Below are positions 1 to 64,000 of a DNA stretch of 64,000 nucleotides, piece by piece (the first letter of the stretch is position 1; the number at the start of each line of letters is the position of its first letter). The notes below the pieces were generated by a model. It had not been told where the DNA came from and did not search any database. It worked only from the letters and a program-made list of their open reading frames with translations. Origin of the DNA: Loxodes magnus (Eukaryota; Ciliophora; Karyorelictea; Loxodida; Loxodidae); the NCBI GenBank assembly GCA_946699065.1, contig CAMPDV010002115.1:21848-85847 (forward strand), in the 5' to 3' direction. Both the position numbers and the translations under genes were made by a program.

Positions 1-1
1 T

Positions 2-1165
2 TATCTCGAAGCCATCTTATGTTTCGACACAGCTATATCGCTTAATTCTAGTTATGCATAAGCTCACTATGATAAAGGTCTTTGTCTTCAAGCTTTAAAT
101 AAGAATCAAGAAGCACTTTAATGCTTCAGTAAAGCAAAATAACTAGATCCAAATTTAGAAATTCCATAAATAAGAGTTATAAGTGATATAAGCTAAGTGA
201 AGAATAGAATAACAGAAGAAGAGATAAGGAAGTTCCTATAGTAATTTGATAGCAATAATGAGTTAAAAATATGAAACTATAGAGATTTAGTTCCTAACAA
301 CGAATTTCTTAGTGAATTATAGAAATTGGCTTGTGATGAATTCGGAACTACTTATCTGGCTAGTATCTAAGGAAGCATGTTTTGCTTTAAAGTATTTAAA
401 TAGTAGAACGATAAAATAATAGATTAGTTCTGATTTGAATGCAAAGAACTAATTTTAATAAAGAACTTAAGTGTTTAAAAACTTATAGGATTTGCTATCG
501 ATACTTAAGAAATAGCTCTTTTAACTGATTTTTAGAATAAAGGAAGTTTATTCTAAATTATTTAAACGAAGTAGTTATTCAAAAATAGCCTCTCTCGATA
601 CTATAAGAAACTTAACTTACTTAGTCAAATAGCAGAAGGCTTATAGGCTATTCACAATAGAAACTTAATTCATAAAGAAATAAAATCTCTTAATATTCTG
701 TTAGATGATTAAGATTGTCCTAAAATACTAACTTTTGGATTATTTAATTAAGATAACTGATTAAGAGCAATAGAATAGAAAGGTGAACATCAATGAATGG
801 CTCCTGAATAATTTGAAAAGAGAGTGAGTAAAAAAAGCGATATCTGATCTTTAGGTTGTATAGGAGTAGAAATATTCAACGAAGGATTTCTTTATCCAGT
901 TTAAGATTCTTAGTTAAAGTAAATAATTTATATCGATAAAATGATTCCTATGTTTTCAATCGAAATATAACAAGAACTCTTATTAATTGATCTATTTTAC
1001 AGGTGCTTAGCTTTCGATGAGAGCATAAGACCAGACATAAATACTTTTATAAGTTAGTTAGATAAAATAAAATAGAAGTGAAAACCATAGGCTGATATAA
1101 TTCACTAACCTACATCATTATTAAAAGAGAAGTGAAGAAGAAGAGTTAAAACTAAAACTATTTGA
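2..1165 (+). CDS. TPR-pseudokinase protein, copy 1 (5' end outside window)
   Basis: The frame is open from the window edge to TGA 1163-1165 when TAA/TAG are read as Q and TGA as W. It begins in the last TPR-like units (AILCFDTAISLNSSYAQAHY, then KGLCLQALNKNQEAL), passes a linker, and enters a protein-kinase fold. The candidate lysine lies in CFKVF (about 390). The catalytic loop reads HKEIKSLNILL (HKE at 671-679) where active kinases have HRD, and the activation segment reads TFG (731-739) where DFG is expected. The APE motif is kept (WMAPEQF), as is the F-helix region DIWSLGCIGVEIF. Loss of both acidic catalytic residues marks it as a pseudokinase, probably a scaffold or regulator; this is inference. 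It is nearly identical to the kinase part of copies 2-4. This copy shows no frameshift, so it is the best-preserved kinase module in the window. Confidence 0.85.
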
Positions 1166-1594
1166 ACTTAATCTTCTATATTAAGCATTATATTATTATA
1201 ACCTTAAAAATAAACTTTATTACTCACAAGATATTATTGATATAAGCCAGTAGAAGACTACTAAAATATAAAAAACACTTTTAGTATTATAAATTTACAA
1301 ATCAGTTAATTTGCTAGAAACTAAGAAATAAATTTTGATTATATAATTAACGAATTAGTTTAAGTCTTAAATAATACTTTATAAGCAAAATTATTCAATT
1401 TCGTATTTAAAAATAGATTTTGTAGGAATCTCTGAAAATTTATATTTGACTAAATGATTTGCTAATTACTATTTTCTACTTACATTATACATATAAGCAT
1501 ATTCATTATAAAATGATAATTAACTATACCTTAACTTTCCCTATTAATTTTCCTTAAATTTGGTTTAAAAGTTTTTGATTTATTGTTTATTAAG
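1166..1594. other. 3' flank of TPR-pseudokinase copy 1, no gene seen
   Basis: AT-rich sequence repeated nearly unchanged after copy 3 (44558-44963) and in part after copy 4 (62880-63290). At its end, around 1558-1572, lies the motif TTGGTTTAAAAG, which is the empty version of the site filled by a knuckle element at 44964-45906. No coding signal was recognised. Confidence 0.6.
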
Positions 1595-1666
1595 GCGCTA
1601 TTAGTCTAGTGGTTAGGATAACTGCCTTCCAAGCAGTTGACCCGGGTTCGAGTCCCGGATAGCGCA
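1595..1666 (+). tRNA. tRNA-Gly (anticodon TCC)
   Basis: A 72-nt cloverleaf. The acceptor stem is GCGCTAT/ATAGCGC with discriminator A. The D arm contains AGTGGTTAGGAT, which matches box A. The anticodon stem ACTGC/GCAGT holds the 7-nt loop CTTCCAA with anticodon TCC, which reads GGA glycine codons. The T arm CCGGG-TTCGAGT-CCCGG contains the box B GGTTCGAGTCC. It resembles eukaryotic tRNA-Gly(TCC) over most of its length. The CCA end is not encoded and there is no intron. An identical copy lies at 45942-46013. Confidence 0.97.
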
Positions 1667-1671
1667 TTTTT
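1667..1671 (+). terminator. Pol III oligo-T terminator of tRNA-Gly copy 1
   Basis: Five T residues follow the discriminator base directly, a typical RNA polymerase III stop. The second tRNA copy at 46013 is followed by CATTTG and has only three Ts. Confidence 0.7.
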
Positions 1672-2159
1672 GATTATAAAAGGAAATAAATAGTAATATT
1701 AATATAATAGTATGGTATTAAAGCACTATAATCTACATAATTAAGATTATTAATTATCATATTTACTAAATAGAGACTTTGAGGATGTTTTAAGCTTTAA
1801 TAGTTATAATTAGAAATATAGGATTATTTGTATCTAAGAAAGTTACTTTAAAAAAGATAATATATTAATATAGTGTTTTAAGCTTTATTTTTCGTTATAT
1901 ATTTGTAACAAAAAGATATTAGAAGGATTGAAAAAATTTCTTAAAGCTCACTAAAATTGAAGCGAAAATCCATAAATATCTTAATATATGAAATAGCAAA
2001 AAGGAAGATGACTCATAAATTGGAAAGTTTGACTTTTAAGAAAAGATATAGAACAACTAAAATAATTCTTATAATAATATCAATTAATATGCTTTTAATG
2101 TATTTTCAAATAGATAATAACACAATTTATTTACATTTTGATCATCAGTACTACTTTGC
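1672..2159. other. AT-rich spacer within the duplicated block, no gene recognised
   Basis: Present also at 46020-46490. A 68-codon frame that is open under the standard code runs through 1957-2163, but open frames carry no weight with this genetic code and it resembles no family I know. Confidence 0.4.
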
Positions 2160-4670
2160 TTAATATTCTTATTTTTCTTCTACTGCTTCAATTTTGTCCA
2201 GATAATTCTATTATTGTAATAGTTCATCATTTCACTCGATAATTTAAACTCTTCTTCTAAGGAACTTTTAATGATAGCTTTTAATTCTAAAATAGATTTC
2301 TTTCAACTGCTTTTAAGTAGGAAATTTTAAGACTAAGATAGATTTGATTGTATGTTAACATCTTTAGTAAATCATAATTTTTTAAGTCTTGTAATTCCTA
2401 AATAAAATCTTGCAGAATTTATGATTAAATATGTACAAAGCTATCTAAGTCTCCACAGAAGCAAATCTCAGTAATTTTGAAGTGTCTTTATTATAAGGCA
2501 TATTAGAAATAATAGCAATATACTCTAAATTTGTATATAGAAACTATTTCTCTAATCATCAATTTATTTAGTGTATAATCTGGAAATTATCTTGTTTAAT
2601 AATCATATTTTTAAAGTTAAAATGTGTGGTTAGATTGATCTTATGCAGAATCTAAAATAAATTTTCCCTTATTTTATCCTAAATTGCTTACAAGAGTTTT
2701 TAAGGTCTTCAATATTCTATACATCTATTTCAAAATATTAAGTTAATTACTCCAAGTTTTTAAAATATCTCAGTCTAGCAAACTTTGCTTTGTTAAATAT
2801 CAAAGTAATATCAAAGTCAGGATTTATTTACGTTGCTTATCATAATTTTAATAAAGCTTTTAATATCTCATAGTTATATAATATTCAAGATAGTCAATTT
2901 AAGTCTATGAAGCATGATTCGTTAAATGTTTAGTTTGGACTTTAGAATGAACATCTTACTATTTTTTTTAACTATTATGCATATCTTTCTTTATTTTTCC
3001 AATTCCCCGTTGAAGTGCTCATAGAATATTTTCTGAACCATATTATATTTTAAGGAGTAGAAAAACTTGAAAAGTCAATTTAAAGTTTTAAAGAGTGATA
3101 TTCTAATATCTGACTACTTTAATATTAATCCATTAGCATATTTCTTATATTTTGACAATATTTCTTAGCAATAAACTTTATAATATTAGTTTTCATGAAA
3201 AGTATATTCCAAGTAAATTAACTTCTTAGATATTTATATTTGCTAATTGTTCGAACTTATGTAACATAAAAGTTTTCTTGCTTTTAATTCATAGTTCTAA
3301 AACAGATATACTCATACTAACACTAATGTTCAACTTTGCTCATCCAAATACTTTACATGTTGCTTTAATCAATAAACTATATAATCTTCATTAGAAATTA
3401 ATACCAAATCATCTGTCCAAGCTTTATTAGTAAAAACATGTCTACAGATTTTAAAGCTAAATAGTTTTTAATAAGTTGCTAATTATCTAACAGCAATAAG
3501 AAGATAATAGCTAGAACAGGATAATGTAAGGTTCCTTACAATACTTCATATCTATATAATAAATTTATTGAAAGTATACTGTCTAAATAATCTTAATATC
3601 TAGACTATGATAAAATTATTTAAAGTAGTTTATTAGGACAAGAGGTAGTTTCATTCTACTTAAGTGATTAAGCAATAGACTTTTATTAATAGTGTCAAAC
3701 ATCTTTTCTACATCGCTAAGGATAATATGTATGTAAATCAATAATTGACTAAAAAGTTCAAACATAATGCATAATTTCTAATCTTTAATATCCTATTAAA
3801 ATAGGTGTACAAATTTACACTAATAAATATAATCATAGAGTTTTTAAGTTAATATTTTATCATGTATTTTTAAAATTAAGCTCATGAGTGAAATTGGTCT
3901 TCAATTCTTCTAATAATTCTTTTATCTTCTGTTTGTAAATTGGAAGAATTCTTATTTATTTGAGTTAATCTATATTTTTCATCACTCAGTTGAAATTAAT
4001 TAAATAAGATTTCTAAATTTAAATAATTATACTAAGATCAATATTAACATCTTGTTATATATTAAATCTCTCTAAGGAACCAATAATAAATTTATATTTC
4101 TTTCTTTAATATCGATTTTATTTCATATCTATAATTATAAATACTTATTTTTAGCAAATTTTTATGTTTTTTAAATTTAACTAAATTATCACTAAGATAT
4201 TAGACTTAAACTTTAATTTTTCGCTTATTAGATTTAAGCTTTTAGTTCTAACTGTAAGAAAAAGTAAAAGACTGGGAATTATAAGATAGAACTCTTTATA
4301 ATAATAAAGATAAACTAAATTTTTGTCTTTTTGTAAATATTTCAACTTCATTTTACCTAACTTCAAAAGTTTTCTGAGTTCTAATAAAAAGTTTTCTCGT
4401 TTTTGATTGTTACTTTCATTTATTGGTTGGTCATTAGTACTTTCTTTGTAAGGATTTTAAACTTTCTATCCTTAAATTTATAATAATATATTGCATTATA
4501 GTTTATCTTTATTCTCTTTTCATTCCTACAGCGATATTTCTTTTTAATTTTTGCTATTTCTTCCTTTTTCAATAATTTTATCAGAAACAAGAAGCTTTAG
4601 CTATTTTTATAGATGCTTCTATGATATAAAAATGGTATTATTTCTCTTTGCTTTATTTTTAGATTTTTAT
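2160..4670 (-). mobile_element. Degenerate LINE-type reverse transcriptase element, copy 1
   Basis: Read on the minus strand, 4400 to 3760 encodes a helical N-terminal region (for example LKLGKMKLKYLQKDKNLVYL). RT motif A follows as LSDVEKMFDTI (about 3690-3720), then a motif-B-like LQGTLHYPVLA (about 3515-3545), then motif C as AWTDDLVLIS, whose DD is at 3408-3413. Behind it comes a LINE-like thumb region including KYKYLR, and a long helical tail ending near 2165. The motif C tyrosine-alanine pair is changed to W-T before the DD. Motifs A, B and C lie in different frames, so at least two single-base shifts are present. No endonuclease was recognised, so the element looks 5'-truncated. It lies inside the block duplicated at 46490-48990. 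The LINE clade could not be assigned. Confidence 0.65.
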
Positions 4671-5205
4671 TTTCTCTGATAATAAATAAATTGGATTATA
4701 GAGCACGTAGCATTCTCGTTGGTGCGCAGCTCTTTAAATTAATTTTATTTAAGGTCGAAAAAAAAATTTATGTCTCTCTATCCTTTTTTCTCTTCCTGCA
4801 ATACGTCCCTGTAATTTTCCTTCCAAAGCATAGGATGCAATATGCAATTACAGGTACATTGCCTCTACCTATGATGAAGGAAGTTTCCTCCTGGCATTTA
4901 GAGTTCTCCAGCTTGTCACATCTTCTTCCTCTGATTTATTCTCCGTCCGCGCTCATTTTTTAGTTGCCTTGCTGGGTCTCCAAGCAGCATCCGAAGGAAA
5001 GGGCTTTCTATCCTATTTAAATTCTGAATATTTTTATAATATTGTAGTATAATAATAAATAATCTATTTAATCTTTTGATACAATCTAGTTTTACAGTTA
5101 TTGCTAATTCTTTGCTACTTTATTTATTTTTAACTATTTGCTATGAGCAAGGTTATAGATTAGCTATTTTAGCTTTATTGCATAATTCTATTTAAAAAAT
5201 CTTAA
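4511..5205. repeat. Segmental duplicate of 30207-30945
   Basis: The stretch contains a minus-strand SINE plus about 170 bp of flank on one side and 190 bp on the other. All of it recurs at 30207-30945 with few differences. Similarity stops shortly after CTTAAGTC at about 5203. The left flank with the SINE tail also recurs at 48826-49070. Confidence 0.75.
4683..5015 (-). repeat. SINE family A, copy 1
   Basis: On the minus strand it starts near 5015 (AGAAAGCCCTTTCCTTCGG), has a body with a 5S-like patch (CTATGATGAAGG in reverse view near 4870), and ends in the shared tail: hairpin arms GAGCTGCGCACC and a GGTGC/GCTC-type partner (4690-4735) followed by AATTTATTTATT. It is about 330 bp. The plus-strand relative is at 62509-62878 and the near-twin at 30389-30746. 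The tail matches the 3' end of the LINE at 54433-54490, which implies LINE-dependent retroposition. Confidence 0.75.
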
Positions 5206-5213
5206 GTCGCTAG

Positions 5214-7580
5214 ATGATAACTGATTATTAATTTAGTAGGAAGCAACATTAATACTATCACTAAAATAAAGGAAAACATTAAATATTTCTGATTTCAATC
5301 TTTACAGAATCTCAACTTAAGTTAAAATCCCTTATAGGTAACCGAAAAAGTTGATAGTTATTCATATCTAAATCTTGCAAGTTTCTTGAATTTCTGTACT
5401 CTTGGAGATATTAGAGAGATGTCAAAGCTATCAATTAAAAACAATTTAAATCTGAAAGAAAGGAAAAGATAGACGTAACTGGTTACGCTTGAGATTTCGT
5501 ATAATGAAAATAAGTCTTAAAAGAAAACGCCAGTTCGGTTGAAAAGCTTGATTAGCCTTGAAAAGATAGACATATGATAGAACACTTTAATCGTAAATAT
5601 TACCCAAATTAAGATTAAATATTATACCTTTTAGAAAAATAAGAGTAACAGTAAAAAGAAGAGCTTTAATGTCGCTAGCATAAGAACAGGCTACAGAAGA
5701 AAATTATAAAACAGAATGGAAGAATTAAATAGATAGTTAGTATTTAGGTAGATGAAGGAGAAAAACTACTTTTTAAGTTAGCTGATTGGATAGATTTTTT
5801 GAACTTTAGGTGACAAAATGAAATAGCAAACTATTAAGAAAGCTCATTTAAAGAGATTCAAATACTTAAGTATGTTTGATTGTAGCTTAAAAAATAATTA
5901 TTACCTCTTAGAGCAGAATATCGGGATCAACTTCTAGAGATATGAGATTTTTTCGTAATTCTCTGCAGGTTAGCTAAGATCCACTTAGACTATGAAAATC
6001 TTCATCTCCTCTCGTATTTCCTAAGAACAAAAAAGCATTAAGATCTAAAAGCTCCATACAAGGAAAAGCTTTATAATTATAATAGTCGACAAACAGAAAT
6101 GAATTTACTTAAGTTAGAACAAAATAAAAATACTAAAATGTGTAAAAGTTCTCAATGTAATAAAGGTAAATCCATTCGATATTTCAGAAAGCGCTAAAAT
6201 GCCTCAAAATAATCAGTCTTAATCTCAGTGAAAGTTGCTGCATATTTATCATCAGATGGTTATTTTAAATAAACAGAAGCATCTGCTTCTTATAAATTTC
6301 AGAAGGAGAAATTTAAGAGTATATAGCATTCTTTCCAATGATGAAGGCTAAAGTTAAAAAAATGAATATATATAGCAAATTAACTAATTAAAACGACTAG
6401 ATTAAGTAAGACGAGTTTTGTTATCCTTAGAGAAGTAATAAGTGACATCTTTTACATTTTTTCTAATCTAACGAGTCTCAAAATAAAACTTGCAAGAGAA
6501 ATAAATGAAAAGTAATAAAAATACTGTAAGTAATTAACGGTTTCTTGAGAATAAATCAATATAATTTTGTCCAGCTAGCTAAATTTTAATCAGCTCACAG
6601 ATGATAACTAAAGTAAAAATATAATGCTGTCAAAAAGATAAGAATGATTAAGATGTGAGCTATTGGTTGAAAAGTTAAATTAGTAATAATGAAAATTAGG
6701 AAAAAAAGTAAGTTAAAGAATCAAAATAGTCAGAATAATTCAATAATTTCTCAGAAATAAAACTCATAAATCTACTTTAATTTAATGCTATGCAAGTTCT
6801 TATTTATAAAGCTAATGAGTGAATAGATTAATTACTTAAGCTTTTAAAAACTTTTACATCACCGAATAAAAGGAATTCTTGCAATGCCAAATTATTATTA
6901 GAATTTGAGCATATTTTTTTTAACTTAAGCTAAGTATATAAAGTTTAATAAAAATGAAAGTAGACAAATTACTAATAAAGGTGGCTATGACAAAAAATCT
7001 AACAAATAGGACTCGGTTTAAGGATCTACTCTCAAATAAGAAAAACCTGAGTAAAAATTTTCCATCTACCTATTTCCGACAAGGCTCGAAAACTAGCTAA
7101 AAAAGATAGTAAATGGCTTAAAAGGAAACTTCATTGAATAGAATAGATAATGAAAGCATATTGCTTTATTTATAAAAATAAGAACCTATGCAGAAAGTAC
7201 TAAGGAAAGCTAAAATTATTGAAGAAAAATATTATAAAACAGCTTTTAAGTAAAGAAAATTAAGATACCTTGCCAAAGAAAATGGAAATAAAAACAAAAG
7301 TACTGTCGGGGATAATAGAAGTGCGTAGCAGATTTTAAATTTAATAATTTTTAGTTCTAGAATTAATACTTTATGATGTTCTAGAACTATTACAGGTAGA
7401 AAGTAGGATGAGTAAATTATGTATAATTTAAAAACTGAAAAAGAAAAGATTACTTTTGCTTATTAAAAAGAACCAAAGTAGTTTTTAAATTCATAAGAGG
7501 TGAAGCCTGTTGTTGCTCAGTAGAGAATACTTATTAGAATGATCGATACATTGCTTTATGTCCATTATAGTGAGATGTGA
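5214..7580 (+). CDS. Unrecognised helical protein, 788 aa
   Basis: ATG 5214 opens a frame that runs unbroken to TGA 7578-7580 under Q/Q/W decoding. The protein starts MITDYQFSRKQHQYYH and is rich in aromatic and charged helices. Examples are SCKFLEFLYSWRYQRD, GYAWDFVQWKQVLKENASS, a central LLFKLADWIDFLNFRWQNEI, and LLEIWDFFVILCRLAK. It ends RILIRMIDTLLYVHYSEM. TGA gives tryptophan at several places that look buried or amphipathic, which supports real coding. No signal peptide and no clear membrane spans were seen. I do not recognise a family; a spectrin-like or cytoskeletal helical protein is possible but unproven. Its 3' end converges on, and may overlap, the minus-strand gene 7491-9104. The clean single frame and sensible terminal TGA make this one of the best host genes in the window. 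Confidence 0.65.
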
Positions 7581-9104
7581 GGATTATTGTTAGGGTTTAA
7601 AGTTTTGCGTTTCCTTTATTTCTTCTTGATAGTCTTCTCTTGGTGTGGATTTAGTAATTGTGGAGTATTAATGTATTGTTATTTGTTGCTTAAGAACAGT
7701 TAAGTATCTACCATTTGAGATAGCTAAAGAGATTTACTGAATTCCTTCTTTTTGGGTAGATCCTGGTGAAATAACTAAAAGCTCTTTCTTGTTCTTTAAC
7801 TTAAATTTAACATTCTCCAGTACCGTAGGTCGAGCAATAATTTTGGCTATATCGTATATAAATCCTCTTACCGCATAAATTTTATTTAACTTTGTGCCGA
7901 TACTTCTAAAATATCAGCACAAATATTCTTAAGCTAAAAAAACTCTATTGTCTTTCATGTAGATTTTTAATTATCTTTTACTTTAAACTGTAAATCAAAT
8001 TATAAACAGCTAATCTAGAACTTCAATTTATATTTTTCGACTTTTTAAAACAATTTTTTTCTCTTTAAGCTTAAAATTGATTTCCCTAGATGCTGTAAAT
8101 CACTTAACTTTAGTAGATTGCTAATTATTAAATTGGCTCATATTCTTGATGGTATATTTTTATAATTGATCTTTCTGTTTTAATATTATAATAATGTATC
8201 ACTTCCAACCTACCTATCTTCGCTTGAACTTTTTATATTTCTTTCTATTTTAATTATTTATATTTTGAGATTAACAGGAACAGAACCTTAGAATTTCATA
8301 TGAAACTCAGGAAATTAAATTTATGATCCTCTTTTTCATTATTACGATTCTGTTCAACTTTTCTTTAAGTTCTTACTTTCTTTTATTTATATTCTAACCT
8401 TAAAATGAAGATAAATATTTTATTTGATTCCTAGTTTCATCAAATTAAAGCCTCATTTTTTCTTAAGAAAGAAGGAATTACTTTCTTATCATAATTATAT
8501 AAAGATTGTTCGATTCATTTTGGATTTTATACTTATATAAGTTAATTTTTTCTTATTGATTAGCTTTTAAAATATTTTAGACTTTCGTAGGTAGTTTTGT
8601 TCGAAATTGCTTTCTAAAAGTTCCATTTTTAAGTTTATTTTTATGTTTTGCTTTTAGTTCTAAAAGTCATTTCTTGGTATAGTGTAGTTAAGCTTTCATT
8701 TTGTTGAATAATTAACTTAAGTTTAAATCTGATATGTTCAATTTCTCTTTACTTGTGTTATAGAGTAATACTTAGCTAGTTTTAAGCTTAATTTTATTAT
8801 TTTTCATTCTTTAAATATCTGAAACTTTGTTCTTTCTTTTTATTCTAAAATATTATTAAGGTAAAATAATACCAAACAGCTCTTAAGCATATTAGCTGAA
8901 CTCCCGAAACATAATTAAAATAAATTTTAGATTTTCGTAGTTAGCTTAGATTATTAGGATCTTTACTATTTATACTTTAAATTTTTCTTTTGCTCACTAG
9001 CCTTCTTTTGCTTTTATAGTTTCATTTAAATTCTTATATTTCTAAATTTTTATGGTTTGCTAGAAGCTCAAGTTTCCTAAAGATTAGGATATTTTTGTAT
9101 CCAT
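7491..9104 (-). CDS. Unrecognised basic coiled-coil protein, 537 aa
   Basis: ATG 9104-9102 opens a minus-strand frame to TGA 7493-7491. The start is MDTKISQSLGNLSFQQ. Most of the protein is lysine-rich and helical (for example TKKWLLELKAKHKNKLK). The C-terminal third is more globular: FRSIGTKLNKIYAVRGFIYD, IAKIIARPTVLENVKFKLKN, KKELLVISPGSTQKEG. TAA and TAG supply most of the glutamines, and TGA tryptophans include GWKW and VKWFTA. If TAA could stop, the protein would end near 7598 at NFKP. Reading to TGA makes it overlap the end of the convergent gene by about 90 bp. Its start lies only 42 bp from the start of the divergent WD40 gene, so the two may share a promoter. Family unknown. Confidence 0.6.
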
Positions 9105-9146
9105 TTATTTTTTGAGAATTACTAAAACAAACATAAAAAATAAGAA

Positions 9147-10795
9147 ATGAATGATACTAGTTAATTAATTAAAGAGGGATCTTAATAAATAAAAAATGTA
9201 ATTGAATAGTAGTAAGAAAGTGGGTAATTTAATTATTATATCTTATAAATTCGAAAGATAAATGCTTTGTTTTAAATAATTTGATGCTTTTTATATATTA
9301 TTCCTATTTAAGCTAATTATTAAGAAACTTATTTTTATTTTATTTAAATAATGAAAAAGTTAAAGAACTCATTTTTTTATTAAATGAAGGTAAAAAATAA
9401 TAATTAATAGCAGAAGTTTTTGAAGCAATTGTATAATTTTATTTATCATTTATAAGGGTTTATAAAGAAATAAGGTTATCTTATTAAGAGTCTTTTGATT
9501 TAAAACTCAAATAAGCTATAATTAGTAAATGCATATTAAAGTTATTATAATAAGGATATAATTTATTCATTATGCAACTTTTGATAAAATCATTAATCCT
9601 TTTTTAAAGAAAAAGATATAAAATAATTAAAATTGTAAAAGCTTTGCTTAATGGACTGTTTAAAGACAATTTTATATTTGTCTGGATTTAAGGTAAAAAA
9701 GTAGAAACTTAAATAATTTTATTAATAATAGAATATTTATAAGTATTTTAACAACAAATAATTTGATTAATTAATTGTATTGAAATTAAATAAGGAAAAT
9801 TATTAAGATGATCTACTTTAATTTCGAAATTATTTAAGTCAGTTATAAAAGTTAAAAATGGAGAAAAAAGGAAAACAATTTACTAAAAGTATTTTTTTAC
9901 GAAAACTTCTAAGAACAAGAAACCAGTCCCTCGGAAAAATTCCGCTACTCGTATTAAAATACGAGATTCTGCCCAACCTATGCTTCTAAAAATTGATTTA
10001 AAAAATTTCCTACGACTAATCTTAAGGTTATTCTTTAATATTTTAGACAAAATCATGACGGGTCATTCGGGTTTAGTTTTTTCTTTAGCTTTAACAAGTG
10101 ATACGAAATAAATTGTCTCCGGAAGCGTCGATAATACGATAAAGATTTGGGATTTCCAGACTGGAAGTTGTATAAGAACTTTGAGGGGTCATTCGAGTTA
10201 ATTTAATACGGTAGTTTTAACAAGTGACATGAAATGAATTGTCTCCGGAAGTTGCGATAAGACAATAAAGATCTGGGATTTCCAGACTGGAAGTTGTATA
10301 AGAACTTTGAGGGGTCATTCGGGTTTAGTTTTTTCTTTAGCTTTAACAAGTGACATGAAATGAATTGTCTCCGGTAGTAAAGATAAGACGATAAAGATGT
10401 GGGATTTCCAGATTGGAAGTTGTACGAGAACTTTGAGGGGTCATTCGAATTCAGTTAATTCTTTAGCTTTAACAAGTGACGTGAAATGAATTGTCTCCGG
10501 AAGTTTCGATAACACAATAAAGATCTGGTCTTTCTCAACTGGTCAGCCGATTCGAACTTTGGAAGGGCATACAGATGGTGTACCAAGTATTTAGATTAGT
10601 ACTGATTCGAGTGTTATATTTTCTGGATCATGGGATAGAGCGATTAAGATATGAAATTTTAATAAGGGTGAGTGTATATAGACTCTTTAAGGGCATGCAT
10701 GAGGAATAAATTCATTAGCATTGAGTAAGGACAATAGATGGTTGGTATCTGGAGCTTCTGACAATACTGTGAGAAGGTGGAAAATTGCGAGTTGA
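9147..10795 (+). CDS. WD40-repeat protein with helical N-terminal domain
   Basis: Six WD40 repeats are read from ATG 10055 to TGA 10793-10795. Examples are GHSGLVFSLALTSD, KWIVSGSCDKTIKIWDF and EGHTDGVPSIQIS, and the last repeat ends VRRWKIAS. Tryptophan in KWIVSGS is encoded by TGA in three repeats. The same frame is open upstream to about 9270 and codes a helical domain (ELIFLLNEG, AEVFEAIVQFYLSFI) and a basic linker (NKKPVPRKNSATRIKIRDS). An ATG in this frame lies near 9283; ATG 9147 (MNDTSQLIKEGSQQ) looks like a natural start but lies in another frame, so a one-base shift or a short intron between 9147 and 9300 is possible. Six repeats could close a propeller with a partner or a missed blade. 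The partner is unknown. Confidence 0.8.
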
Positions 10796-10980
10796 GTGTG
10801 TAAGTACATTTAGCATTTTAATTTTTACGATTAAGGTCGATTATGTAAATTAGATAAAATCATTTGAATAATTGTTCTATAGGAGTTTATAAGTTTAAAG
10901 GTTACTAAACTTATAGTAAAGTTAAATTATGTTTATGCTTTTTTTAGTTATGAAAAAATTTCGTATTATTTGTTGGTTAA

Positions 10981-11910
10981 TAAAAAAAATGGTAGAAGGT
11001 TTCAAGAAAGGCTTTTATACCACCTCCTAAAAAGGGGAGAGAAAGTAAGAACCCTCATCTCTAACTAACACGTCTTCTTCCTAGAAATAATCTTCTTCTC
11101 AAAACCTTCAAGAATAATAGACTCAACTAGGAACTTCCAGATCAACTTAAAAGATGTGACAAAAGCGCCAAAAGGTTACCTCGATGAAACCAACTGAAGA
11201 GGAAGGACCTAGAAAGGTGCTGGAGACGCAAGAAGCAGCAGCCGTGCTAGAGTTTGCGATGCCACAGTTCCAGGAAGAACAGGCATAAATTTTAGTCGCA
11301 TTCTCTGACCTGAAGGAGGAAGTAAAGAGGCTACGATTAGAGAATAGAGCTCTAAAAAATCAAGTTACTGAGCTCAAGGAATGGAAAGAAAGCTTCTGGG
11401 AAGTCTACGATCGAGAGCAAAACACTTTCTTCAGAGAAATGAGATTGCTACAGCAGAGAACAACTGTGCTTGAAGAGAACAGCAAGTAGCAATAGTAGAC
11501 AATTCAAGATCCAATGGACATAGAAGGAGCTATTAATTTACCGAGGAGTCCAGACAAGAAATGAATTAGGAATAAACCAAGATGTTTTGTATGCAAACAA
11601 ACTGGACATAAATATAGACAATGTTAGAAATTGAAATTAATTAAATAATAGTACTGGAATAGAAAATAATAAGAAAAATAATAGTACTAATATTAGGATA
11701 AGATTAGACGAGAATTCTGTAACTAATTTTATCCGTCAGGAGGTCAAATCTACAAACCGAAGTGGTATACAATCTAAGACGACTGAAGAAAGAGTCCTGA
11801 AGGGAGCTGGTTCCAGCCAGGTTATCAAACTGGTCCTGTGAACACGAGGTTGAAAGCCCTCCAAGTTCCCTAAACTCCAATTTAAACTTTTTAATTTAAT
11901 TTTAATTTTG
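10981..11910 (+). mobile_element. ORF1-only knuckle retroposon, element 1 (complete)
   Basis: The insert is bounded by a 15-16 bp target-site duplication, ATTATTTGTTGGTTA at 10965-10980 and 11911-11926 (one mismatch). It begins with an A run and the family 5' motif ATGGTAGAAGGTTTCAAG and holds one ORF. It lies about 190 bp after the WD40 gene. Confidence 0.8.
10989..11873 (+). CDS. Coiled-coil CCHC zinc-knuckle protein of element 1
   Basis: One unbroken frame of 294 codons runs from ATG 10989 to TAA 11871, or further if that TAA is read as Q. The N-terminal peptide MVEGFKKGFYTTS is shared with other elements and, slightly changed, with the LINE ORF1. A Q/S-rich linker is followed by a coiled coil (LKEEVKRLRLENRALKNQ, VTELKEWKESFWEVYDRE). 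Then comes a knuckle, CFVCKQTGHKYRQC (C-x2-C-x4-H-x4-C, 11583-11624), and a basic tail with aromatic PGYQTGPVN. Such proteins in LINEs bind RNA and form multimers through the coil; here that role is inferred. No RT or nuclease is encoded. The ORF looks intact, so the copy is young or still under constraint. GC content is well above the flanks. Confidence 0.75.
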
Positions 11911-12525
11911 ATTATTTGTTGGCTTAAAACAAAGGTCATTATAATAGATTATATTTATAGGTTTTTTAAATTGGTAAAAGTGTGTATATCAATTTATAAA
12001 TGGTCATGCTGAATTTATCCTGTAGTTTTTATTAAAAAATGGGTAATTAAAATTATCTTGTCTTTTATTTAATCCAAAATTTATTTGGATGATTGATTTA
12101 TTTTTTAAGTTTCATAAAAAATTTTAGGATATATAATATTTTTAAGTCTGTTTTCTTTTTATCAGAGTTGTGCAATAAAAAAACATTTTTGGATTGAACT
12201 GGAAAAGTTATTATTTAATTATTTATTTTAATTTTATTTTGCATTTAAAATTGCTTTTATTCAGTGAATTATTTTTGTGTATTTATATTTTAAATTAAGT
12301 TTTATTTGGAATTTTTAATTTTAAGTTTACGCTTTTTCTTTTATTATTATTTTCCGAGGGTTTTTTTGATAAAATCATCTTAAATTTTGTATTTTTATGT
12401 ATATTGTAATATTTTTACGATTATAAAATTATTTTTACGATGGTAAAATTATTATATCATTCTTTCTATAATTTTTCTGAATATTAAAGCCTGAAAATGC
12501 AAAATAAAAAAATTTTTTTTTTAGT
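11911..12525. other. AT-rich spacer, nothing recognised
   Basis: T-rich sequence between two retroposons. No domain, repeat or RNA gene was recognised. Confidence 0.4.
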
Positions 12526-13372
12526 AAAAAAAAATGGAAATGGAATAGAATATTCGACTATCTAAAAATTAGGCAAGAAACACAAGAAGAAGAGCTAACA
12601 AAGAACTAGAGAAGAGGTAGAAACCAATGGAACACTTATCAAGCTCCTCTTCAGAAGGCAAAGTAATGGTTGGACAAGTTAATGAGAGCACTTCGCTCTC
12701 AATTGAAATGGAAAAGATGAAAAAATTAATTTCTAAATATGAAGAAGAAACATATAATCAAGGAGAAAAAATTAGAGAGCTTATGAATAACATTGAGGAT
12801 CAAAATAACGAACTATTAATTCTTAGGAAATAGCTTATATAAAACAATATTGTGACAGAAAAATAGCTCTATACTCAGTCTTAAAATGATTTCAAACAAG
12901 GGGTAAACATGAGTATTGAAGTCCTCCCTTCTTAACCAAAAGATTAGGAAATAAATATAGAATAAAATGTTGATAAAAGTTTAATTAAAAGAATAGAACA
13001 AATAGAAAAATTAGTTTTGCCTTAGTTGAATAAAAAAAAATAGACAAAAAATTGTTGATGTTGTAGGTCGAAATATCACTTATTAAAAAATTTAAAAAAA
13101 TGATAAAAATGATAAAAATTGAAAAAAAGAGAAGAAATAAAAACATGAAGGATGTTAAACAAACTTTGAATAACCGACTCAGGAATTTATAAATAGAAAT
13201 TATTTAGTGGTAACATGGAAAATTCATTGTGGTAGCCACCCACATTCAAAAAAAGGCCGTGGTATACATCCACGTTAAAAAAAGGCGGAGCGAAATCGGT
13301 TGGAATCCCGAAGAACTCCAAAACTCTTAACATTTAGTTTACATTATTATTATTATTATTATAAAAAAAAAA
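12526..13372 (+). mobile_element. ORF1-only knuckle retroposon, element 2 (subfamily with ATT tail)
   Basis: It ends in an (ATT)n tail at 13343-13362, as do the elements at 26600, 33260 and, in reverse, 60213. The flanks carry similar A-runs (ATAAAAAAATT type), so a target-site duplication is likely but low in complexity. Its last 180 bp contain paired motifs (GTGGTAGCCACCC, CCGTGGTATACATCCACG) able to form hairpins. Confidence 0.7.
12534..13337 (+). CDS. Coiled-coil CCHC-like protein of element 2
   Basis: A single frame of 267 codons runs from ATG 12534 to TAG 13335. The start MEMEQNIRLSKNQARN is basic. A serine patch SSSSSEGKVMVG, also found in the elements at 60213 and 63300, precedes a coiled coil (MEKMKKLISKYEEETYNQGE, KIRELMNNIEDQNNELLIL). 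The knuckle is CWCCRSKYHLLKNL: two cysteines and the histidine are present, but the fourth ligand is L, whereas the relative at 63850 keeps C (CRYCQSNYHLLSHC). The tail includes LNKLWITDSGIYKQK, also conserved at 60400. Probably an RNA-binding ORF1-type protein. The final stop is ambiguous because TAG is normally Q here. Confidence 0.7.
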
Positions 13373-14766
13373 TTCATTTTATATTAGAGGACATTTTTCG
13401 GACTACTAAAACTAGGGAATTCGGGATGAAAAAAATAAAATGAAATAAAATTCTAAGTAAAATTTCCAAATATAAAAGGGTCTTGAGAAATAAAATGTTA
13501 TGAAAAAAATATTTTTCAATTATGTCTGAATTTGGAAATTTATTTTATAAATATTTTTTGAGAAAAATGTAAAGTTTTTGTTTTAGGGATTTATTTTGGG
13601 TTTAGGTTTAAATAAAAAAATTTCGTTTTTGAATTTTTTGTAAAAAAATTTTTTGATAATTTTTTGATCTAAAGAAAAAGGAAAGATAGGAGCACGAAAA
13701 TATGAAATCGTAAAATTTTTTTTACAGAGTTTTACACTACAGGAGATTTTCGGGACGGGTTAAATTAAAAAAGGAATAGAGTTTTTAAAGAAGAAAAAAA
13801 TAAAAAAAATGGATTTTAAAAAGCTGAGAATAAAAAAATGATTCCCGATTGAAAAAATAAAAGCACTTTTTCTCTCCAAGTTTTATACTACAGGAGATTT
13901 TTAGAAAGGCTAAAATCTTAAAAAAATAAGGGATAATAGTGTTTTGAAAAGGAGTCTAAATTTTTTTTATAGGTATTGCTAAATTTTTCCAAAAAAAAAA
14001 ATCTAATAAGAGTTAAAAATCTTTTTCTCTGAAAAATTAACTATACAAAAAAGAAGAAAACGACGTTTAATGCTTATGTTCATCTCTTATTTTAGAAAAA
14101 ATTTTAAGAATAAAAAAATTATTAAATATTAATCTAAATAATTAAAATAAATTAAATTAATTAATAAAGATAAACGTAGAAATTAGCAAATTATTATTTC
14201 TTTACTTTTTTTAAATAAATTTCTTAATTCATTTTTATTTATTTTCAGTTTTGTATACCAGTAAATATTTTTAACTAAATCTTTTTATTTACTTAAACGT
14301 TTTCCTTATATAATATCTTCTAAAAAATTTATCTTAAAATTTCCTCCTTATTTATTTACTTGTTTTGCGCAGCTGAATTCAAATTTAATAACAACAATTT
14401 TAATATCTTTTAATTATTTAATAGCTTTTCCTTTTTAATTCTAGCTACTGCTCTTTATTTATTTTTTAAGTAATAAATAAATTTTTAACATTATTTTCCA
14501 TATTTTGATTTTAAATAAAACTCTTCGTTTTTTATAAACTAAATTATGCACTTTTAAATAATGCTTTACTACTCTCTTTTTATAATTTCAACTCTCCATT
14601 TAAAATTATTTGATAATTTTCACTTTTTAAGATGTATTCTTCCTTTCCATTAATTATATAAAGGTTCTTTGATTCTCATTTTAATATTTATCAAATTTAT
14701 AAATTTAAATTATTAAATTAAATGCTTCTTTTTTTAATTTTTATAGTTAGAAACTTAATTATTCTT
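13373..14766. other. Non-coding AT-rich stretch with a thrice-repeated motif
   Basis: From 13373 to 14080 a motif of about 35 bp occurs three times, at about 13376, 13723 and 13882, with core TACTACAGGAGATTTT or TATTAGAGGACATTTT. Long A and T runs lie between. From 14080 to 14766 nothing was recognised; it is the 3' flank of the minus-strand RING-WD40 gene. Confidence 0.5.
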
Positions 14767-16802
14767 TCATCGATTCCATAATTCCTCTTTTTATAATTAA
14801 ATAGCTTTGTATATATATCTTAATTTATTTAAATTTTTTAAATTTATCGTTTTTTGTCTTAAAATTCTATTTTTTCTCATCTACTCTCCTTCTAGATTTC
14901 TCTCCCTTCCCTAGATATTCTCTTTTAAATCTGTACTAAAATATCTTACCTTTACTAACTTGTTCAATATGCTTTTTTCATACTTTCTTTAAATATTTCA
15001 CTTTCTCACATTTTTATTCCAACTACCTAATATTATTCACTTGTCATCACTACTTAGTGCACACTCCTTACTTCAGCTGTATGCCCCATTAACGTACATG
15101 CACATTCTCCTGTTTAGAAATCCCATATTTTTATTGTTTTATCTCCACTTCCTGATACTATAAAACTGTTGTTGCTCGACAATGTAGTTCCTCCTATTCA
15201 ACCTTAATGCCTGTTATTGTTCTTATACACTATCCAGTCTAAAAATTGCATATCTTAATCATCTTATCAGAACTTCCAGAAACGATTCATCTCTGGTCAC
15301 TTGATATTACTACAGAATTTACAGATTATGTATGTCCCTTCAGTGTACTCTTTAATTAGTTAGCTTGTAAATTTCATATCTTTATTGTATTATCTATACT
15401 TGTAGATATAATATAGTTGTTGTCACTTGAAATTACTACAGATAAAACTTGACTCGTATGCCCCTACAAGGAACTTTTTAATTAATTAGTTTTGAAATCC
15501 CAAATTTTGATCGTGTTATCATAACTACCAGAAACGATTCACTTCTGGTCATTTGTTAGAACTACTGAGTAAACAGAACTATTATGTCCATATAAAGTAC
15601 TCTTTAACTAACCAGACACTAAATCCCATATCTTTATAGTATTGTCATCACTTCCAGATATTATATAATTGCAGTCACTCGAAATAGATGCAGTTAAAAC
15701 AAAACCTGTATGTCCCTACAAAGTACTCTTTAATTAGGCACTATTAAAGTCCCATATTTTTATCGTATTATCATCGCTTACTGAAACAATTCATTTCTGG
15801 TCTCTAGATATAGTTACAGATAATATAGTTTTTGTATGTCCCTACATTATTTGATCTGTGTATAAAAATATACCTTAATCTTGAATTTCATTAAATTAAT
15901 TAATAGCTTTCTATTAATTATTTGCTGTTTTGTTTTCTATATAAATATTTTAAAATAAATACATTAAATTTAAGGCTCTTAAGAGTTTTTCCATTGCCTC
16001 TGAAATTTATATTAAACAAACTTCTGATTTTTATAAATATTCTTGATAGAATTCTTGATTCATCTACTTTAATCAGTCTCTTTCTCAGATTTATATATTT
16101 TAAAATTTCATTAACTAACTTGATAATAGTTATATCTAACTAATTAAATGTTTAATAAACTCTTTATGCTATTCTATCTATCTACGGTAATCTTATATCT
16201 TGTATCTTACATTTAAAGTTATTGCTTAATTAAAAATAATTTTAGTCGTAGTTAATTAAAACACTATAGGCCTGCTAAGCTTTTAATATTTAATTTTAAA
16301 CTATTTAAATTAGTTAGGTATATTCTATATTTGAAACATCATGTCATTTACTTTATTTCAATTAACCTTATAACTCCAGTAAGTTATTTATCTCCTTTTT
16401 TGTTGTTACTTAGTGACTTTATAGTTCTTCATATATTTTAGAACTATCTGTAAATAAATTAATTTCGAGGTCCTCTAGAAGTTTATTTACTATAGCCAGC
16501 TTTATCTTCTTCTATAACTCTTAACTTACTCTATTCTCTAATGATTTTAACTATACTATATTAGATTATATAAAGCTTTGCTTGATAGTATCTAACATCA
16601 GCTTATCACTTTATAGTTAAGTTGGGTGAGTTTTAGTATGAATTTTGCCGTTATTACCCATACATTAGATTTATTTAGAATTTAAGAACTAGTTATGAAT
16701 ACATTCGTAACACATTTAATGACCACATTCAAGTATCATAGGAGCCTTCACTTAGTCATCAAAATCTCCGTTACAAGCTTTACATTTGATGTTTACGGAC
16801 AT
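14767..16802 (-). CDS. RING finger - helical linker - WD40 protein, with frameshifts
   Basis: ATG 16802 (minus) begins MSVNIKCKACNGDFDDQ, then APMILECGHQMCYECIHNQF: a RING-type C-x2-C ... C-x-H-x2-C-x2-C. The last cysteine pair is incomplete (QCMGNN). A helical linker follows, then about seven WD40 repeats from 15845 down to about 15000, for example GHTKTILSVTISRDQKWIVS, DNTIKIWDFNSAQLKSTL and CNYIISGSDDNTIKIWDL. RING-WD40 proteins usually act as ubiquitin ligases that choose substrates through the propeller; the role here is inferred. The frame changes once in the linker (about 16080-16110), once between repeats 5 and 6 (about 15200) and once in the last repeat (about 15057). It may be a decaying gene or contain sequencing errors. 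The next in-frame TGA is at 14769. Confidence 0.75.
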
Positions 16803-16969
16803 TTTAATTATTATTTTATTAATTAAAAATTAGATTTTAAATAATATCTTAAACTATTAAACTTGCTACTTTTATTTTAGCACTAAGCATCAGTTAATGC
16901 TTAAAACTTCTTTTATTTATCAATATACTAAACATATAAAGAACTATAATTTAATGTATTAATTGAAAC

Positions 16970-18003
16970 TCAATAATAATAATATTTAATTAATTATAAA
17001 AGTATAGCATATTAATAAATTACCCACTTTAGTCCTTACTTCTTTCTCATCTTTTACTCTTTTTGGGATTACATGCTTTGCCGTAGGTATCTGAAAAATT
17101 AAGGATTTTTTCTATTTGGTGTATTACCTTTCTCATCTCATTTATTCTTTTAATTAAGTAATCCCATTATTTTGAATTTACTTCTATTACTATTATTAAT
17201 ATTCATGAGCTATAAAATAACTTAGCAGTTAATAGCTTACTATCGTTTGTTTAGTAAGTTTTGTATATTAGATTAATCTGGCTTGTTTTCTCTTACTTTT
17301 ATTTACCTTAAAAAATCTGCAGTTTATTATTAAATATCCTATTTCATTTTTTTATAAGCATCTTTTAAATCTCTTTCATTCGTTACTGCAAGTTTCTATT
17401 TAAAGTTCAATGTCCAAATAATTTTATAGTACAATTTATGGTTAAGGGGTTTATTTACTTTCTGCTGAAGTTTTTCTAAGCATTTATCAAGCAAGAGGTT
17501 TTATTATTAGGCCTTTTAATCTAATTCACAAGATTTTAACTTAAAATTTTCCTTTATGGCTATTATATTGCAGCGTGAAAAGATCGTTTAAGATAAGTAG
17601 AATTTTTGATCTAATTAATATGCACAAAAATCAAGTTTTATTTATTTATTTGTTACTTAAATCAGAAATATTTATATATCGCCTCCAAGAAAAGGCTAAA
17701 TTTTAAAATTATAATGATGAACTTTAAGTTTTATGACAGCTAAGCTCTCGTCTTGCTCATTCTCTGAAAGGCCTCTTTACGAATATAATAGATTTATTCT
17801 GTTGATCGGTTTCTGAAAACAGAGAACATCATGATAAATGAATTTTTACTCCATATTTATATACTTGAAGCCTCTATCAAATTCATATAATCTTCCAGAT
17901 ACGCTATCTTCAAGAAATTTTATCCAAAAAGTAAACTTTCTTAGATTAGAGATATAATCAAACAATTAAAAATCTTGCTTCCACCATTTTTTTGATCATT
18001 AAA
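16970..18003 (-). CDS. Unrecognised helical protein, 5' end possibly cut by a retroposon
   Basis: The minus-strand frame reads KKWWKQDFQLFDYISNLRKF, then TFWIKFLEDSVSGRLYEFDR, and later KPINRINLLYSQRGLSENEQ. A coiled C-terminal half includes LLLDKCLEKLQQKVNK and DAYKKMKQDIQQQTADFLRQ. It can be read to TGA 16972-16970. The first in-frame ATG is at 17874, but sequence upstream of it looks coding as well. Coding stops against the GC-rich retroposon at 18037, so the true start may have been separated by that insertion. The gene lies 168 bp before the RING-WD40 gene on the same strand. No family was recognised. Confidence 0.5.
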
Positions 18004-18036
18004 GTATAAATTTAATCTTATTATATAATAAAATAA

Positions 18037-18455
18037 ATGTCGGCCATGGTTAGAAGAACTAGTAGGTAATCTGGTGCAGTTTATAATGCCTTACGAGTAA
18101 TCTTGCACTAGATGCCAGCACGGAGAAGGGTGAACAAGCTCAGAAGAGACAAACCTAACTTACCCGAGAACTCTTACTGGCAGTATGAACGCTTGACTAA
18201 CGAACCTGCTAACGACTTAGTTACTAATTCTTATTTGGACTTATTCATGAAGGATGGGGATATTTTATTCCTGATTCGAAAATAATCTTTAACAAACAGA
18301 ATCCCCATTTGGAGAAGTCGAAGTGACTCATTGAAGAGCTAGAATGCTAACATGAAGTATGAGAACAAATTTTTAATATTAAATATTAATATTGAAAGAA
18401 CTGTGAACCAACGAGGTGCTACGCGCTCTATAATAATTTTGATTGATTTATTTAA
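18037..18455 (+). repeat. GC-rich LINE-tailed retroposon with a possible ORF (SINE family C)
   Basis: About 360 bp that are clearly richer in G and C than the neighbourhood, ending in a variant of the shared 3' hairpin tail (CTGTGAACC ... GGTGCTACGCGCTC, 18400-18442). ATG 18037 opens MSAMVRRTSRQSGAVYN, followed by the basic HQMPARRRVNKLRRDK and a further 40 residues. Because almost any frame is open here, the ORF is not proof of a protein. No other copy occurs in the window. It could be a SINE from a structured RNA or a retrocopied gene fragment picked up by the LINE. Confidence 0.55.
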
Positions 18456-18721
18456 TTTTCTGTAGTTAGATTTTTTTTGAAAAAGATAAATAAATATTTT
18501 CTTTTTTAAAGATAATGTTTCTTTAATTATTTGAATTAATTATTAATTTAGTCTATTTGTAATAATAATATTAATATTGTGCGAATTGAATATTTATTTT
18601 ATATATTATAACTACTTTTTTATTAATGGTGTTTAGGTAATTTAAATATTAATTTCTAAGTTTAAAGGTTTAATCTAATATATTAAGTTTAATATTTTTA
18701 AGTAAATAATAAAAGTTTAAG

Positions 18722-19480
18722 ATGTCAGTAAAAAGCTAATGCTAAGATTGTAAGAGTGAACTTTATATTTGAGTAAACAATCTAATGATCCTTCCTTGTA
18801 ATCACTAATTATTTTACGAATGTGCTTAAAATAATTTTAGTAACTTAGAAGCAAAAAAAGTTACTAAAATCATCAAATAAAATTTAATTTTAAAAATTTT
18901 AGAATTTATGCAAATTCAGGAAAATGAGATAAATGCAGGATTATAAAACTTAAAAAGAACAAAGCTTAATGTAGTGAATAAGTTTATGTAAGATTTAGAA
19001 AATTAGTACATAGATAAATTTTCAGATATCTTAAGAGAGCTATAAAGTTTAGTAACTACATATAAATAAGAAAATATTAAATTATTAAATTTTTTAAATA
19101 GATTAAAAGTAAGAAATGGTAACTTTAGCATTTAGGATTTAGATTGAAATCAGTTAAATGAAAAGATGTAAAGCTAAATTAAAAAAGCCTAAATTGAAAT
19201 AAAGAATCTAATGAACTTTAAGCAGAATATATTTGAGGAAAGTAACAAATATTGATGGATTTTTAAGTAAACAAAGTGATTTGATAATACTAATAAAAGA
19301 TTAAAATAATAATATTTTTAATTACTACTATTTCATTGAAACTTAATCTCTCGATTCAAGTTTAGAAAATAAAAAAAATAAGCCAGATCTGATATTTTAG
19401 TAACAAAGATTTTGGTAAAATTTATCTGGAATATAAAAAAGAAATGCATGTGAAAAAATTAGCAATGAAATAACCTTTTC
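18722..19480 (+). pseudogene. RING-helical protein with kinase N-lobe remnant
   Basis: ATG 18722 begins MSVKSQCQDCKSELYIW, then LMILPCNHQLFYECAQNNF. This matches the RING start of the genes at 16802 and 30104, but the second-site cysteine is F (CNHQLFYEC instead of C-x-H-x2-C-x2-C). A helical linker follows (LILKILEFMQIQENEINAGL and LDWNQLNEKMQSQIKKAQIE). At 19390-19470, in another frame, comes a kinase-like nucleotide loop and lysine: KDFGKIYLEYKKEM, then VKKLAMK. Beyond that the sequence dissolves into AT-rich DNA with no recognisable catalytic loop. I read it as a decayed RING-coiled coil-kinase gene. The alternative is a short functional RING-coil protein followed by unrelated sequence. 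Confidence 0.6.
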
Positions 19481-20428
19481 GAACTTTATAAAACTTCTGC
19501 ACAATTTTTTAATAGAATATGACTATTTTAAAATAAAAAGCTAAAAAATATAGAAACAATATATTAAATTGAATTTATTAGAGAAGAAACTTAGTTTATT
19601 TAAAGATATTTACTAGAATTAAATTAATTGATTCTAAATTCTAAGAAAATTAATTAGGATATAAATAATAAATAAGTTATTATGATAAGAATTTAACAAT
19701 TATAATATAATATTTAATATAAAAGAATAAGTAAAACACTAAAAATGTCATAATTTAATCATAAAATAATAACGAAAACAAACATATTGAAATAAATAAA
19801 TACTAAATAATAAATTATACTATTAAAAATATTTAGAATCTAATAATAAAAGCTATAAATAAATAAGCATAAAAAATAAAAATAATAAGCAATAAAAATA
19901 ATCCAAAATGAAATTTGAAAGAACCAAATAAATTTAATTTAACTATTTGATTTATAATTTTTATTAAAATATTATTATTTATTTCTATATATAATTTAAA
20001 ATTATTTAAAGCTTTACTATGCTTAAAATGTTTAAAAATTAAATAATTTTTTTAATTGTTTAATATATTTAATAAGTATAATCATATTTTTTAAATGCGA
20101 TTCTAGCATAATTTAATACTTTCTTCTATTTCTTATTGTAGCTTAAAATAATATGATAGTTTTAGAATTAAAAAATTTTAAAATTTGAAATATAAATATT
20201 ATTTAACTTATAAAGATTTTACTAAGCTAAAAGTTTATGAAAAATTAATTAAAACTATTTTATAAAGATATAAAGCATAAAAATATATTATTTAAAATAT
20301 AATAAGAAATTAAATATTTGTATAATAGATGTAAAGAGTTCCTTAATGATCTTTATAAATTAAAATTTATTATTAATTTCTTTATTTACTATATCATTTA
20401 TCGTATAAATTTATTATATGGCTTTGCT
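19481..20428. other. Very AT-rich region, possibly the decayed rest of the kinase
   Basis: A+T is extreme and lysine/asparagine/isoleucine codons dominate every frame. No kinase motif or other feature could be recognised. Confidence 0.4.
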
Positions 20429-20429
20429 C

Positions 20430-20920
20430 ATTGTTCGAAGGTGAGCAACAAGGTCATCTTCATCAGAGGTTGGGGAAGTTAAGTACCCATAATCGACTTT
20501 ATGTCTTCCTCTGCTTTGGTTTGGCCTCGAGACATAAGATTCTTAGACCTTCGGCACTGACTTATTATAATTTTTAATTCTGGAACGAAAAAGAAATAAT
20601 ATTGCGAGCTTCATCAGAGGTGGGGAATTTAAGTACTCATAATTGACACATGTCGTCATCTGCTTTGGTGATGCAATGAGACACAATCCTGCCATATCCT
20701 TGGACCTCCAACAAGTATTAAAGATACGAGTATTCTGAAATTATATCAGTATTGAACATTTTTATCAGTACTGAATAATTATACCAGTATTGAACAAGGT
20801 TTATCAGTATCTGATAATTTTATCAGTAACAAACATTCTTGTCAGTATAAACATTTTTTAAAGAACTGCGCACCAATGAAAGTGCTACGCGCTCTATAAT
20901 CAAATTTATTTATTTATTTA
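20430..20920 (+). repeat. SINE family B (dimeric, 5S-like), copy 1
   Basis: The first monomer spans 20435-20553 (119 nt). Its ends pair as CGAAGGT/ACCTTCG, and it contains CATCAGA followed by GAAGTTAAG at monomer position 41. A second, related monomer starts near 20590 (CATCAGAGGTGGGGAA) and ends near 20710. Then follow about six imperfect TATCAGTA repeats (20735-20850) and the shared LINE-type 3' hairpin tail. The size, closing helix and box-A-like GAAGTTAAG suggest descent from 5S rRNA. The near-identical second copy is at 57073-57563. Confidence 0.75.
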
Positions 20921-22744
20921 TTATTATTTATATATAAAATAAATTTCTTATAATGCAAAACTTTAAAAAGTTAGTCTAATTTATTTTTTTAATTTTTATA
21001 TATATTTGAAGATATAATAAATGAACAAAATTGCTATAATATAATTAGAAAGAATATCTCTTTGATAAAAGTATAAGCTAAATTTATCAGATTAATAGAG
21101 TTTTTAATTAATTATAAAAGAGAATTGTATAATTAATTTTGTCTAAAATGTTTAAAAAAATAAGTTTATATATTATTTTTAATAGAAAGGAATATATTTT
21201 AACTAAAAATAAGAAGGGATTTATTTTTTATTAATATAATTTATTTTGTATATTAATAATTTAAAATTATAATTTTTTTAATATTTTGATTATTTATTAA
21301 TTTACATTTTATGATTTTTTTAGTAAGATTTTTAAATAATTTTTTAGAAACTGATAGTCTCAATTAAATTATAAGTAGTTTTTATAATCATTTTTTATGA
21401 AAAAATCCATTTTTTTTAAGTTTTCCATTTATTTTTTTATTTAACTTTAGTTATCCTTAACATATTTTTAAAGTTAAATTCTAGATTACATAATTTTTAT
21501 ATGCTTTATCTAAACATTTAATTAAAATATTTTAAATATTTATTTAAAATATCATTTAAAACAATAAATTTTATTAAATTTTCTCTAGTTATATTTTATT
21601 ATTTTTTCCAACATTTAGTTGGGTTTCTTATAAAATACTAATACATTTTATATATAAAATGATATTTTAAACTTTTATTCAACAAAATTAAAAATATTAT
21701 TTTTCTTATCTTTTATTTTAATTTTTCGTATTTTTTCTTCCTTAATAAAATATGGTTTCAACTAAACTTGTTTTAAATATTAGTAATTTTTATAATTTTA
21801 ATCTTTTTCTTTCTTTCTTATTATTTAACTAATAATGATTTTTTTATTGTTCAATTATTAAATTATTTATGTCATTCTAAATATTTCCTTTTAACATATC
21901 TTTACTTTTATTTCCTTCATTAGTTTTGTTTTATTTATTATTTGCTAGCAGCTTAAATTTTTCCAATAATAACACTTCTAATATATTCTTTTGAAAATGC
22001 AAAAAATAATCTAAATTTTATTAAAATTGAAGTATTTTTTAATGTTTAAATCGTAGTTTTAAATTATCTTTAGAATGTTTAATAAAGAAAATATAACTTT
22101 TAAAACTAAATTTTAAATATTCTAATGAAAATTAAAAAGAATCTGATTGAAATATTTATCTTAAATCAATATTATCTAAATTTCTCTAAACTGCTTCAAA
22201 GGTTTATTTTATTTACTTTTTTCATACTGTATGTTATAACTTTATTAGAATTTTTCATAAACATTTATTATAAAAATAAATTAAATATTTGGAAAAGGCT
22301 TATCAAATTAAACAGAGCCGAAGGTAGAATAAAAAGAGAGTGATGATGAAAGCAAGAAACGTAAAAAGCCAAATGAGAAAAAGAAATTTACATTAATAAA
22401 TTTAAATTTATATAAATTGAAGTATCTGAATTAAATCGGAAACTTTATACAGTAAATATGCTATTAAAGTGAAATAATTTATAAGTTTTATACTTTTAGG
22501 CTTATTTAATTATTATTAAAGATTTTCTCTTAAAAAATTTAATTTATGAATTTAGTTAGAAATTTACTAATATAAACTTTTTATTACTTCTTATTGTTTA
22601 ATTATTATCTAAACTTTACATAGAATAAATATAAAATATTTATTCTTCTTATACAAAACTATTTTCTAAGATTTTTTAGTTCATATTTAGAGAAGAATTT
22701 TGACTAATCTTTTTATTATCCTTTTAGTTAAAGAAACTAATTCG
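20921..22744. other. AT-rich intergenic region, no gene recognised
   Basis: Over 1.8 kb of T- and A-rich sequence. A 72-codon stretch at 22125-22343 is open under the standard code and hydrophobic, but nothing else supports it under this organism's code. Confidence 0.4.
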
Positions 22745-23515
22745 TATTTTATTAAATGAAATGATATATAGAAAAAATGGAAAATTTCTTGAAAATGTCT
22801 CTTCTAAACAGAATACATCACAATCGATTTATGATTAGCAAAACATACTCTAAGAACTCAAAGCTATGCAATAGGAGAATTTTAAACTTTTAAGAAACTT
22901 ATAAGAGCTTGAAGGAAAAATAACTTACCTAATTTCTAACGCTTAAATACTAAAAAATAAAAATTACAAAATAGACAAACTGAGAATTGAACAAATAGAA
23001 TCCAATGTCAATCAATAAGTGGAATTGACTGAAAGCTTATTTCTAAAAAATACATCAACAAATAACCCCATGGATGTGAAGCGAATCCTCTACCAGCAAA
23101 AATTCCGATAGTAAAGAATAGAAAGTAATGCTGGTATTGCAGGAAATATGACAACATTTTAGGAGGTTACGAAAATTCTAATAAAAATTAAAAATTGAAA
23201 GTTTTAAGTTATGAAAATCCATAAGTAATCTATACTGCATTCCAGAAGGTTTATTATACAGAAAAAAAAGATATACATAGGAAATGAACTCTTGAAGGGA
23301 ATCGTATTTGCTCATTAGAGAAGAAATTTGAATATGTTTAGAATCGAACTTGATTGGAGCAAGATACCTTTAATTAAAAGGGTAAACGGAGTACTGTAAA
23401 ATATGTATTCTAAGAAGAAGACTCAGAAGAAGATTAGAAATGGAATAAAACTTAAGACAATTTTAAACTTTAAACTTTTTTATTAGTGGCAAACCAAATA
23501 AAGGTAACGCCACGT
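22745..23515 (+). mobile_element. ORF1-only knuckle retroposon, element 3 (degenerate)
   Basis: A coiled-coil stretch (YDQQNILQELKAMQQENFKL, then IDKLRIEQIESNVNQQVEL) is followed, in another frame, by a partial knuckle CWYCRKY with HFRRL-type residues after one further shift. The 3' end holds TTTAAACTTTTTTATTAG and a short hairpin GTGGC ... GCCAC (23488-23513), similar to the ends of the elements at 27332 and 44964. It is older than the complete copies. Confidence 0.6.
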
Positions 23516-24048
23516 TAATAAATTATGTTATGTTATAGTTTCTAAAATTATCTAATAATTATTTTTCAAAAATCGATGTATTGAATGCCTCTTTTTTAAT
23601 TTTGGCAAAAAAATTTAAATAGTTAAGAATAAATAATTTTTTTTTATAAGATGTTAGATTATAACTTTTTATTTATTTTTTTATTGACTTTTTTATAATT
23701 TACGCTATAATAAAATAAAATAATAGTTATTTAGCATACAATCCTTATTAATTTATTAAAATAGCTATTTTATTAATTATTAATCTTTTAATTTTGCAAT
23801 TTATTAAGCTTTTAACTACATATATCTGGATCCTTAAATTTTAAATATTTGTTGTTTTTAATTAAGTAATTTTTGTTTATTTTTTTTAATTATTTGATAT
23901 TATCATTTTAGTAAAGATATTTTGATTTACAATTATTAATTTTAAAATTACTGTTAATAAAGGATTTAAATTTTTTTTAATTTAATATGAATAAATTAAA
24001 ATAGCTTAGTTATTAATAATTTATCATGTATTTTTCTTTTTATTATAA
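23516..24048. other. AT-rich spacer, nothing recognised
   Basis: No domain or repeat was recognised. Confidence 0.35.
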
Positions 24049-24100
24049 AGAGCTGCGCACCAACGAGGTGCTACTCGCTATATAATCAAATTTATTTATT
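24049..24100 (+). repeat. Solitary LINE/SINE 3' tail
   Basis: Only the terminal hairpin (GAGCTGCGCACC ... GGTGCTACTCGC) and the AATTTATTTATT tail are present. This is what a severely 5'-truncated retroposition event leaves behind. Confidence 0.8.
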
Positions 24101-25490
24101 TATTATATTCTTTTATCTTGATGCTTAGCTTAATTTACAATTTTTTAAAGGACAACAATTTAGTAATTAAGCCTTCAAATTTTAAATAATATGTATCTTC
24201 ATCAGTTTAAGCAATACAATTCTATCTTTTTATTTTTCCTTTAATAATAATTAAATTAAAATCCAGAGTAGTTAGATTATTCTATAGTTTTATTCACATT
24301 TTTTTCGTTCTTAGTTAGTATATTCATCTTATAAAATGATTTATCCTGATGCTTAATTAACATATTCTATTGTGTTTTTAAAAAGTGTTATCGCAATTAT
24401 AAAAATTTATTTATTATATATAAACATTTATTTTATTTTAAATTAATAGTATTTTTTATTATGTTATTAGATTAAATTTCCGAAACATTTTTTTAATTTT
24501 TAAAAGATTAACAAAATTTAAAAATTTTAGTCTTATAGATTGTAAAGTAATTTTTTATAGTATTATTAATTAATATTTAATTGTTTTTAATAACTTCTAA
24601 AATTGTTTGGTTTGAAAATAAAAATATTCAAGTTAACTATAATTTAATTTTAAATTCTACAGTTAATTCTATTAAGTACTAAACTTAGATTTAAAAATAA
24701 TTGTTATGAAAGCTATGCATTACTAATAATTAGCTTATAGCTTAATTATTTTAGCTTTTTTCAGTATGAGCAAATATATTTATTAAAATTTTTCATATCT
24801 TTTATTAAAAAAATGTTTTCTTTCATTATAAAAAATAAAATTTTATAAGTTTTTATTGGTGTATGAATAAAGATTAAGATATAACCTAAAAGATTTTAAT
24901 TTTTCCGCTATTAAATTATTTTTCGAAGAAAGGAAATATTACTGAGCTTTAATTATTTTAGCAATTTTGAATTCTTAAATATACATTAAAATATTTATTT
25001 ATTTTTATTTATCTTATTATAATATTTATCATCCTTGTCTATATTAAATAGCAAAACACTAAATTAATAAATTATATAAAAAAATGTTATATAGTATCAG
25101 TCTATTAAATAAATATTCTTAGTAAAAGCTTAAAGTGAAAAAATCAAATTTATTTTTTTATTATTAAAATATTTATCCATCTTTAAAAGTTCCTGTAGTA
25201 AATCTCCGAGAAATAATAAAAATTTATCTAAAAAATATTTTTTAATATTCCTCTCTATATTATGCATTATCTAAAAATATTTAAATAATTTTCTTTAATA
25301 AGAATAACTTTAGACTTAAAAATTTGATTCAAAATTTCTATAATTTTGGTTCTGTCCGAAAAATCTTGTATAGCATAAAACTCTGAGCAAAAAACAAAAT
25401 TAAAATTTTTAACTTAGGGGAATAAAAATTAAATAGTTTTAATAATTTATTTTATTTTAAAATAATTTTAGTTATTTAGAAGATATTATA
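24101..25490. other. AT-rich intergenic region, no gene recognised
   Basis: About 1.4 kb without recognisable coding, RNA or repeat signal, up to the 10-bp tandem array. Confidence 0.4.
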
Positions 25491-25596
25491 CAAAATTAAA
25501 CAAAATTAAACAAAATTAAACAAAATTAAACAAAATTAAACAAAATTAAACAAAATTAAACAAAATTAAACAAAATTAAACAAAATTAAACAAAAA
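25491..25596 (+). repeat. Perfect 10-bp tandem array (CAAAATTAAA)x10
   Basis: Ten exact copies of CAAAATTAAA run from 25491 to 25590, followed by a partial copy CAAAAA. The unit is close to one helical turn, which would put each A-tract on the same face of DNA and could produce intrinsic bending. Confidence 0.97.
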
Positions 25597-25769
25597 TAGC
25601 AAAAATATATCCTTTCTCTTTTTATTTCTTACCTCTCACCATTTTTCACTTTCAGTACCTTTATTCATAAAAATTTTTGATTTTAACTCTTTCATTTTTA
25701 ATAATTTAAATAATTTCCTTTTTAACTTTTTAATTTTATAATTTTCAAGAAACTTCCTTTTAAATCTTT

Positions 25770-26625
25770 TTACTAGTAAAAAAATTCAGAAGGTCTCAAG
25801 GAGGTTTTTTGCAGGTTCCTTAGATAAAGGAGCAAAAACCAGAGACTTCTAATTCTTCATCCATCACGGCTTCTTTAATAAAATAATAATCTTCTTAATC
25901 TTAATAACCTCCAATAATTGAAAATTTAAGAAAATCTTAAATAAAATAAGAACTTAAATAAGCATAAACAGAATAAAACTAATAATAAAATATTTATTTT
26001 CTTCCTAAACCAAGTAACTATAGGAAATAAGAGAATCCAAAAGCAATGCAAAAATAGACAAATGAAGAATAATTATTAATTGAAAGTCTTTTGAAATCAG
26101 TACGTATTCTGTAAGAAGAAGTAAAAATATTAAGATAAGAAAACAAAAAATTATTAGAAAAAGTTTAAATACTGAAGAAAGATTAGTCAAATAAGAAATC
26201 GAAGTATAGCAACTTGGTCAAAAAAGAATAGAGCCTCTAATCTAAGAAATAAAAATGGAAGTAGAAGATGATAGGCAAATAGAACCGACCAATATTAGAA
26301 GGATTCTCAAGAGATGTTACCTATGCTAATCAAGATTCCATAGATTAAAGAGTTGCAAGATATACAAGGAAAAGATGAAGAGAAACAGCGAAGAAGTCCG
26401 AAGAGAATTAACAAAAATTTACGTGACGATGGAAAGAAGAATTTACAGAAGAAGAATTTTCTATTCGAGTTCCAGAACTCCGAAAAAAACTGGACGACCC
26501 GAATTTTTATTTTAAGCATCCAGGAGCGATCACTAGATGTCAGTGGAAATGAGGCTGAAATACCTCATAGCCACAAACACTTTATAATTAAGTATATTAT
26601 TATTATTATTAAACCTTTTTGCTCT
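25770..26625 (+). mobile_element. ORF1-only knuckle retroposon, element 4 (ATT tail)
   Basis: The N-terminal part reads RSQGGFLQVP, recalling the family's GFYTTS peptide. A Q-rich linker and coiled coil follow (LLKSVRILQEEVKILRQENK). In another frame comes an intact knuckle CYLCQSRFHRLKSC (C-x2-C-x4-H-x4-C, about 26314-26355) and a basic tail (RRIYRRRIFYSSSRTPKK). The element ends in (ATT)n at 26603-26618. One frameshift separates coil and knuckle. Confidence 0.65.
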
Positions 26626-27316
26626 TAAATTAATCTTTTAGAAATCTTTTACCTTTTAAATCTCTTTTACTATACTATAATTATAAACTAATTTAAATAA
26701 AAATAATTAACTCAAATAATTTAGAAACATAAAAAATACTTAATATTTTAATTAATAACTCCACACTTATCAAACTATACCTAAAAGAATATCAAAACTA
26801 AATACCAGAACAAATTAAAAGAATCAGCAATAATTATAACTTCCTAATAAAATAATCAAAAATAATAATAAAGTATCCTTTTTACTTAAATACTAAAACT
26901 TAAACTAAACTAAATATTTTACACTTATTACATTTTAGTATACTCTCACAAATATTACATCTTAAATTTACTCTTACCTAGATTAAATTAATTACATTTT
27001 TTTAAAAACCATCTTAACTATAAAATCTATTAAACTATATATTGCAATATAACAATATAACACTTAACCTTAAATACAAGATATTATTTTCTTAAATAGA
27101 ATAAATAAACAAAATATAAACTTACTTTAAATATAACTTTTTACTAAAAAACTACTAATAAATAGCATTAATTTTATTATATACATTAATTCCAAACTAA
27201 AACTTAAAACATAATATAAAATACATACACACCATAATTATGAAACTTATATATTCTAATAGCAAACTAAAAAGAATAAAATAATAAAGTATATTCAAAA
27301 GATAATTAAATTAAAA
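26626..27316. other. G-poor AT-rich spacer
   Basis: The plus strand is almost free of G over about 600 bp while C is common, a marked strand asymmetry. No coding or structural feature was recognised. Confidence 0.45.
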
Positions 27317-27331
27317 TATAATCATATTATA

Positions 27332-28274
27332 CTTATAAAAAAAATGGTGGAAGGTTTCAAATCAGGCTTCTATACTACCTCTTCCTAAGCCAAAAAGAAA
27401 GGGAGGAAGCAGGAAACCAAGACTTAATAATCTCCTCTATCTTAACCCTAATCCATACTGAACTAACGACCTGGAATATAACAAGAAGAGTGGAAGCTAG
27501 TATTGAAGACAGCCCATATAGATACTCCAATCTCAGCTTAGAAACTGAGAAAGCAGATGAAGTCTGCTCTCCACCAGGAGGTGACGGAATTCAATCCCTC
27601 TGGCCAGATGAGCATGGAATAACTCATCAGAGTAGTGCTAAATTTCTAGGAAGATGTTAGGAAACTCAAGAAAGACAATGAAAAATTAATGGAAAAGCTT
27701 GACCTAGCTCAAGGAATAGAGTCAAGACTTATGTCTTAAGAACGAGAATTGAGTGCTTTCTGGAATATATCGTAGGATTAAACTAGACTAATCCCAGAAT
27801 TAGCATTAAAAACAGACTTAATTGGACAACAGACTTTAGAGACTAGAAGAGAAACTAAATGAGCAGAAAGGCGACGCTATGTTGATTGAAGAAATTGACA
27901 AGAAATTGAAGAAGACCAAACCAATCAAGGTTGTAAAAAGATGCTATTATTGCGACTCGGAGCAATGCTTCTGAAGAAAATGCAAGGAAATCCTGAGCTT
28001 AAAGAACCTATACTGGGAAAAATAGAGAAAGAAACGCAGAAAAGAAAGGTTAGACAATTGCAGCAGAGGAGAAAAAAAGAAAGACTATGAATGACGGAAT
28101 TGGAACTATTTATAAGAAGAAACTTTCATGGAACTGAAGATGGAACTAGCGATAACAAGATCAAGTGGGTGTGAGAGGAGAAGCTTTTAAACTTTTTAAC
28201 TTAATCCCAGAGCAATCCGGTTATCGGCAGAAAGAGGTGAAATTCCTCCAAGATCGCCAAACTTAATATTAATC
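27332..28274 (+). mobile_element. ORF1-only knuckle retroposon, element 5 (perfect TSD)
   Basis: An exact 15-bp duplication, TATAATCATATTATA, flanks the element (27317-27331 and 28275-28289). ATG 27344 begins MVEGFKSGFYTTSSQAKKK. The coil region KQMKSALHQEVTEFNPSGQ, then MSMEQLIRVVLNFQEDVRKL, is nearly identical to the element at 44964. After one shift near 27840 comes LEEKLNEQKGDAMLIEEID and the knuckle CYYCDSEQCFWRKC, in which the usual histidine is a cysteine (C-x2-C-x4-C-x4-C). The 3' end forms a GGC ... GCC hairpin (about 28216-28258). Confidence 0.8.
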
Positions 28275-28289
28275 TATAATCATATTATA

Positions 28290-28687
28290 TTTTTATTTAC
28301 TTTACATAAAATATAATTGGTCATTAATACTTGTAATACTCTTTTGAATAAAGGCAAACATATTGAGATATACTTTTTTATTTTTTAAATTAAGTAGAGA
28401 TTTAAATAAAGTATATAAAGTCATTCATTCTCTCACCAATTTATCACTATAACTATGTAAAATTGATTCTCACGTCCTATATCACTAATAAATTGCAACT
28501 TACCCCCTTATTAATACTTTTAACAAATACACATACATTCTATAAGCAATAATAATTATTAAATATTACCTTCTAATTAAGGTAATATAAAAATAGTTGT
28601 TACCATCTAAAGAGAGAACTATAAATACCTCTTACATACTATCAATATAATAAAAAATTACGATCTTAATGGAAACTTAAAATGTAG
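28290..28687. other. AT-rich spacer, nothing recognised
   Basis: No feature apart from the start of the 39-bp repeats at its right edge. Confidence 0.35.
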
Positions 28688-28985
28688 CTTACCAACTTTA
28701 TGTTTTAAGAATGATAAATACTTACAGCCTATAGTTTTAAATAATATTAAATGTTTACCATCTATAGTTTTAAAAAATATTAAAAGTTTAACTTACAGAC
28801 TATAAGTTTTAAAGAATATTAAATGCTTAACTTACCCCCTATAGTTATAAAGAATATTAAAGGCTTAACTTACATTCTATAAGTTTTAAAGAATAGTAAA
28901 TGCTTAGCTTACATACTATAAGTTATAAAGAATATTAAATGTTTAACTTACTTGCTATAAGTTTTAAAGAATATTAAATGCCTAA
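28688..28985 (+). repeat. 39-bp minisatellite, about 8 units
   Basis: Units start with CTTAC and share CTATAAGTTTTAAAGAATAT. The last four or five units are 38-39 bp and nearly identical; the first ones are shorter and more diverged. The array lies 100 bp beyond the 3' end of the minus-strand RING-UBL gene. Confidence 0.85.
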
Positions 28986-29087
28986 CTTACCTATAAATAA
29001 AATTTTTAAAACATGTCGTACCTCCTAAATTATTTATAAAATAACTTACCCTCTTCTTTAATTAAACATTTAACTATTAATCTTACT

Positions 29088-30104
29088 TCACTTCATTTGA
29101 AGCCTTTCCCCATTGACAAGTTATAAACTCGATATAGTTTAAGTGTCCTACACTTTATTGTTGTTCTTTAAGATGTTGAGAGTATATGCGTATAACTAAG
29201 TTTAATTTTAGATTTATTCTTTTATCTACTTTATCGTAGTCTCTTATTTGACCTAGAGCTATAATGTCTTATTGTTTGGCGATACTATGGTTATCTAGAT
29301 ATCCTAAAGTATTGCCTACTAAGGAATATTTTGAGGTTAATAAATTGGTTTAGGATCTTCGTGTGGTGTTTTTTAAAACAGTTATTTTAACTAGTCTTGT
29401 TGTGAAGATAACTACTATTACAGATTATAGACTTAGTTACTCAAATTTTATATCTCATTCTTCAAATGGCCATTTTCCTAAAGTATTTACACTTGATTTA
29501 ACTTGTAATTGTCTAACTCCTCATAAACCTTAACCGATGCCTAAATATTCTACTAGATGATCCTTTAAGCATCAGTTACTAATTTCATTACTTATGGCTC
29601 ATACTAAGAAATATCTAAACCTTAATAATTATACTACTACTACTAGTTATTGCTCTTATCCATCATCTATTTCTAGATTTTAAAGAACCTTAACTACTGT
29701 TAGATTTACTTATCCCACTAAACCAACTACCTTTATAAGACGATGTTGTCCTTAAAAACATAACTGCTTACATGCTTGATTAACTACTAAATGAAATTAA
29801 ATTAGACCTTAGTCAATAAAACATAAGCTTAACGTAATTTCGAAGATTGATTCTCCGATAATGCTACCCTTTCCACGACACTCTTTTACTCAAGATGCTT
29901 AAGTAACTAACTGTCTTCTTACAATCTCGAAGGATGGATCATATGAACTTGCTGACAGTTTGCACATTCGATACTTTTGCTGCTTAAAAATTAATTATAA
30001 GTACAGATTGCACATATGTTATGCTAACATGGCAAAAACATGGGAAGCCTTTCCTTTCCGTCGAAGATTCCTTTGCAAGATTGACATTAAGCAATCTAGG
30101 ACAT
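29088..30104 (-). CDS. RING - coiled coil - ubiquitin-like protein, 338 aa
   Basis: ATG 30104 (minus) to TGA 29090-29088 is one open frame. Residues 1-60 form a complete RING pattern: CQSC, a spacer, CQHNICAIC (C-x-H-x2-C-x2-C, with TAG for Q) and CANC. A long Q-rich helical region follows (about residues 65-255, for example NGHLKNEIQNLSNQVYNLQ). The C-terminal 75 residues look like a ubiquitin fold: VSPNNKTLQLQVKQETTIKQ, then IKEQIQNQTQL, and VQDTQTISSLQLVNGERLQM. A RING plus UBL suggests a ubiquitin-pathway ligase or adaptor; this is inference. The terminal TGA directly after the last expected strand supports TGA as the stop. It shares the N-terminal architecture of the genes at 16802 and 18722. 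The upstream flank meets the duplicated block at 30207. Confidence 0.8.
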
Positions 30105-30206
30105 TTTAAATTATTATTTTTTAGAAAATAAATCCTTATAAACAAAAAACCACTTAAGTATACTTTAAACAATACTATGAAATTAAAAAAATACGTAGAT
30201 AAAAGA

Positions 30207-30945
30207 ATAATTTTATATTCTCTTTTCATTTCTATAATGATATTTCTTTTTAATTTTTACTATTTCTTCCTTTTTTTCAATAATTTTATCAGAAATAAGA
30301 AGCTTTAGCTATTTTTATAGATGCTTTTATGAGATAAAAATGGTATTAATTCTCTCTGCTTTATTTTTAGATTTTTATTTCCTCTGATAATAAATAAATT
30401 GGATTATAGAGCGCGTAGCACTCTCGTTGGTGCGCAGCTCTTTAAATTAATTTTATTTAAAGTCGAAAAAAAAATTTATGTCTCTCTATCCTTATTTTCT
30501 CTTTCTGCAGTACATCCCTGTAATTTTTCCTTCCAAAGCATAGGATGCAATATGCGATTACAGGTACATTGCCCCGACCTATGATGAAAGAAGTTTCCTC
30601 CTGGCATTCAGATTTCTCCAGCTAGTCACATCTTCTTTCTCTTATAAATAGTTTGTCTTCCTCCGATTTATCCTCCGTCCACGCTCATTTTTTAGTTGCC
30701 TTGCTAGGCCTCCAAGCAGCATCCGAAGGAAAGGGCTTTCCACCCTATTTAAATTCTGAATATTTTTATAATATTGTAGTATAATAATAAATAATCTATT
30801 TAATCTTTTGATACAATCTAGTTTTACAGTTATTGCTAATTCTTTGCTGCTTTATTTATTTTTAACTATTTGCTATGAGCAAGGTGATAGATTAGCTATT
30901 TTAGTTTTATTGCATAATTCTATTTAAAATATCTTAAGTCTATTC
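30207..30945. repeat. Segmental duplicate of 4511-5205
   Basis: Same order of flank, minus-strand SINE and flank as at 4511-5205. It differs by scattered substitutions and by an extra stretch inside the SINE near 30640-30665 that copy 1 lacks. Confidence 0.75.
30389..30746 (-). repeat. SINE family A, copy 2
   Basis: It has the same minus-strand body and 3' hairpin tail (30391-30443) as the copy at 4683-5015, with about 25 bp more internal sequence, closer in length to the plus-strand copy at 62509. Confidence 0.75.
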
Positions 30946-30954
30946 AAATTATTT

Positions 30955-31720
30955 TTAACCACCAAATCGGCAAAGAAAAGAGAAGAAGGTGTGAATCTCA
31001 AAGAAAAAAGTAATTTTTCTCCTCTAGTCCTAGAAGAATACGACTATGTCTTCTAGAGCTCCATAAGAATAAGAACAGTCATTCAAGAAGCAATAAATAT
31101 CTGCTCTGATAGCAGAGAGTTCTTCTTATCCAGTTCCAGATATTAGGAATAGCTTTTCTTTAGCTTAGATGAGCTGCAACAAGAAATTTATTTACTCAAG
31201 TCTGGAAATTCTAAGGACAGAGTAGGTTTGCCGACTTAAATTAGGAACTTAAATTTGTTAAGATTGATCTGAAGAGGGAAGTCTAGAGATTATTGGTTGA
31301 GCTCAACTTGACCAAGAAGAATCATAATATTAGAGAAGCATTCTGGAGCAAGGGATTGGCTTCCTTGTGGTACAAAAAAAGACTTTAAGGTATCTCCCTA
31401 CTTACTCTAGCCTATCCGCTAGAGATTGAAATAAGAGTATCATCCCTATTAGCTAAACCAATCTGCGAGCAAAGTAAGGTGTCGAAAAAGCAATAATTCA
31501 ATTGTGGTAGTGGATGGCATCTTTACCGAAACTGTAAGAGATTTCTCTCTCAATAAAGAGATTATTGGAGATAATTAGAGGTAATTAGAGGCACAGAAAA
31601 TATATCGCTAAGATAGTAAAGGAAAAACAAAATTATAAATTATACCGAAGTTAACTCCTCTTCCACGACTCTTCTAGGAGAATTTATAGGTAGAACTTGG
31701 ATTATAATAAAAAGGTAAAA
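30955..31720 (+). mobile_element. ORF1-only knuckle retroposon, element 6
   Basis: The coding-like part reads LNQELKFVKIDLKREVQRLL, then VELNLTKKNHNIREAFWSKG, and a partial knuckle NCGSGWHLYRNC (about 31498-31533) whose first cysteine is missing. A basic tail follows (RDYWRQLEVIRG). It lies between the duplicated SINE block and element 7. No clear target-site duplication was found. Confidence 0.6.
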
Positions 31721-32390
31721 ATAACTTTTTAGAGCAAGAAATGGGATGGATACTGTTTAAAAAATGAAGTTTCACCAGCATACAGAAATATCCTACTAAT
31801 AGTAACAGAGGAAAAGCTGTTAAAAAAAAGTAATCCGATGTGGATATGGACGTGAAAAGGACTTAAAATATAACAAAAGTATCTAAGTTTATAAGTTATT
31901 TTATATACAAAATTAAAAAGAAATATAAATTGGTCTGATGGCATAAATCTTGAATAAGCAACTTCATATTAATTAATATTTGAATTAGTTTGCAATGGTT
32001 GTTATAAATCTACATTCTTTAACCAATAAAAATGTAAATTTAGTAAATTTAAGTTTACATTTAAAGTAGGAAGATTAATAGAATAATATGATCTTTTATT
32101 TTTAACAATAATAGACAATTATTTCCTTTTTACAGACTTTTTTATTAATTAAATATAAAATGTTGATAATTCATAGTGCTCAATATTGATGAAATTACAT
32201 CAATAATATTTATTATTAAATTAGCTTTCTTTATTACTACTACTAAAAATAAAAACTAATATATAATGAATATTTAACTAAGTATTATTAGAATTAGCTT
32301 AATTATAAAACGAAAGATAGAAAATAAAAAAGTAATTAAATAAACTTAATTAATAAACAAAAATACTTTTAAATTAAAACCATTAAAATT
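31721..32390. other. 5' flank of TPR-pseudokinase copy 2, no gene
   Basis: Part of it (about 32035-32390) resembles the upstream flank of copy 3 (41870-42040). It includes an inverted repeat AAATGTAAA ... TTTACATTT at about 32027-32060. Element 7 has separated this flank from the gene. Confidence 0.5.
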
Positions 32391-33274
32391 AACTAAAATC
32401 AAGCCAGGCTTTTTACCAAATTAAATTAGAAACGTAAAAATTAACAAGAATCTGAAGAGAAAAAGTAGAAACAATCAAAACCGAGGAAGAGAATGTCCAT
32501 GTCTCCAAAGTAATAAGAAACTCCAATTGACTAAGATCTTTCAGAAATTAATATTAGTGAGTATCAAAATAGCATTGAATAACTTACAGAATTAGTAAAA
32601 ATTTTGCTTAACGAGGTTAAAAAGCTTAAGGAGTAAAATCAAATATTGATAGAGAATCGTGGAAACGTAGAAGACAGATTAATTAAATAAGAAAGAGAAA
32701 TAGATGCCTATTGAAATATTCAAACTGACTGCTCTTAGCAAATATAGTAAATGATATTAGACTCATAATCATAATTAATTAAATAAACAGAACGTGCATA
32801 ATAGCCAGAACCAATTACGATATTGGGGCAAAATCAAATTTAAGAATAGTTTTAAAACAATTAGCAAGGTTGTCAAATGGAAATTGAAAAAAGACAAAAA
32901 ATTTATCAGAATACAATGAAGAGTAGAAAGTGCTATTACTGTAAGAAAAAAGGACACTAATATAAATAGTGTAGAAATTTCTATGTATTCAAGAATGAAT
33001 TTAGTTAGAGAGCTAAGAGACTGACAGAAAGAATTTATATTACTAAGAGAAGATCTATTTATCTAATTAAAGAGACAAGCGCCAAAAGAATACTAGCAAG
33101 GTAGTTGGATGAAAGATGGAGAGAGAAGAGAAATACAAGATTTAAGATAAGAAAAAATAGAAATGAAACAATAAACTTTTCTTTTTATCCACCAGACTAT
33201 TCTGGCTGGAAAGAGGGAAATTGGTGAAAATCCAAGAAGACCTCTAAACAATTGTATCGATTATTATTATTATA
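32391..33274 (+). mobile_element. ORF1-only knuckle retroposon, element 7
   Basis: The 5' end TCAAGCCAGGCTTTTTACC echoes the family motif that encodes FKxGFYTT. The 3' end is an (ATT)n tail (33258-33272). Flanking AAAACCATTAAAA and AAAAAGCATTAAAA look like an aged target-site duplication; the equivalent flank of copy 3 at about 42010-42030 is uninterrupted. The insertion lies about 90 bp upstream of the ATG of TPR-pseudokinase copy 2. Confidence 0.7.
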
Positions 33275-33275
33275 A
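32493..33275 (+). CDS. Coiled-coil CCHC knuckle protein of element 7
   Basis: ATG 32493, or 32499, opens an unbroken frame of about 260 codons. The order is an acidic N-terminus (QETPIDQDLSEINISEYQNS), a coiled coil (LVKILLNEVKKLKEQNQILI), a Q-rich middle, the knuckle CYYCKKKGHQYKQC (C-x2-C-x4-H-x4-C, about 32930-32971), and a basic tail (RRSIYLIKETSAKRILARQL) ending with PPDYSGWKEGNWW. Lysines and arginines around the knuckle suggest nucleic-acid binding, as in LINE ORF1 proteins. There is no RT. The frame ends inside the ATT tail without a TGA, so the stop is either TAA 33273 or absent. The intact frame makes it a candidate for a functional copy. Confidence 0.7.
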
Positions 33276-33360
33276 AAAGCATTAAAAGCTAAAAAATATA
33301 AGTATATTAATAACTATAAAAAGGTTTAATAATTACTAAATTATTATTAACATTTATAAA

Positions 33361-36138
33361 ATGTCTGAAGCTTGGTAATATATCAAATAAGCAATTTAGT
33401 TTATCAACAAAGGAAATTATCAGAAAGCTATTGAGTACTTAGACATAGCTATTATATTAGATCCTAATGCTGCAGCTGCTTATTAAAATAAAGGAATTGC
33501 ATTGAATGAATTAGGAAAATATAAAGAAGCAATCTAGAGCTACGATATAGCTCTGAAACTAGATCCTAATTATGTAGCTGCTCATGGAAATAAAGGAAGT
33601 GCACTTTAAAGATTAGGAAAATACACTGAAGCAATTTAAAGCTTAGATATAGCTCTATAACTAAATCCTAATCTAGAAGCTGCTCATTAAAACAAAGGAA
33701 ATGCATTAAGTCGATTAGGTAGAAATGTCGAAGCAATTTAGAGCTACAATACAGCTCTGAAATTAAATCCTAATTTAGCAGCTGCTCATAGTTCTAAAGG
33801 ATTTGTACTGATAGAATAAGGAAAATATAGTGAAGCAATTTAAAGTTTAGATATCGCTCTAAAAATAGATCCTAATGATGCAAATATTCATGGTAATAAA
33901 GGAATAGCTCTGAATCGATTAGGGAGAAATATCGAAGCAATTTATAGCTTAGATATAGTTCTCAAACTAAATCCTAATAATGCAACTGCTCATTATTATA
34001 AAGGAAATGCGCTGAAAGAATTAGGTAAATGCAATGAAGCAATCTAGAGCTACAATGTCGCAATGAAACTAGATCCTAATAATGCGGCTATTTCATGGAA
34101 ATAAAGGAAATTGCACTGAATCGATTAGGGAGAAACATCGAAGCAATTTAATGCTTAGATATAGCTCTATAATTAAATCCTAATGATGCAGCTGCTCATA
34201 GTAATAAAGGAATAATACTGAAAGAATTAGGTAGAAACATCGAAGCAATTTAAAGCTTAGATACTGCTCTATAAACTAGATCCTAATAATGCAGCAATTC
34301 ATAATAATTAAGGAATAGCCCTGAAAAAATAAGGTAAACACGTCGAAGCCATTAAGAGCTACAATAAAGCTCTAAAACTGGATCCTAGATTAACAGCTGC
34401 TCATGGTAATAAGGGAAATGCACTGAAAGAATTAGAGAAATACAAAGAAGCAATTTAGAGCTACAATATTGCTCTAAAACTAGATAACTAATTTAGAAGC
34501 TGCTCATTAAAATAAAGGGAATTGCATTGAATCGATTAGGGAGAAACATTGAAGCAATTTTAAAGTTATGATATAGCTCTCTAACTAAATCCTAATAATG
34601 CAGATTTTCATTACAATAAAGGATTTGCGCTTATAGAATAAGGGAAAATTATAACGAAGCATGTTAAAGCTTAGATATCTCTCTCAAATTAAATCCCAAT
34701 AATTCAACTGCTCATTAAAATATAAGGACTTGCATTTATAATAGTTAGGAAAAAAATAGCGAAGCAATTTAAAGCTACGATTTAGCTCTCTAACTAAATC
34801 CTAATAATGTAGCTGCTCATTAAAATTAAGGGAGTGGCATTTATTGAGCTAGAGAAATATAATGAAGCAATCGAAAGTTTTAATTAAGTCATCAAACTCA
34901 AACCTAATTCACCAGTTGTCTTCCAAAATAAAGGAATTTCTCTTTATAAATTAGAAAATTATCTTGAGGCCATGTAATGCTTCGACTTAGCAACCTAACT
35001 TAATCCTAACTACGCATAAGCTTTTTATAAAAAAGGTAGTTGCCTTCAAAAATTAAATAGGAATCAAGAAGCTCTCGAATGTTTCCTTAAAGCAAAATAA
35101 CTAGATCCAAATTTAGAAATTCCTTAACTAAGAGTTTTAAGTGAAGTAAGCTAAGTAAAGAATAAAATAACAGAAGAAGAAATAAGGGAAATTCTCATAA
35201 CAAACAGATAATAATTTTGAGGATAAGAATATGGAACTATAAATATTTAGTTCCTAACAATTAATTTCTAGGGGAATTATAGAAATTGGCTTGTGATGAG
35301 TTCGGAACTACTTATCTGGCTAGTATCTAAGGAAGCATGTATGGATTTAAAGTATTTAACTAGTAGAACGATAAAATAATAGATTAGTTCTGATTTGAAT
35401 GTAAAGAACTAATTTTAATAAAGAGCTTAAGTGTTTAAAAACTTATAGGATTTGCTATCGATACTTAAGAAATAGCTCTTTTAACTGATTTTTAGAATAA
35501 AGGAAGTTTATTCTAAAATTATTTAAACGAAGTAGTTATTCAAAAATAGCCTCTCTCGATACTATAAGAAACTTAACTTACTTAGTTAAATAGCAGAAGG
35601 GTTTATAGGCTATTCACAATAGAAACTTAATTCATAAAGAAATAAAATCTCTTAATATTCTGTTAGATGATTAATATTGTCCTAAAATACTAACTTTTGG
35701 ATTATTTAATTAAGATAACTGATTAAGAGCAATAGAATAAAAAGGGGAACATCAATGAATGGCTCCTGAATAATTTGAAAAGAGAGTGAGTAAAAAAAGC
35801 GATATCTGATCTTTAGGTTGTATAGGGAGTAGAAATATTCAACGAAGGATTTTCTTTATCCAGTTTAAGATTCTTAGTTAAAGTAAATAGTTTATATTGA
35901 TAAAATGATTCCTATGTTTACGAGCGAAATATAACAAGAAACTTTATTAGTTGATCTATTTTACAGATGTTTAGCTTTCGACGAGAACATAAGACCAGAC
36001 ATAGATACTTTTATAAGTTAGTTATAGCAAATAAAATAGAAATGAAGACCATATGAAGATATAAGTCAGTAACCTATAGAAGAAGCTGATAACAAAAAAA
36101 TAGAGTAAATCATTATTATAAGAGAAGAATAGTTTTTG
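33361..36138 (+). CDS. TPR-pseudokinase protein, copy 2 (full length, frameshifted)
   Basis: ATG 33361 begins MSEAWQYIKQAIQFINKGNY. About 15 TPR units of 34 residues follow (consensus KGxALxxLGKYxEAIQSYDI, then ALKLDPNNAAAH), up to about 35090, and then the kinase-like domain. HKE replaces HRD (35633-35641) and TFG replaces DFG (35693-35701); WMAPEQF and DIWSLG remain. TPRs bind partner peptides, so a scaffold with an inactive kinase is the likely product. The first seven units are clean. From about 34087 on, single-base gains in homopolymers break the frame repeatedly (for example TATTTC for TATTC, and AAAGGG for AAAGG), and the kinase part has two or more. Either the copy is decaying or the assembly carries homopolymer errors. 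Its end overlaps the convergent membrane-protein gene. Confidence 0.8.
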
Positions 36139-36179
36139 ACTTAAACTATATAACTTAAAATTTAATTATTAATTATTAA

Positions 36180-39100
36180 ATAAAATTTTATTTATTCCAG
36201 TCTTCCATCAAATATATATCCAATCAATAATAAAGCAAAAACAAACATTTAGACTAGATCGATAAAATTGAATGCTTTCTCATCATAATTCAGTAAGTAA
36301 TTATGATATCTCATACTTAAATACTGCTAAAGTTATTTTTATTCTAGTTACTTTGCAAACTCATTTAAGAGCTTACTTATGAACCATTTTTCTAAAATTA
36401 AATTATGGAGGTATAGTTTTGATGAAACAAAGATCTTTACATTATCAAGAAAATATTTAATTGCAATCATCATCTAACTATACCTATCTTGCTAGCAGTT
36501 TATAGAACTTTAAGCTTAAAAATAAAAGGAAGACTTTAAGTATATAAATGACTTTGCATGTAAATCTATTCAAATTAAACTTTTAACAAATGCATGTATG
36601 GAAAAATCCTTGATTTGGAAATAATAACTAAGAAATAAAAATGATGAAATGCTATGTTGAAGCATTCAATCATTTGAATAATAGATATGTCTGTGGAATT
36701 TAATCTTGCTTTTCTCTTGAATAGGTGGCATCGATAATTTTTTCTAACTTATATTATCCTTAATTTAAAACTAATATACTAATCCAATAAATACCTATCC
36801 AAAGCCTGCCTTTATATTAATGAAACTACTCAAATTTTATAGCGCTGAATAATTTTATTTTGAATGTGTCAGTAGAAAACTCCCATAGAGCAAGACACTA
36901 TTATCTTTGTATCTAGTATGTGAGAAAATTTCTATCATCTTTGTGCTTTTTTATATAAGTGTGCATGATAAAATAACTATAGCTACTTTTTTATTTTTTC
37001 TAATTTCAATTTTGTTGATGATATCCTTTTGTAGTTTTAACTATCATGAGCTAGTTTCTTTATAAATTGAAATTTGTTGGAGTAATTTCTTTAGAAATAG
37101 TTTTTCTAAGCAATAAAATTAGGTTTTATCCTTATATCAAGCTTGCTAATATCTTTTTAGTGTCACTCTCAATCTATCTTCGGTAATAATCACTCTGTTA
37201 ACATAATGTACAACTTGAAGACTCACTTGAGGTATATAAAAGGAAGTAATAAAGAGAAAGACAAACTTAGTTACTTAAAACAAAAGATAAAATTTGATTT
37301 TAGAAGCTTCAGACACCATTTATAAGTTCCTAGAAAGGATTTTAAGTTATTATATCTGATGAAAAGATGAAAATTAAAGATATCAGCCTGATAATATTTT
37401 TTACTCTATTCTGATCTCTTCAGTGACAGGAAATAAAAAGAAGAAGGAGAGAGATCTGAGAGTGAAAAGATATAACAGACTGTACTTATTGTTGTTTCTA
37501 AAAATAGTAAGAAGAAAAAAGGGAATAAAATTTCCTGCTAGATGTAAATACTAGGATTATAATAGTAAATATAATAAATAGAATGCATGAAAAATAACTT
37601 TTTAATTGTAATTAATTTATTTTTTTAAATTAAATATCTTAAAAATCTTAAAATTGAAAAAAACCCGGGAATCTAAACCTTGAATTCTAACCTTAAAGAT
37701 CAATCTTAAGTCTCAGTTAACTAACAAGAACCAAGAATTCAAAAAAAGATGAATCTACTCCTGTTATAGGATTGGGAAATACGGAATTTCCTAGCAAACT
37801 GAAAAAGCTTGAGAAACCCAACGAGCAAGATATTATTTAGCTTTATTCATTAATAGAGAAAATGAATACCGAAATATAGATCCTGAAGGTGGAGAAAACT
37901 TGAATCTTCGGCTTCTTTTGTAAGATAGAAAAAAAGGAAGATCAAGACTTGGTAAGTAAAGTTTAGTTTTAAATTGAAGCCTTAACTTCCTAATTTGAAC
38001 TATTAGAAAAAAAACCTAGAAGCAAATCAATAGAAAATTAAAGAAAAAATTCGATTACCAATAAAAAAAAACTAACTTCAATCAGAAAAGATGGGAAATT
38101 GAAAAAATGTAAACATAATAAAAATTTTAATTCAAGCCCTTAATAAAACGTTGCTATTGTTGTCAAAAGTCTGGACATTTTTGGAGGTAATGTCCGAAGT
38201 GAAGAAGAGTGCTTGAGCAGCACCGAAATAATTTGGAACATCGAGGAGGCTATATTGTAACTACTTTGGTGAGTATTTACAGAAAGAAGCTGATATTAGA
38301 TGATTCAAGCGTGACACTAATCAAACAGGATCTTGGTAATTAATAGTAACAGAATAAATAGCCTTAAAAGGACAACAATGACCTTAGAATTTGTTTAGAG
38401 AAGCTGGAGAAAAATTACAAGAAGATGGAAGAACAATTCTATTAGCTTATTGAAGAGAAAGAAGAATTATCTCAGTTTGAAATTGATTCAGATGAAGACA
38501 TGTACAGTTGAGTATTGAATATAAAAAATTTTATTTGTCTTTAATTTGAGGAGCATTTCCTCTAATTAAAGATGACCCTAACTCTTATAGTTAAAATTAA
38601 TTAATTAAATATCTTAAGTAAAAAGACTAATATCAAGCCAATTCTTTATTTCTCTTTATAAACCTAATAGTGTCTTTATTAGCTTATTATGTTATTAAGT
38701 ATTTTTTATTTTACTGATTTAAAAAGATTTAAATTGTAAATGGCAAATCTGCTGAGGTTTAGAACTATGAAGTAATTATGGAGAAAACAAGGTAAAAATA
38801 ACTGGCTTTCAGTCCAATATTTCTTGTAATGTAATTTGACTTCTTATAGGTTTTTTTATATATATTTAAATCTAAAATTTAAAGGAATTCTCTTTAATAG
38901 AAATCTTCAAGGTTTAATTATAAAATACTAAAAATTTTTATTATTCTATATTATGAGTTAGGATTGATTCTTCGATTTTTTATACCACAGTTATTGAGAC
39001 AAATCACGCTACTTTAGCAAACCCTTAAACTATGATTAAAGTCAAAAATTGGTTTAAATGAATTGATTAAGCTTCTTAAACTTGAAGCTTTTTGAAGATA

Positions 39101-39735
39101 TTTCTCTTTTCTTATCTCGCTACTTCTTACTTCAAAGTCAATCCATTAATTATAGATGATAAGTTTTTAATTGTTTAACTAATGCTTAAATGTGAACAAA
39201 ATAATCCTGGAATGAACCAATATAAGTATAAGAATCCAATGCTGAATATCCTTTTTCTTCAAATATTCTCAACTAGCGTAATACAATAAAGCCAGTCTTC
39301 ACAAGAGGATTTACTAAATCAATCCTAAAGCTTAGATTACTTTTTTCTTCAAGCTAAAAAAAGCATCTTTGCATGCATAATAATAAAATAAGCTTCAACT
39401 AATCACCCTCCATCACAAATTTAAATAGAACGTTACAATCACAAAAAATTTAGCTTCTTGAAATAAAGGATAAGCAATTGAGTTATAAGAATGGTAAAAT
39501 AATAGAGAAACAAGTGTAAAGTCTAAATAAAGCTTTTAGAATAAAAATGCTCTTAATCAATTAAGATAGAAATGAAAAATAGTGTAAATAAATAAGAAGG
39601 ATGATTCATATAAATATTGTAGACTTTAATTGCTTATGATTGGATCTGCTTTATAGAACCAATAAAAGCTGCAATAGCTACATAATTTAATGATAGTAAT
39701 CAATTAATTATAATAATTAAGGACTTATATATAAT
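36180..39735 (-). CDS. Large multi-pass membrane protein, paralog 1, split by element 8
   Basis: Minus-strand reading starts near 39735 with hydrophobic helices (SSFLFIYTIFHFYLN, LVSLLFYHSYNSIAYPLF, LNLWWRVISWSLFYYY). It continues with a cytosol-like helical part (NPLVKTGFIVLRQLRIFEEK, then DYFVHIQALVKQLKTYHLQL) and further segments matching paralog 2: a stretch aligned to RSQIILQKIQDWKSVI, then IPFFLL-type helices, then HTRYKDNSVLLYGSFLLTHS and SFINIKAGFG. It can be read to about 36180. Several frame changes are needed, and element 8 (37643-38603) interrupts it, so the gene is probably dead or the insertion is recent. I do not recognise the family. Ciliates have many large membrane proteins of this style, but no diagnostic motif was seen. 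Confidence 0.5.
37643..38603 (+). mobile_element. ORF1-only knuckle retroposon, element 8
   Basis: Flanked by the 14-bp duplication ATTAAATATCTTAA (37629-37642 and 38604-38617) and inserted in the membrane-protein gene. It encodes a coil-rich part and the knuckle CYCCQKSGHFWRQC (about 38151-38192). The tail differs from the other elements: KKLILDDSSVTLIKQDLG, then a second coiled coil (RICLEKLEKNYKKMEEQFYQ) and an acidic end EIDSDEDMYS. This C-terminal coil was not seen in the other copies. Confidence 0.75.
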
Positions 39736-39744
39736 AATGGTTTG

Positions 39745-40545
39745 AATATCTATGCAAGGGTTTTTGGGAAAAAGGAGGAGGAAAAAAGAAAAATATAAAG
39801 AGTCGGAGCGACTCATGAAATTACTCCTCCTCATAAGCCACAAAAGCACGAACATGAATCAGGGCAAACCTAAACCCATGGCCCTGAAAAGCAAAAAACT
39901 AATAAAACCTAATCTACTTCAAAAGTTAGACCTTTATAGGTACATGAAGTAGAATATAACCAAGAAGATTTTGCAGAATGAGACGTGCCGAAATCGTAGA
40001 AGTATTAAGATATGAAAATGCCTTAATACGAGAAAAGTTAAAACAAATAACGAAGGAACTGGTGGACTTCTAAAATATACAGGCATCAATATACTACTTA
40101 AGATAAGAAATATCGAAAAGTGAAAGGTATCATAGGTAGAATTTCCTGGAGTTTCAGCTGAAATTAAATCTTGATACATGATGTGAAAATGATTATAGAG
40201 CCCACAGTCCAAAAAATTTGTTCTTGCTGTGAGAAAAAACGAAAATAATATGAACCAAGACCAAGATACAAGAGAATAAAATGTTACTATTGCGAATTAA
40301 CTTGATAAGCTTCTGCGGAAATGCAAGAAATATAAACAATTCTAACAAAGAAAGTTAGACGAATTATAAAGAGAAAAAAAACAAAAAGTAGAAGAAATTT
40401 GAAGAAAAGCGACATTCTACTAAGGAGAAAATTTCTATAGAAAAAATTTAACAAGAACACTGACATTTACAAGAGGAACCAAGTCTTTCATAAATTTTTA
40501 GACATATTCCTCTCAGCTCATTAGCACGAAAACGAGAGATCATTT
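39745..40545 (+). mobile_element. ORF1-only knuckle retroposon, element 9 (degenerate)
   Basis: ATG 39752 begins MQGFLGKRRRKKEKYKESER and is followed by a basic and helical region. A damaged knuckle, CYYCE then (in another frame) LLRKCKKYKQF, sits near 40278-40340. Several frame changes are needed, and the 3' boundary is uncertain. It abuts the start of membrane-protein paralog 1. Confidence 0.5.
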
Positions 40546-40559
40546 CATAATTTAATTTA

Positions 40560-41330
40560 ATTTAGATGAATGCAAAGAATCTATAAAGAATATAATGAAG
40601 CTATAAGAAGTAAACCTATCATTGCTACTTTTCAAAAAATAAAAGACTTAAACTTAGTTACTTATGTCTGTAGATATAAAGAGAGTTATGATATAGCTTT
40701 ACAACAAGAATCTGATTTGTTATCTTGTCATAAAATTAAATGATTTACATTTGAAAATTTAGATAGATGCAAAGAAGCTCAAGTGAATATAGGCTCTTAT
40801 ACTATATCTTTGTAATACAACTTACACTATTAATTTAGAAATTACATTTGAAAACTAAGAAAAATATATCTAAGTTTTAATAATTTTCATTAAAGCTATT
40901 TTTCTAAATCCGAATAATGAAATTGAGTCTTTTATTAAAGGATTTACATTTAATAACTTAGGAAAATGAAAAAAATCTTAAGAGAGTAATGATATAGCAA
41001 TAATATTAGACCCCAGCAATACAATTTTTTTATCAAAGTAAAGAGATTAAGATGAGTTTATTACAAGATTACAATGTTTCTATATTAAGCTTTGATAAGC
41101 TCTTAGATTAAATTTTAATATTGTGACATTCATTCATAGTAAAGTACTTGAATTTATATTTAAGATAAATTGGAGCTGTAGAGAACTATAATATTACTAT
41201 CAAGTTTAATCCTAATAGAGAAAATTTTTTTATAATGATAAAGGATTTGAGTCTAACAAATAAAGCAAATATATAAGAAGTTATTGTTTAAACTATGCCA
41301 TTAAAGCACAATTCTACTTTCCAAATTTTT
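40560..41330 (+). pseudogene. Decayed TPR gene remnant
   Basis: Blocks about 100 bp apart still resemble the TPR unit of the neighbouring genes, for example GFTFNNLGKWKKSQESNDIA at about 40940-41000 followed by IILDP. Spacing and frame are lost. It lies just upstream of TPR-pseudokinase copy 3 and is much more diverged than the four main copies, so it represents an older duplication. Confidence 0.5.
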
Positions 41331-42097
41331 GCGATTACAGAAGCTTTCCTCTTTTAAATTAAAAAATTTTAAGATCGTTTATAATCCCTATTGTATCTGT
41401 GGAGAGTATGAAGCTTTTGAGAAAATTTTTAAATGTACATATTATTCTAATATAAGGGATTGAATATCATAAAAGATTGGGAATTAAAACTTAAGATATC
41501 TCATATTATTGATTAAGGACTATAAACTTACTTTCTAAAGACTTAGTTGGGATATTTAGATTCATAAATAGAAGATTTATAAGAAACTTATATTAAGAAA
41601 ATTAGAATTATTAGAAATAGAAAAAGCAAAAAGGAAGGAAATAAAAGATAAGATTATAGCAAGAGTAATTAAAAATTAATGAGATTAAGATTATATTAAT
41701 AAGCATTAAAAACATTTACTAACGCCTATAATTGAAGAAAGTATTCTTATAGTTATAGATGTCAAAAAACTCTTTTAGTTTAAAATTTTAAATATAAATA
41801 AGCATATTTTAAATTAAAAAGAGCAATTATCAATACTTAGAACTGATAAACTATAACCTACTAAACTTTCTATTTAGTAGATTTAAGTTTACATTTAAAG
41901 TAGCAAGATAACTGAATAATATGAGTTTTAATGTTTATGAAAAATCGAAAAGAAAAGAGTAATTAAATAACTTTCAATTAAGAAACAAAAATAAATAAAA
42001 GTTATAAACTAAAAGCATTAAAAGCTAAAAGTATATAAGTATATTAATAACTATAAAAAGCTTTAATTATTACTAAATTATTATTAACATTTATAAA
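41331..42097. other. Upstream flank of TPR-pseudokinase copy 3
   Basis: The last 220 bp (41870-42097) match the interrupted upstream flank of copy 2, including the sequence just before the ATG. The rest is AT-rich without recognised features. Confidence 0.5.
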
Positions 42098-44557
42098 ATG
42101 TCTCAAGCTTAGTAATATATCAAATAAGCAATTTAGTTTTTCATCCAAGGAAATTATCAGGAAGCTATCAAGTACCCTAAATATAGCAATTATAAAAGAT
42201 CCTAATGCTGTAGCTGCTCATGGTAATAAAGGACTTGCATTAAGTAAATTAGGCAAATACAATGAAGCAATTTAGAGCTACGATTTAGCTCTAAAAATAA
42301 ATCCTAATTATGTAGCTGCTCATTTGTAATAAAGGAATTGTACTAAAAGAATTAGGTAAATTCAATGAAGCAATCTAGAGCTATGATAAAGCTCTCAAAT
42401 TAAATCCTAATTTTGCATTTGCTCATGCTAATAAAGGAAATACATTGAGGCAATTAGGTAGTAGAAACATTGAAGCAATTTAAAGTTTAGATAGAAGCTA
42501 TAAAACTAGATCCTAACTTATCAGTTGCTCATGGAAATAAAGGAATAGCATTGAAAGAATTAGGAAAATACAACGAAGTAATTTAGAGCTTTGATATCGC
42601 TCTCAAACTAGATTCTAAAAATGCAGCAACTCATGTTAGTAAAGGAATAGCGCTGAAATAATTAGGGAGAAACATCGAAGCAATTTAAAGCTTTGATATT
42701 GCTCTATAACTAAATCCTAATGATTAAGTTTCTCATAATAATAAAGGAATTGCATTGAGTCTATTAGGTAAAATACATTGAAGCAATCTAGAGCTACGAT
42801 GTCGCTTTAAAACTAGATCATAATAATGTAGCTGCTCATAGCAATAAAGGAATTGCATTGATACGATTAGGAAGGAACATTGAAGCAATTAAAGCTTAGA
42901 TATCGCTCTAAAACTAGATCCTAATAATAGCAACAGCTCATGATAATAAAGGAATAGCACTGAAAGAATTAGGTAGAAACTTTGAAGCAATTTAGAGCTT
43001 TAATGTAGCTCTAAAACTTGATTCCAATTTAATTGAAGCTCATTATAATAAAGCATTTGCGCTTATAGAATAAGAAAAAATGCAACGAAGCAATTTAAAG
43101 CTTAGATAAAGCTCTAAAACTAGATCCTAACAATGCAGCTGTTTATGGTAATAAAGGAATGGCACTGAAAAAATAGGGGGTAAATACGATGAAGCAATCT
43201 AAAACTTAAATATTGCTCTAAAACTCGATTCTAATTTAGTAGCTGCTCATTACAATAAAGGACTTACACTACATTTGTTAGGGAAATATAACGAAGCAAT
43301 CTAAAGTTTTAATTAAGCCATCAAACTCAATCCTACTTAACCAATATGCTTCCAAAATAAAGGAATTTCTCTTTATAAATTAGAAAATTATCTCGAAGCC
43401 ATCTTATGTTTCGATGCAGCTATATCGCTTAATTCTAGTTATGCATTAAGCTCACTATGATAAAGGTCTTTGTCTTCAAGCTTTAAATAAGAATCAAGAA
43501 GCACTTTAATGCTTCAGTAAAGCAAAATAACTAGATCCAAATTTAGAAATTCCATAAATAAGAGTCACAAGTGATATAAGCTAAGTGAAGAATAGAATAA
43601 CAGAAGAAGAAATAAGAAAGTTCCTATAATAATTTGATAGTAATTGTGAAGTAAGAATATGGAAATATAGAGATTTAGTTCCTAACAACGAATTTCTTGG
43701 GGAATTGTAGAAATTGGCTTGTGATGAGTTCGGAACGACTTATCTGGCTAGTATATAAGGAAGCATGTTTTGCTTTAAAGTATTTAAATAGTAGAACGAA
43801 AAACTAATAGATTAGTTCTGATTTGAATGCAAAGAACTAATTTTAATAAAGAACTTAAGTGTTTAAAAACTATATAGGATTTGCTATCGATACTTAAGAA
43901 CTCGCTCTTTTAACTGATTTTTAGAATAAAGGAAGTTTATTCTAAATTATTTAAACGAAGTAGTTATTCAAAAATAGCCTCTCTCGATACTATAGAGAAA
44001 CTTAACTTACTTAGTCAAATAGCAGAAGGCTTATAGGCTATTCACGCTAGAAATTTAATTCATAAAGAAATAAAATCTCTTAATATTCTGTTAGATGATT
44101 AAGATTGTCCTAAAATACTAACTTTTGGGATTATTTAATTAAGATAACTGATTAAGAGCAATAGAATAGAAAGGTGAACATCAATGAATGGCTCCTGAAT
44201 AATTTGAAAAGAGAGTGAGTAAAAAAAGCGATATCTGATCTTTAGGTTGTATAGGAGTAGAAATATTCAACGAAGGATTTCTTTATCCAGTTTAAGATTC
44301 TTAGTTAAAGTAAATAGTTTATATTGATAAGATGATTCCTATGTTTTCAATCGAAATATAACAAGAACTCTTATTAATTGATCTATTTTACAGGTGCTTA
44401 GCTTTCGATGAGAGCATAAGACCAGACATAAATACTTTTATAAGTTAGTTAGAGCAAAATAAAATAGAAATGAAAACCATAGGCTGATATAATTCACTAA
44501 CCTATATCATTATTAAAAGAGAAGTGAAGAAGAAGAGTTAAAACTAAAACTATTTGA
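42098..44557 (+). CDS. TPR-pseudokinase protein, copy 3 (frameshifted)
   Basis: ATG 42098 begins MSQAQQYIKQAIQFFIQGNY. About 12 TPR units run to about 43500, then the kinase-like domain to TGA 44555-44557. HKE (44061-44069) and TFG (44121-44129) are both kept in place of HRD and DFG. Single-base indels break the frame in the TPR part (first near 42175, CCC for CC) and in the kinase part (GGG after TFG at 44127). Copy 3 and copy 1 share the same 3' flank, tRNA and RT relic, so they descend from one block duplication. Element 10 was inserted after this copy only. Confidence 0.8.
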
Positions 44558-44963
44558 ACTTAATCTTCTATATTAAGTATTATATTATTATATCCTTTAA
44601 AATAAACTTTATTACTCACAAGATATTATTGATATAAGCCAGTAGAAGACTACTAAAATATAAAAAAAACACTTTTAGTATTATAAATTTACAAATCAGT
44701 TAATTTGCTAGAAACTAAGAAATAAATTAAGATTATATAATTAAAGGATTAGTTTAAGTTTTAAATAATACTTTATAAGCAAAATTATTCAATTCGTATT
44801 TAAAAATAGATTTTGTAGGAATCTCTGAAAATTTATATTTGATTAAATGATTTATTAATTACTATTTTCAATTTTCATTATACATATAAGCATATTCATT
44901 ATAAAATTATAATTAACTATACTTTAAATTTCCTTATTCATTTTCCTTAAATTGGTTTAAAAG

Positions 44964-45906
44964 GAAAAAAAAATGGGTAGAAGGTTTCAAAAAGGGCTTC
45001 TATTACCACCTCTTCTTTAGCCAAAAAATGAAGAGAAGAAGCAGGAAACCATTTCTTAGCAGTCTTCTTTTTCATAACCCTAACTTTTTCTTACTTAATA
45101 ACCTGGAAATTAACAAGAGTAACGAAAGCAAGACCTAAAGGCAATCCATATGGAAACTCCAACCTCAAATGAGAAACCAAGGAAGCAGATGAAGTCTGCT
45201 TTACACCAGGAGGTATCGGAGTTCAACCCTTCTGGCCAGATGAGCATGGAATAGCTCATAAAAGTGGTACTAAACCTCCAGGAAGAGGTTAAAAAGCTTC
45301 GTAAGGAGAACACGAAGTTGACAGAGCAGATCTCTCATGGAATTTAAGATACACTTGATCTTAGAATTGGCCAATTAGGAAAGGGAAATTGATGCTTTAT
45401 GAAAGTACCAACAAGAATAAAATAGTTAGACAAAATCTTAGATACAATAAATTCAGAGCTAAAATACACAATTGGAATTTAAAATTTCAAGTCAACAAAA
45501 AGTTGAATAAATTGAAAAGGAACCTAACTAAAACTGCAAAATGGAGATTGAGGAAATAGGAGGAGGTAAGTCAAACGGAAGAACAGCAAGGAAGATTAGA
45601 TTTTTAAAGAAATGCTACTTTTGTTGCTAACAAGGTCACTTATACAAATAGTGCAAGAAATTTTTTCAATTCAAGAAAAAATACTGAATTAAGGAAAAAA
45701 AGGAAGAGAAATGCTGTTTTGCAATTGGGAAGGAGGGAATCTATAAGAGAAAATTGAATCAAGATACACTGAGACTGATTTTAACAAGACCTATTAGAAG
45801 AAGACGACAAGGAAATAAATCAAATGGAGGAGAGATAAAACTTATAAACTTATTTTAAGTGGCAGATGTGAAATCTACTGCTAAACAATATTAATTAAAT
45901 AACAAT
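44964..45906 (+). mobile_element. ORF1-only knuckle retroposon, element 10 (recent, empty site at 1560)
   Basis: Flanked by TTGGTTTAAAAG at 44952-44963 and 45907-45918. Block copy 1 has this sequence once (about 1560-1572), so the site before insertion is known. The 5' motif and coil (KQMKSALHQEVSEFNPSGQM) match element 5. The knuckle is CYFCCQQGHLYKQC (about 45613-45654). The start region carries two extra bases relative to element 5, so the first codons are out of frame. The 3' end has a GTGGC-type motif like element 3. Confidence 0.85.
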
Positions 45907-45941
45907 TTGGTTTAAAAGCTTTTGATTTATTGCTTATTAAG

Positions 45942-46013
45942 GCGCTATTAGTCTAGTGGTTAGGATAACTGCCTTCCAAGCAGTTGACCCGGGTTCGAGT
46001 CCCGGATAGCGCA
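45942..46013 (+). tRNA. tRNA-Gly (anticodon TCC), second copy
   Basis: Identical over all 72 nt to 1595-1666. The upstream sequence is conserved except for element 10, which now ends 35 bp before the tRNA. Downstream, the T5 terminator of copy 1 is replaced by CATTTG; the next T run is weak, so termination may be less efficient. Confidence 0.97.
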
Positions 46014-46489
46014 CATTTGTTTATAAAGAAATAAAAATAGTAATATTAATATAATAGTATGGTATTAAAGCACTATAATCTACATAATTAAGATTATTAA
46101 TTTATCATACTTACTAAATAGATACTTTGAGGATGTTTTAAGCTTTAATAGTTATAATTAGATTTTAAGGATTATTTGATTCTAAGAAAGTTAATTTTGA
46201 AGATAATATATTAATATAGTTTTTTTAAGCTTTATTTTTCGTTATATATTTGTAACAAAAAGATATTAGAAGGATTGAAAATTTCTTAAATCTCACTAAA
46301 ATTGAATCGAAAATCCATAAATATCTTAATATATGAAATAGCAAAAAGGAAGATGACTCATAAATTGGAAAGTTTGACTTTTAAGAAACAGATATAGAAT
46401 AACTAAAATAATTCTTATAATAATATCAATTAATATGCTTTTAATATATTTTCAAATAGATAATAACACAATTTATTTACATTTTGATC

Positions 46490-48990
46490 ATCAGTACTAC
46501 TTTACTTAATATTCTTATTTTTCTTCTACTGCTTCAATTTTGTCCAGATAATTCTATTATTGTAATAGTTCATCATTTCACTCGATAATTTAAACTCTTC
46601 TTCTAAGGAACTTTTAATGATAGCTTTTAATTCTAAAATAGATTTCTTTCAATTGCTTTTAAGTAGGAAAATTTTAAGACTAAGATAGATTTGATTGTAT
46701 GTTAACATCTTTAGTAAATCATAATTTTTTAAGTCTTGTAATTCCTAAATAAAATCTTGCAGAGTTTATGATTAAATATGTACAAAGCTATCTAAGTCTC
46801 CACAGAAGCAAATCTCAGTAATTTTGAAGTGTCTTTATTATAAGGCATATTAGAAATAATAGCAATATACTCTAAATTTGTATATAGAAACTATTTCTCT
46901 AATCATCAATTTATTTAGTGTATAATCTGGAAATTATCTTGTTTAATAATCATATTTTTAAAGTATAAATGTGTGGTTAGATTGATTTTATGCAGAATCT
47001 AAAATAAATTTTCCCTTATTTTATCCTAAATTGTTTACAAGAGTTTTTAAGGTCTTCAATATTCTATACATCTATTTCAAAATATTAAGTTAATTACTCC
47101 AAGTTTTTTTAAATATCTCAGACTAGCAAACTTTGCTTTGTTAAATATCAAAGTAATATCAAAGTCAGGATTTATTTACGTTGCTTATCATAATTTTAAT
47201 AAAGCTTTAAATATCTCATAGTTATGTAGTATCAAGATAGTCAATTTAAGTCTATGAAGCATGATTCTTTAAATGTTTAGTTTGAACTTTAGATTGCCCA
47301 TCTTACTATTTTTTTAACTAGTATGCATATCTTTCTTTATTTTTCCAATTCCCCGTAGAAGTGCCCATAGAATATTTTCTGAACCATATTCTATTAAAGA
47401 GTGATATTCTAATATTTGACTACTTTAATATTAATCCATTAGCATATTTCTTATATTTTGACAATATTTCTTAGTAATAAACTTTATAATATTAGTTTTC
47501 ATGAAAAAGTATATTCCAAGTAAATTAACTTCTTAGATATTTATATTTGCTAATTGTTCGAACTTATGTAACATAAAAGTTTTCTTGCTTTTAATTTATA
47601 GTTCTAAAACATATATACTCATACTAACACTAATGTTCAACTTTACTCATCCAAATACTTTACATGTTGCTTTAATCAATAAACTCATATAATCTTCATT
47701 AGAAATTAATACCAAATCATCTGTCCAAGCTTTATTAGCAAATGCATGTCTACAGATTTTAAAGCTAAATAGTTTTTAATAAGTTGCTAATTATCTGACA
47801 GCAATAAGAAGATAATAGCTAGAACAGGATAACGTAAGGTTCCTAACAATACTTCATATCTATATAATAAATTTATTGAAAGTATACTGTCTAAATAAAC
47901 TTAATATCTAGACTATGATAAAATTATTTAAAGTAGTTTATTAGGACAAGAGGGTAGTTTCATTCTACTTAAGTGATTAAGCAATAGATTTTTATTAATA
48001 GTGTTCAAAACATCTTTTCTACATCACTAAGAGTTATAAGTATGTAAATCATTAATTGACTAAAAAGATCAAACATAATGCATAATTTCTAATCTTTAAT
48101 ATCCTATTAAAAGAGGTGTATAATTTTACGCTAATAAATATAATCATAGAGCTTTTAAGTTAATATTTTATCATATATTTTTTAAAATTAAGCTCATGAG
48201 TGAAATTGGTCTTCAATTCTTCCAATAATTCTTTTATCTTCTTTTTGTAAATTGGAAGAATTCTTACTTATTTGAGTTAATCTATATTTTTCATCACTCA
48301 GTTGAAATTAATTAAATAAGATTTCTAAATTTAAATATTATACTAAGATCAATATTAACATCTTGTTATATATTAAATCTCTCTAAGGAACCAATAATAA
48401 ATTTATATTTCTTTCTTTAATATCGATTTTATTTCATATCTATAATTATAAATACTTATTTTTAGCAAATTTTTATGTTTTTTTAAATTTAACTAAATTA
48501 TCACTAAGATATTAGGCTTAAACTTTAATTTTTCGCTTATTAGATTTAAGCTTTTAGTTCTAACTGTAAGAAAAAGTAAAAGACTGGGAATTATAAGATA
48601 GAACTCTTTATAATATCAAAGATAAATTAAATTTTTGTCCTTTTTGTAAATATTTGAACTTAATTTCACCTAACTTCATAAGTTTTCTGAGTTCTAATAA
48701 AAAGTTTTCTCGTTTTTGATTGTTACTTTCATTTATTGGTTGGTCATTAGTATTTTCTTTGGTAAGGATTGTAAACTTTCTATCCTTAAATTTATAATAA
48801 TATATTGCATTATAACTTATCTTTATTCTCTTTTCATTTCTATAATGATATTCTTTTTAATTTTTACTATTTCTTCCTTTTTTTCAATAATTTTATCAGT
48901 AATAAGAAGCTTTAGCTATTTTTATAGATGTTTCTATGAGATAAAAATGGTATTATTTTTATCTGCTTTATTTTTAGATTTTTATTTGCT
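46490..48990 (-). mobile_element. Degenerate LINE-type RT element, copy 2
   Basis: This is the second copy of the relic at 2160-4670, carried by the same block duplication. Motif C again reads KAWTDDLVLIS (DD at 47716-47721), so the W-T-D-D form predates the duplication. It differs by scattered indels and by a deletion of about 50 bp near 47395 compared with copy 1. Confidence 0.65.
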
Positions 48991-48997
48991 CTAATAA

Positions 48998-49075
48998 TAA
49001 AATAAAATAAATAAATAAATTGTATTATAGAGCGCGTAGCACTCTTGTTGGTGCACAGCTCTTTAAATTAATTTT
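48998..49075 (-). repeat. SINE family A tail, cut by the LINE
   Basis: Only the minus-strand 3' tail and hairpin (49010-49063) remain. The SINE body seen at the same place in block copy 1 (4736-5015) is replaced by the 5' end of the LINE at 49083. Confidence 0.75.
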
Positions 49076-49089
49076 TTTAATGAAAAAAA

Positions 49090-50290
49090 ATGGTTAGCTT
49101 CAAGAAGGGTTTTTATACCACCTCCTCAGAGTAGGAGAGAAAACCTGAAGCACTTTCCTTTTACCACATCTTTGCTTTAATTATTCCAACCTTCTTTATT
49201 ATGCATGGAAACCAGACTAATAATGCAAGACCTCAGACTACGCAGGACCAAACTAACTGACCGAACGAACACGAAATAATAGAACGTATAATAGAAAAAA
49301 AATAGCAATATACCCATGATTGGTCGAACTGTATTAAAAGAAGGAGCACGAAATAAGAAAGGAATGTGGCAAAAAAGTAAACAACCTAAGTAATAATTTA
49401 ACAAAATAATGAACAACTCATTTCAGCCAACGTCTCTGAAGAATAAATGTAAAGAGTCTAATAAATGCCTATGATGATTTATCAGAAATGGTGGCCGCAA
49501 TTTACTTTAACCATTACTTGGAAAACACTGATTTAGTAGAGAAAAAGGTCAAAGACTAGAAGTTATGACAAGTGTTTAGAAATCAAATATGGAAGGATTA
49601 CGGACAAGCAGTGGCGAAGTTCATAGTGAAATAAAACGGAATTTTATACGTGGTATTTAACAATGAAGAAAGATACTAACATTTCACTTAATTCAGGGAA
49701 TGAACGTTCAAAGGAGTTAGAATTCCTATCTAAGCTAGAAACTAATTGGAATATTTTGACATTCATAACTACCCAATTTACTTCATAATTAACGAATACT
49801 CAAATATGAAGGAAGTAATGGAAATAATAAGATAATATGGAAAATCAAGAGGAGAGATATAACATGCATATCCAAACACAATAATGCTAACAGGGAGCAG
49901 TGTAGTCTACCTAGATTTAAAGGATGTAGACGAAGCAAAGAGGATACCAGAAGTAATAGATTTGAATGGAAACAAAATTAAGAATATAACACCCAGTAAA
50001 TTTTATCTGCTGCCTATGTAAAGTGAAAGGGCACACAGACCAGCAATGCAGAAGGGTAGAAGCAGCAAAAAGGAAAAAGCTACATTCAAGAGAATTAGAG
50101 ATGCTTGAAGGAGAAGTTATTTTAACAATAAGCAAACCAGATTTTGAAGCAAATCAAGCAAATAAGAGGATAATTGGAAAGAATAAATGATTATAGAGGA
50201 ATCAAGGGAAGAAGAGAAGGAAATAAAATGAGGAGAATAGAAAAATAATTAAAACAACTAAACAATTAAATAATAAAAAGTTTTTTACGC
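49090..50290 (+). CDS. LINE ORF1 protein (nucleic-acid-binding, CCHC knuckle)
   Basis: ATG 49090 begins MVSFKKGFYTTSSEQERK, the same N-terminal peptide as the knuckle elements. A second ATG at 49201 gives MHGNQTNNARPQTTQ. The middle part reads QNGILYVVFNNEERYQHF and YLDLKDVDEAKRIPEVIDLN, which alternate like strands and helices of the RNA-binding domains of LINE ORF1 proteins. A knuckle CLCKVKGHTDQQC sits near 50013-50053 and is followed by a basic tail. Middle and knuckle are in different frames in this copy. The protein should coat the LINE RNA; this role is inferred from the family. The order (globular domain, knuckle, basic tail) differs from the small elements, which have a coiled coil instead of the globular part. 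Confidence 0.75.
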
Positions 50291-50629
50291 TAAAAGAATA
50301 AATCAAAATTATTTTTCATCAAAATGGAATTGGACATATGTAAGACAGAGGGATAGAGAAATGTTCAAATAATTAAATAAAATAGAAACAATCAACTAAA
50401 TAATAAGATATACCATAAAACAAATTAGAGAAAAGGATAGGATAGGTGATGGTAAAAACGCTAAACCCTAACAAAAGAAATAAGAAATAAACAAAATAGT
50501 ATAATGGAGTATGTCAAGAAAAACGTAAATAAAGGAAAAAATCAAAAAGAAATAGAACAAACTCAAAAAGAAAAAGAATAAGATGCAAGATAAAAGTGAG
50601 AAGAAAGAAGTAAATTGAAGCAAACTTCA

Positions 50630-53600
50630 ATGAGAATGTACTATGCTAAGAAACCGATAAACAAAAATGAACAATTATCCGACTTCAACTAATAGGAAAA
50701 GGAAAAAGAAGAAGATTAGAATAGATAAGAAGAAAAGGTGGAGAAGGAAGATGAATAAAAAGAAGAATAAGGTGAAGAGGAAGTAGAGGGAATGAGTGTA
50801 AAAAAAGATTAAGAATAAGTCATAAAAATAGGGACAGCAAATGTTAGGGGAGTAAGAAGTGCAAAAGAGGCATTAGCCAAATTCATGACTCAAAAAATTA
50901 TCCACATAATGGCAATATAAGAAATTTAGATTGAAGACTAAAAAGATATGTGTAATATAGCAGGATATAAAAACTTAATAAATGTGGGATCAAAAAAAGG
51001 AAAAGGAGTAGTATTCTATATTAGAAACGACATATGTAAGGAGATCAGAGAGATAGAATGAAGTAAACCAAATGACGCTCTTTGGAGGAGCGAGAGTAAT
51101 GGCAATAGAAATAATGAAATAATTAGCAGTAATAAATATCTACGCTCCTGTTGCAAATAACAACGAACAGTATGAGCCTTTCTATAATTTAGTGAATGAA
51201 TTTAAACTATAAGCAATAGAAAAAGGACTTAATATAATGATAATAGGAGACTGAAATGCGCACATAGAAAAATGACTGCCAAAGAAAACAAACTCAGCAG
51301 GGAAGAGAATGGCACAGTTTATGGAACAGAATAATTTAATATGCCTAGACCCAACTGAAATAGGTACCTTTATTCACTAAAACAATTAGTATAAAATAGA
51401 TTACTTTTTAATCGAAGAGAGAATGAGAGAAAAGGTGCTAAAGAGTGATTTTTATTACTCATACGTAATAGGTGACCATAGGGCCTGGTATTATATAGGT
51501 AAAGATGGGTAAAGAAGTAAGAAAGCCATAAAAGATAGCAAAAATAAACTACCTACTATTAAAGAAAAAAGAGATATAAGAAAAATTGAAAGATTTATAC
51601 AAGAAAATCTCTAAGAAGAAGAAATTGATAACCTAAACGGCACATAGACTTATAAATGATGAAAGAAAAAAGATATAAGAAGGAGTTTAAATAGTATGTG
51701 GAAAATTCAAAACATAAAACTCTAAGATATATAAATATTCAGAAACAACAAAATAGTGTAATAAAATCTTAGAAAATGCAGCAAACAATTAAAATAAAGG
51801 GTAAAGAACAGAGAACAAATAAATGAAAATCAATAAATTGAGAATCAAAGAGAATACCAAAGAGTAAGATAAGAATACATTTAATCAAGAAAAAAAGATA
51901 AAAGAAACTAACTAAACCTATTTATGGACAATGTAAATAAAGCAAGTCTAACAGATATGTGGAAGAAACTAAAAAGCTTACTTAATAGAAAAAATAATTA
52001 ATGAGTACCCTTATTAAAAGAGGATGTTAATACTTTCAGGGATGAATGGTAGAAACTGTATGAAGATGGCGATAATACGTTACCAACTAAATTCTTAAGC
52101 AAGAGATAAATAGTGGTAAACGAATATGAAATTTGAGAAATCATCAACTAATTGGCGAAATGAAAAGCAGCAGGACCTGATGAAATACAAGTAGGCACAA
52201 TATTAGCAGGCGGAAAAAACTAACAGAAGTAACATGTAAAATGATAGTTAAGATGATTTAAGAGGGAGTAATACCTTAAGAGATGAAATAATAATACATA
52301 ATATTAATATACAAAAAAGGAGGACAGATGAACCCGATGAATTATAGACCAATCTCTTTACTGAATCATGCTTTAAAAATAGTAGATGCATGAATTTTCT
52401 AGCAACTATAAGGATATCTGCATAATGATGGAAGCGAATATTAATATGGCTTTAAAAAAGGAAAATCATGCTCACTATAAATTTTCAACCTAAGAACAGT
52501 ATAGGAATGATCAATACGGAACAAAAAAAGATGTTTTCGTAATATTTGTTGACATTAAAAAAGCGTACGACTCGGTGCAAAGAAAAGATATATGATAAAT
52601 CCTAAACGATCTAAAAGTACCGGAATAGATAATTAAACTCCTAGCAAACTTCTACTGTGAAGAAGAAATTAAACTTAAAATCAATGAATAAATAGCAAAA
52701 TCATTCTCGACAAATAAAGGACTAAAACAGGGAAGCATAACGTCGCCAAGACTATTTAACTTAATAATAGCAAGACTTCTCCATAGCTTGGAAGATTAAA
52801 AGCTAGGAATTACGATAGACTTTAAAAACTAAGAGGGATGAAGACAAGAAATATATGCAGGATGTTTTGCATATGCAGATGACCTAGCCTTAATAAGTGA
52901 ATGAGAATAATTAGAGAAAGTAATCAAAAATTTAACCTCATGGGCAGAAAAATACAAACTGGAAATTGCAGATAAAAAAAAATGAATGATATGAAAAACA
53001 GCAGAAAATAGAAACTGAGAAAATATAGGCAATACTATTAAGGTGGGAAATTTAAGAATCGAAAGAGTAACGTCCTTCTAGTACCTAGGGCATATAATAG
53101 GAAGAGACCATCAGCTTTGAAAAACACATGGAGAACAGACTAGAAGCAGCATAAAAGATGTAAACATGAATACTGGGTAAAATAACAATGAATAAGGGAT
53201 TAACATCATATAACGCAGGAATAATGATAAAAACGTTCGTAAGCTCAGTATTCAGCTATGGGACAGAAGTTATCCCCATATTGTGAATAATTTGTAGGAA
53301 AATAAGTGATGGAACAATTAGAAATAATATAGAGAAGATCTTTACGAGCAATCATAGATGCCCCTTTCTAAGTGTAAAACGAGATGCTAGAATACGAGTT
53401 ACAGTTTATGAAATTTAAACATTACCTATGGCAGAAAACGCTGAGATTAAGAGGCAGACTAATAGGTAACTAAGGAAAAACAGTAGATGGATTAATGTTC
53501 GACCTAAGTAAAGAAGAGAACTTTATTTTTGAACAATACTGCACGACAATAAAATTAGAATTAAAAATTGAAGACAAAAATATATTTATAGATGATGGTA

Positions 53601-54422
53601 ATAATAATCAAAAAGGAAAGAAAAACATTAATCGTGCAATTTGAGAACATAGAGTATACATAGAAGATAGAGAAAAAATGGAGTAAATGATAACAACTCT
53701 ACAGTATAGAAAAACATGATTTGATGAATATGTAGTAGGACCACCCAACTACCTGAGATACAATAAAAATAGAAAAGAAAAAATATGCTACATATTTAGA
53801 ATAAGAACGAGATGTAATGGGAGCCAGGATTGTTTAAAAGAAAGACACCTAGTTGCGACAAGCAAATTCCCTTTCTGTAATGATGCAAGAGAAAACGAAA
53901 GGCATATCATAGAAAAATGCTCAGAATACAAAGAAAGTAGATAAATATGTATTAGAAAGTTAAGAACAATAGGAGTAGAAAGATAAGGAATGGAACTATT
54001 TGATATAATATGAGGTACGGCAAAATCGAAAAATTAATTAGAACCTAAGAAGAGTAAAAAAGAGCTAAAACTGACTTGACAATAAAAGATTATATCAAAA
54101 ACATATTAGAAAAAAGAAAAAAAGGATATTAGAAAAGAAAATTGAATGAAAAAAAGAAATAGGAAAATATTATAGAGCAGGAAAAGGATAATTTTTATGA
54201 GTTTATAAAAGCTTGATTAAGAAGAAAATAATTAGAAACGAAAATTAGCAAATTATGTAAAAAAAAATAATGGACGCTTGTAACAAAGAATCAATAAAAC
54301 ATAGATAGATAGAAGACAGAAGAACAAGAGATATTGAAGAAGAAAATGATGAAGATATGGAACTAATAAGAGAAAAATTTTTATTACCTGAAGGCTTACT
54401 TGAAGAAATAGACGTGTTTTGA
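50630..54422 (+). CDS. LINE ORF2 protein (AP endonuclease and reverse transcriptase)
   Basis: From about 50630 (MRMYYAKKPINKNEQ) an acidic leader precedes the endonuclease. Its motifs are IGTANVRGVRS, MAIQEIQI, IIGDWNAH (about 51240-51263) and YVIGDHRAW (about 51462-51490). RT follows: YKKGGQMNPMNYRPISLLN, motif A FVDIKKAYDSV (about 52540-52575), motif B KQGSITSPRLFN (about 52724-52760) and motif C FAYADDLALIS (about 52866-52900), with catalytic DD intact. The C-terminal part holds a Cys/His pattern, CNGSQDC then FCNDARENERHIIEKC (53815-53925). The ORF ends at TGA 54420, about 10 bp before the tail hairpin. Frame changes occur near 51075, 52215, 52530 and 53110, among others. It nicks and primes on target DNA in the family's known mechanism. 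The clade (L1, Tx1 or R1/Jockey group) is left open. Confidence 0.88.
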
Positions 54423-54544
54423 ACATTTATTAAAGAGCTGCGCACCAACGAGGTGCTACGCGCTCTATAATCAAATTTATTTATTTATATCTTTTGAAAT
54501 AATAGTAATAAATTATTATTTTCTTTTTAATCTTCTTTTATTAT

Positions 54545-57500
54545 TTTCAGAACTCAATAATTTATCTCTTAAACTGGTGCTTAAAAATAGAATCAATCAT
54601 AACTCATAATCTAGAATAATAAAAATCTTTGTTGTTATAAAATTAAACCTTTAAGATTTCTATTAAACAGAATTCTTTCTAATGTTAGATTAAACATTGA
54701 GAACCCTTTAAGAAGTCAAATTATACTACAAAAAATATAGGACTGAAAGTCAGTTATTTAAGCCTTATTTCTCCATAACTACTACATAGTTTCTAAAACC
54801 TCTATAGGTTTGCTATTTTCAATTTAAATTTTTTAAATCATATAAATAAAAAATACTCAATAGCATAATAGGCTAATAAAGACAAATTCTAGGCTTATAA
54901 AGAGAAATTAAAAATAGGTTTATTATTAGCCTTTTTATTTAAGATATTTAGTTTAAACAATAAATTTATTACCATTGAAAAGTTATTTTATCATACAATC
55001 TGTTTATTATCTTTACTATAACAATACTAGGAATTTACATCTAGCAAGGTACTTTATTCCCTTTTTTCTTCTTATTATTTTTAGTAACAATACAAGTATA
55101 ATCTACTATACCCTTTTCACACTTACTTATCTTAGAACTCTCCCCTTCTTTTTATTTCCTGTCTGAAGCGAGCAGAATAGAGTAAAAATATTTATCAGGT
55201 TTATATCTTTAAATGCTTTCTTCTTCCGTTAGATATTAATCTTAAAGTTCCTTCTAGAAACATAAAAGTGGTGATTGAAACTGCCAAATTAAAGTTCGAA
55301 CTTTTGTTTTAGTAGTTGATTTTGTTTTTTTTTGAGCACTTTCTTTTAATTCTTACTATAACTCTCATGAGTCATCAAATTGTGCATTTTGTTTCTAGAG
55401 GGAATTATTATCGAAGAAAAGACTGAGAGTGACATTAAAAAGGTTAGAAATGTTTAGTAGAATGCGAAATGGGCCCAATTTATTGCTTGGAAAACTAAAT
55501 CTGAAGAAATTACTCTAGAAGATCTTATTGATAAAATAATTTACTCAGGATAGCTAAAGCCACAGATTAGATACCATCAACGGGAATTAAAAAGAAAAAA
55601 TAACTAATTAGCTATAATTACCTTACTCAGCACAGTTATATGGAAAATACAACTATGATAGAATTTTTTCACACACCAATATCGAAATATTAAAGTGTCT
55701 TGTTCTATGAGGTTTTGATAATGACATATTAAAGATAGAATTATCCTATGCTAAGAATCTTGTACAGTTTCATTAGTGTAAAATCAGGCTTTTAATTAGT
55801 ATATTAGCTTAAGATTATCTTAAAATATCTTATTGGACTATCTGCTTAACTAGTATTCTCATATTCTTGAGTATATCTTTTTAATGATGCTTTTTTCTAA
55901 TTATCTGATTACTAACTAGGCTATAACTTCGAATTAGAGATTCTTTCTTCCTTTGACTTATAGCTATGATAATTTTATATTTAGCGTACTTAGAGATAGT
56001 AATAGGAAATTATCATAATAGCATCTGAGACTTCCATTTTTCTACTCTTAGAGTAAAAAAATATTTAGATCTTATTTACTGATTAGCTGATATAATCTAG
56101 AGGCTTACCTATCCTCTTTTTATATAGGAGTTCGCTATAACTATTGAAAAAGGCGGTCTAAGAAAGAATCTGTTGCAAAAAAACAGTCTAAGATAACCCT
56201 TCATAGCTCAGGTATGGAGTTTGATTAAGCTCGCTAGAATTAGATAAATGAAACTAAAGGTAGTTAGGTTTAGAATCTGTTTAATGAAGCTACTGAGAAA
56301 AGAATAAATAATAAAATTAAGCCTTAAATTTTCACATTCTGTTCTTTTACTATTAGAGAAAATACTCTCAAGGACATTAATAGGACTAACGCTGAGTTAA
56401 GAATATTAATTAAACAATCAATATAATTAGAAGACTTTATTTCTTGTTTTTTTCTTACAGATCTAGTGTAGAAATGTAAACCTTAAACTTTATATAGCAT
56501 ATATGGCTGATATCATTCAAAAGTTGATTCATTTCTAGTTATAGGTTTATTAATCACTTACAAGCTAAAATTCTGACTCAAAATTAACTATCATATAGTT
56601 TTGACTCAATAAAAAACTCTTCATAATACCTTAAAATGTTTGCTTGTTATTAGTTTTAGAACAGTATACTTTCTACTTCTCTATAACTCTACTCTACTGA
56701 TTAAAAGACTTAACTAGTATATTCTTAACGTTATATCCCTTATTCTTTTATTATTTTTATTAATCGTTTAGGCACTATAATATCATATTTATCTATTATC
56801 AACTGTTTACGATACTTTTTTATCATCTATACCTTGGAATTATATTAGGAGTAACCATATTAATCTAGTAAGTAGGATCTTTATTTTAATGGTATTAGAT
56901 TTGCTGATTTCTCGTCTATAATGAATTTTCTGGAAATCCTTAACTAAAGAAATAAGTTATTAATATCTTTAGAACTATAGACTTACTTTCTTAACTTCTG
57001 ATCTATTAAATACTTTATTTTAACTTGCTTTTTAGTCTTTATAATATTATATATATTTTAAAAACGCCATAGTTGTTCGAAGGTGAACAGTAAGGTCATC
57101 TTCATCAGAGGTTGGGGAGTTAAGTACCCATAATCGACTTTATGTCTTCCTCTGCTTTGGTTTGGCCTCGAGAACATAAGATTCTTAGACCTTCGGCATT
57201 GGCTTAGTTAAAATTTAATTTAATTCTGGAACGAAAAGAAATAATATTGCGAGCTTCATCAGAGGTGGGGAATTTAAGTACCCATAATTGACACATGTCG
57301 TCCTCTGCTTTGGTGATGCAATGAGACACAATCCTGCCATGTCCTTGGACCTCCAACAAGTAGATAAGATTACGAGTATTCTAAAATTATATCAGTATTG
57401 AACATTTTTATCAGTACTGAATAATTATACCAGTATTGAGCAAGGTCTACCAGTATCTGATAATTTTATCAGTAACAAACATTCTTGTCAGTATGAAGCA

Positions 57501-58463
57501 TTTTTTTTTAAAGAGCTGCGCACCAATTAGAGTGCTACGCGCTCTATAATCAAATTTATTTATGGAAAATTTGAGTCTGTAAGTGCTCTTCCAGAATGTC
57601 AAGTTTCTAAGGAAAAAGTTACTAGAATTTAGAAATATAAACTATTGGTTCATGCAACTGACTCTATTAAGAATTAGTTACTATTTTGAGTGAAGTTTTA
57701 AATGTTACATACTTCATTTTGTTTCAGCTAGGGATTTAATCTTCTTTGATATATCTACATAGTCTAAGTTGATTAGATTTAATTTAGCATATTTATTGTA
57801 GCTTTTAAACAGCTTTTAGGCCTTCGCTTAATTAGAGCTAGAGCAACTACTTTATTTTTAGAAGGATATAGCTAGTCTAGATTTGCTATAATTCTCAGCT
57901 CAACTATCTAGGATATCGAAAGAACTTTTTGATTCAAGTTTTACCTCTAACAAATAGCAACGCCAAACCTTAATTTTCCATATTTGCTATTAGCTTTTCT
58001 TTATATATTTTCATTTTTAATAGCTTTTGGACTTTTTGGTATTTAAGCTTTAGCATAAAAATGGAAACAATAGCTTAAACTCATAGAGTCTTGGTAAGGT
58101 TATCTTGATTATACTCAAGTGACTTCTATTTATTTTTTATAGACTGTGTTTTCATAATTTAATATGCTTACTCAAGGATTTCTTAGATTTTCTATCTTAG
58201 AGAAATATTTTAGTTTGACTATTTTCACCTATAAAGTCATTCTCAAGATTTGCAAACTTAATTCGATTATTTTACTCATAATTATTTCTCTAAGCTTACA
58301 TTAGTCTGGATGTCATTTATTGTTATTTATTACTAAATATGTTATTGATGTTTTAAATGACTTTAATTTTGGTCTACTATTTAGCATATTAATATTTCCG
58401 AAAGAGTTCTTAAGCAAGCTTCTAAAAATGGACCAGGAATATAAATAATATCAACAATACTGA
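54545..58463 (+). CDS. Large multi-pass membrane protein, paralog 2, 5'-truncated and split by a SINE
   Basis: Homology with paralog 1 starts at about 54545, directly after the LINE. The N-terminal membrane part is missing. Readable stretches are RSQIILQKIQDWKSVIQALF, helices FIPFFLLIIFSN and YLRTLPFFLFPVW, a charged domain IIIEEKTESDIKKVRNVQQN, the HTPISKYQSVLFYEVLI region, and many later helices. Family-B SINE (57073-57563) lies inside. After it come KYKLLVHATDSIKNQLLFWV, NFPYLLLAFLYIFSFLIAFG, and a C-terminus ILIFPKEFLSKLLKMDQEYK ending at TGA 58461-58463. Conservation with the inverted paralog shows the protein was once under selection. At least one frame change lies near 55600. Function unknown; ion transport or sensing would be a guess. 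Confidence 0.5.
57073..57563 (+). repeat. SINE family B (dimeric, 5S-like), copy 2
   Basis: Nearly identical to 20430-20920, with the same two monomers (first one closed by CGAAGGT/ACCTTCG), TATCAGTA repeats and hairpin tail (57513-57545). It interrupts membrane-protein paralog 2. No obvious target-site duplication was seen. Confidence 0.8.
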
Positions 58464-58559
58464 AGTAATAAGAATAACGCATACCTTTAGGATAGTCTAT
58501 GCTTGCCAATCAATTTTTTGCAAATAGTCCTTAGTAAAAAGATATTTGATTTATTAAAA

Positions 58560-59410
58560 TGTTTAAATAAAGTTTGCCTATTTCTTGGATTTGCCACAAT
58601 ACAAGGGCAGAAGTTTTCTCCTCCTAATTAATCCAGCTCTCTCATTTCTAATTTTTTAGTTAAAAAATTTCCTCTTGATAATTTAATTCTGCGATCACAG
58701 AACATTTATTGAATTACTATGCCTACTTTCTTGCTCCAGAGTTATTGTTTTTTTGGTCCTTTAATTTAAGTATATAATTCTTCCCTGTAAGCTTTTTGAC
58801 TTTATTTAAATATTGAATATTATCGAAATAAATGCTTGTAACTCCATAAAAGAATAATATTTCTTTTTTTATCTTTAAAATCTATTATTTTAGGGAGGAG
58901 CATGGAAAGTGAAATTAGAGGAGTTTCCTCTATTTCCATTTGAATTGTAGGAGTAACATTTATCTGTTAAAGTGTCGCAAGTCCAAATTTCTCCTCGCTG
59001 TTCCAATATAGAAGATTCAGATCTTAAATCTAATTTCAGAAGGCAGTCAGTTCCTTTTCAGTAGAATTATATCGACTATCACAATTCTTGGATGTATACC
59101 AAATAAATATGATAATCGAAACATTTTGTCGCCTTAAGGAGCAAATTTCCTCCTCGAGTCATCTAACGCAATTATAAAGGACATAGTCCGAGGAGTACTT
59201 AGGCTTTGCAGTTTTACTTTTAGATATAGTCTCTTAAATTTCAATTATTTCACAGATAGTCTCTTCCTTTATCAGTTTAATTACAATATTCTAAGAGAGC
59301 TTTCCCATTGATACTTAGGATAAAGCTACGATTATTTTTAAATTCTATTGCTCCTCACTTTGTCTTTTTGCTCAAAAAACAGAAATGAATTTCATTCTTC
59401 AAATTAAGGA
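58560..59410 (-). mobile_element. ORF1-only knuckle retroposon, element 11 (degenerate)
   Basis: The minus strand encodes NIVIKLIKEETICEIIEIQE, then LEEEICSLRRQNVSIIIFIW and NSTEKELTAFWNQIQDLNLL. The last matches the ERELSAFWNISQDQTRLI region of element 5. The knuckle is reduced to WSYKHLFRQYSIF, in a different frame, with the cysteines lost. It starts about 100 bp after the stop of membrane-protein paralog 2, on the opposite strand. Confidence 0.55.
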
Positions 59411-60106
59411 TTTAAATTTCTATTAACTAGATATATTAAATGGTAATTAAATACTTATAATTACTATATGTAGACATTAAGCTAAACTGATTATACTATT
59501 TAAATTATTTTCTTATATATATAAAAGATAATTGTATAAATCCTTTTTATAATCCATAGATTATTGTATGATTAGACAATTTAAGAGATAAAGTTTAATG
59601 GTTATACTAATAATAAAATATAAAGTATAGCAACTAGTATTAGCATTTATAATTACCTAAATAATTAAAGGAATATACTCTATAAGGATAGAAATATAAT
59701 TATAATAACAATGCTTTAATTTCCATTTTATTTATATTACTAGCTAATAAAAGTCTTAACTTAGTAGAAATTAACATATCTAACATATATTAAGCAAGTA
59801 ATTGTAATTAAGTTATTAGGTATTTAGAAAGGAATATCTAATTTTATCTTTTCAAGTTAGAAGATAAAATAAATCTAGTTATAGTTTTTTATTTAATATG
59901 TTAGCAAATAAAAATGTAACTTAGTGAGATAGAAAGATAAAATAATATAATACTTCGTATATTAAAAGTAAAAACAATATGATAAAGAAAATAATTGAGA
60001 TTTAAAAAAATTTAATTAAATAAATTAAATAAAATTATAAGTTAAAAATAAGCCTATATAAATAAAAAAAATAAAATTCAAACTAATTAATATTATCATT
60101 TATAAA
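59411..60106. other. AT-rich upstream flank of TPR-pseudokinase copy 4
   Basis: No gene or repeat was recognised. The last bases before the ATG (ATTTATAAAATGTCTGAAGC) match the other copies. Confidence 0.45.
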
Positions 60107-62436
60107 ATGTCTGAAGCATAATAATATTTTAGATAAGGAAATTAATTTTTAGAAGAAGAAAATTATACAGAAGCTATCGAATATTTCAACATTGCTATTA
60201 TATTAGATCCCATAATAATAATAAATAATATACTTAAAGTTAGTAGAGTTTTGCATTCTCTGGAATTGCAACCAGTTCCTGCGGACAGTTTTTTTAACGT
60301 GGGGTGTGATCCACGACCTTTTTATTAAGTGGAAGGTTACCACTGTAACCGTTCAAGTGGTCTTGCAAAAAGCTTTTATTTGTAGATCCCTGTTGGAGTT
60401 ATTCATAGTTTATTGAGTTGTCCTCCATGTTCTTTTCTGCTCTTATTCGTTTATTTTCTTTCATTATCAACAGTTTTTAAAATATGTTGATTTGATTTGC
60501 AACATCAGCAAAGTTTGTATTATTGTCTTTATTTCGTTCTTTTTTATGATAATTTATTTTCTATATTTTCTAATCTTTTAATGAAACTAATAGCAATCAT
60601 TTCTTTTTCTGGATTCAATTCTGTTTTTAATTTCTATTGGTATTTTTTCTATTTCCATTTTTGTGTCATATTAAAGTTTTATTGTGACTAAGTTCAGAGT
60701 TGTTCTTCCGTTATCAAATTGCTTTGAATGAGCTGGTCTTCTGAGTATTAATAATTCGTTGTTTTAATCCTCTATGCTATTCATTAATTCCCTTTATTTT
60801 TTCTCCTTAGTTATAAGCTTTTTCTTCATACTTTGAAATTAATTTTTACATTTGATCTAGTTTAATTTAAAGTTTTTGATCAGATTCGTTCTTAGGTTAT
60901 CTTATCTCTATAGATCCTACCATCACTTTACCTTCTGATGACGAACTTGACTCCTCTCGTTGCTATTGTTTTTTCTAAATTTCTTTTGCCGCTTTTCTCT
61001 TTAGGTTTTTAAGTTAATTCTTTGAGAGTCGGAAGAGATTAATCCATTTTTTTTTATATTAGATCCCAATGATGCAGCTACTTATTGCAATAAGGAATCG
61101 CTTTGAGCGATTTAGGTAAACATTGCGAAGCATTTAGAGCTACGATTTAGCTCTGAAACTTGATCCTAATATTGCAGCTACTCATTGCAATAAAGGAAAT
61201 GCACTTAAAAATTTAGGTAAACTCGTCGAAGCAATCTAGAGCTACGATTAGCTCTGAAACTAGATCCTAATGATGCAGTTACTCATTGCAATAAAGGTCT
61301 TTGTCCTTCAAGCTTTAAATCAAAATCAAGAAGCACTTGAATCTTTTCGAAAAGCAAAAAAATTAAATCCAAATTTAGAAATTCCCTAATTAGCAGTTAC
61401 AAGTGAAATAAGCTAAGTAAACAAAGTGGAGAATAGAATAAAAGAAGAAGATTTAAGGAAGTTCTTATAGTAAAAAGATAGTAATAATGAGCTAAAAATA
61501 TGGAACTATAGAGATTTAGTTCCTAACAATGAATTTCTAGAAGAATTGTAGAAATTGGCTGATGATGAATTCGGAACGACTTATCTGGCTAGTATCTAAG
61601 AAGCATGTACGGGTTTTAAAGTATTTAACTAGTAGAACGATAAAATAATAGATTAGTTCTGATTTGAATGTAAAGAACTAATTTTAATAAATAGCTTAAG
61701 TGTTTTAAAAACTTATAGGATTTGCTATCGATACTTAAGAAGTAGCTCTTTTAACTGATTTTTAGAATAAAGGAAGTTTATTCTAAATTATTTAGACAAT
61801 GTAGTTATTCAAAAATAGCCTCTCTCGATACTATAAGAAGCTTAACTTACTTAGTTAATAGCAGAAGGTTTGTAGGCTATTCCACAATAGAAACTTAATT
61901 CATAAAGAAATAAAATCTCTTAATATTCTGTTAGATAATTAAGATTGTCCTAAAATACTAACTTTTGGATTATTTAATTAAGATAACTGATTAAGAGCAA
62001 TAGAATAGAAAGGTGAACATCAATGAATGGCTCCTTAATAATTTGAAAAGAGAGTGAGTAAAAAAAGTGATATCTGATCTTTAGGTTGTATAGGAGTAGA
62101 AATATTCAATGAAGGATTTCTTTATCCATTTTAAGATTCTTAGTTAAAGTAAATAGTTATATCGATAAAATGATTCCTATTGTTTTCAAGCGAAATATAA
62201 GAAGAACCCTTATTAACTGATTTATTCTACAGATGTTTAGCTTTCGATGAGAATATAAGACCAGATATAGATACTTTTATAAGTTAGTTAGAGCAAATAA
62301 AATAGAAGTGAAGACCATATGAAGATATAAGTCACTAACCCTATGAGAATAGCTGAAAAAAACAAATAAAGTATATCAGAATAATTAAGAGAAATGAAGA
62401 AGAAGAGTTAAAGACAAAAACTATTATAACTTAAAA
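60107..62436 (+). pseudogene. TPR-pseudokinase, copy 4, interrupted by element 12
   Basis: ATG 60107 begins MSEAQQYFRQGNQFLEEENY and reaches the first TPR (YTEAIEYFNIAIILDP), where element 12 is inserted (60213-61053). After it only about three TPR units remain (61055-61350), against 12-15 in copies 2 and 3, so internal units were lost. The kinase-like part is nearly complete with HKE (61901-61909) and TFG (61961-61969); the APE glutamate codon is changed (WMAPQQF). Several single-base indels are present. The insertion and frame breaks make it a likely pseudogene. The end has no TGA; copies 1 and 3 stop at the equivalent of about 62430. Confidence 0.8.
60213..61053 (-). mobile_element. ORF1-only knuckle retroposon, element 12 (in TPR gene)
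   Basis: Exact 15-bp target-site duplication TTATATTAGATCCCA at 60198-60212 and 61054-61068, within the ILDP codons of the first TPR. The minus-strand ORF resembles element 2: SSSSEGKVMVG, then LISKYEEKAYNQGEKIRELM, IEDQNNELLILR, a CWCCKSNQHILK knuckle and LNKLWIT. The (ATT)n tail lies at 60213-60225. The target-site duplication proves insertion after the TPR gene was formed. Confidence 0.9.
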
Positions 62437-62508
62437 TTTTATTATTATTCTTATATTACTATTATCTTTCTAATTAGGCTTTATTTATTAACAAATTTAA
62501 AAAAAAAT

Positions 62509-62878
62509 AGGGTGGAAAGCCCTTTCCTTCGGATGCTGCTTGGAGGCCCAGCAAAGCAACTAAAAAATGAGCGCGGACGGGAGGAGTAAATCGGAGGAAG
62601 AGAAGCCAATAACAAGAGAAGGAAGATTCAACAAGTTGGAGAACCTCTGAATGCCAGGAGGGAAACTTTCTTCATCATAGTTGGGGAAGATGTACCCATA
62701 TTCGCATATTGCATTCTTTGCTTTGGAAGGAAAAATTATAGAGACGTGCTGCAGGAAGAGAGAAACAAGTGATATAGAGACCAATAAAAAAAAATTTCGA
62801 TATTAAATAAAATTTATTTTAAAGGAACTGTGCACCAACGAGAGTGCTACGCGCTCTATAATCTAATTTATTTATTTA
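62509..62878 (+). repeat. SINE family A, copy 3 (empty sites known)
   Basis: It begins AGGGTGGAAAGCCC and contains a patch related to the family-B monomer (TTCATCATAGTTGGGGAAG). It ends with the hairpin tail CTGTGCACC ... GTGCTACGCGCTC and ATTTATTTATT. The flanks repeat TTTATTTATTAACAA (62480-62494) and TTTATTTATTTAACAA (to 62882). Copies 1 and 3 of the TPR-pseudokinase flank have TTTATTACTCACAAG without the insert. Confidence 0.85.
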
Positions 62879-62879
62879 A

Positions 62880-63299
62880 CAAGATATTATTGATATAGGC
62901 ATCAATTAATCAAAATTAATATTAAAACCTAATATTATGATTATTTTAAATGTTTATCAAGCTCGTTTAATCTACAGATATGCATGTCGCCTTCTATTTC
63001 AATATTAAAGAATGAATTAAATTTCTAACTACTTTATGAACTTATTTAGGAGTATTTTTGTAACTAATTTACTAAAATTTCGGTATTTTGAATAAATTAG
63101 ATTTAAATAATAATTGCTATAGTATCAAAAACACTTTAAATTTTTAAAATTACCTAATTTGCTAGAAACTAAGAATTAATTTTTGATTATATGATTAAAG
63201 GATTAGTTTGAGTCTTAAATAAGACTTTATAAGCAAAATTATTAATTTTGATTAAATGATTTATTAATTACTATTTTATAGTAACATTATACATAAATG
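62880..63299. other. 3' flank of TPR-pseudokinase copy 4
   Basis: Partly matches 1200-1510 and 44600-44900, more diverged than those two are from each other. No gene seen. Confidence 0.5.
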
Positions 63300-64000
63300 G
63301 ATATTTAAGAGAAAATGGCAATAACAAGATTTATCTCTCTAAGATAAGAAAAGAAATTAAGGAAAGCAAGTGACTAATGAGGAGCTAAAAAAGTAGACAG
63401 AAACGAAAGTCTAGTTCTTCTTCAGAGGGAAAAATAATGTTCTATCTGACTGAAATAAGTTAATCCTGGAACTCAAAATAACAAATTACTCTAAAATTAA
63501 ATTGAACTAATAAAAGCAAAAATTACAAAGTATGAGCAAACTTTCTATAATCAAGGAGAAATAATCCGGGGGCTAATGAACTGCATAGAAGATCAAAATA
63601 ATGAATTGTTAATTCTTAAAAGTTAACTGATTAAAACGGTTTAGTAACAGAAAATTAACTTTATGAATGTCTTAATCCAATTTCAAATAATCACAAAGAA
63701 TGATTATAGAAGCAAATCTCCATTAACAACAGCAATAAGAAAAGCTAAGACTTGAACAAATTAATTCAAACCTAAGCTAAAGAATTGAGATATTAGAAAG
63801 AAAGATTTATCCAAAAAAGAAAGTAGAGAAGCAATATAAAAATTGTCGATACTGTTAATCTAATTATCACTTATTAAGTCATTGCAAAGAATGAAAGTTA
63901 CTCTAGCACAATGAAGAGCAAAGAACCTGAAGAAATTTAAATAAACTATGAATAACTGAATGAGGCGTTTTATAAATAAAAAATTAATCATAAGAAAACA
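63300..64000 (+). mobile_element. ORF1-only knuckle retroposon, element 13 (runs off window)
   Basis: Relative of elements 2 and 12: KSSSSSEGKIMF, a coil region, and an intact knuckle CRYCQSNYHLLSHC (about 63845-63886) followed by KEWKLLQHNEEQRTWRNLNK and LWITEW. It interrupts the sequence after ACATTATACATA that continues unbroken in the flank of copy 1 (about 1485-1510). The 3' end is beyond the window. Confidence 0.7.

Follow-up and report, generated by a model that had tools for sequence, protein, structure and literature searches.

What kind of element spreads with a coiled-coil and zinc-knuckle protein as its only gene, and where it finds the enzyme that copies it, is the question raised by a stretch of 64,000 nucleotides (here called the window) from the 705.7-Mb genome assembly of the ciliate Loxodes magnus. 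At least seven families of retroposons without reverse transcriptase (RT), E1 to E7, with a unit size of 0.83–0.95 kb are found in it (Table 1). The sole coding part of each unit is an ORF1-like gene for a coiled-coil protein, with one CCHC knuckle in most, and between the two ends of the unit there is neither an endonuclease nor an RT, as the initial annotation had seen and as holds for all seven families. It had counted about 13 elements of 0.8–1 kb; the size stands, and about ten copies are supportable (the seven defining ones, two more of E6 and one possible fragment). Scored copies elsewhere in the genome are 89–99% identical, and E1 has 40 scored matches, the window copy counted, with an identity of 97–100%. 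The E elements are very probably solo-ORF1 retroposons of non-LTR type, non-autonomous, with fixed ends, target-site duplications, a gene that is constrained where diverged copies were compared (E2–E4 and E6) and no RT, and they must borrow their copying enzyme from elsewhere.

Table 1 Features of the window discussed in the text
Feature	Position	Strand	Content
E1 element	10982..11906	+	ORF MVEGFKKGFYTTS..., coiled coil, CCHC, 3' hairpin; frame open; target-site duplications
E1 3' hairpin core	11846..11861	+	GAGG-TTGAAAGC-CCTC
E6 element	12526..13361	+	MEMEQNIRLSK..., coiled coil, knuckle without last Cys, (ATT)n tail; frame open
E7 element	25777..26611	+	coiled coil, CCHC, hairpin with CTGAAATA loop, (ATT)n tail; copy frameshifted
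E2 element	27337..28258	+	MVEGFKSGFYTTSS..., coiled coil; three frame-shifting indels in this copy
Possible E-type fragment near knuckle	31473..31655	+	weak match, E 0.0016; no full element defined
E3 element	32395..33274	+	coiled coil, CCHC, (ATT)n tail; diverged head; frame open
E5 element	37650..38602	+	coiled coil, CCHC, 3' hairpin GAGGA..TCCTC; different head; copy frameshifted
E4 element	44965..45902	+	E2 relative; CCHC; copy frameshifted
LINE A	49083..54488	+	head, ORF1 with CCHC at 50008, endonuclease, RT, 3' hairpin, (TTTA)n; copy frameshifted
LINE A 5' head homologous to E1 head	49083..49142	+	0/1000 shuffles reach score (L002 vs E1 consensus)
LINE A tail	54430..54488	+	also on SINE-like repeats
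Further E6 copy	about 60212..60867	-	
Further E6 copy	63310..64000	+	full CCHC; continues past window edge

The search queries for E3, E6 and E7 had both flanks and that for E5 the 5' flank, and where flank was included the matches end at the element boundaries; outside a local duplication, all 34 E6 matches start at 35–50 and end at 871–893 of the 981-base query. Hardly any flank was included in the queries for E1, E2 and E4, and the boundaries of these families rest on flank comparison, duplications and an empty site. Target-site duplications, initially given as 13–16 bp, are about 12–20 bp long. Thirty E1 loci were read with 1.5-kb flanks and grouped by flank into 18 places. At the set score a duplication was found in 18 of the 19 E1 sequences used (17 of 18 places, L018 and L028 being one and the same; mismatched-flank control 7/380), as well as in 9 of 11 E2 sequences (control 3/220). 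Empty sites lie in the window itself, for E4 at about 1557–1571 and for E5 near 54938–54953 on the minus strand. The E elements are real and recently active.

The knuckle motif CX2CX4HX4C occurs seven times in the window, always on the plus strand and once within the LINE, at a chance level of 0.03 on average and 1 at maximum (60 order-1 simulations). In the window copies of E1, E3, E4, E5 and E7 the CCHC zinc finger is situated in the second half of the protein; the E2 knuckle, altered in the window copy, is CCHC in several other E2 copies. E1, E2 and E3 have their coiled coil and knuckle in a common layout, and the predicted structure of the E1 protein contains a helix over residues 74–171 (pLDDT 94–98 over residues 101–160). 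Knuckles of Ty3 Gag and nucleocapsid match the E profile weakly but coherently (E 0.026–0.076). Pfam gives a sub-threshold knuckle in E1 and E3 and no domain in E2, and the E1 protein by itself, searched with phmmer with the other E1 loci left out, matched only E1.

Open frames by themselves prove little, because under table 6 the window contains 334 ORFs of at least 120 amino acids. Purifying selection, for which the initial annotation had proposed a check, is seen between diverged copies, that is in the E2–E4 comparison and among E6 copies: omega is 0.27 in frame between the E2 consensus and E4 (1.05 and 1.10 in the shifted frames) and 0.25 and 0.30 between E6 copies (0.77–1.27 shifted). The comparison of the E2 consensus with the window copy is ambiguous (0.46 in frame, 0.42 and 1.39 shifted). 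Codons 250–318 of E2 are without constraint (omega 1.21 against the window copy, 0.76 against E4), so the true E2 stop may be near codon 250. Within E1, changes private to one copy are neutral (N/S 2.72 against an expected 2.87), and those that copies share are only mildly constrained (1.80); E2 copies give 2.29 and 2.47 against 2.99, with two same-place pairs (L077/L080, L081/L082) among the 13 sequences used for the frame and N/S counts. For the E1 counts 7 of the 30 loci, whose flanks are identical to those of another, were dropped, and the 23 sequences left still include five of the window's own place and the L018/L028 pair. The frame is kept in 19 of these 23, and at least one intact sequence exists at 17 of the 18 places.

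One candidate for a helper is LINE A, with which the initial annotation had connected the E elements through a common head. This LINE is real: its relatives L070 and L073 have unrelated flanking sequence up to the A-run in front of the first ATG, and endonuclease and RT domains are recognised in L073. Terminal inverted repeats of LINE A (49007–49066/54430–54488) were considered and rejected, the left arm being the tail of an adjoining minus-strand SINE-like repeat, and an RRM-like middle domain of its ORF1 is not claimed (mean pLDDT of the predicted structure 37.7). The 5' ends of LINE A and E1 are homologous over 60 nt; with E2 the DNA alignment covers 20 nt only, a score reached by 1 of 1000 shuffles. 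The head MVxGFKxGFYTTS is confined to E1, E2 and E4 (three of seven families, in E2 and E4 as peptide) and was not seen in E3, E5, E6 and E7, so that the common head holds for part of the families. In LINE A it is out of frame with ORF1, as found in nine other copies at three insertion places.

A specific mobilisation of E1, E2 and E4 by LINE A through this head is possible, though rather unlikely. The homology with E1 fits it, as do the changes between the E1 and E2 heads, which are mostly synonymous (Sd 5, Nd 2; omega 0.06; 13 codons). However, reverse transcription begins at the 3' end of an element, and a shared 5' head therefore suggests a role in promoter function or translation rather than in RT recruitment. 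The 3' ends differ: in E1, E2, E3 and E7 the hairpin loop reads TGAAA, whereas another hairpin is found in LINE A and in LINE lineage H, in LINE A together with the (TTTA)n tail. An (ATT)n tail is present in E3, E6 and E7, the other families being AT-rich with a less clear repeat, and a clearly stable 3' fold within the last 110 nt is found in four of the seven families. In the window the LINE A tail is carried by other short repeats and was not seen on E elements. LINE A is unsupported as partner of the E elements, whose 3' ends are unlike its tail.

It is improbable that the E elements arose by 3' deletion or truncation from a LINE with the E protein as ORF1, in the way that TAHRE relates to HeT-A. 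In favour of this reading, LINEs are numerous in the genome (3403 RT candidates, of which 150 were scored), and only five loci of three RT lineages were read from upstream to the RT (A-like L070, L072 and L073; B, L069; H, L071). These loci contain another ORF1: four of the five show the CCHC of the LINE ORF1, and L071 aligns with it and has a degenerate knuckle, while in L088 and L089 no recognisable ORF1 was found. An E-type ORF joined to an RT, named beforehand as the arrangement that would speak against independent elements, was not found in the five loci of three lineages. Profile comparison of the LINE ORF1 with the E protein aligns only 42 columns at the knuckle (E 0.008, probability 4.9%), which, for the LINE lineages read here, agrees with the earlier view that the protein cores differ. 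In none of the 30 E1 loci (18 places), read with flanks of 1.5 kb, does an endonuclease-RT come after E1 on its strand. None of 110 E copies lies at a distance of 8 kb or less from any of 72 distinct RT places (of the 150), a comparison of low power covering 110 of 280 scored E places (E1 30/40, five of them from the window's place; E2 25/40; E5 24/40; E4 31/40; no E3, E6 or E7). At one locus, C1156, a remnant about 69% like E4 does lie upstream of an RT. The LINE there begins abruptly at LINE A position 2009 and is 96–99% identical to most of the LINE A copies compared; judged from this, the arrangement is a younger, 5'-truncated LINE insertion behind an E4-like remnant. Moreover, the 3' end is uniform within each family and, where tested, is followed by the duplication; varied breakpoints are not seen. 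Because of the duplications, the empty sites and the ORF constrained in diverged copies, the E elements are not regarded as 3'-deleted LINEs.

That they are plain SINE-like repeats or host-gene retrocopies with frames open through a near-stopless code is highly improbable: the abundance of ORFs under table 6, the frameshifts in four of the seven defining window copies and the weak constraint among E1 or E2 copies would fit, but omega of 0.25–0.30 between diverged copies, a CCHC count far over chance and the layout common to E1, E2 and E3 stand against it, and a SINE has a Pol III promoter and no coding gene, whereas the E ORF is constrained between diverged copies. Rfam hits at the gathering score are confined to two tRNA-Gly genes, which lie in the window but outside the seven defining elements.

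For solo-ORF1 retroposons, the preferred reading, the following course can be proposed. The element RNA would begin a few bases before the ATG and be translated; the E protein would multimerise via its coiled coil and bind its own RNA with the knuckle and the basic stretch. The resulting particle would be delivered to the endonuclease-RT of a LINE, which would use target-primed reverse transcription to copy the element, beginning at its 3' end. The ORF would be kept because a protein acting on its own RNA is needed. A more far-reaching and speculative picture, itself unlikely, is that of protein-based parasites whose RNA-packaging protein captures the endonuclease-RT of LINEs with a different ORF1, without a copied LINE tail; they would form an old ciliate lineage reaching from karyorelicts as far as Paramecium, with the head as a module that they and LINE A exchanged.

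HAL1 elements consist of ORF1 only. In mammals they are described as a shorter version of L1 (PMC8535693). The likeness proposed initially holds in concept, namely a LINE part keeping ORF1; for the E protein, no derivation from the LINE ORF1s read can be recognised, the alignment being limited to the knuckle. Trypanosomatid short retroposons are truncated or degenerate versions defined by a shared 5' end. NARTc, RIME and SIDER carry the Pr77 5' end of L1Tc/ingi (PMC4748587) and resemble part of the E families in sharing the 5' end of an autonomous LINE. In contrast to them, the E elements keep a constrained ORF, and the head is present in three of seven families only. HeT-A likewise is of non-LTR type and codes only for a Gag-like protein, with no RT, but transposes to chromosome ends, whereas the examined E copies are far shorter and sit within contigs, flanked by target-site duplications.

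Closest are the seven solo-ORF1 elements A–G of Paramecium tetraurelia, which end in a zinc finger. They were reported briefly in 2017, with mobilisation in trans as the authors' view; three of the seven have a short 3'-end repeat (PMC5405496). The E elements are like them, at the level of description, in host group (ciliate), ORF1 as the only gene, zinc finger and lack of RT. The phrase "little described in ciliates" was fair, yet the kind is already known from this report (PMC5405496), and what is new here is the evidence of selection. Set against the Paramecium elements as described there, the E side offers at least seven families in 64 kb, evidence of purifying selection, a head common to a LINE in another frame and a further basic stretch after the knuckle.

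Non-autonomous retroposons mostly retain no gene; in the window, each of several families has retained one, which is constrained in both cases tested between diverged copies. The E elements thereby open two questions to testing: for what reason an RT-less element requires an RNA-binding protein of its own, and whether that protein can by itself recruit a foreign RT. Taken with the Paramecium report, they suggest a possibly wide distribution of solo-ORF1 elements among ciliates. In Loxodes, 504 repeats are reported to overlap monoallelic indels (PMC11441545). Repeats left unclassified in the Loxodes MAC assembly amount to 757 thousand copies and 366 Mb (PMC11441545), and the E elements may account for some of them.

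Each of the seven window stretches carrying an E element (E1–E7, RT-less retroposons of 0.83–0.95 kb whose ORF combines a coiled coil with, in most, a CCHC knuckle) was used as a DNA query against the whole genome of 705,730,643 bases in 7843 contigs; for the ciliate Loxodes magnus the macronuclear (MAC) assembly is given as 706 Mb in the main text of its description (PMC11441545). Since forty candidates were scored per query, all counts are minimum values. The unscored first-look candidates, not to be read as copy numbers, amounted to 1731 (E1), 4037 (E2), 511 (E3), 4799 (E4), 1523 (E5), 2074 (E6) and 1318 (E7). The window is part of a large duplicated region, and some scored rows represent the same place with its flanks: by full-length matching 16/40 each for E3, E5 and E7 and 6/40 for E6, by flank 5/40 for E1. 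Where the query carried flanks, matches beyond the same place halt at the element ends. Among the 40 scored, all 34 such E6 rows begin at 35–50 and finish at 871–893 of the flanked 981-base query; for E3, 21/24 begin at 123–136 and 24/24 finish at 1008–1027 of 1031 (flanked), for E7, 19/24 begin at 142–159 and 23/24 finish at 983–994 of 1041 (flanked), and for E5, whose query lacked the 3' flank, 22/24 begin at 11–18. The E1, E2 and E4 queries were nearly flank-free, and their rows indicate full-length copies, not ends. Among the 40 scored for each, 35/35 E1 rows beyond the same place span 2–11 to 919–934 of 937, 39/40 E4 rows span 1–5 to 930–939 of 939, and E2 gave 33/40 full-length rows, six with one internal deletion and one partial. 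Scored copies at other places are 89–99% identical, and the families therefore look young.

Diverged copies of a large duplicated unit lie at 1–4765 and 43388–49090 of the window, also at 33.3–36.2 and 61.0–62.5 kb, and further copies occur on several contigs in both strands. A tRNA-Gly(tcc) gene (at 1595 and 45942) belongs to the unit, as do 102-bp tandem repeats. Separate 126-bp tandem repeats (10056–10668 and 15236–15865) are mutually inverted and about 66–69% alike.

The target-site duplications claimed in the initial annotation were confirmed. They measure about 12–20 bp in the 30 E1 loci (18 places), one locus (L038) being unclear. A duplication match score of at least 12 was reached by 18/19 E1 sequences (17/18 places) versus 7/380 mismatched flank pairs, and a score of at least 11 by 9/11 E2 sequences versus 3/220. 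Empty sites exist within the window: the joined flanks of E4 and E5 align, across the insertion point, with the second copy of the duplicated stretch over 597 columns (92%) and 583 columns (79%), respectively.

An E-type ORF with an RT immediately downstream, named in the initial annotation as evidence against its reading, was looked for at part of the RT loci and not found. No endonuclease-RT follows E1 on the same strand within the 1.5-kb flanks of the 30 loci, and none of 110 E copies lies within 8 kb of the 72 distinct RT places compared, which are part of the RT loci. Pieces of the body of LINE A, the autonomous LINE of the window, occur near E1 on the opposite strand in these loci. At two places (L023/L032; L016–L018/L027/L028) E1 is inserted within LINE A, again on the opposite strand; each of the two families thus inserts into the other, and nesting could serve to date them. 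Same-strand LINE tails near E1 are short only: one place has a tail 416 bp beyond the element, and L035 has one upstream of it. L035 also has, on the same strand, a 218-bp piece of LINE B (another RT lineage; part of ORF1) 217 bp beyond E1. Locus C1156 was rejected as an E4-like ORF joined to an RT: its LINE is a high-identity, 5'-truncated insertion after an old E4-like remnant. At L087 (minus strand) the 3' end of LINE H, a third RT lineage, is followed directly by a further short element; its start (MSPKKQSTKNQQEIEQ...) is coiled-coil-like and its knuckle is broken.

RT frames of the genome read through TAA, TAG and TGA, in keeping with the karyorelict code; there, according to the main text of PMC11441545, UGA stands for tryptophan or stop. 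Under table 6 the window holds 334 ORFs of at least 120 aa versus only 1 under table 1; open frames are thus of little weight as coding evidence here, and the case for coding has to come from motif, selection and frame. The knuckle CX2CX4HX4C occurs seven times in the window, one being that of the LINE, versus a simulated mean of 0.03. E1, E2 and E3 proteins can be aligned across coiled coil and knuckle, and a single-sequence structure model of E1 has a helix at residues 74–171 (pLDDT 94–98 at residues 101–160). Pfam finds the knuckle below cut-off in E1 and E3 and gave no match for the E2 protein; a profile of three E proteins matches Ty3 Gag and nucleocapsid knuckles (E 0.026–0.076). Since UGA can be tryptophan, the true ORF stop is uncertain. 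For E2, the TGA at codon 250 is a possible stop, because clear constraint was not seen beyond it (omega 1.21 and 0.76).

Purifying selection on the ORF, a check suggested in the initial annotation, is supported by omega between diverged copies, obtained for E2 with E4 and for E6. Omega is 0.27 over 243 codons for the E2 consensus versus E4 (frame-shifted 1.05 and 1.10), and 0.25 and 0.30 for the 12.5-kb E6 copy versus the 60- and 63-kb copies (shifted 0.77–1.27). Other results weigh against selection. The E2 consensus versus the 27-kb copy gives no clear answer (0.46 in frame, 0.42 and 1.39 when shifted). Private E1 mutations are neutral (N/S 2.72, expected 2.87), as is expected after insertion, and shared mutations are only mildly constrained (E1 1.80; E2 2.47 versus 2.99), some sequences sharing one place in both comparisons. 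The frame is intact in 19/23 E1 and 4/13 E2 sequences.

The 5' end of LINE A is set by flanks, those of L070 and L073 being unrelated up to the A-run before the ATG; the genome query starts at this end and is not informative on it. Copies L001–L008 represent one place (flanks 95–100% alike). Endonuclease and RT were recognised in L073, a LINE A relative. By RT protein identity the lineages are an A-like group, H (about 67%) and B (about 53%). ORF1 of L073 aligns at 30% identity with B, 42% with H and 59% with another A-like locus. The E protein core does differ from the LINE's own ORF1, as had been proposed: likeness to the E profile is confined to the knuckle. The proposed sharing of the 5' end holds in part. 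The first 60 nt of LINE A are homologous to E1, and the common 5' stretch (head) was looked for in E3, E5, E6 and E7 and not seen. Head and protein share one frame in E1 and E2, and between these two the 13 head codons differ mostly synonymously (Sd 5, Nd 2), so that it is apparently the peptide that is conserved. In nine LINE A copies from three insertion places (L002–L008, L070, L073; L072, with a decayed head, left out) the head is out of frame with the ORF1 start, its peptide MVSFKKGFYTTSSE forming an upstream overlapping ORF; L001, the window copy, has a shift that puts both in one frame. The upstream ORF may come into use through frameshifting, through re-initiation or by removal of a very short intron in splicing.

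The 3' ends of E1, E2, E3 and E7 form a hairpin with TGAAA in the loop, that of E5 one with loop GCATT, and E3, E6 and E7 terminate in (ATT)n. Over the last 110 nt, E2, E3, E5 and E7 are clearly more stable than shuffles (z −2.5 to −3.0), and E1 (−0.7 consensus, −1.5 window), E4 (0.6) and E6 (0.3) are not; LINE A gave −1.3, B and H −2.2. Shorter stretches mostly score better, but were picked by eye. LINE A and H share a hairpin unlike that of the E elements, LINE B has a third, and LINE A carries a (TTTA)n tail. This tail (GAGCTGCGCACC...GCGCTCTATAATC plus (TTTA)n) also ends SINE-like repeats with LINE-unrelated bodies, which are likely tail-mimicking partners of LINE A. With the tail on these repeats and E 3' ends unlike those of LINE A, B and H, a role of LINE A as helper of the E elements is not supported. 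Judged by eye, the repeats apparently form two families, which seem to have in common a central stretch around GGGG...GTACCCATAAT.

Retroposons and SINE-like repeats of the window
Feature	Position	Strand	Remark
E1	10982-11906	+	
E6	12526-13361	+	
E7	25777-26611	+	
E2	27337-28258	+	
E3	32395-33274	+	
E5	37650-38602	+	
E4	44965-45902	+	
LINE A	49083-54488	+	
SINE-like repeat with LINE A tail	4681-5208	-	judged by eye
SINE-like repeat with LINE A tail	20431-20913	+	judged by eye
SINE-like repeat with LINE A tail	30389-30940	-	judged by eye
SINE-like repeat with LINE A tail	57073-57563	+	judged by eye
SINE-like repeat with LINE A tail	62505-62876	+	judged by eye

According to the main text of PMC5405496, the Paramecium solo-ORF1 elements A–G possess only an ORF1 with a zinc finger at its end and, in the authors' view, depend on mobilisation in trans; they are the known kind to which the Loxodes elements belong. 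The word "synonymous" is absent from that main text. The MAC assembly paper reports two complete LINE families of about 3000 copies each, and its main text lacks words that begin with ORF1, gag, zinc or coiled (PMC11441545). Among the open-licence papers listed there was no other ciliate report of solo-ORF1 or ORF1-only elements; for Loxodes magnus retrotransposons this PNAS paper alone was listed, and a wider listing added nothing on these elements. Within the literature searched, no report appears to exist on the Loxodes E families, on the selection acting on them or on the out-of-frame head of LINE A. The E elements are real, recently active RT-less retroposons with a constrained gene, of a kind that is known but barely described.
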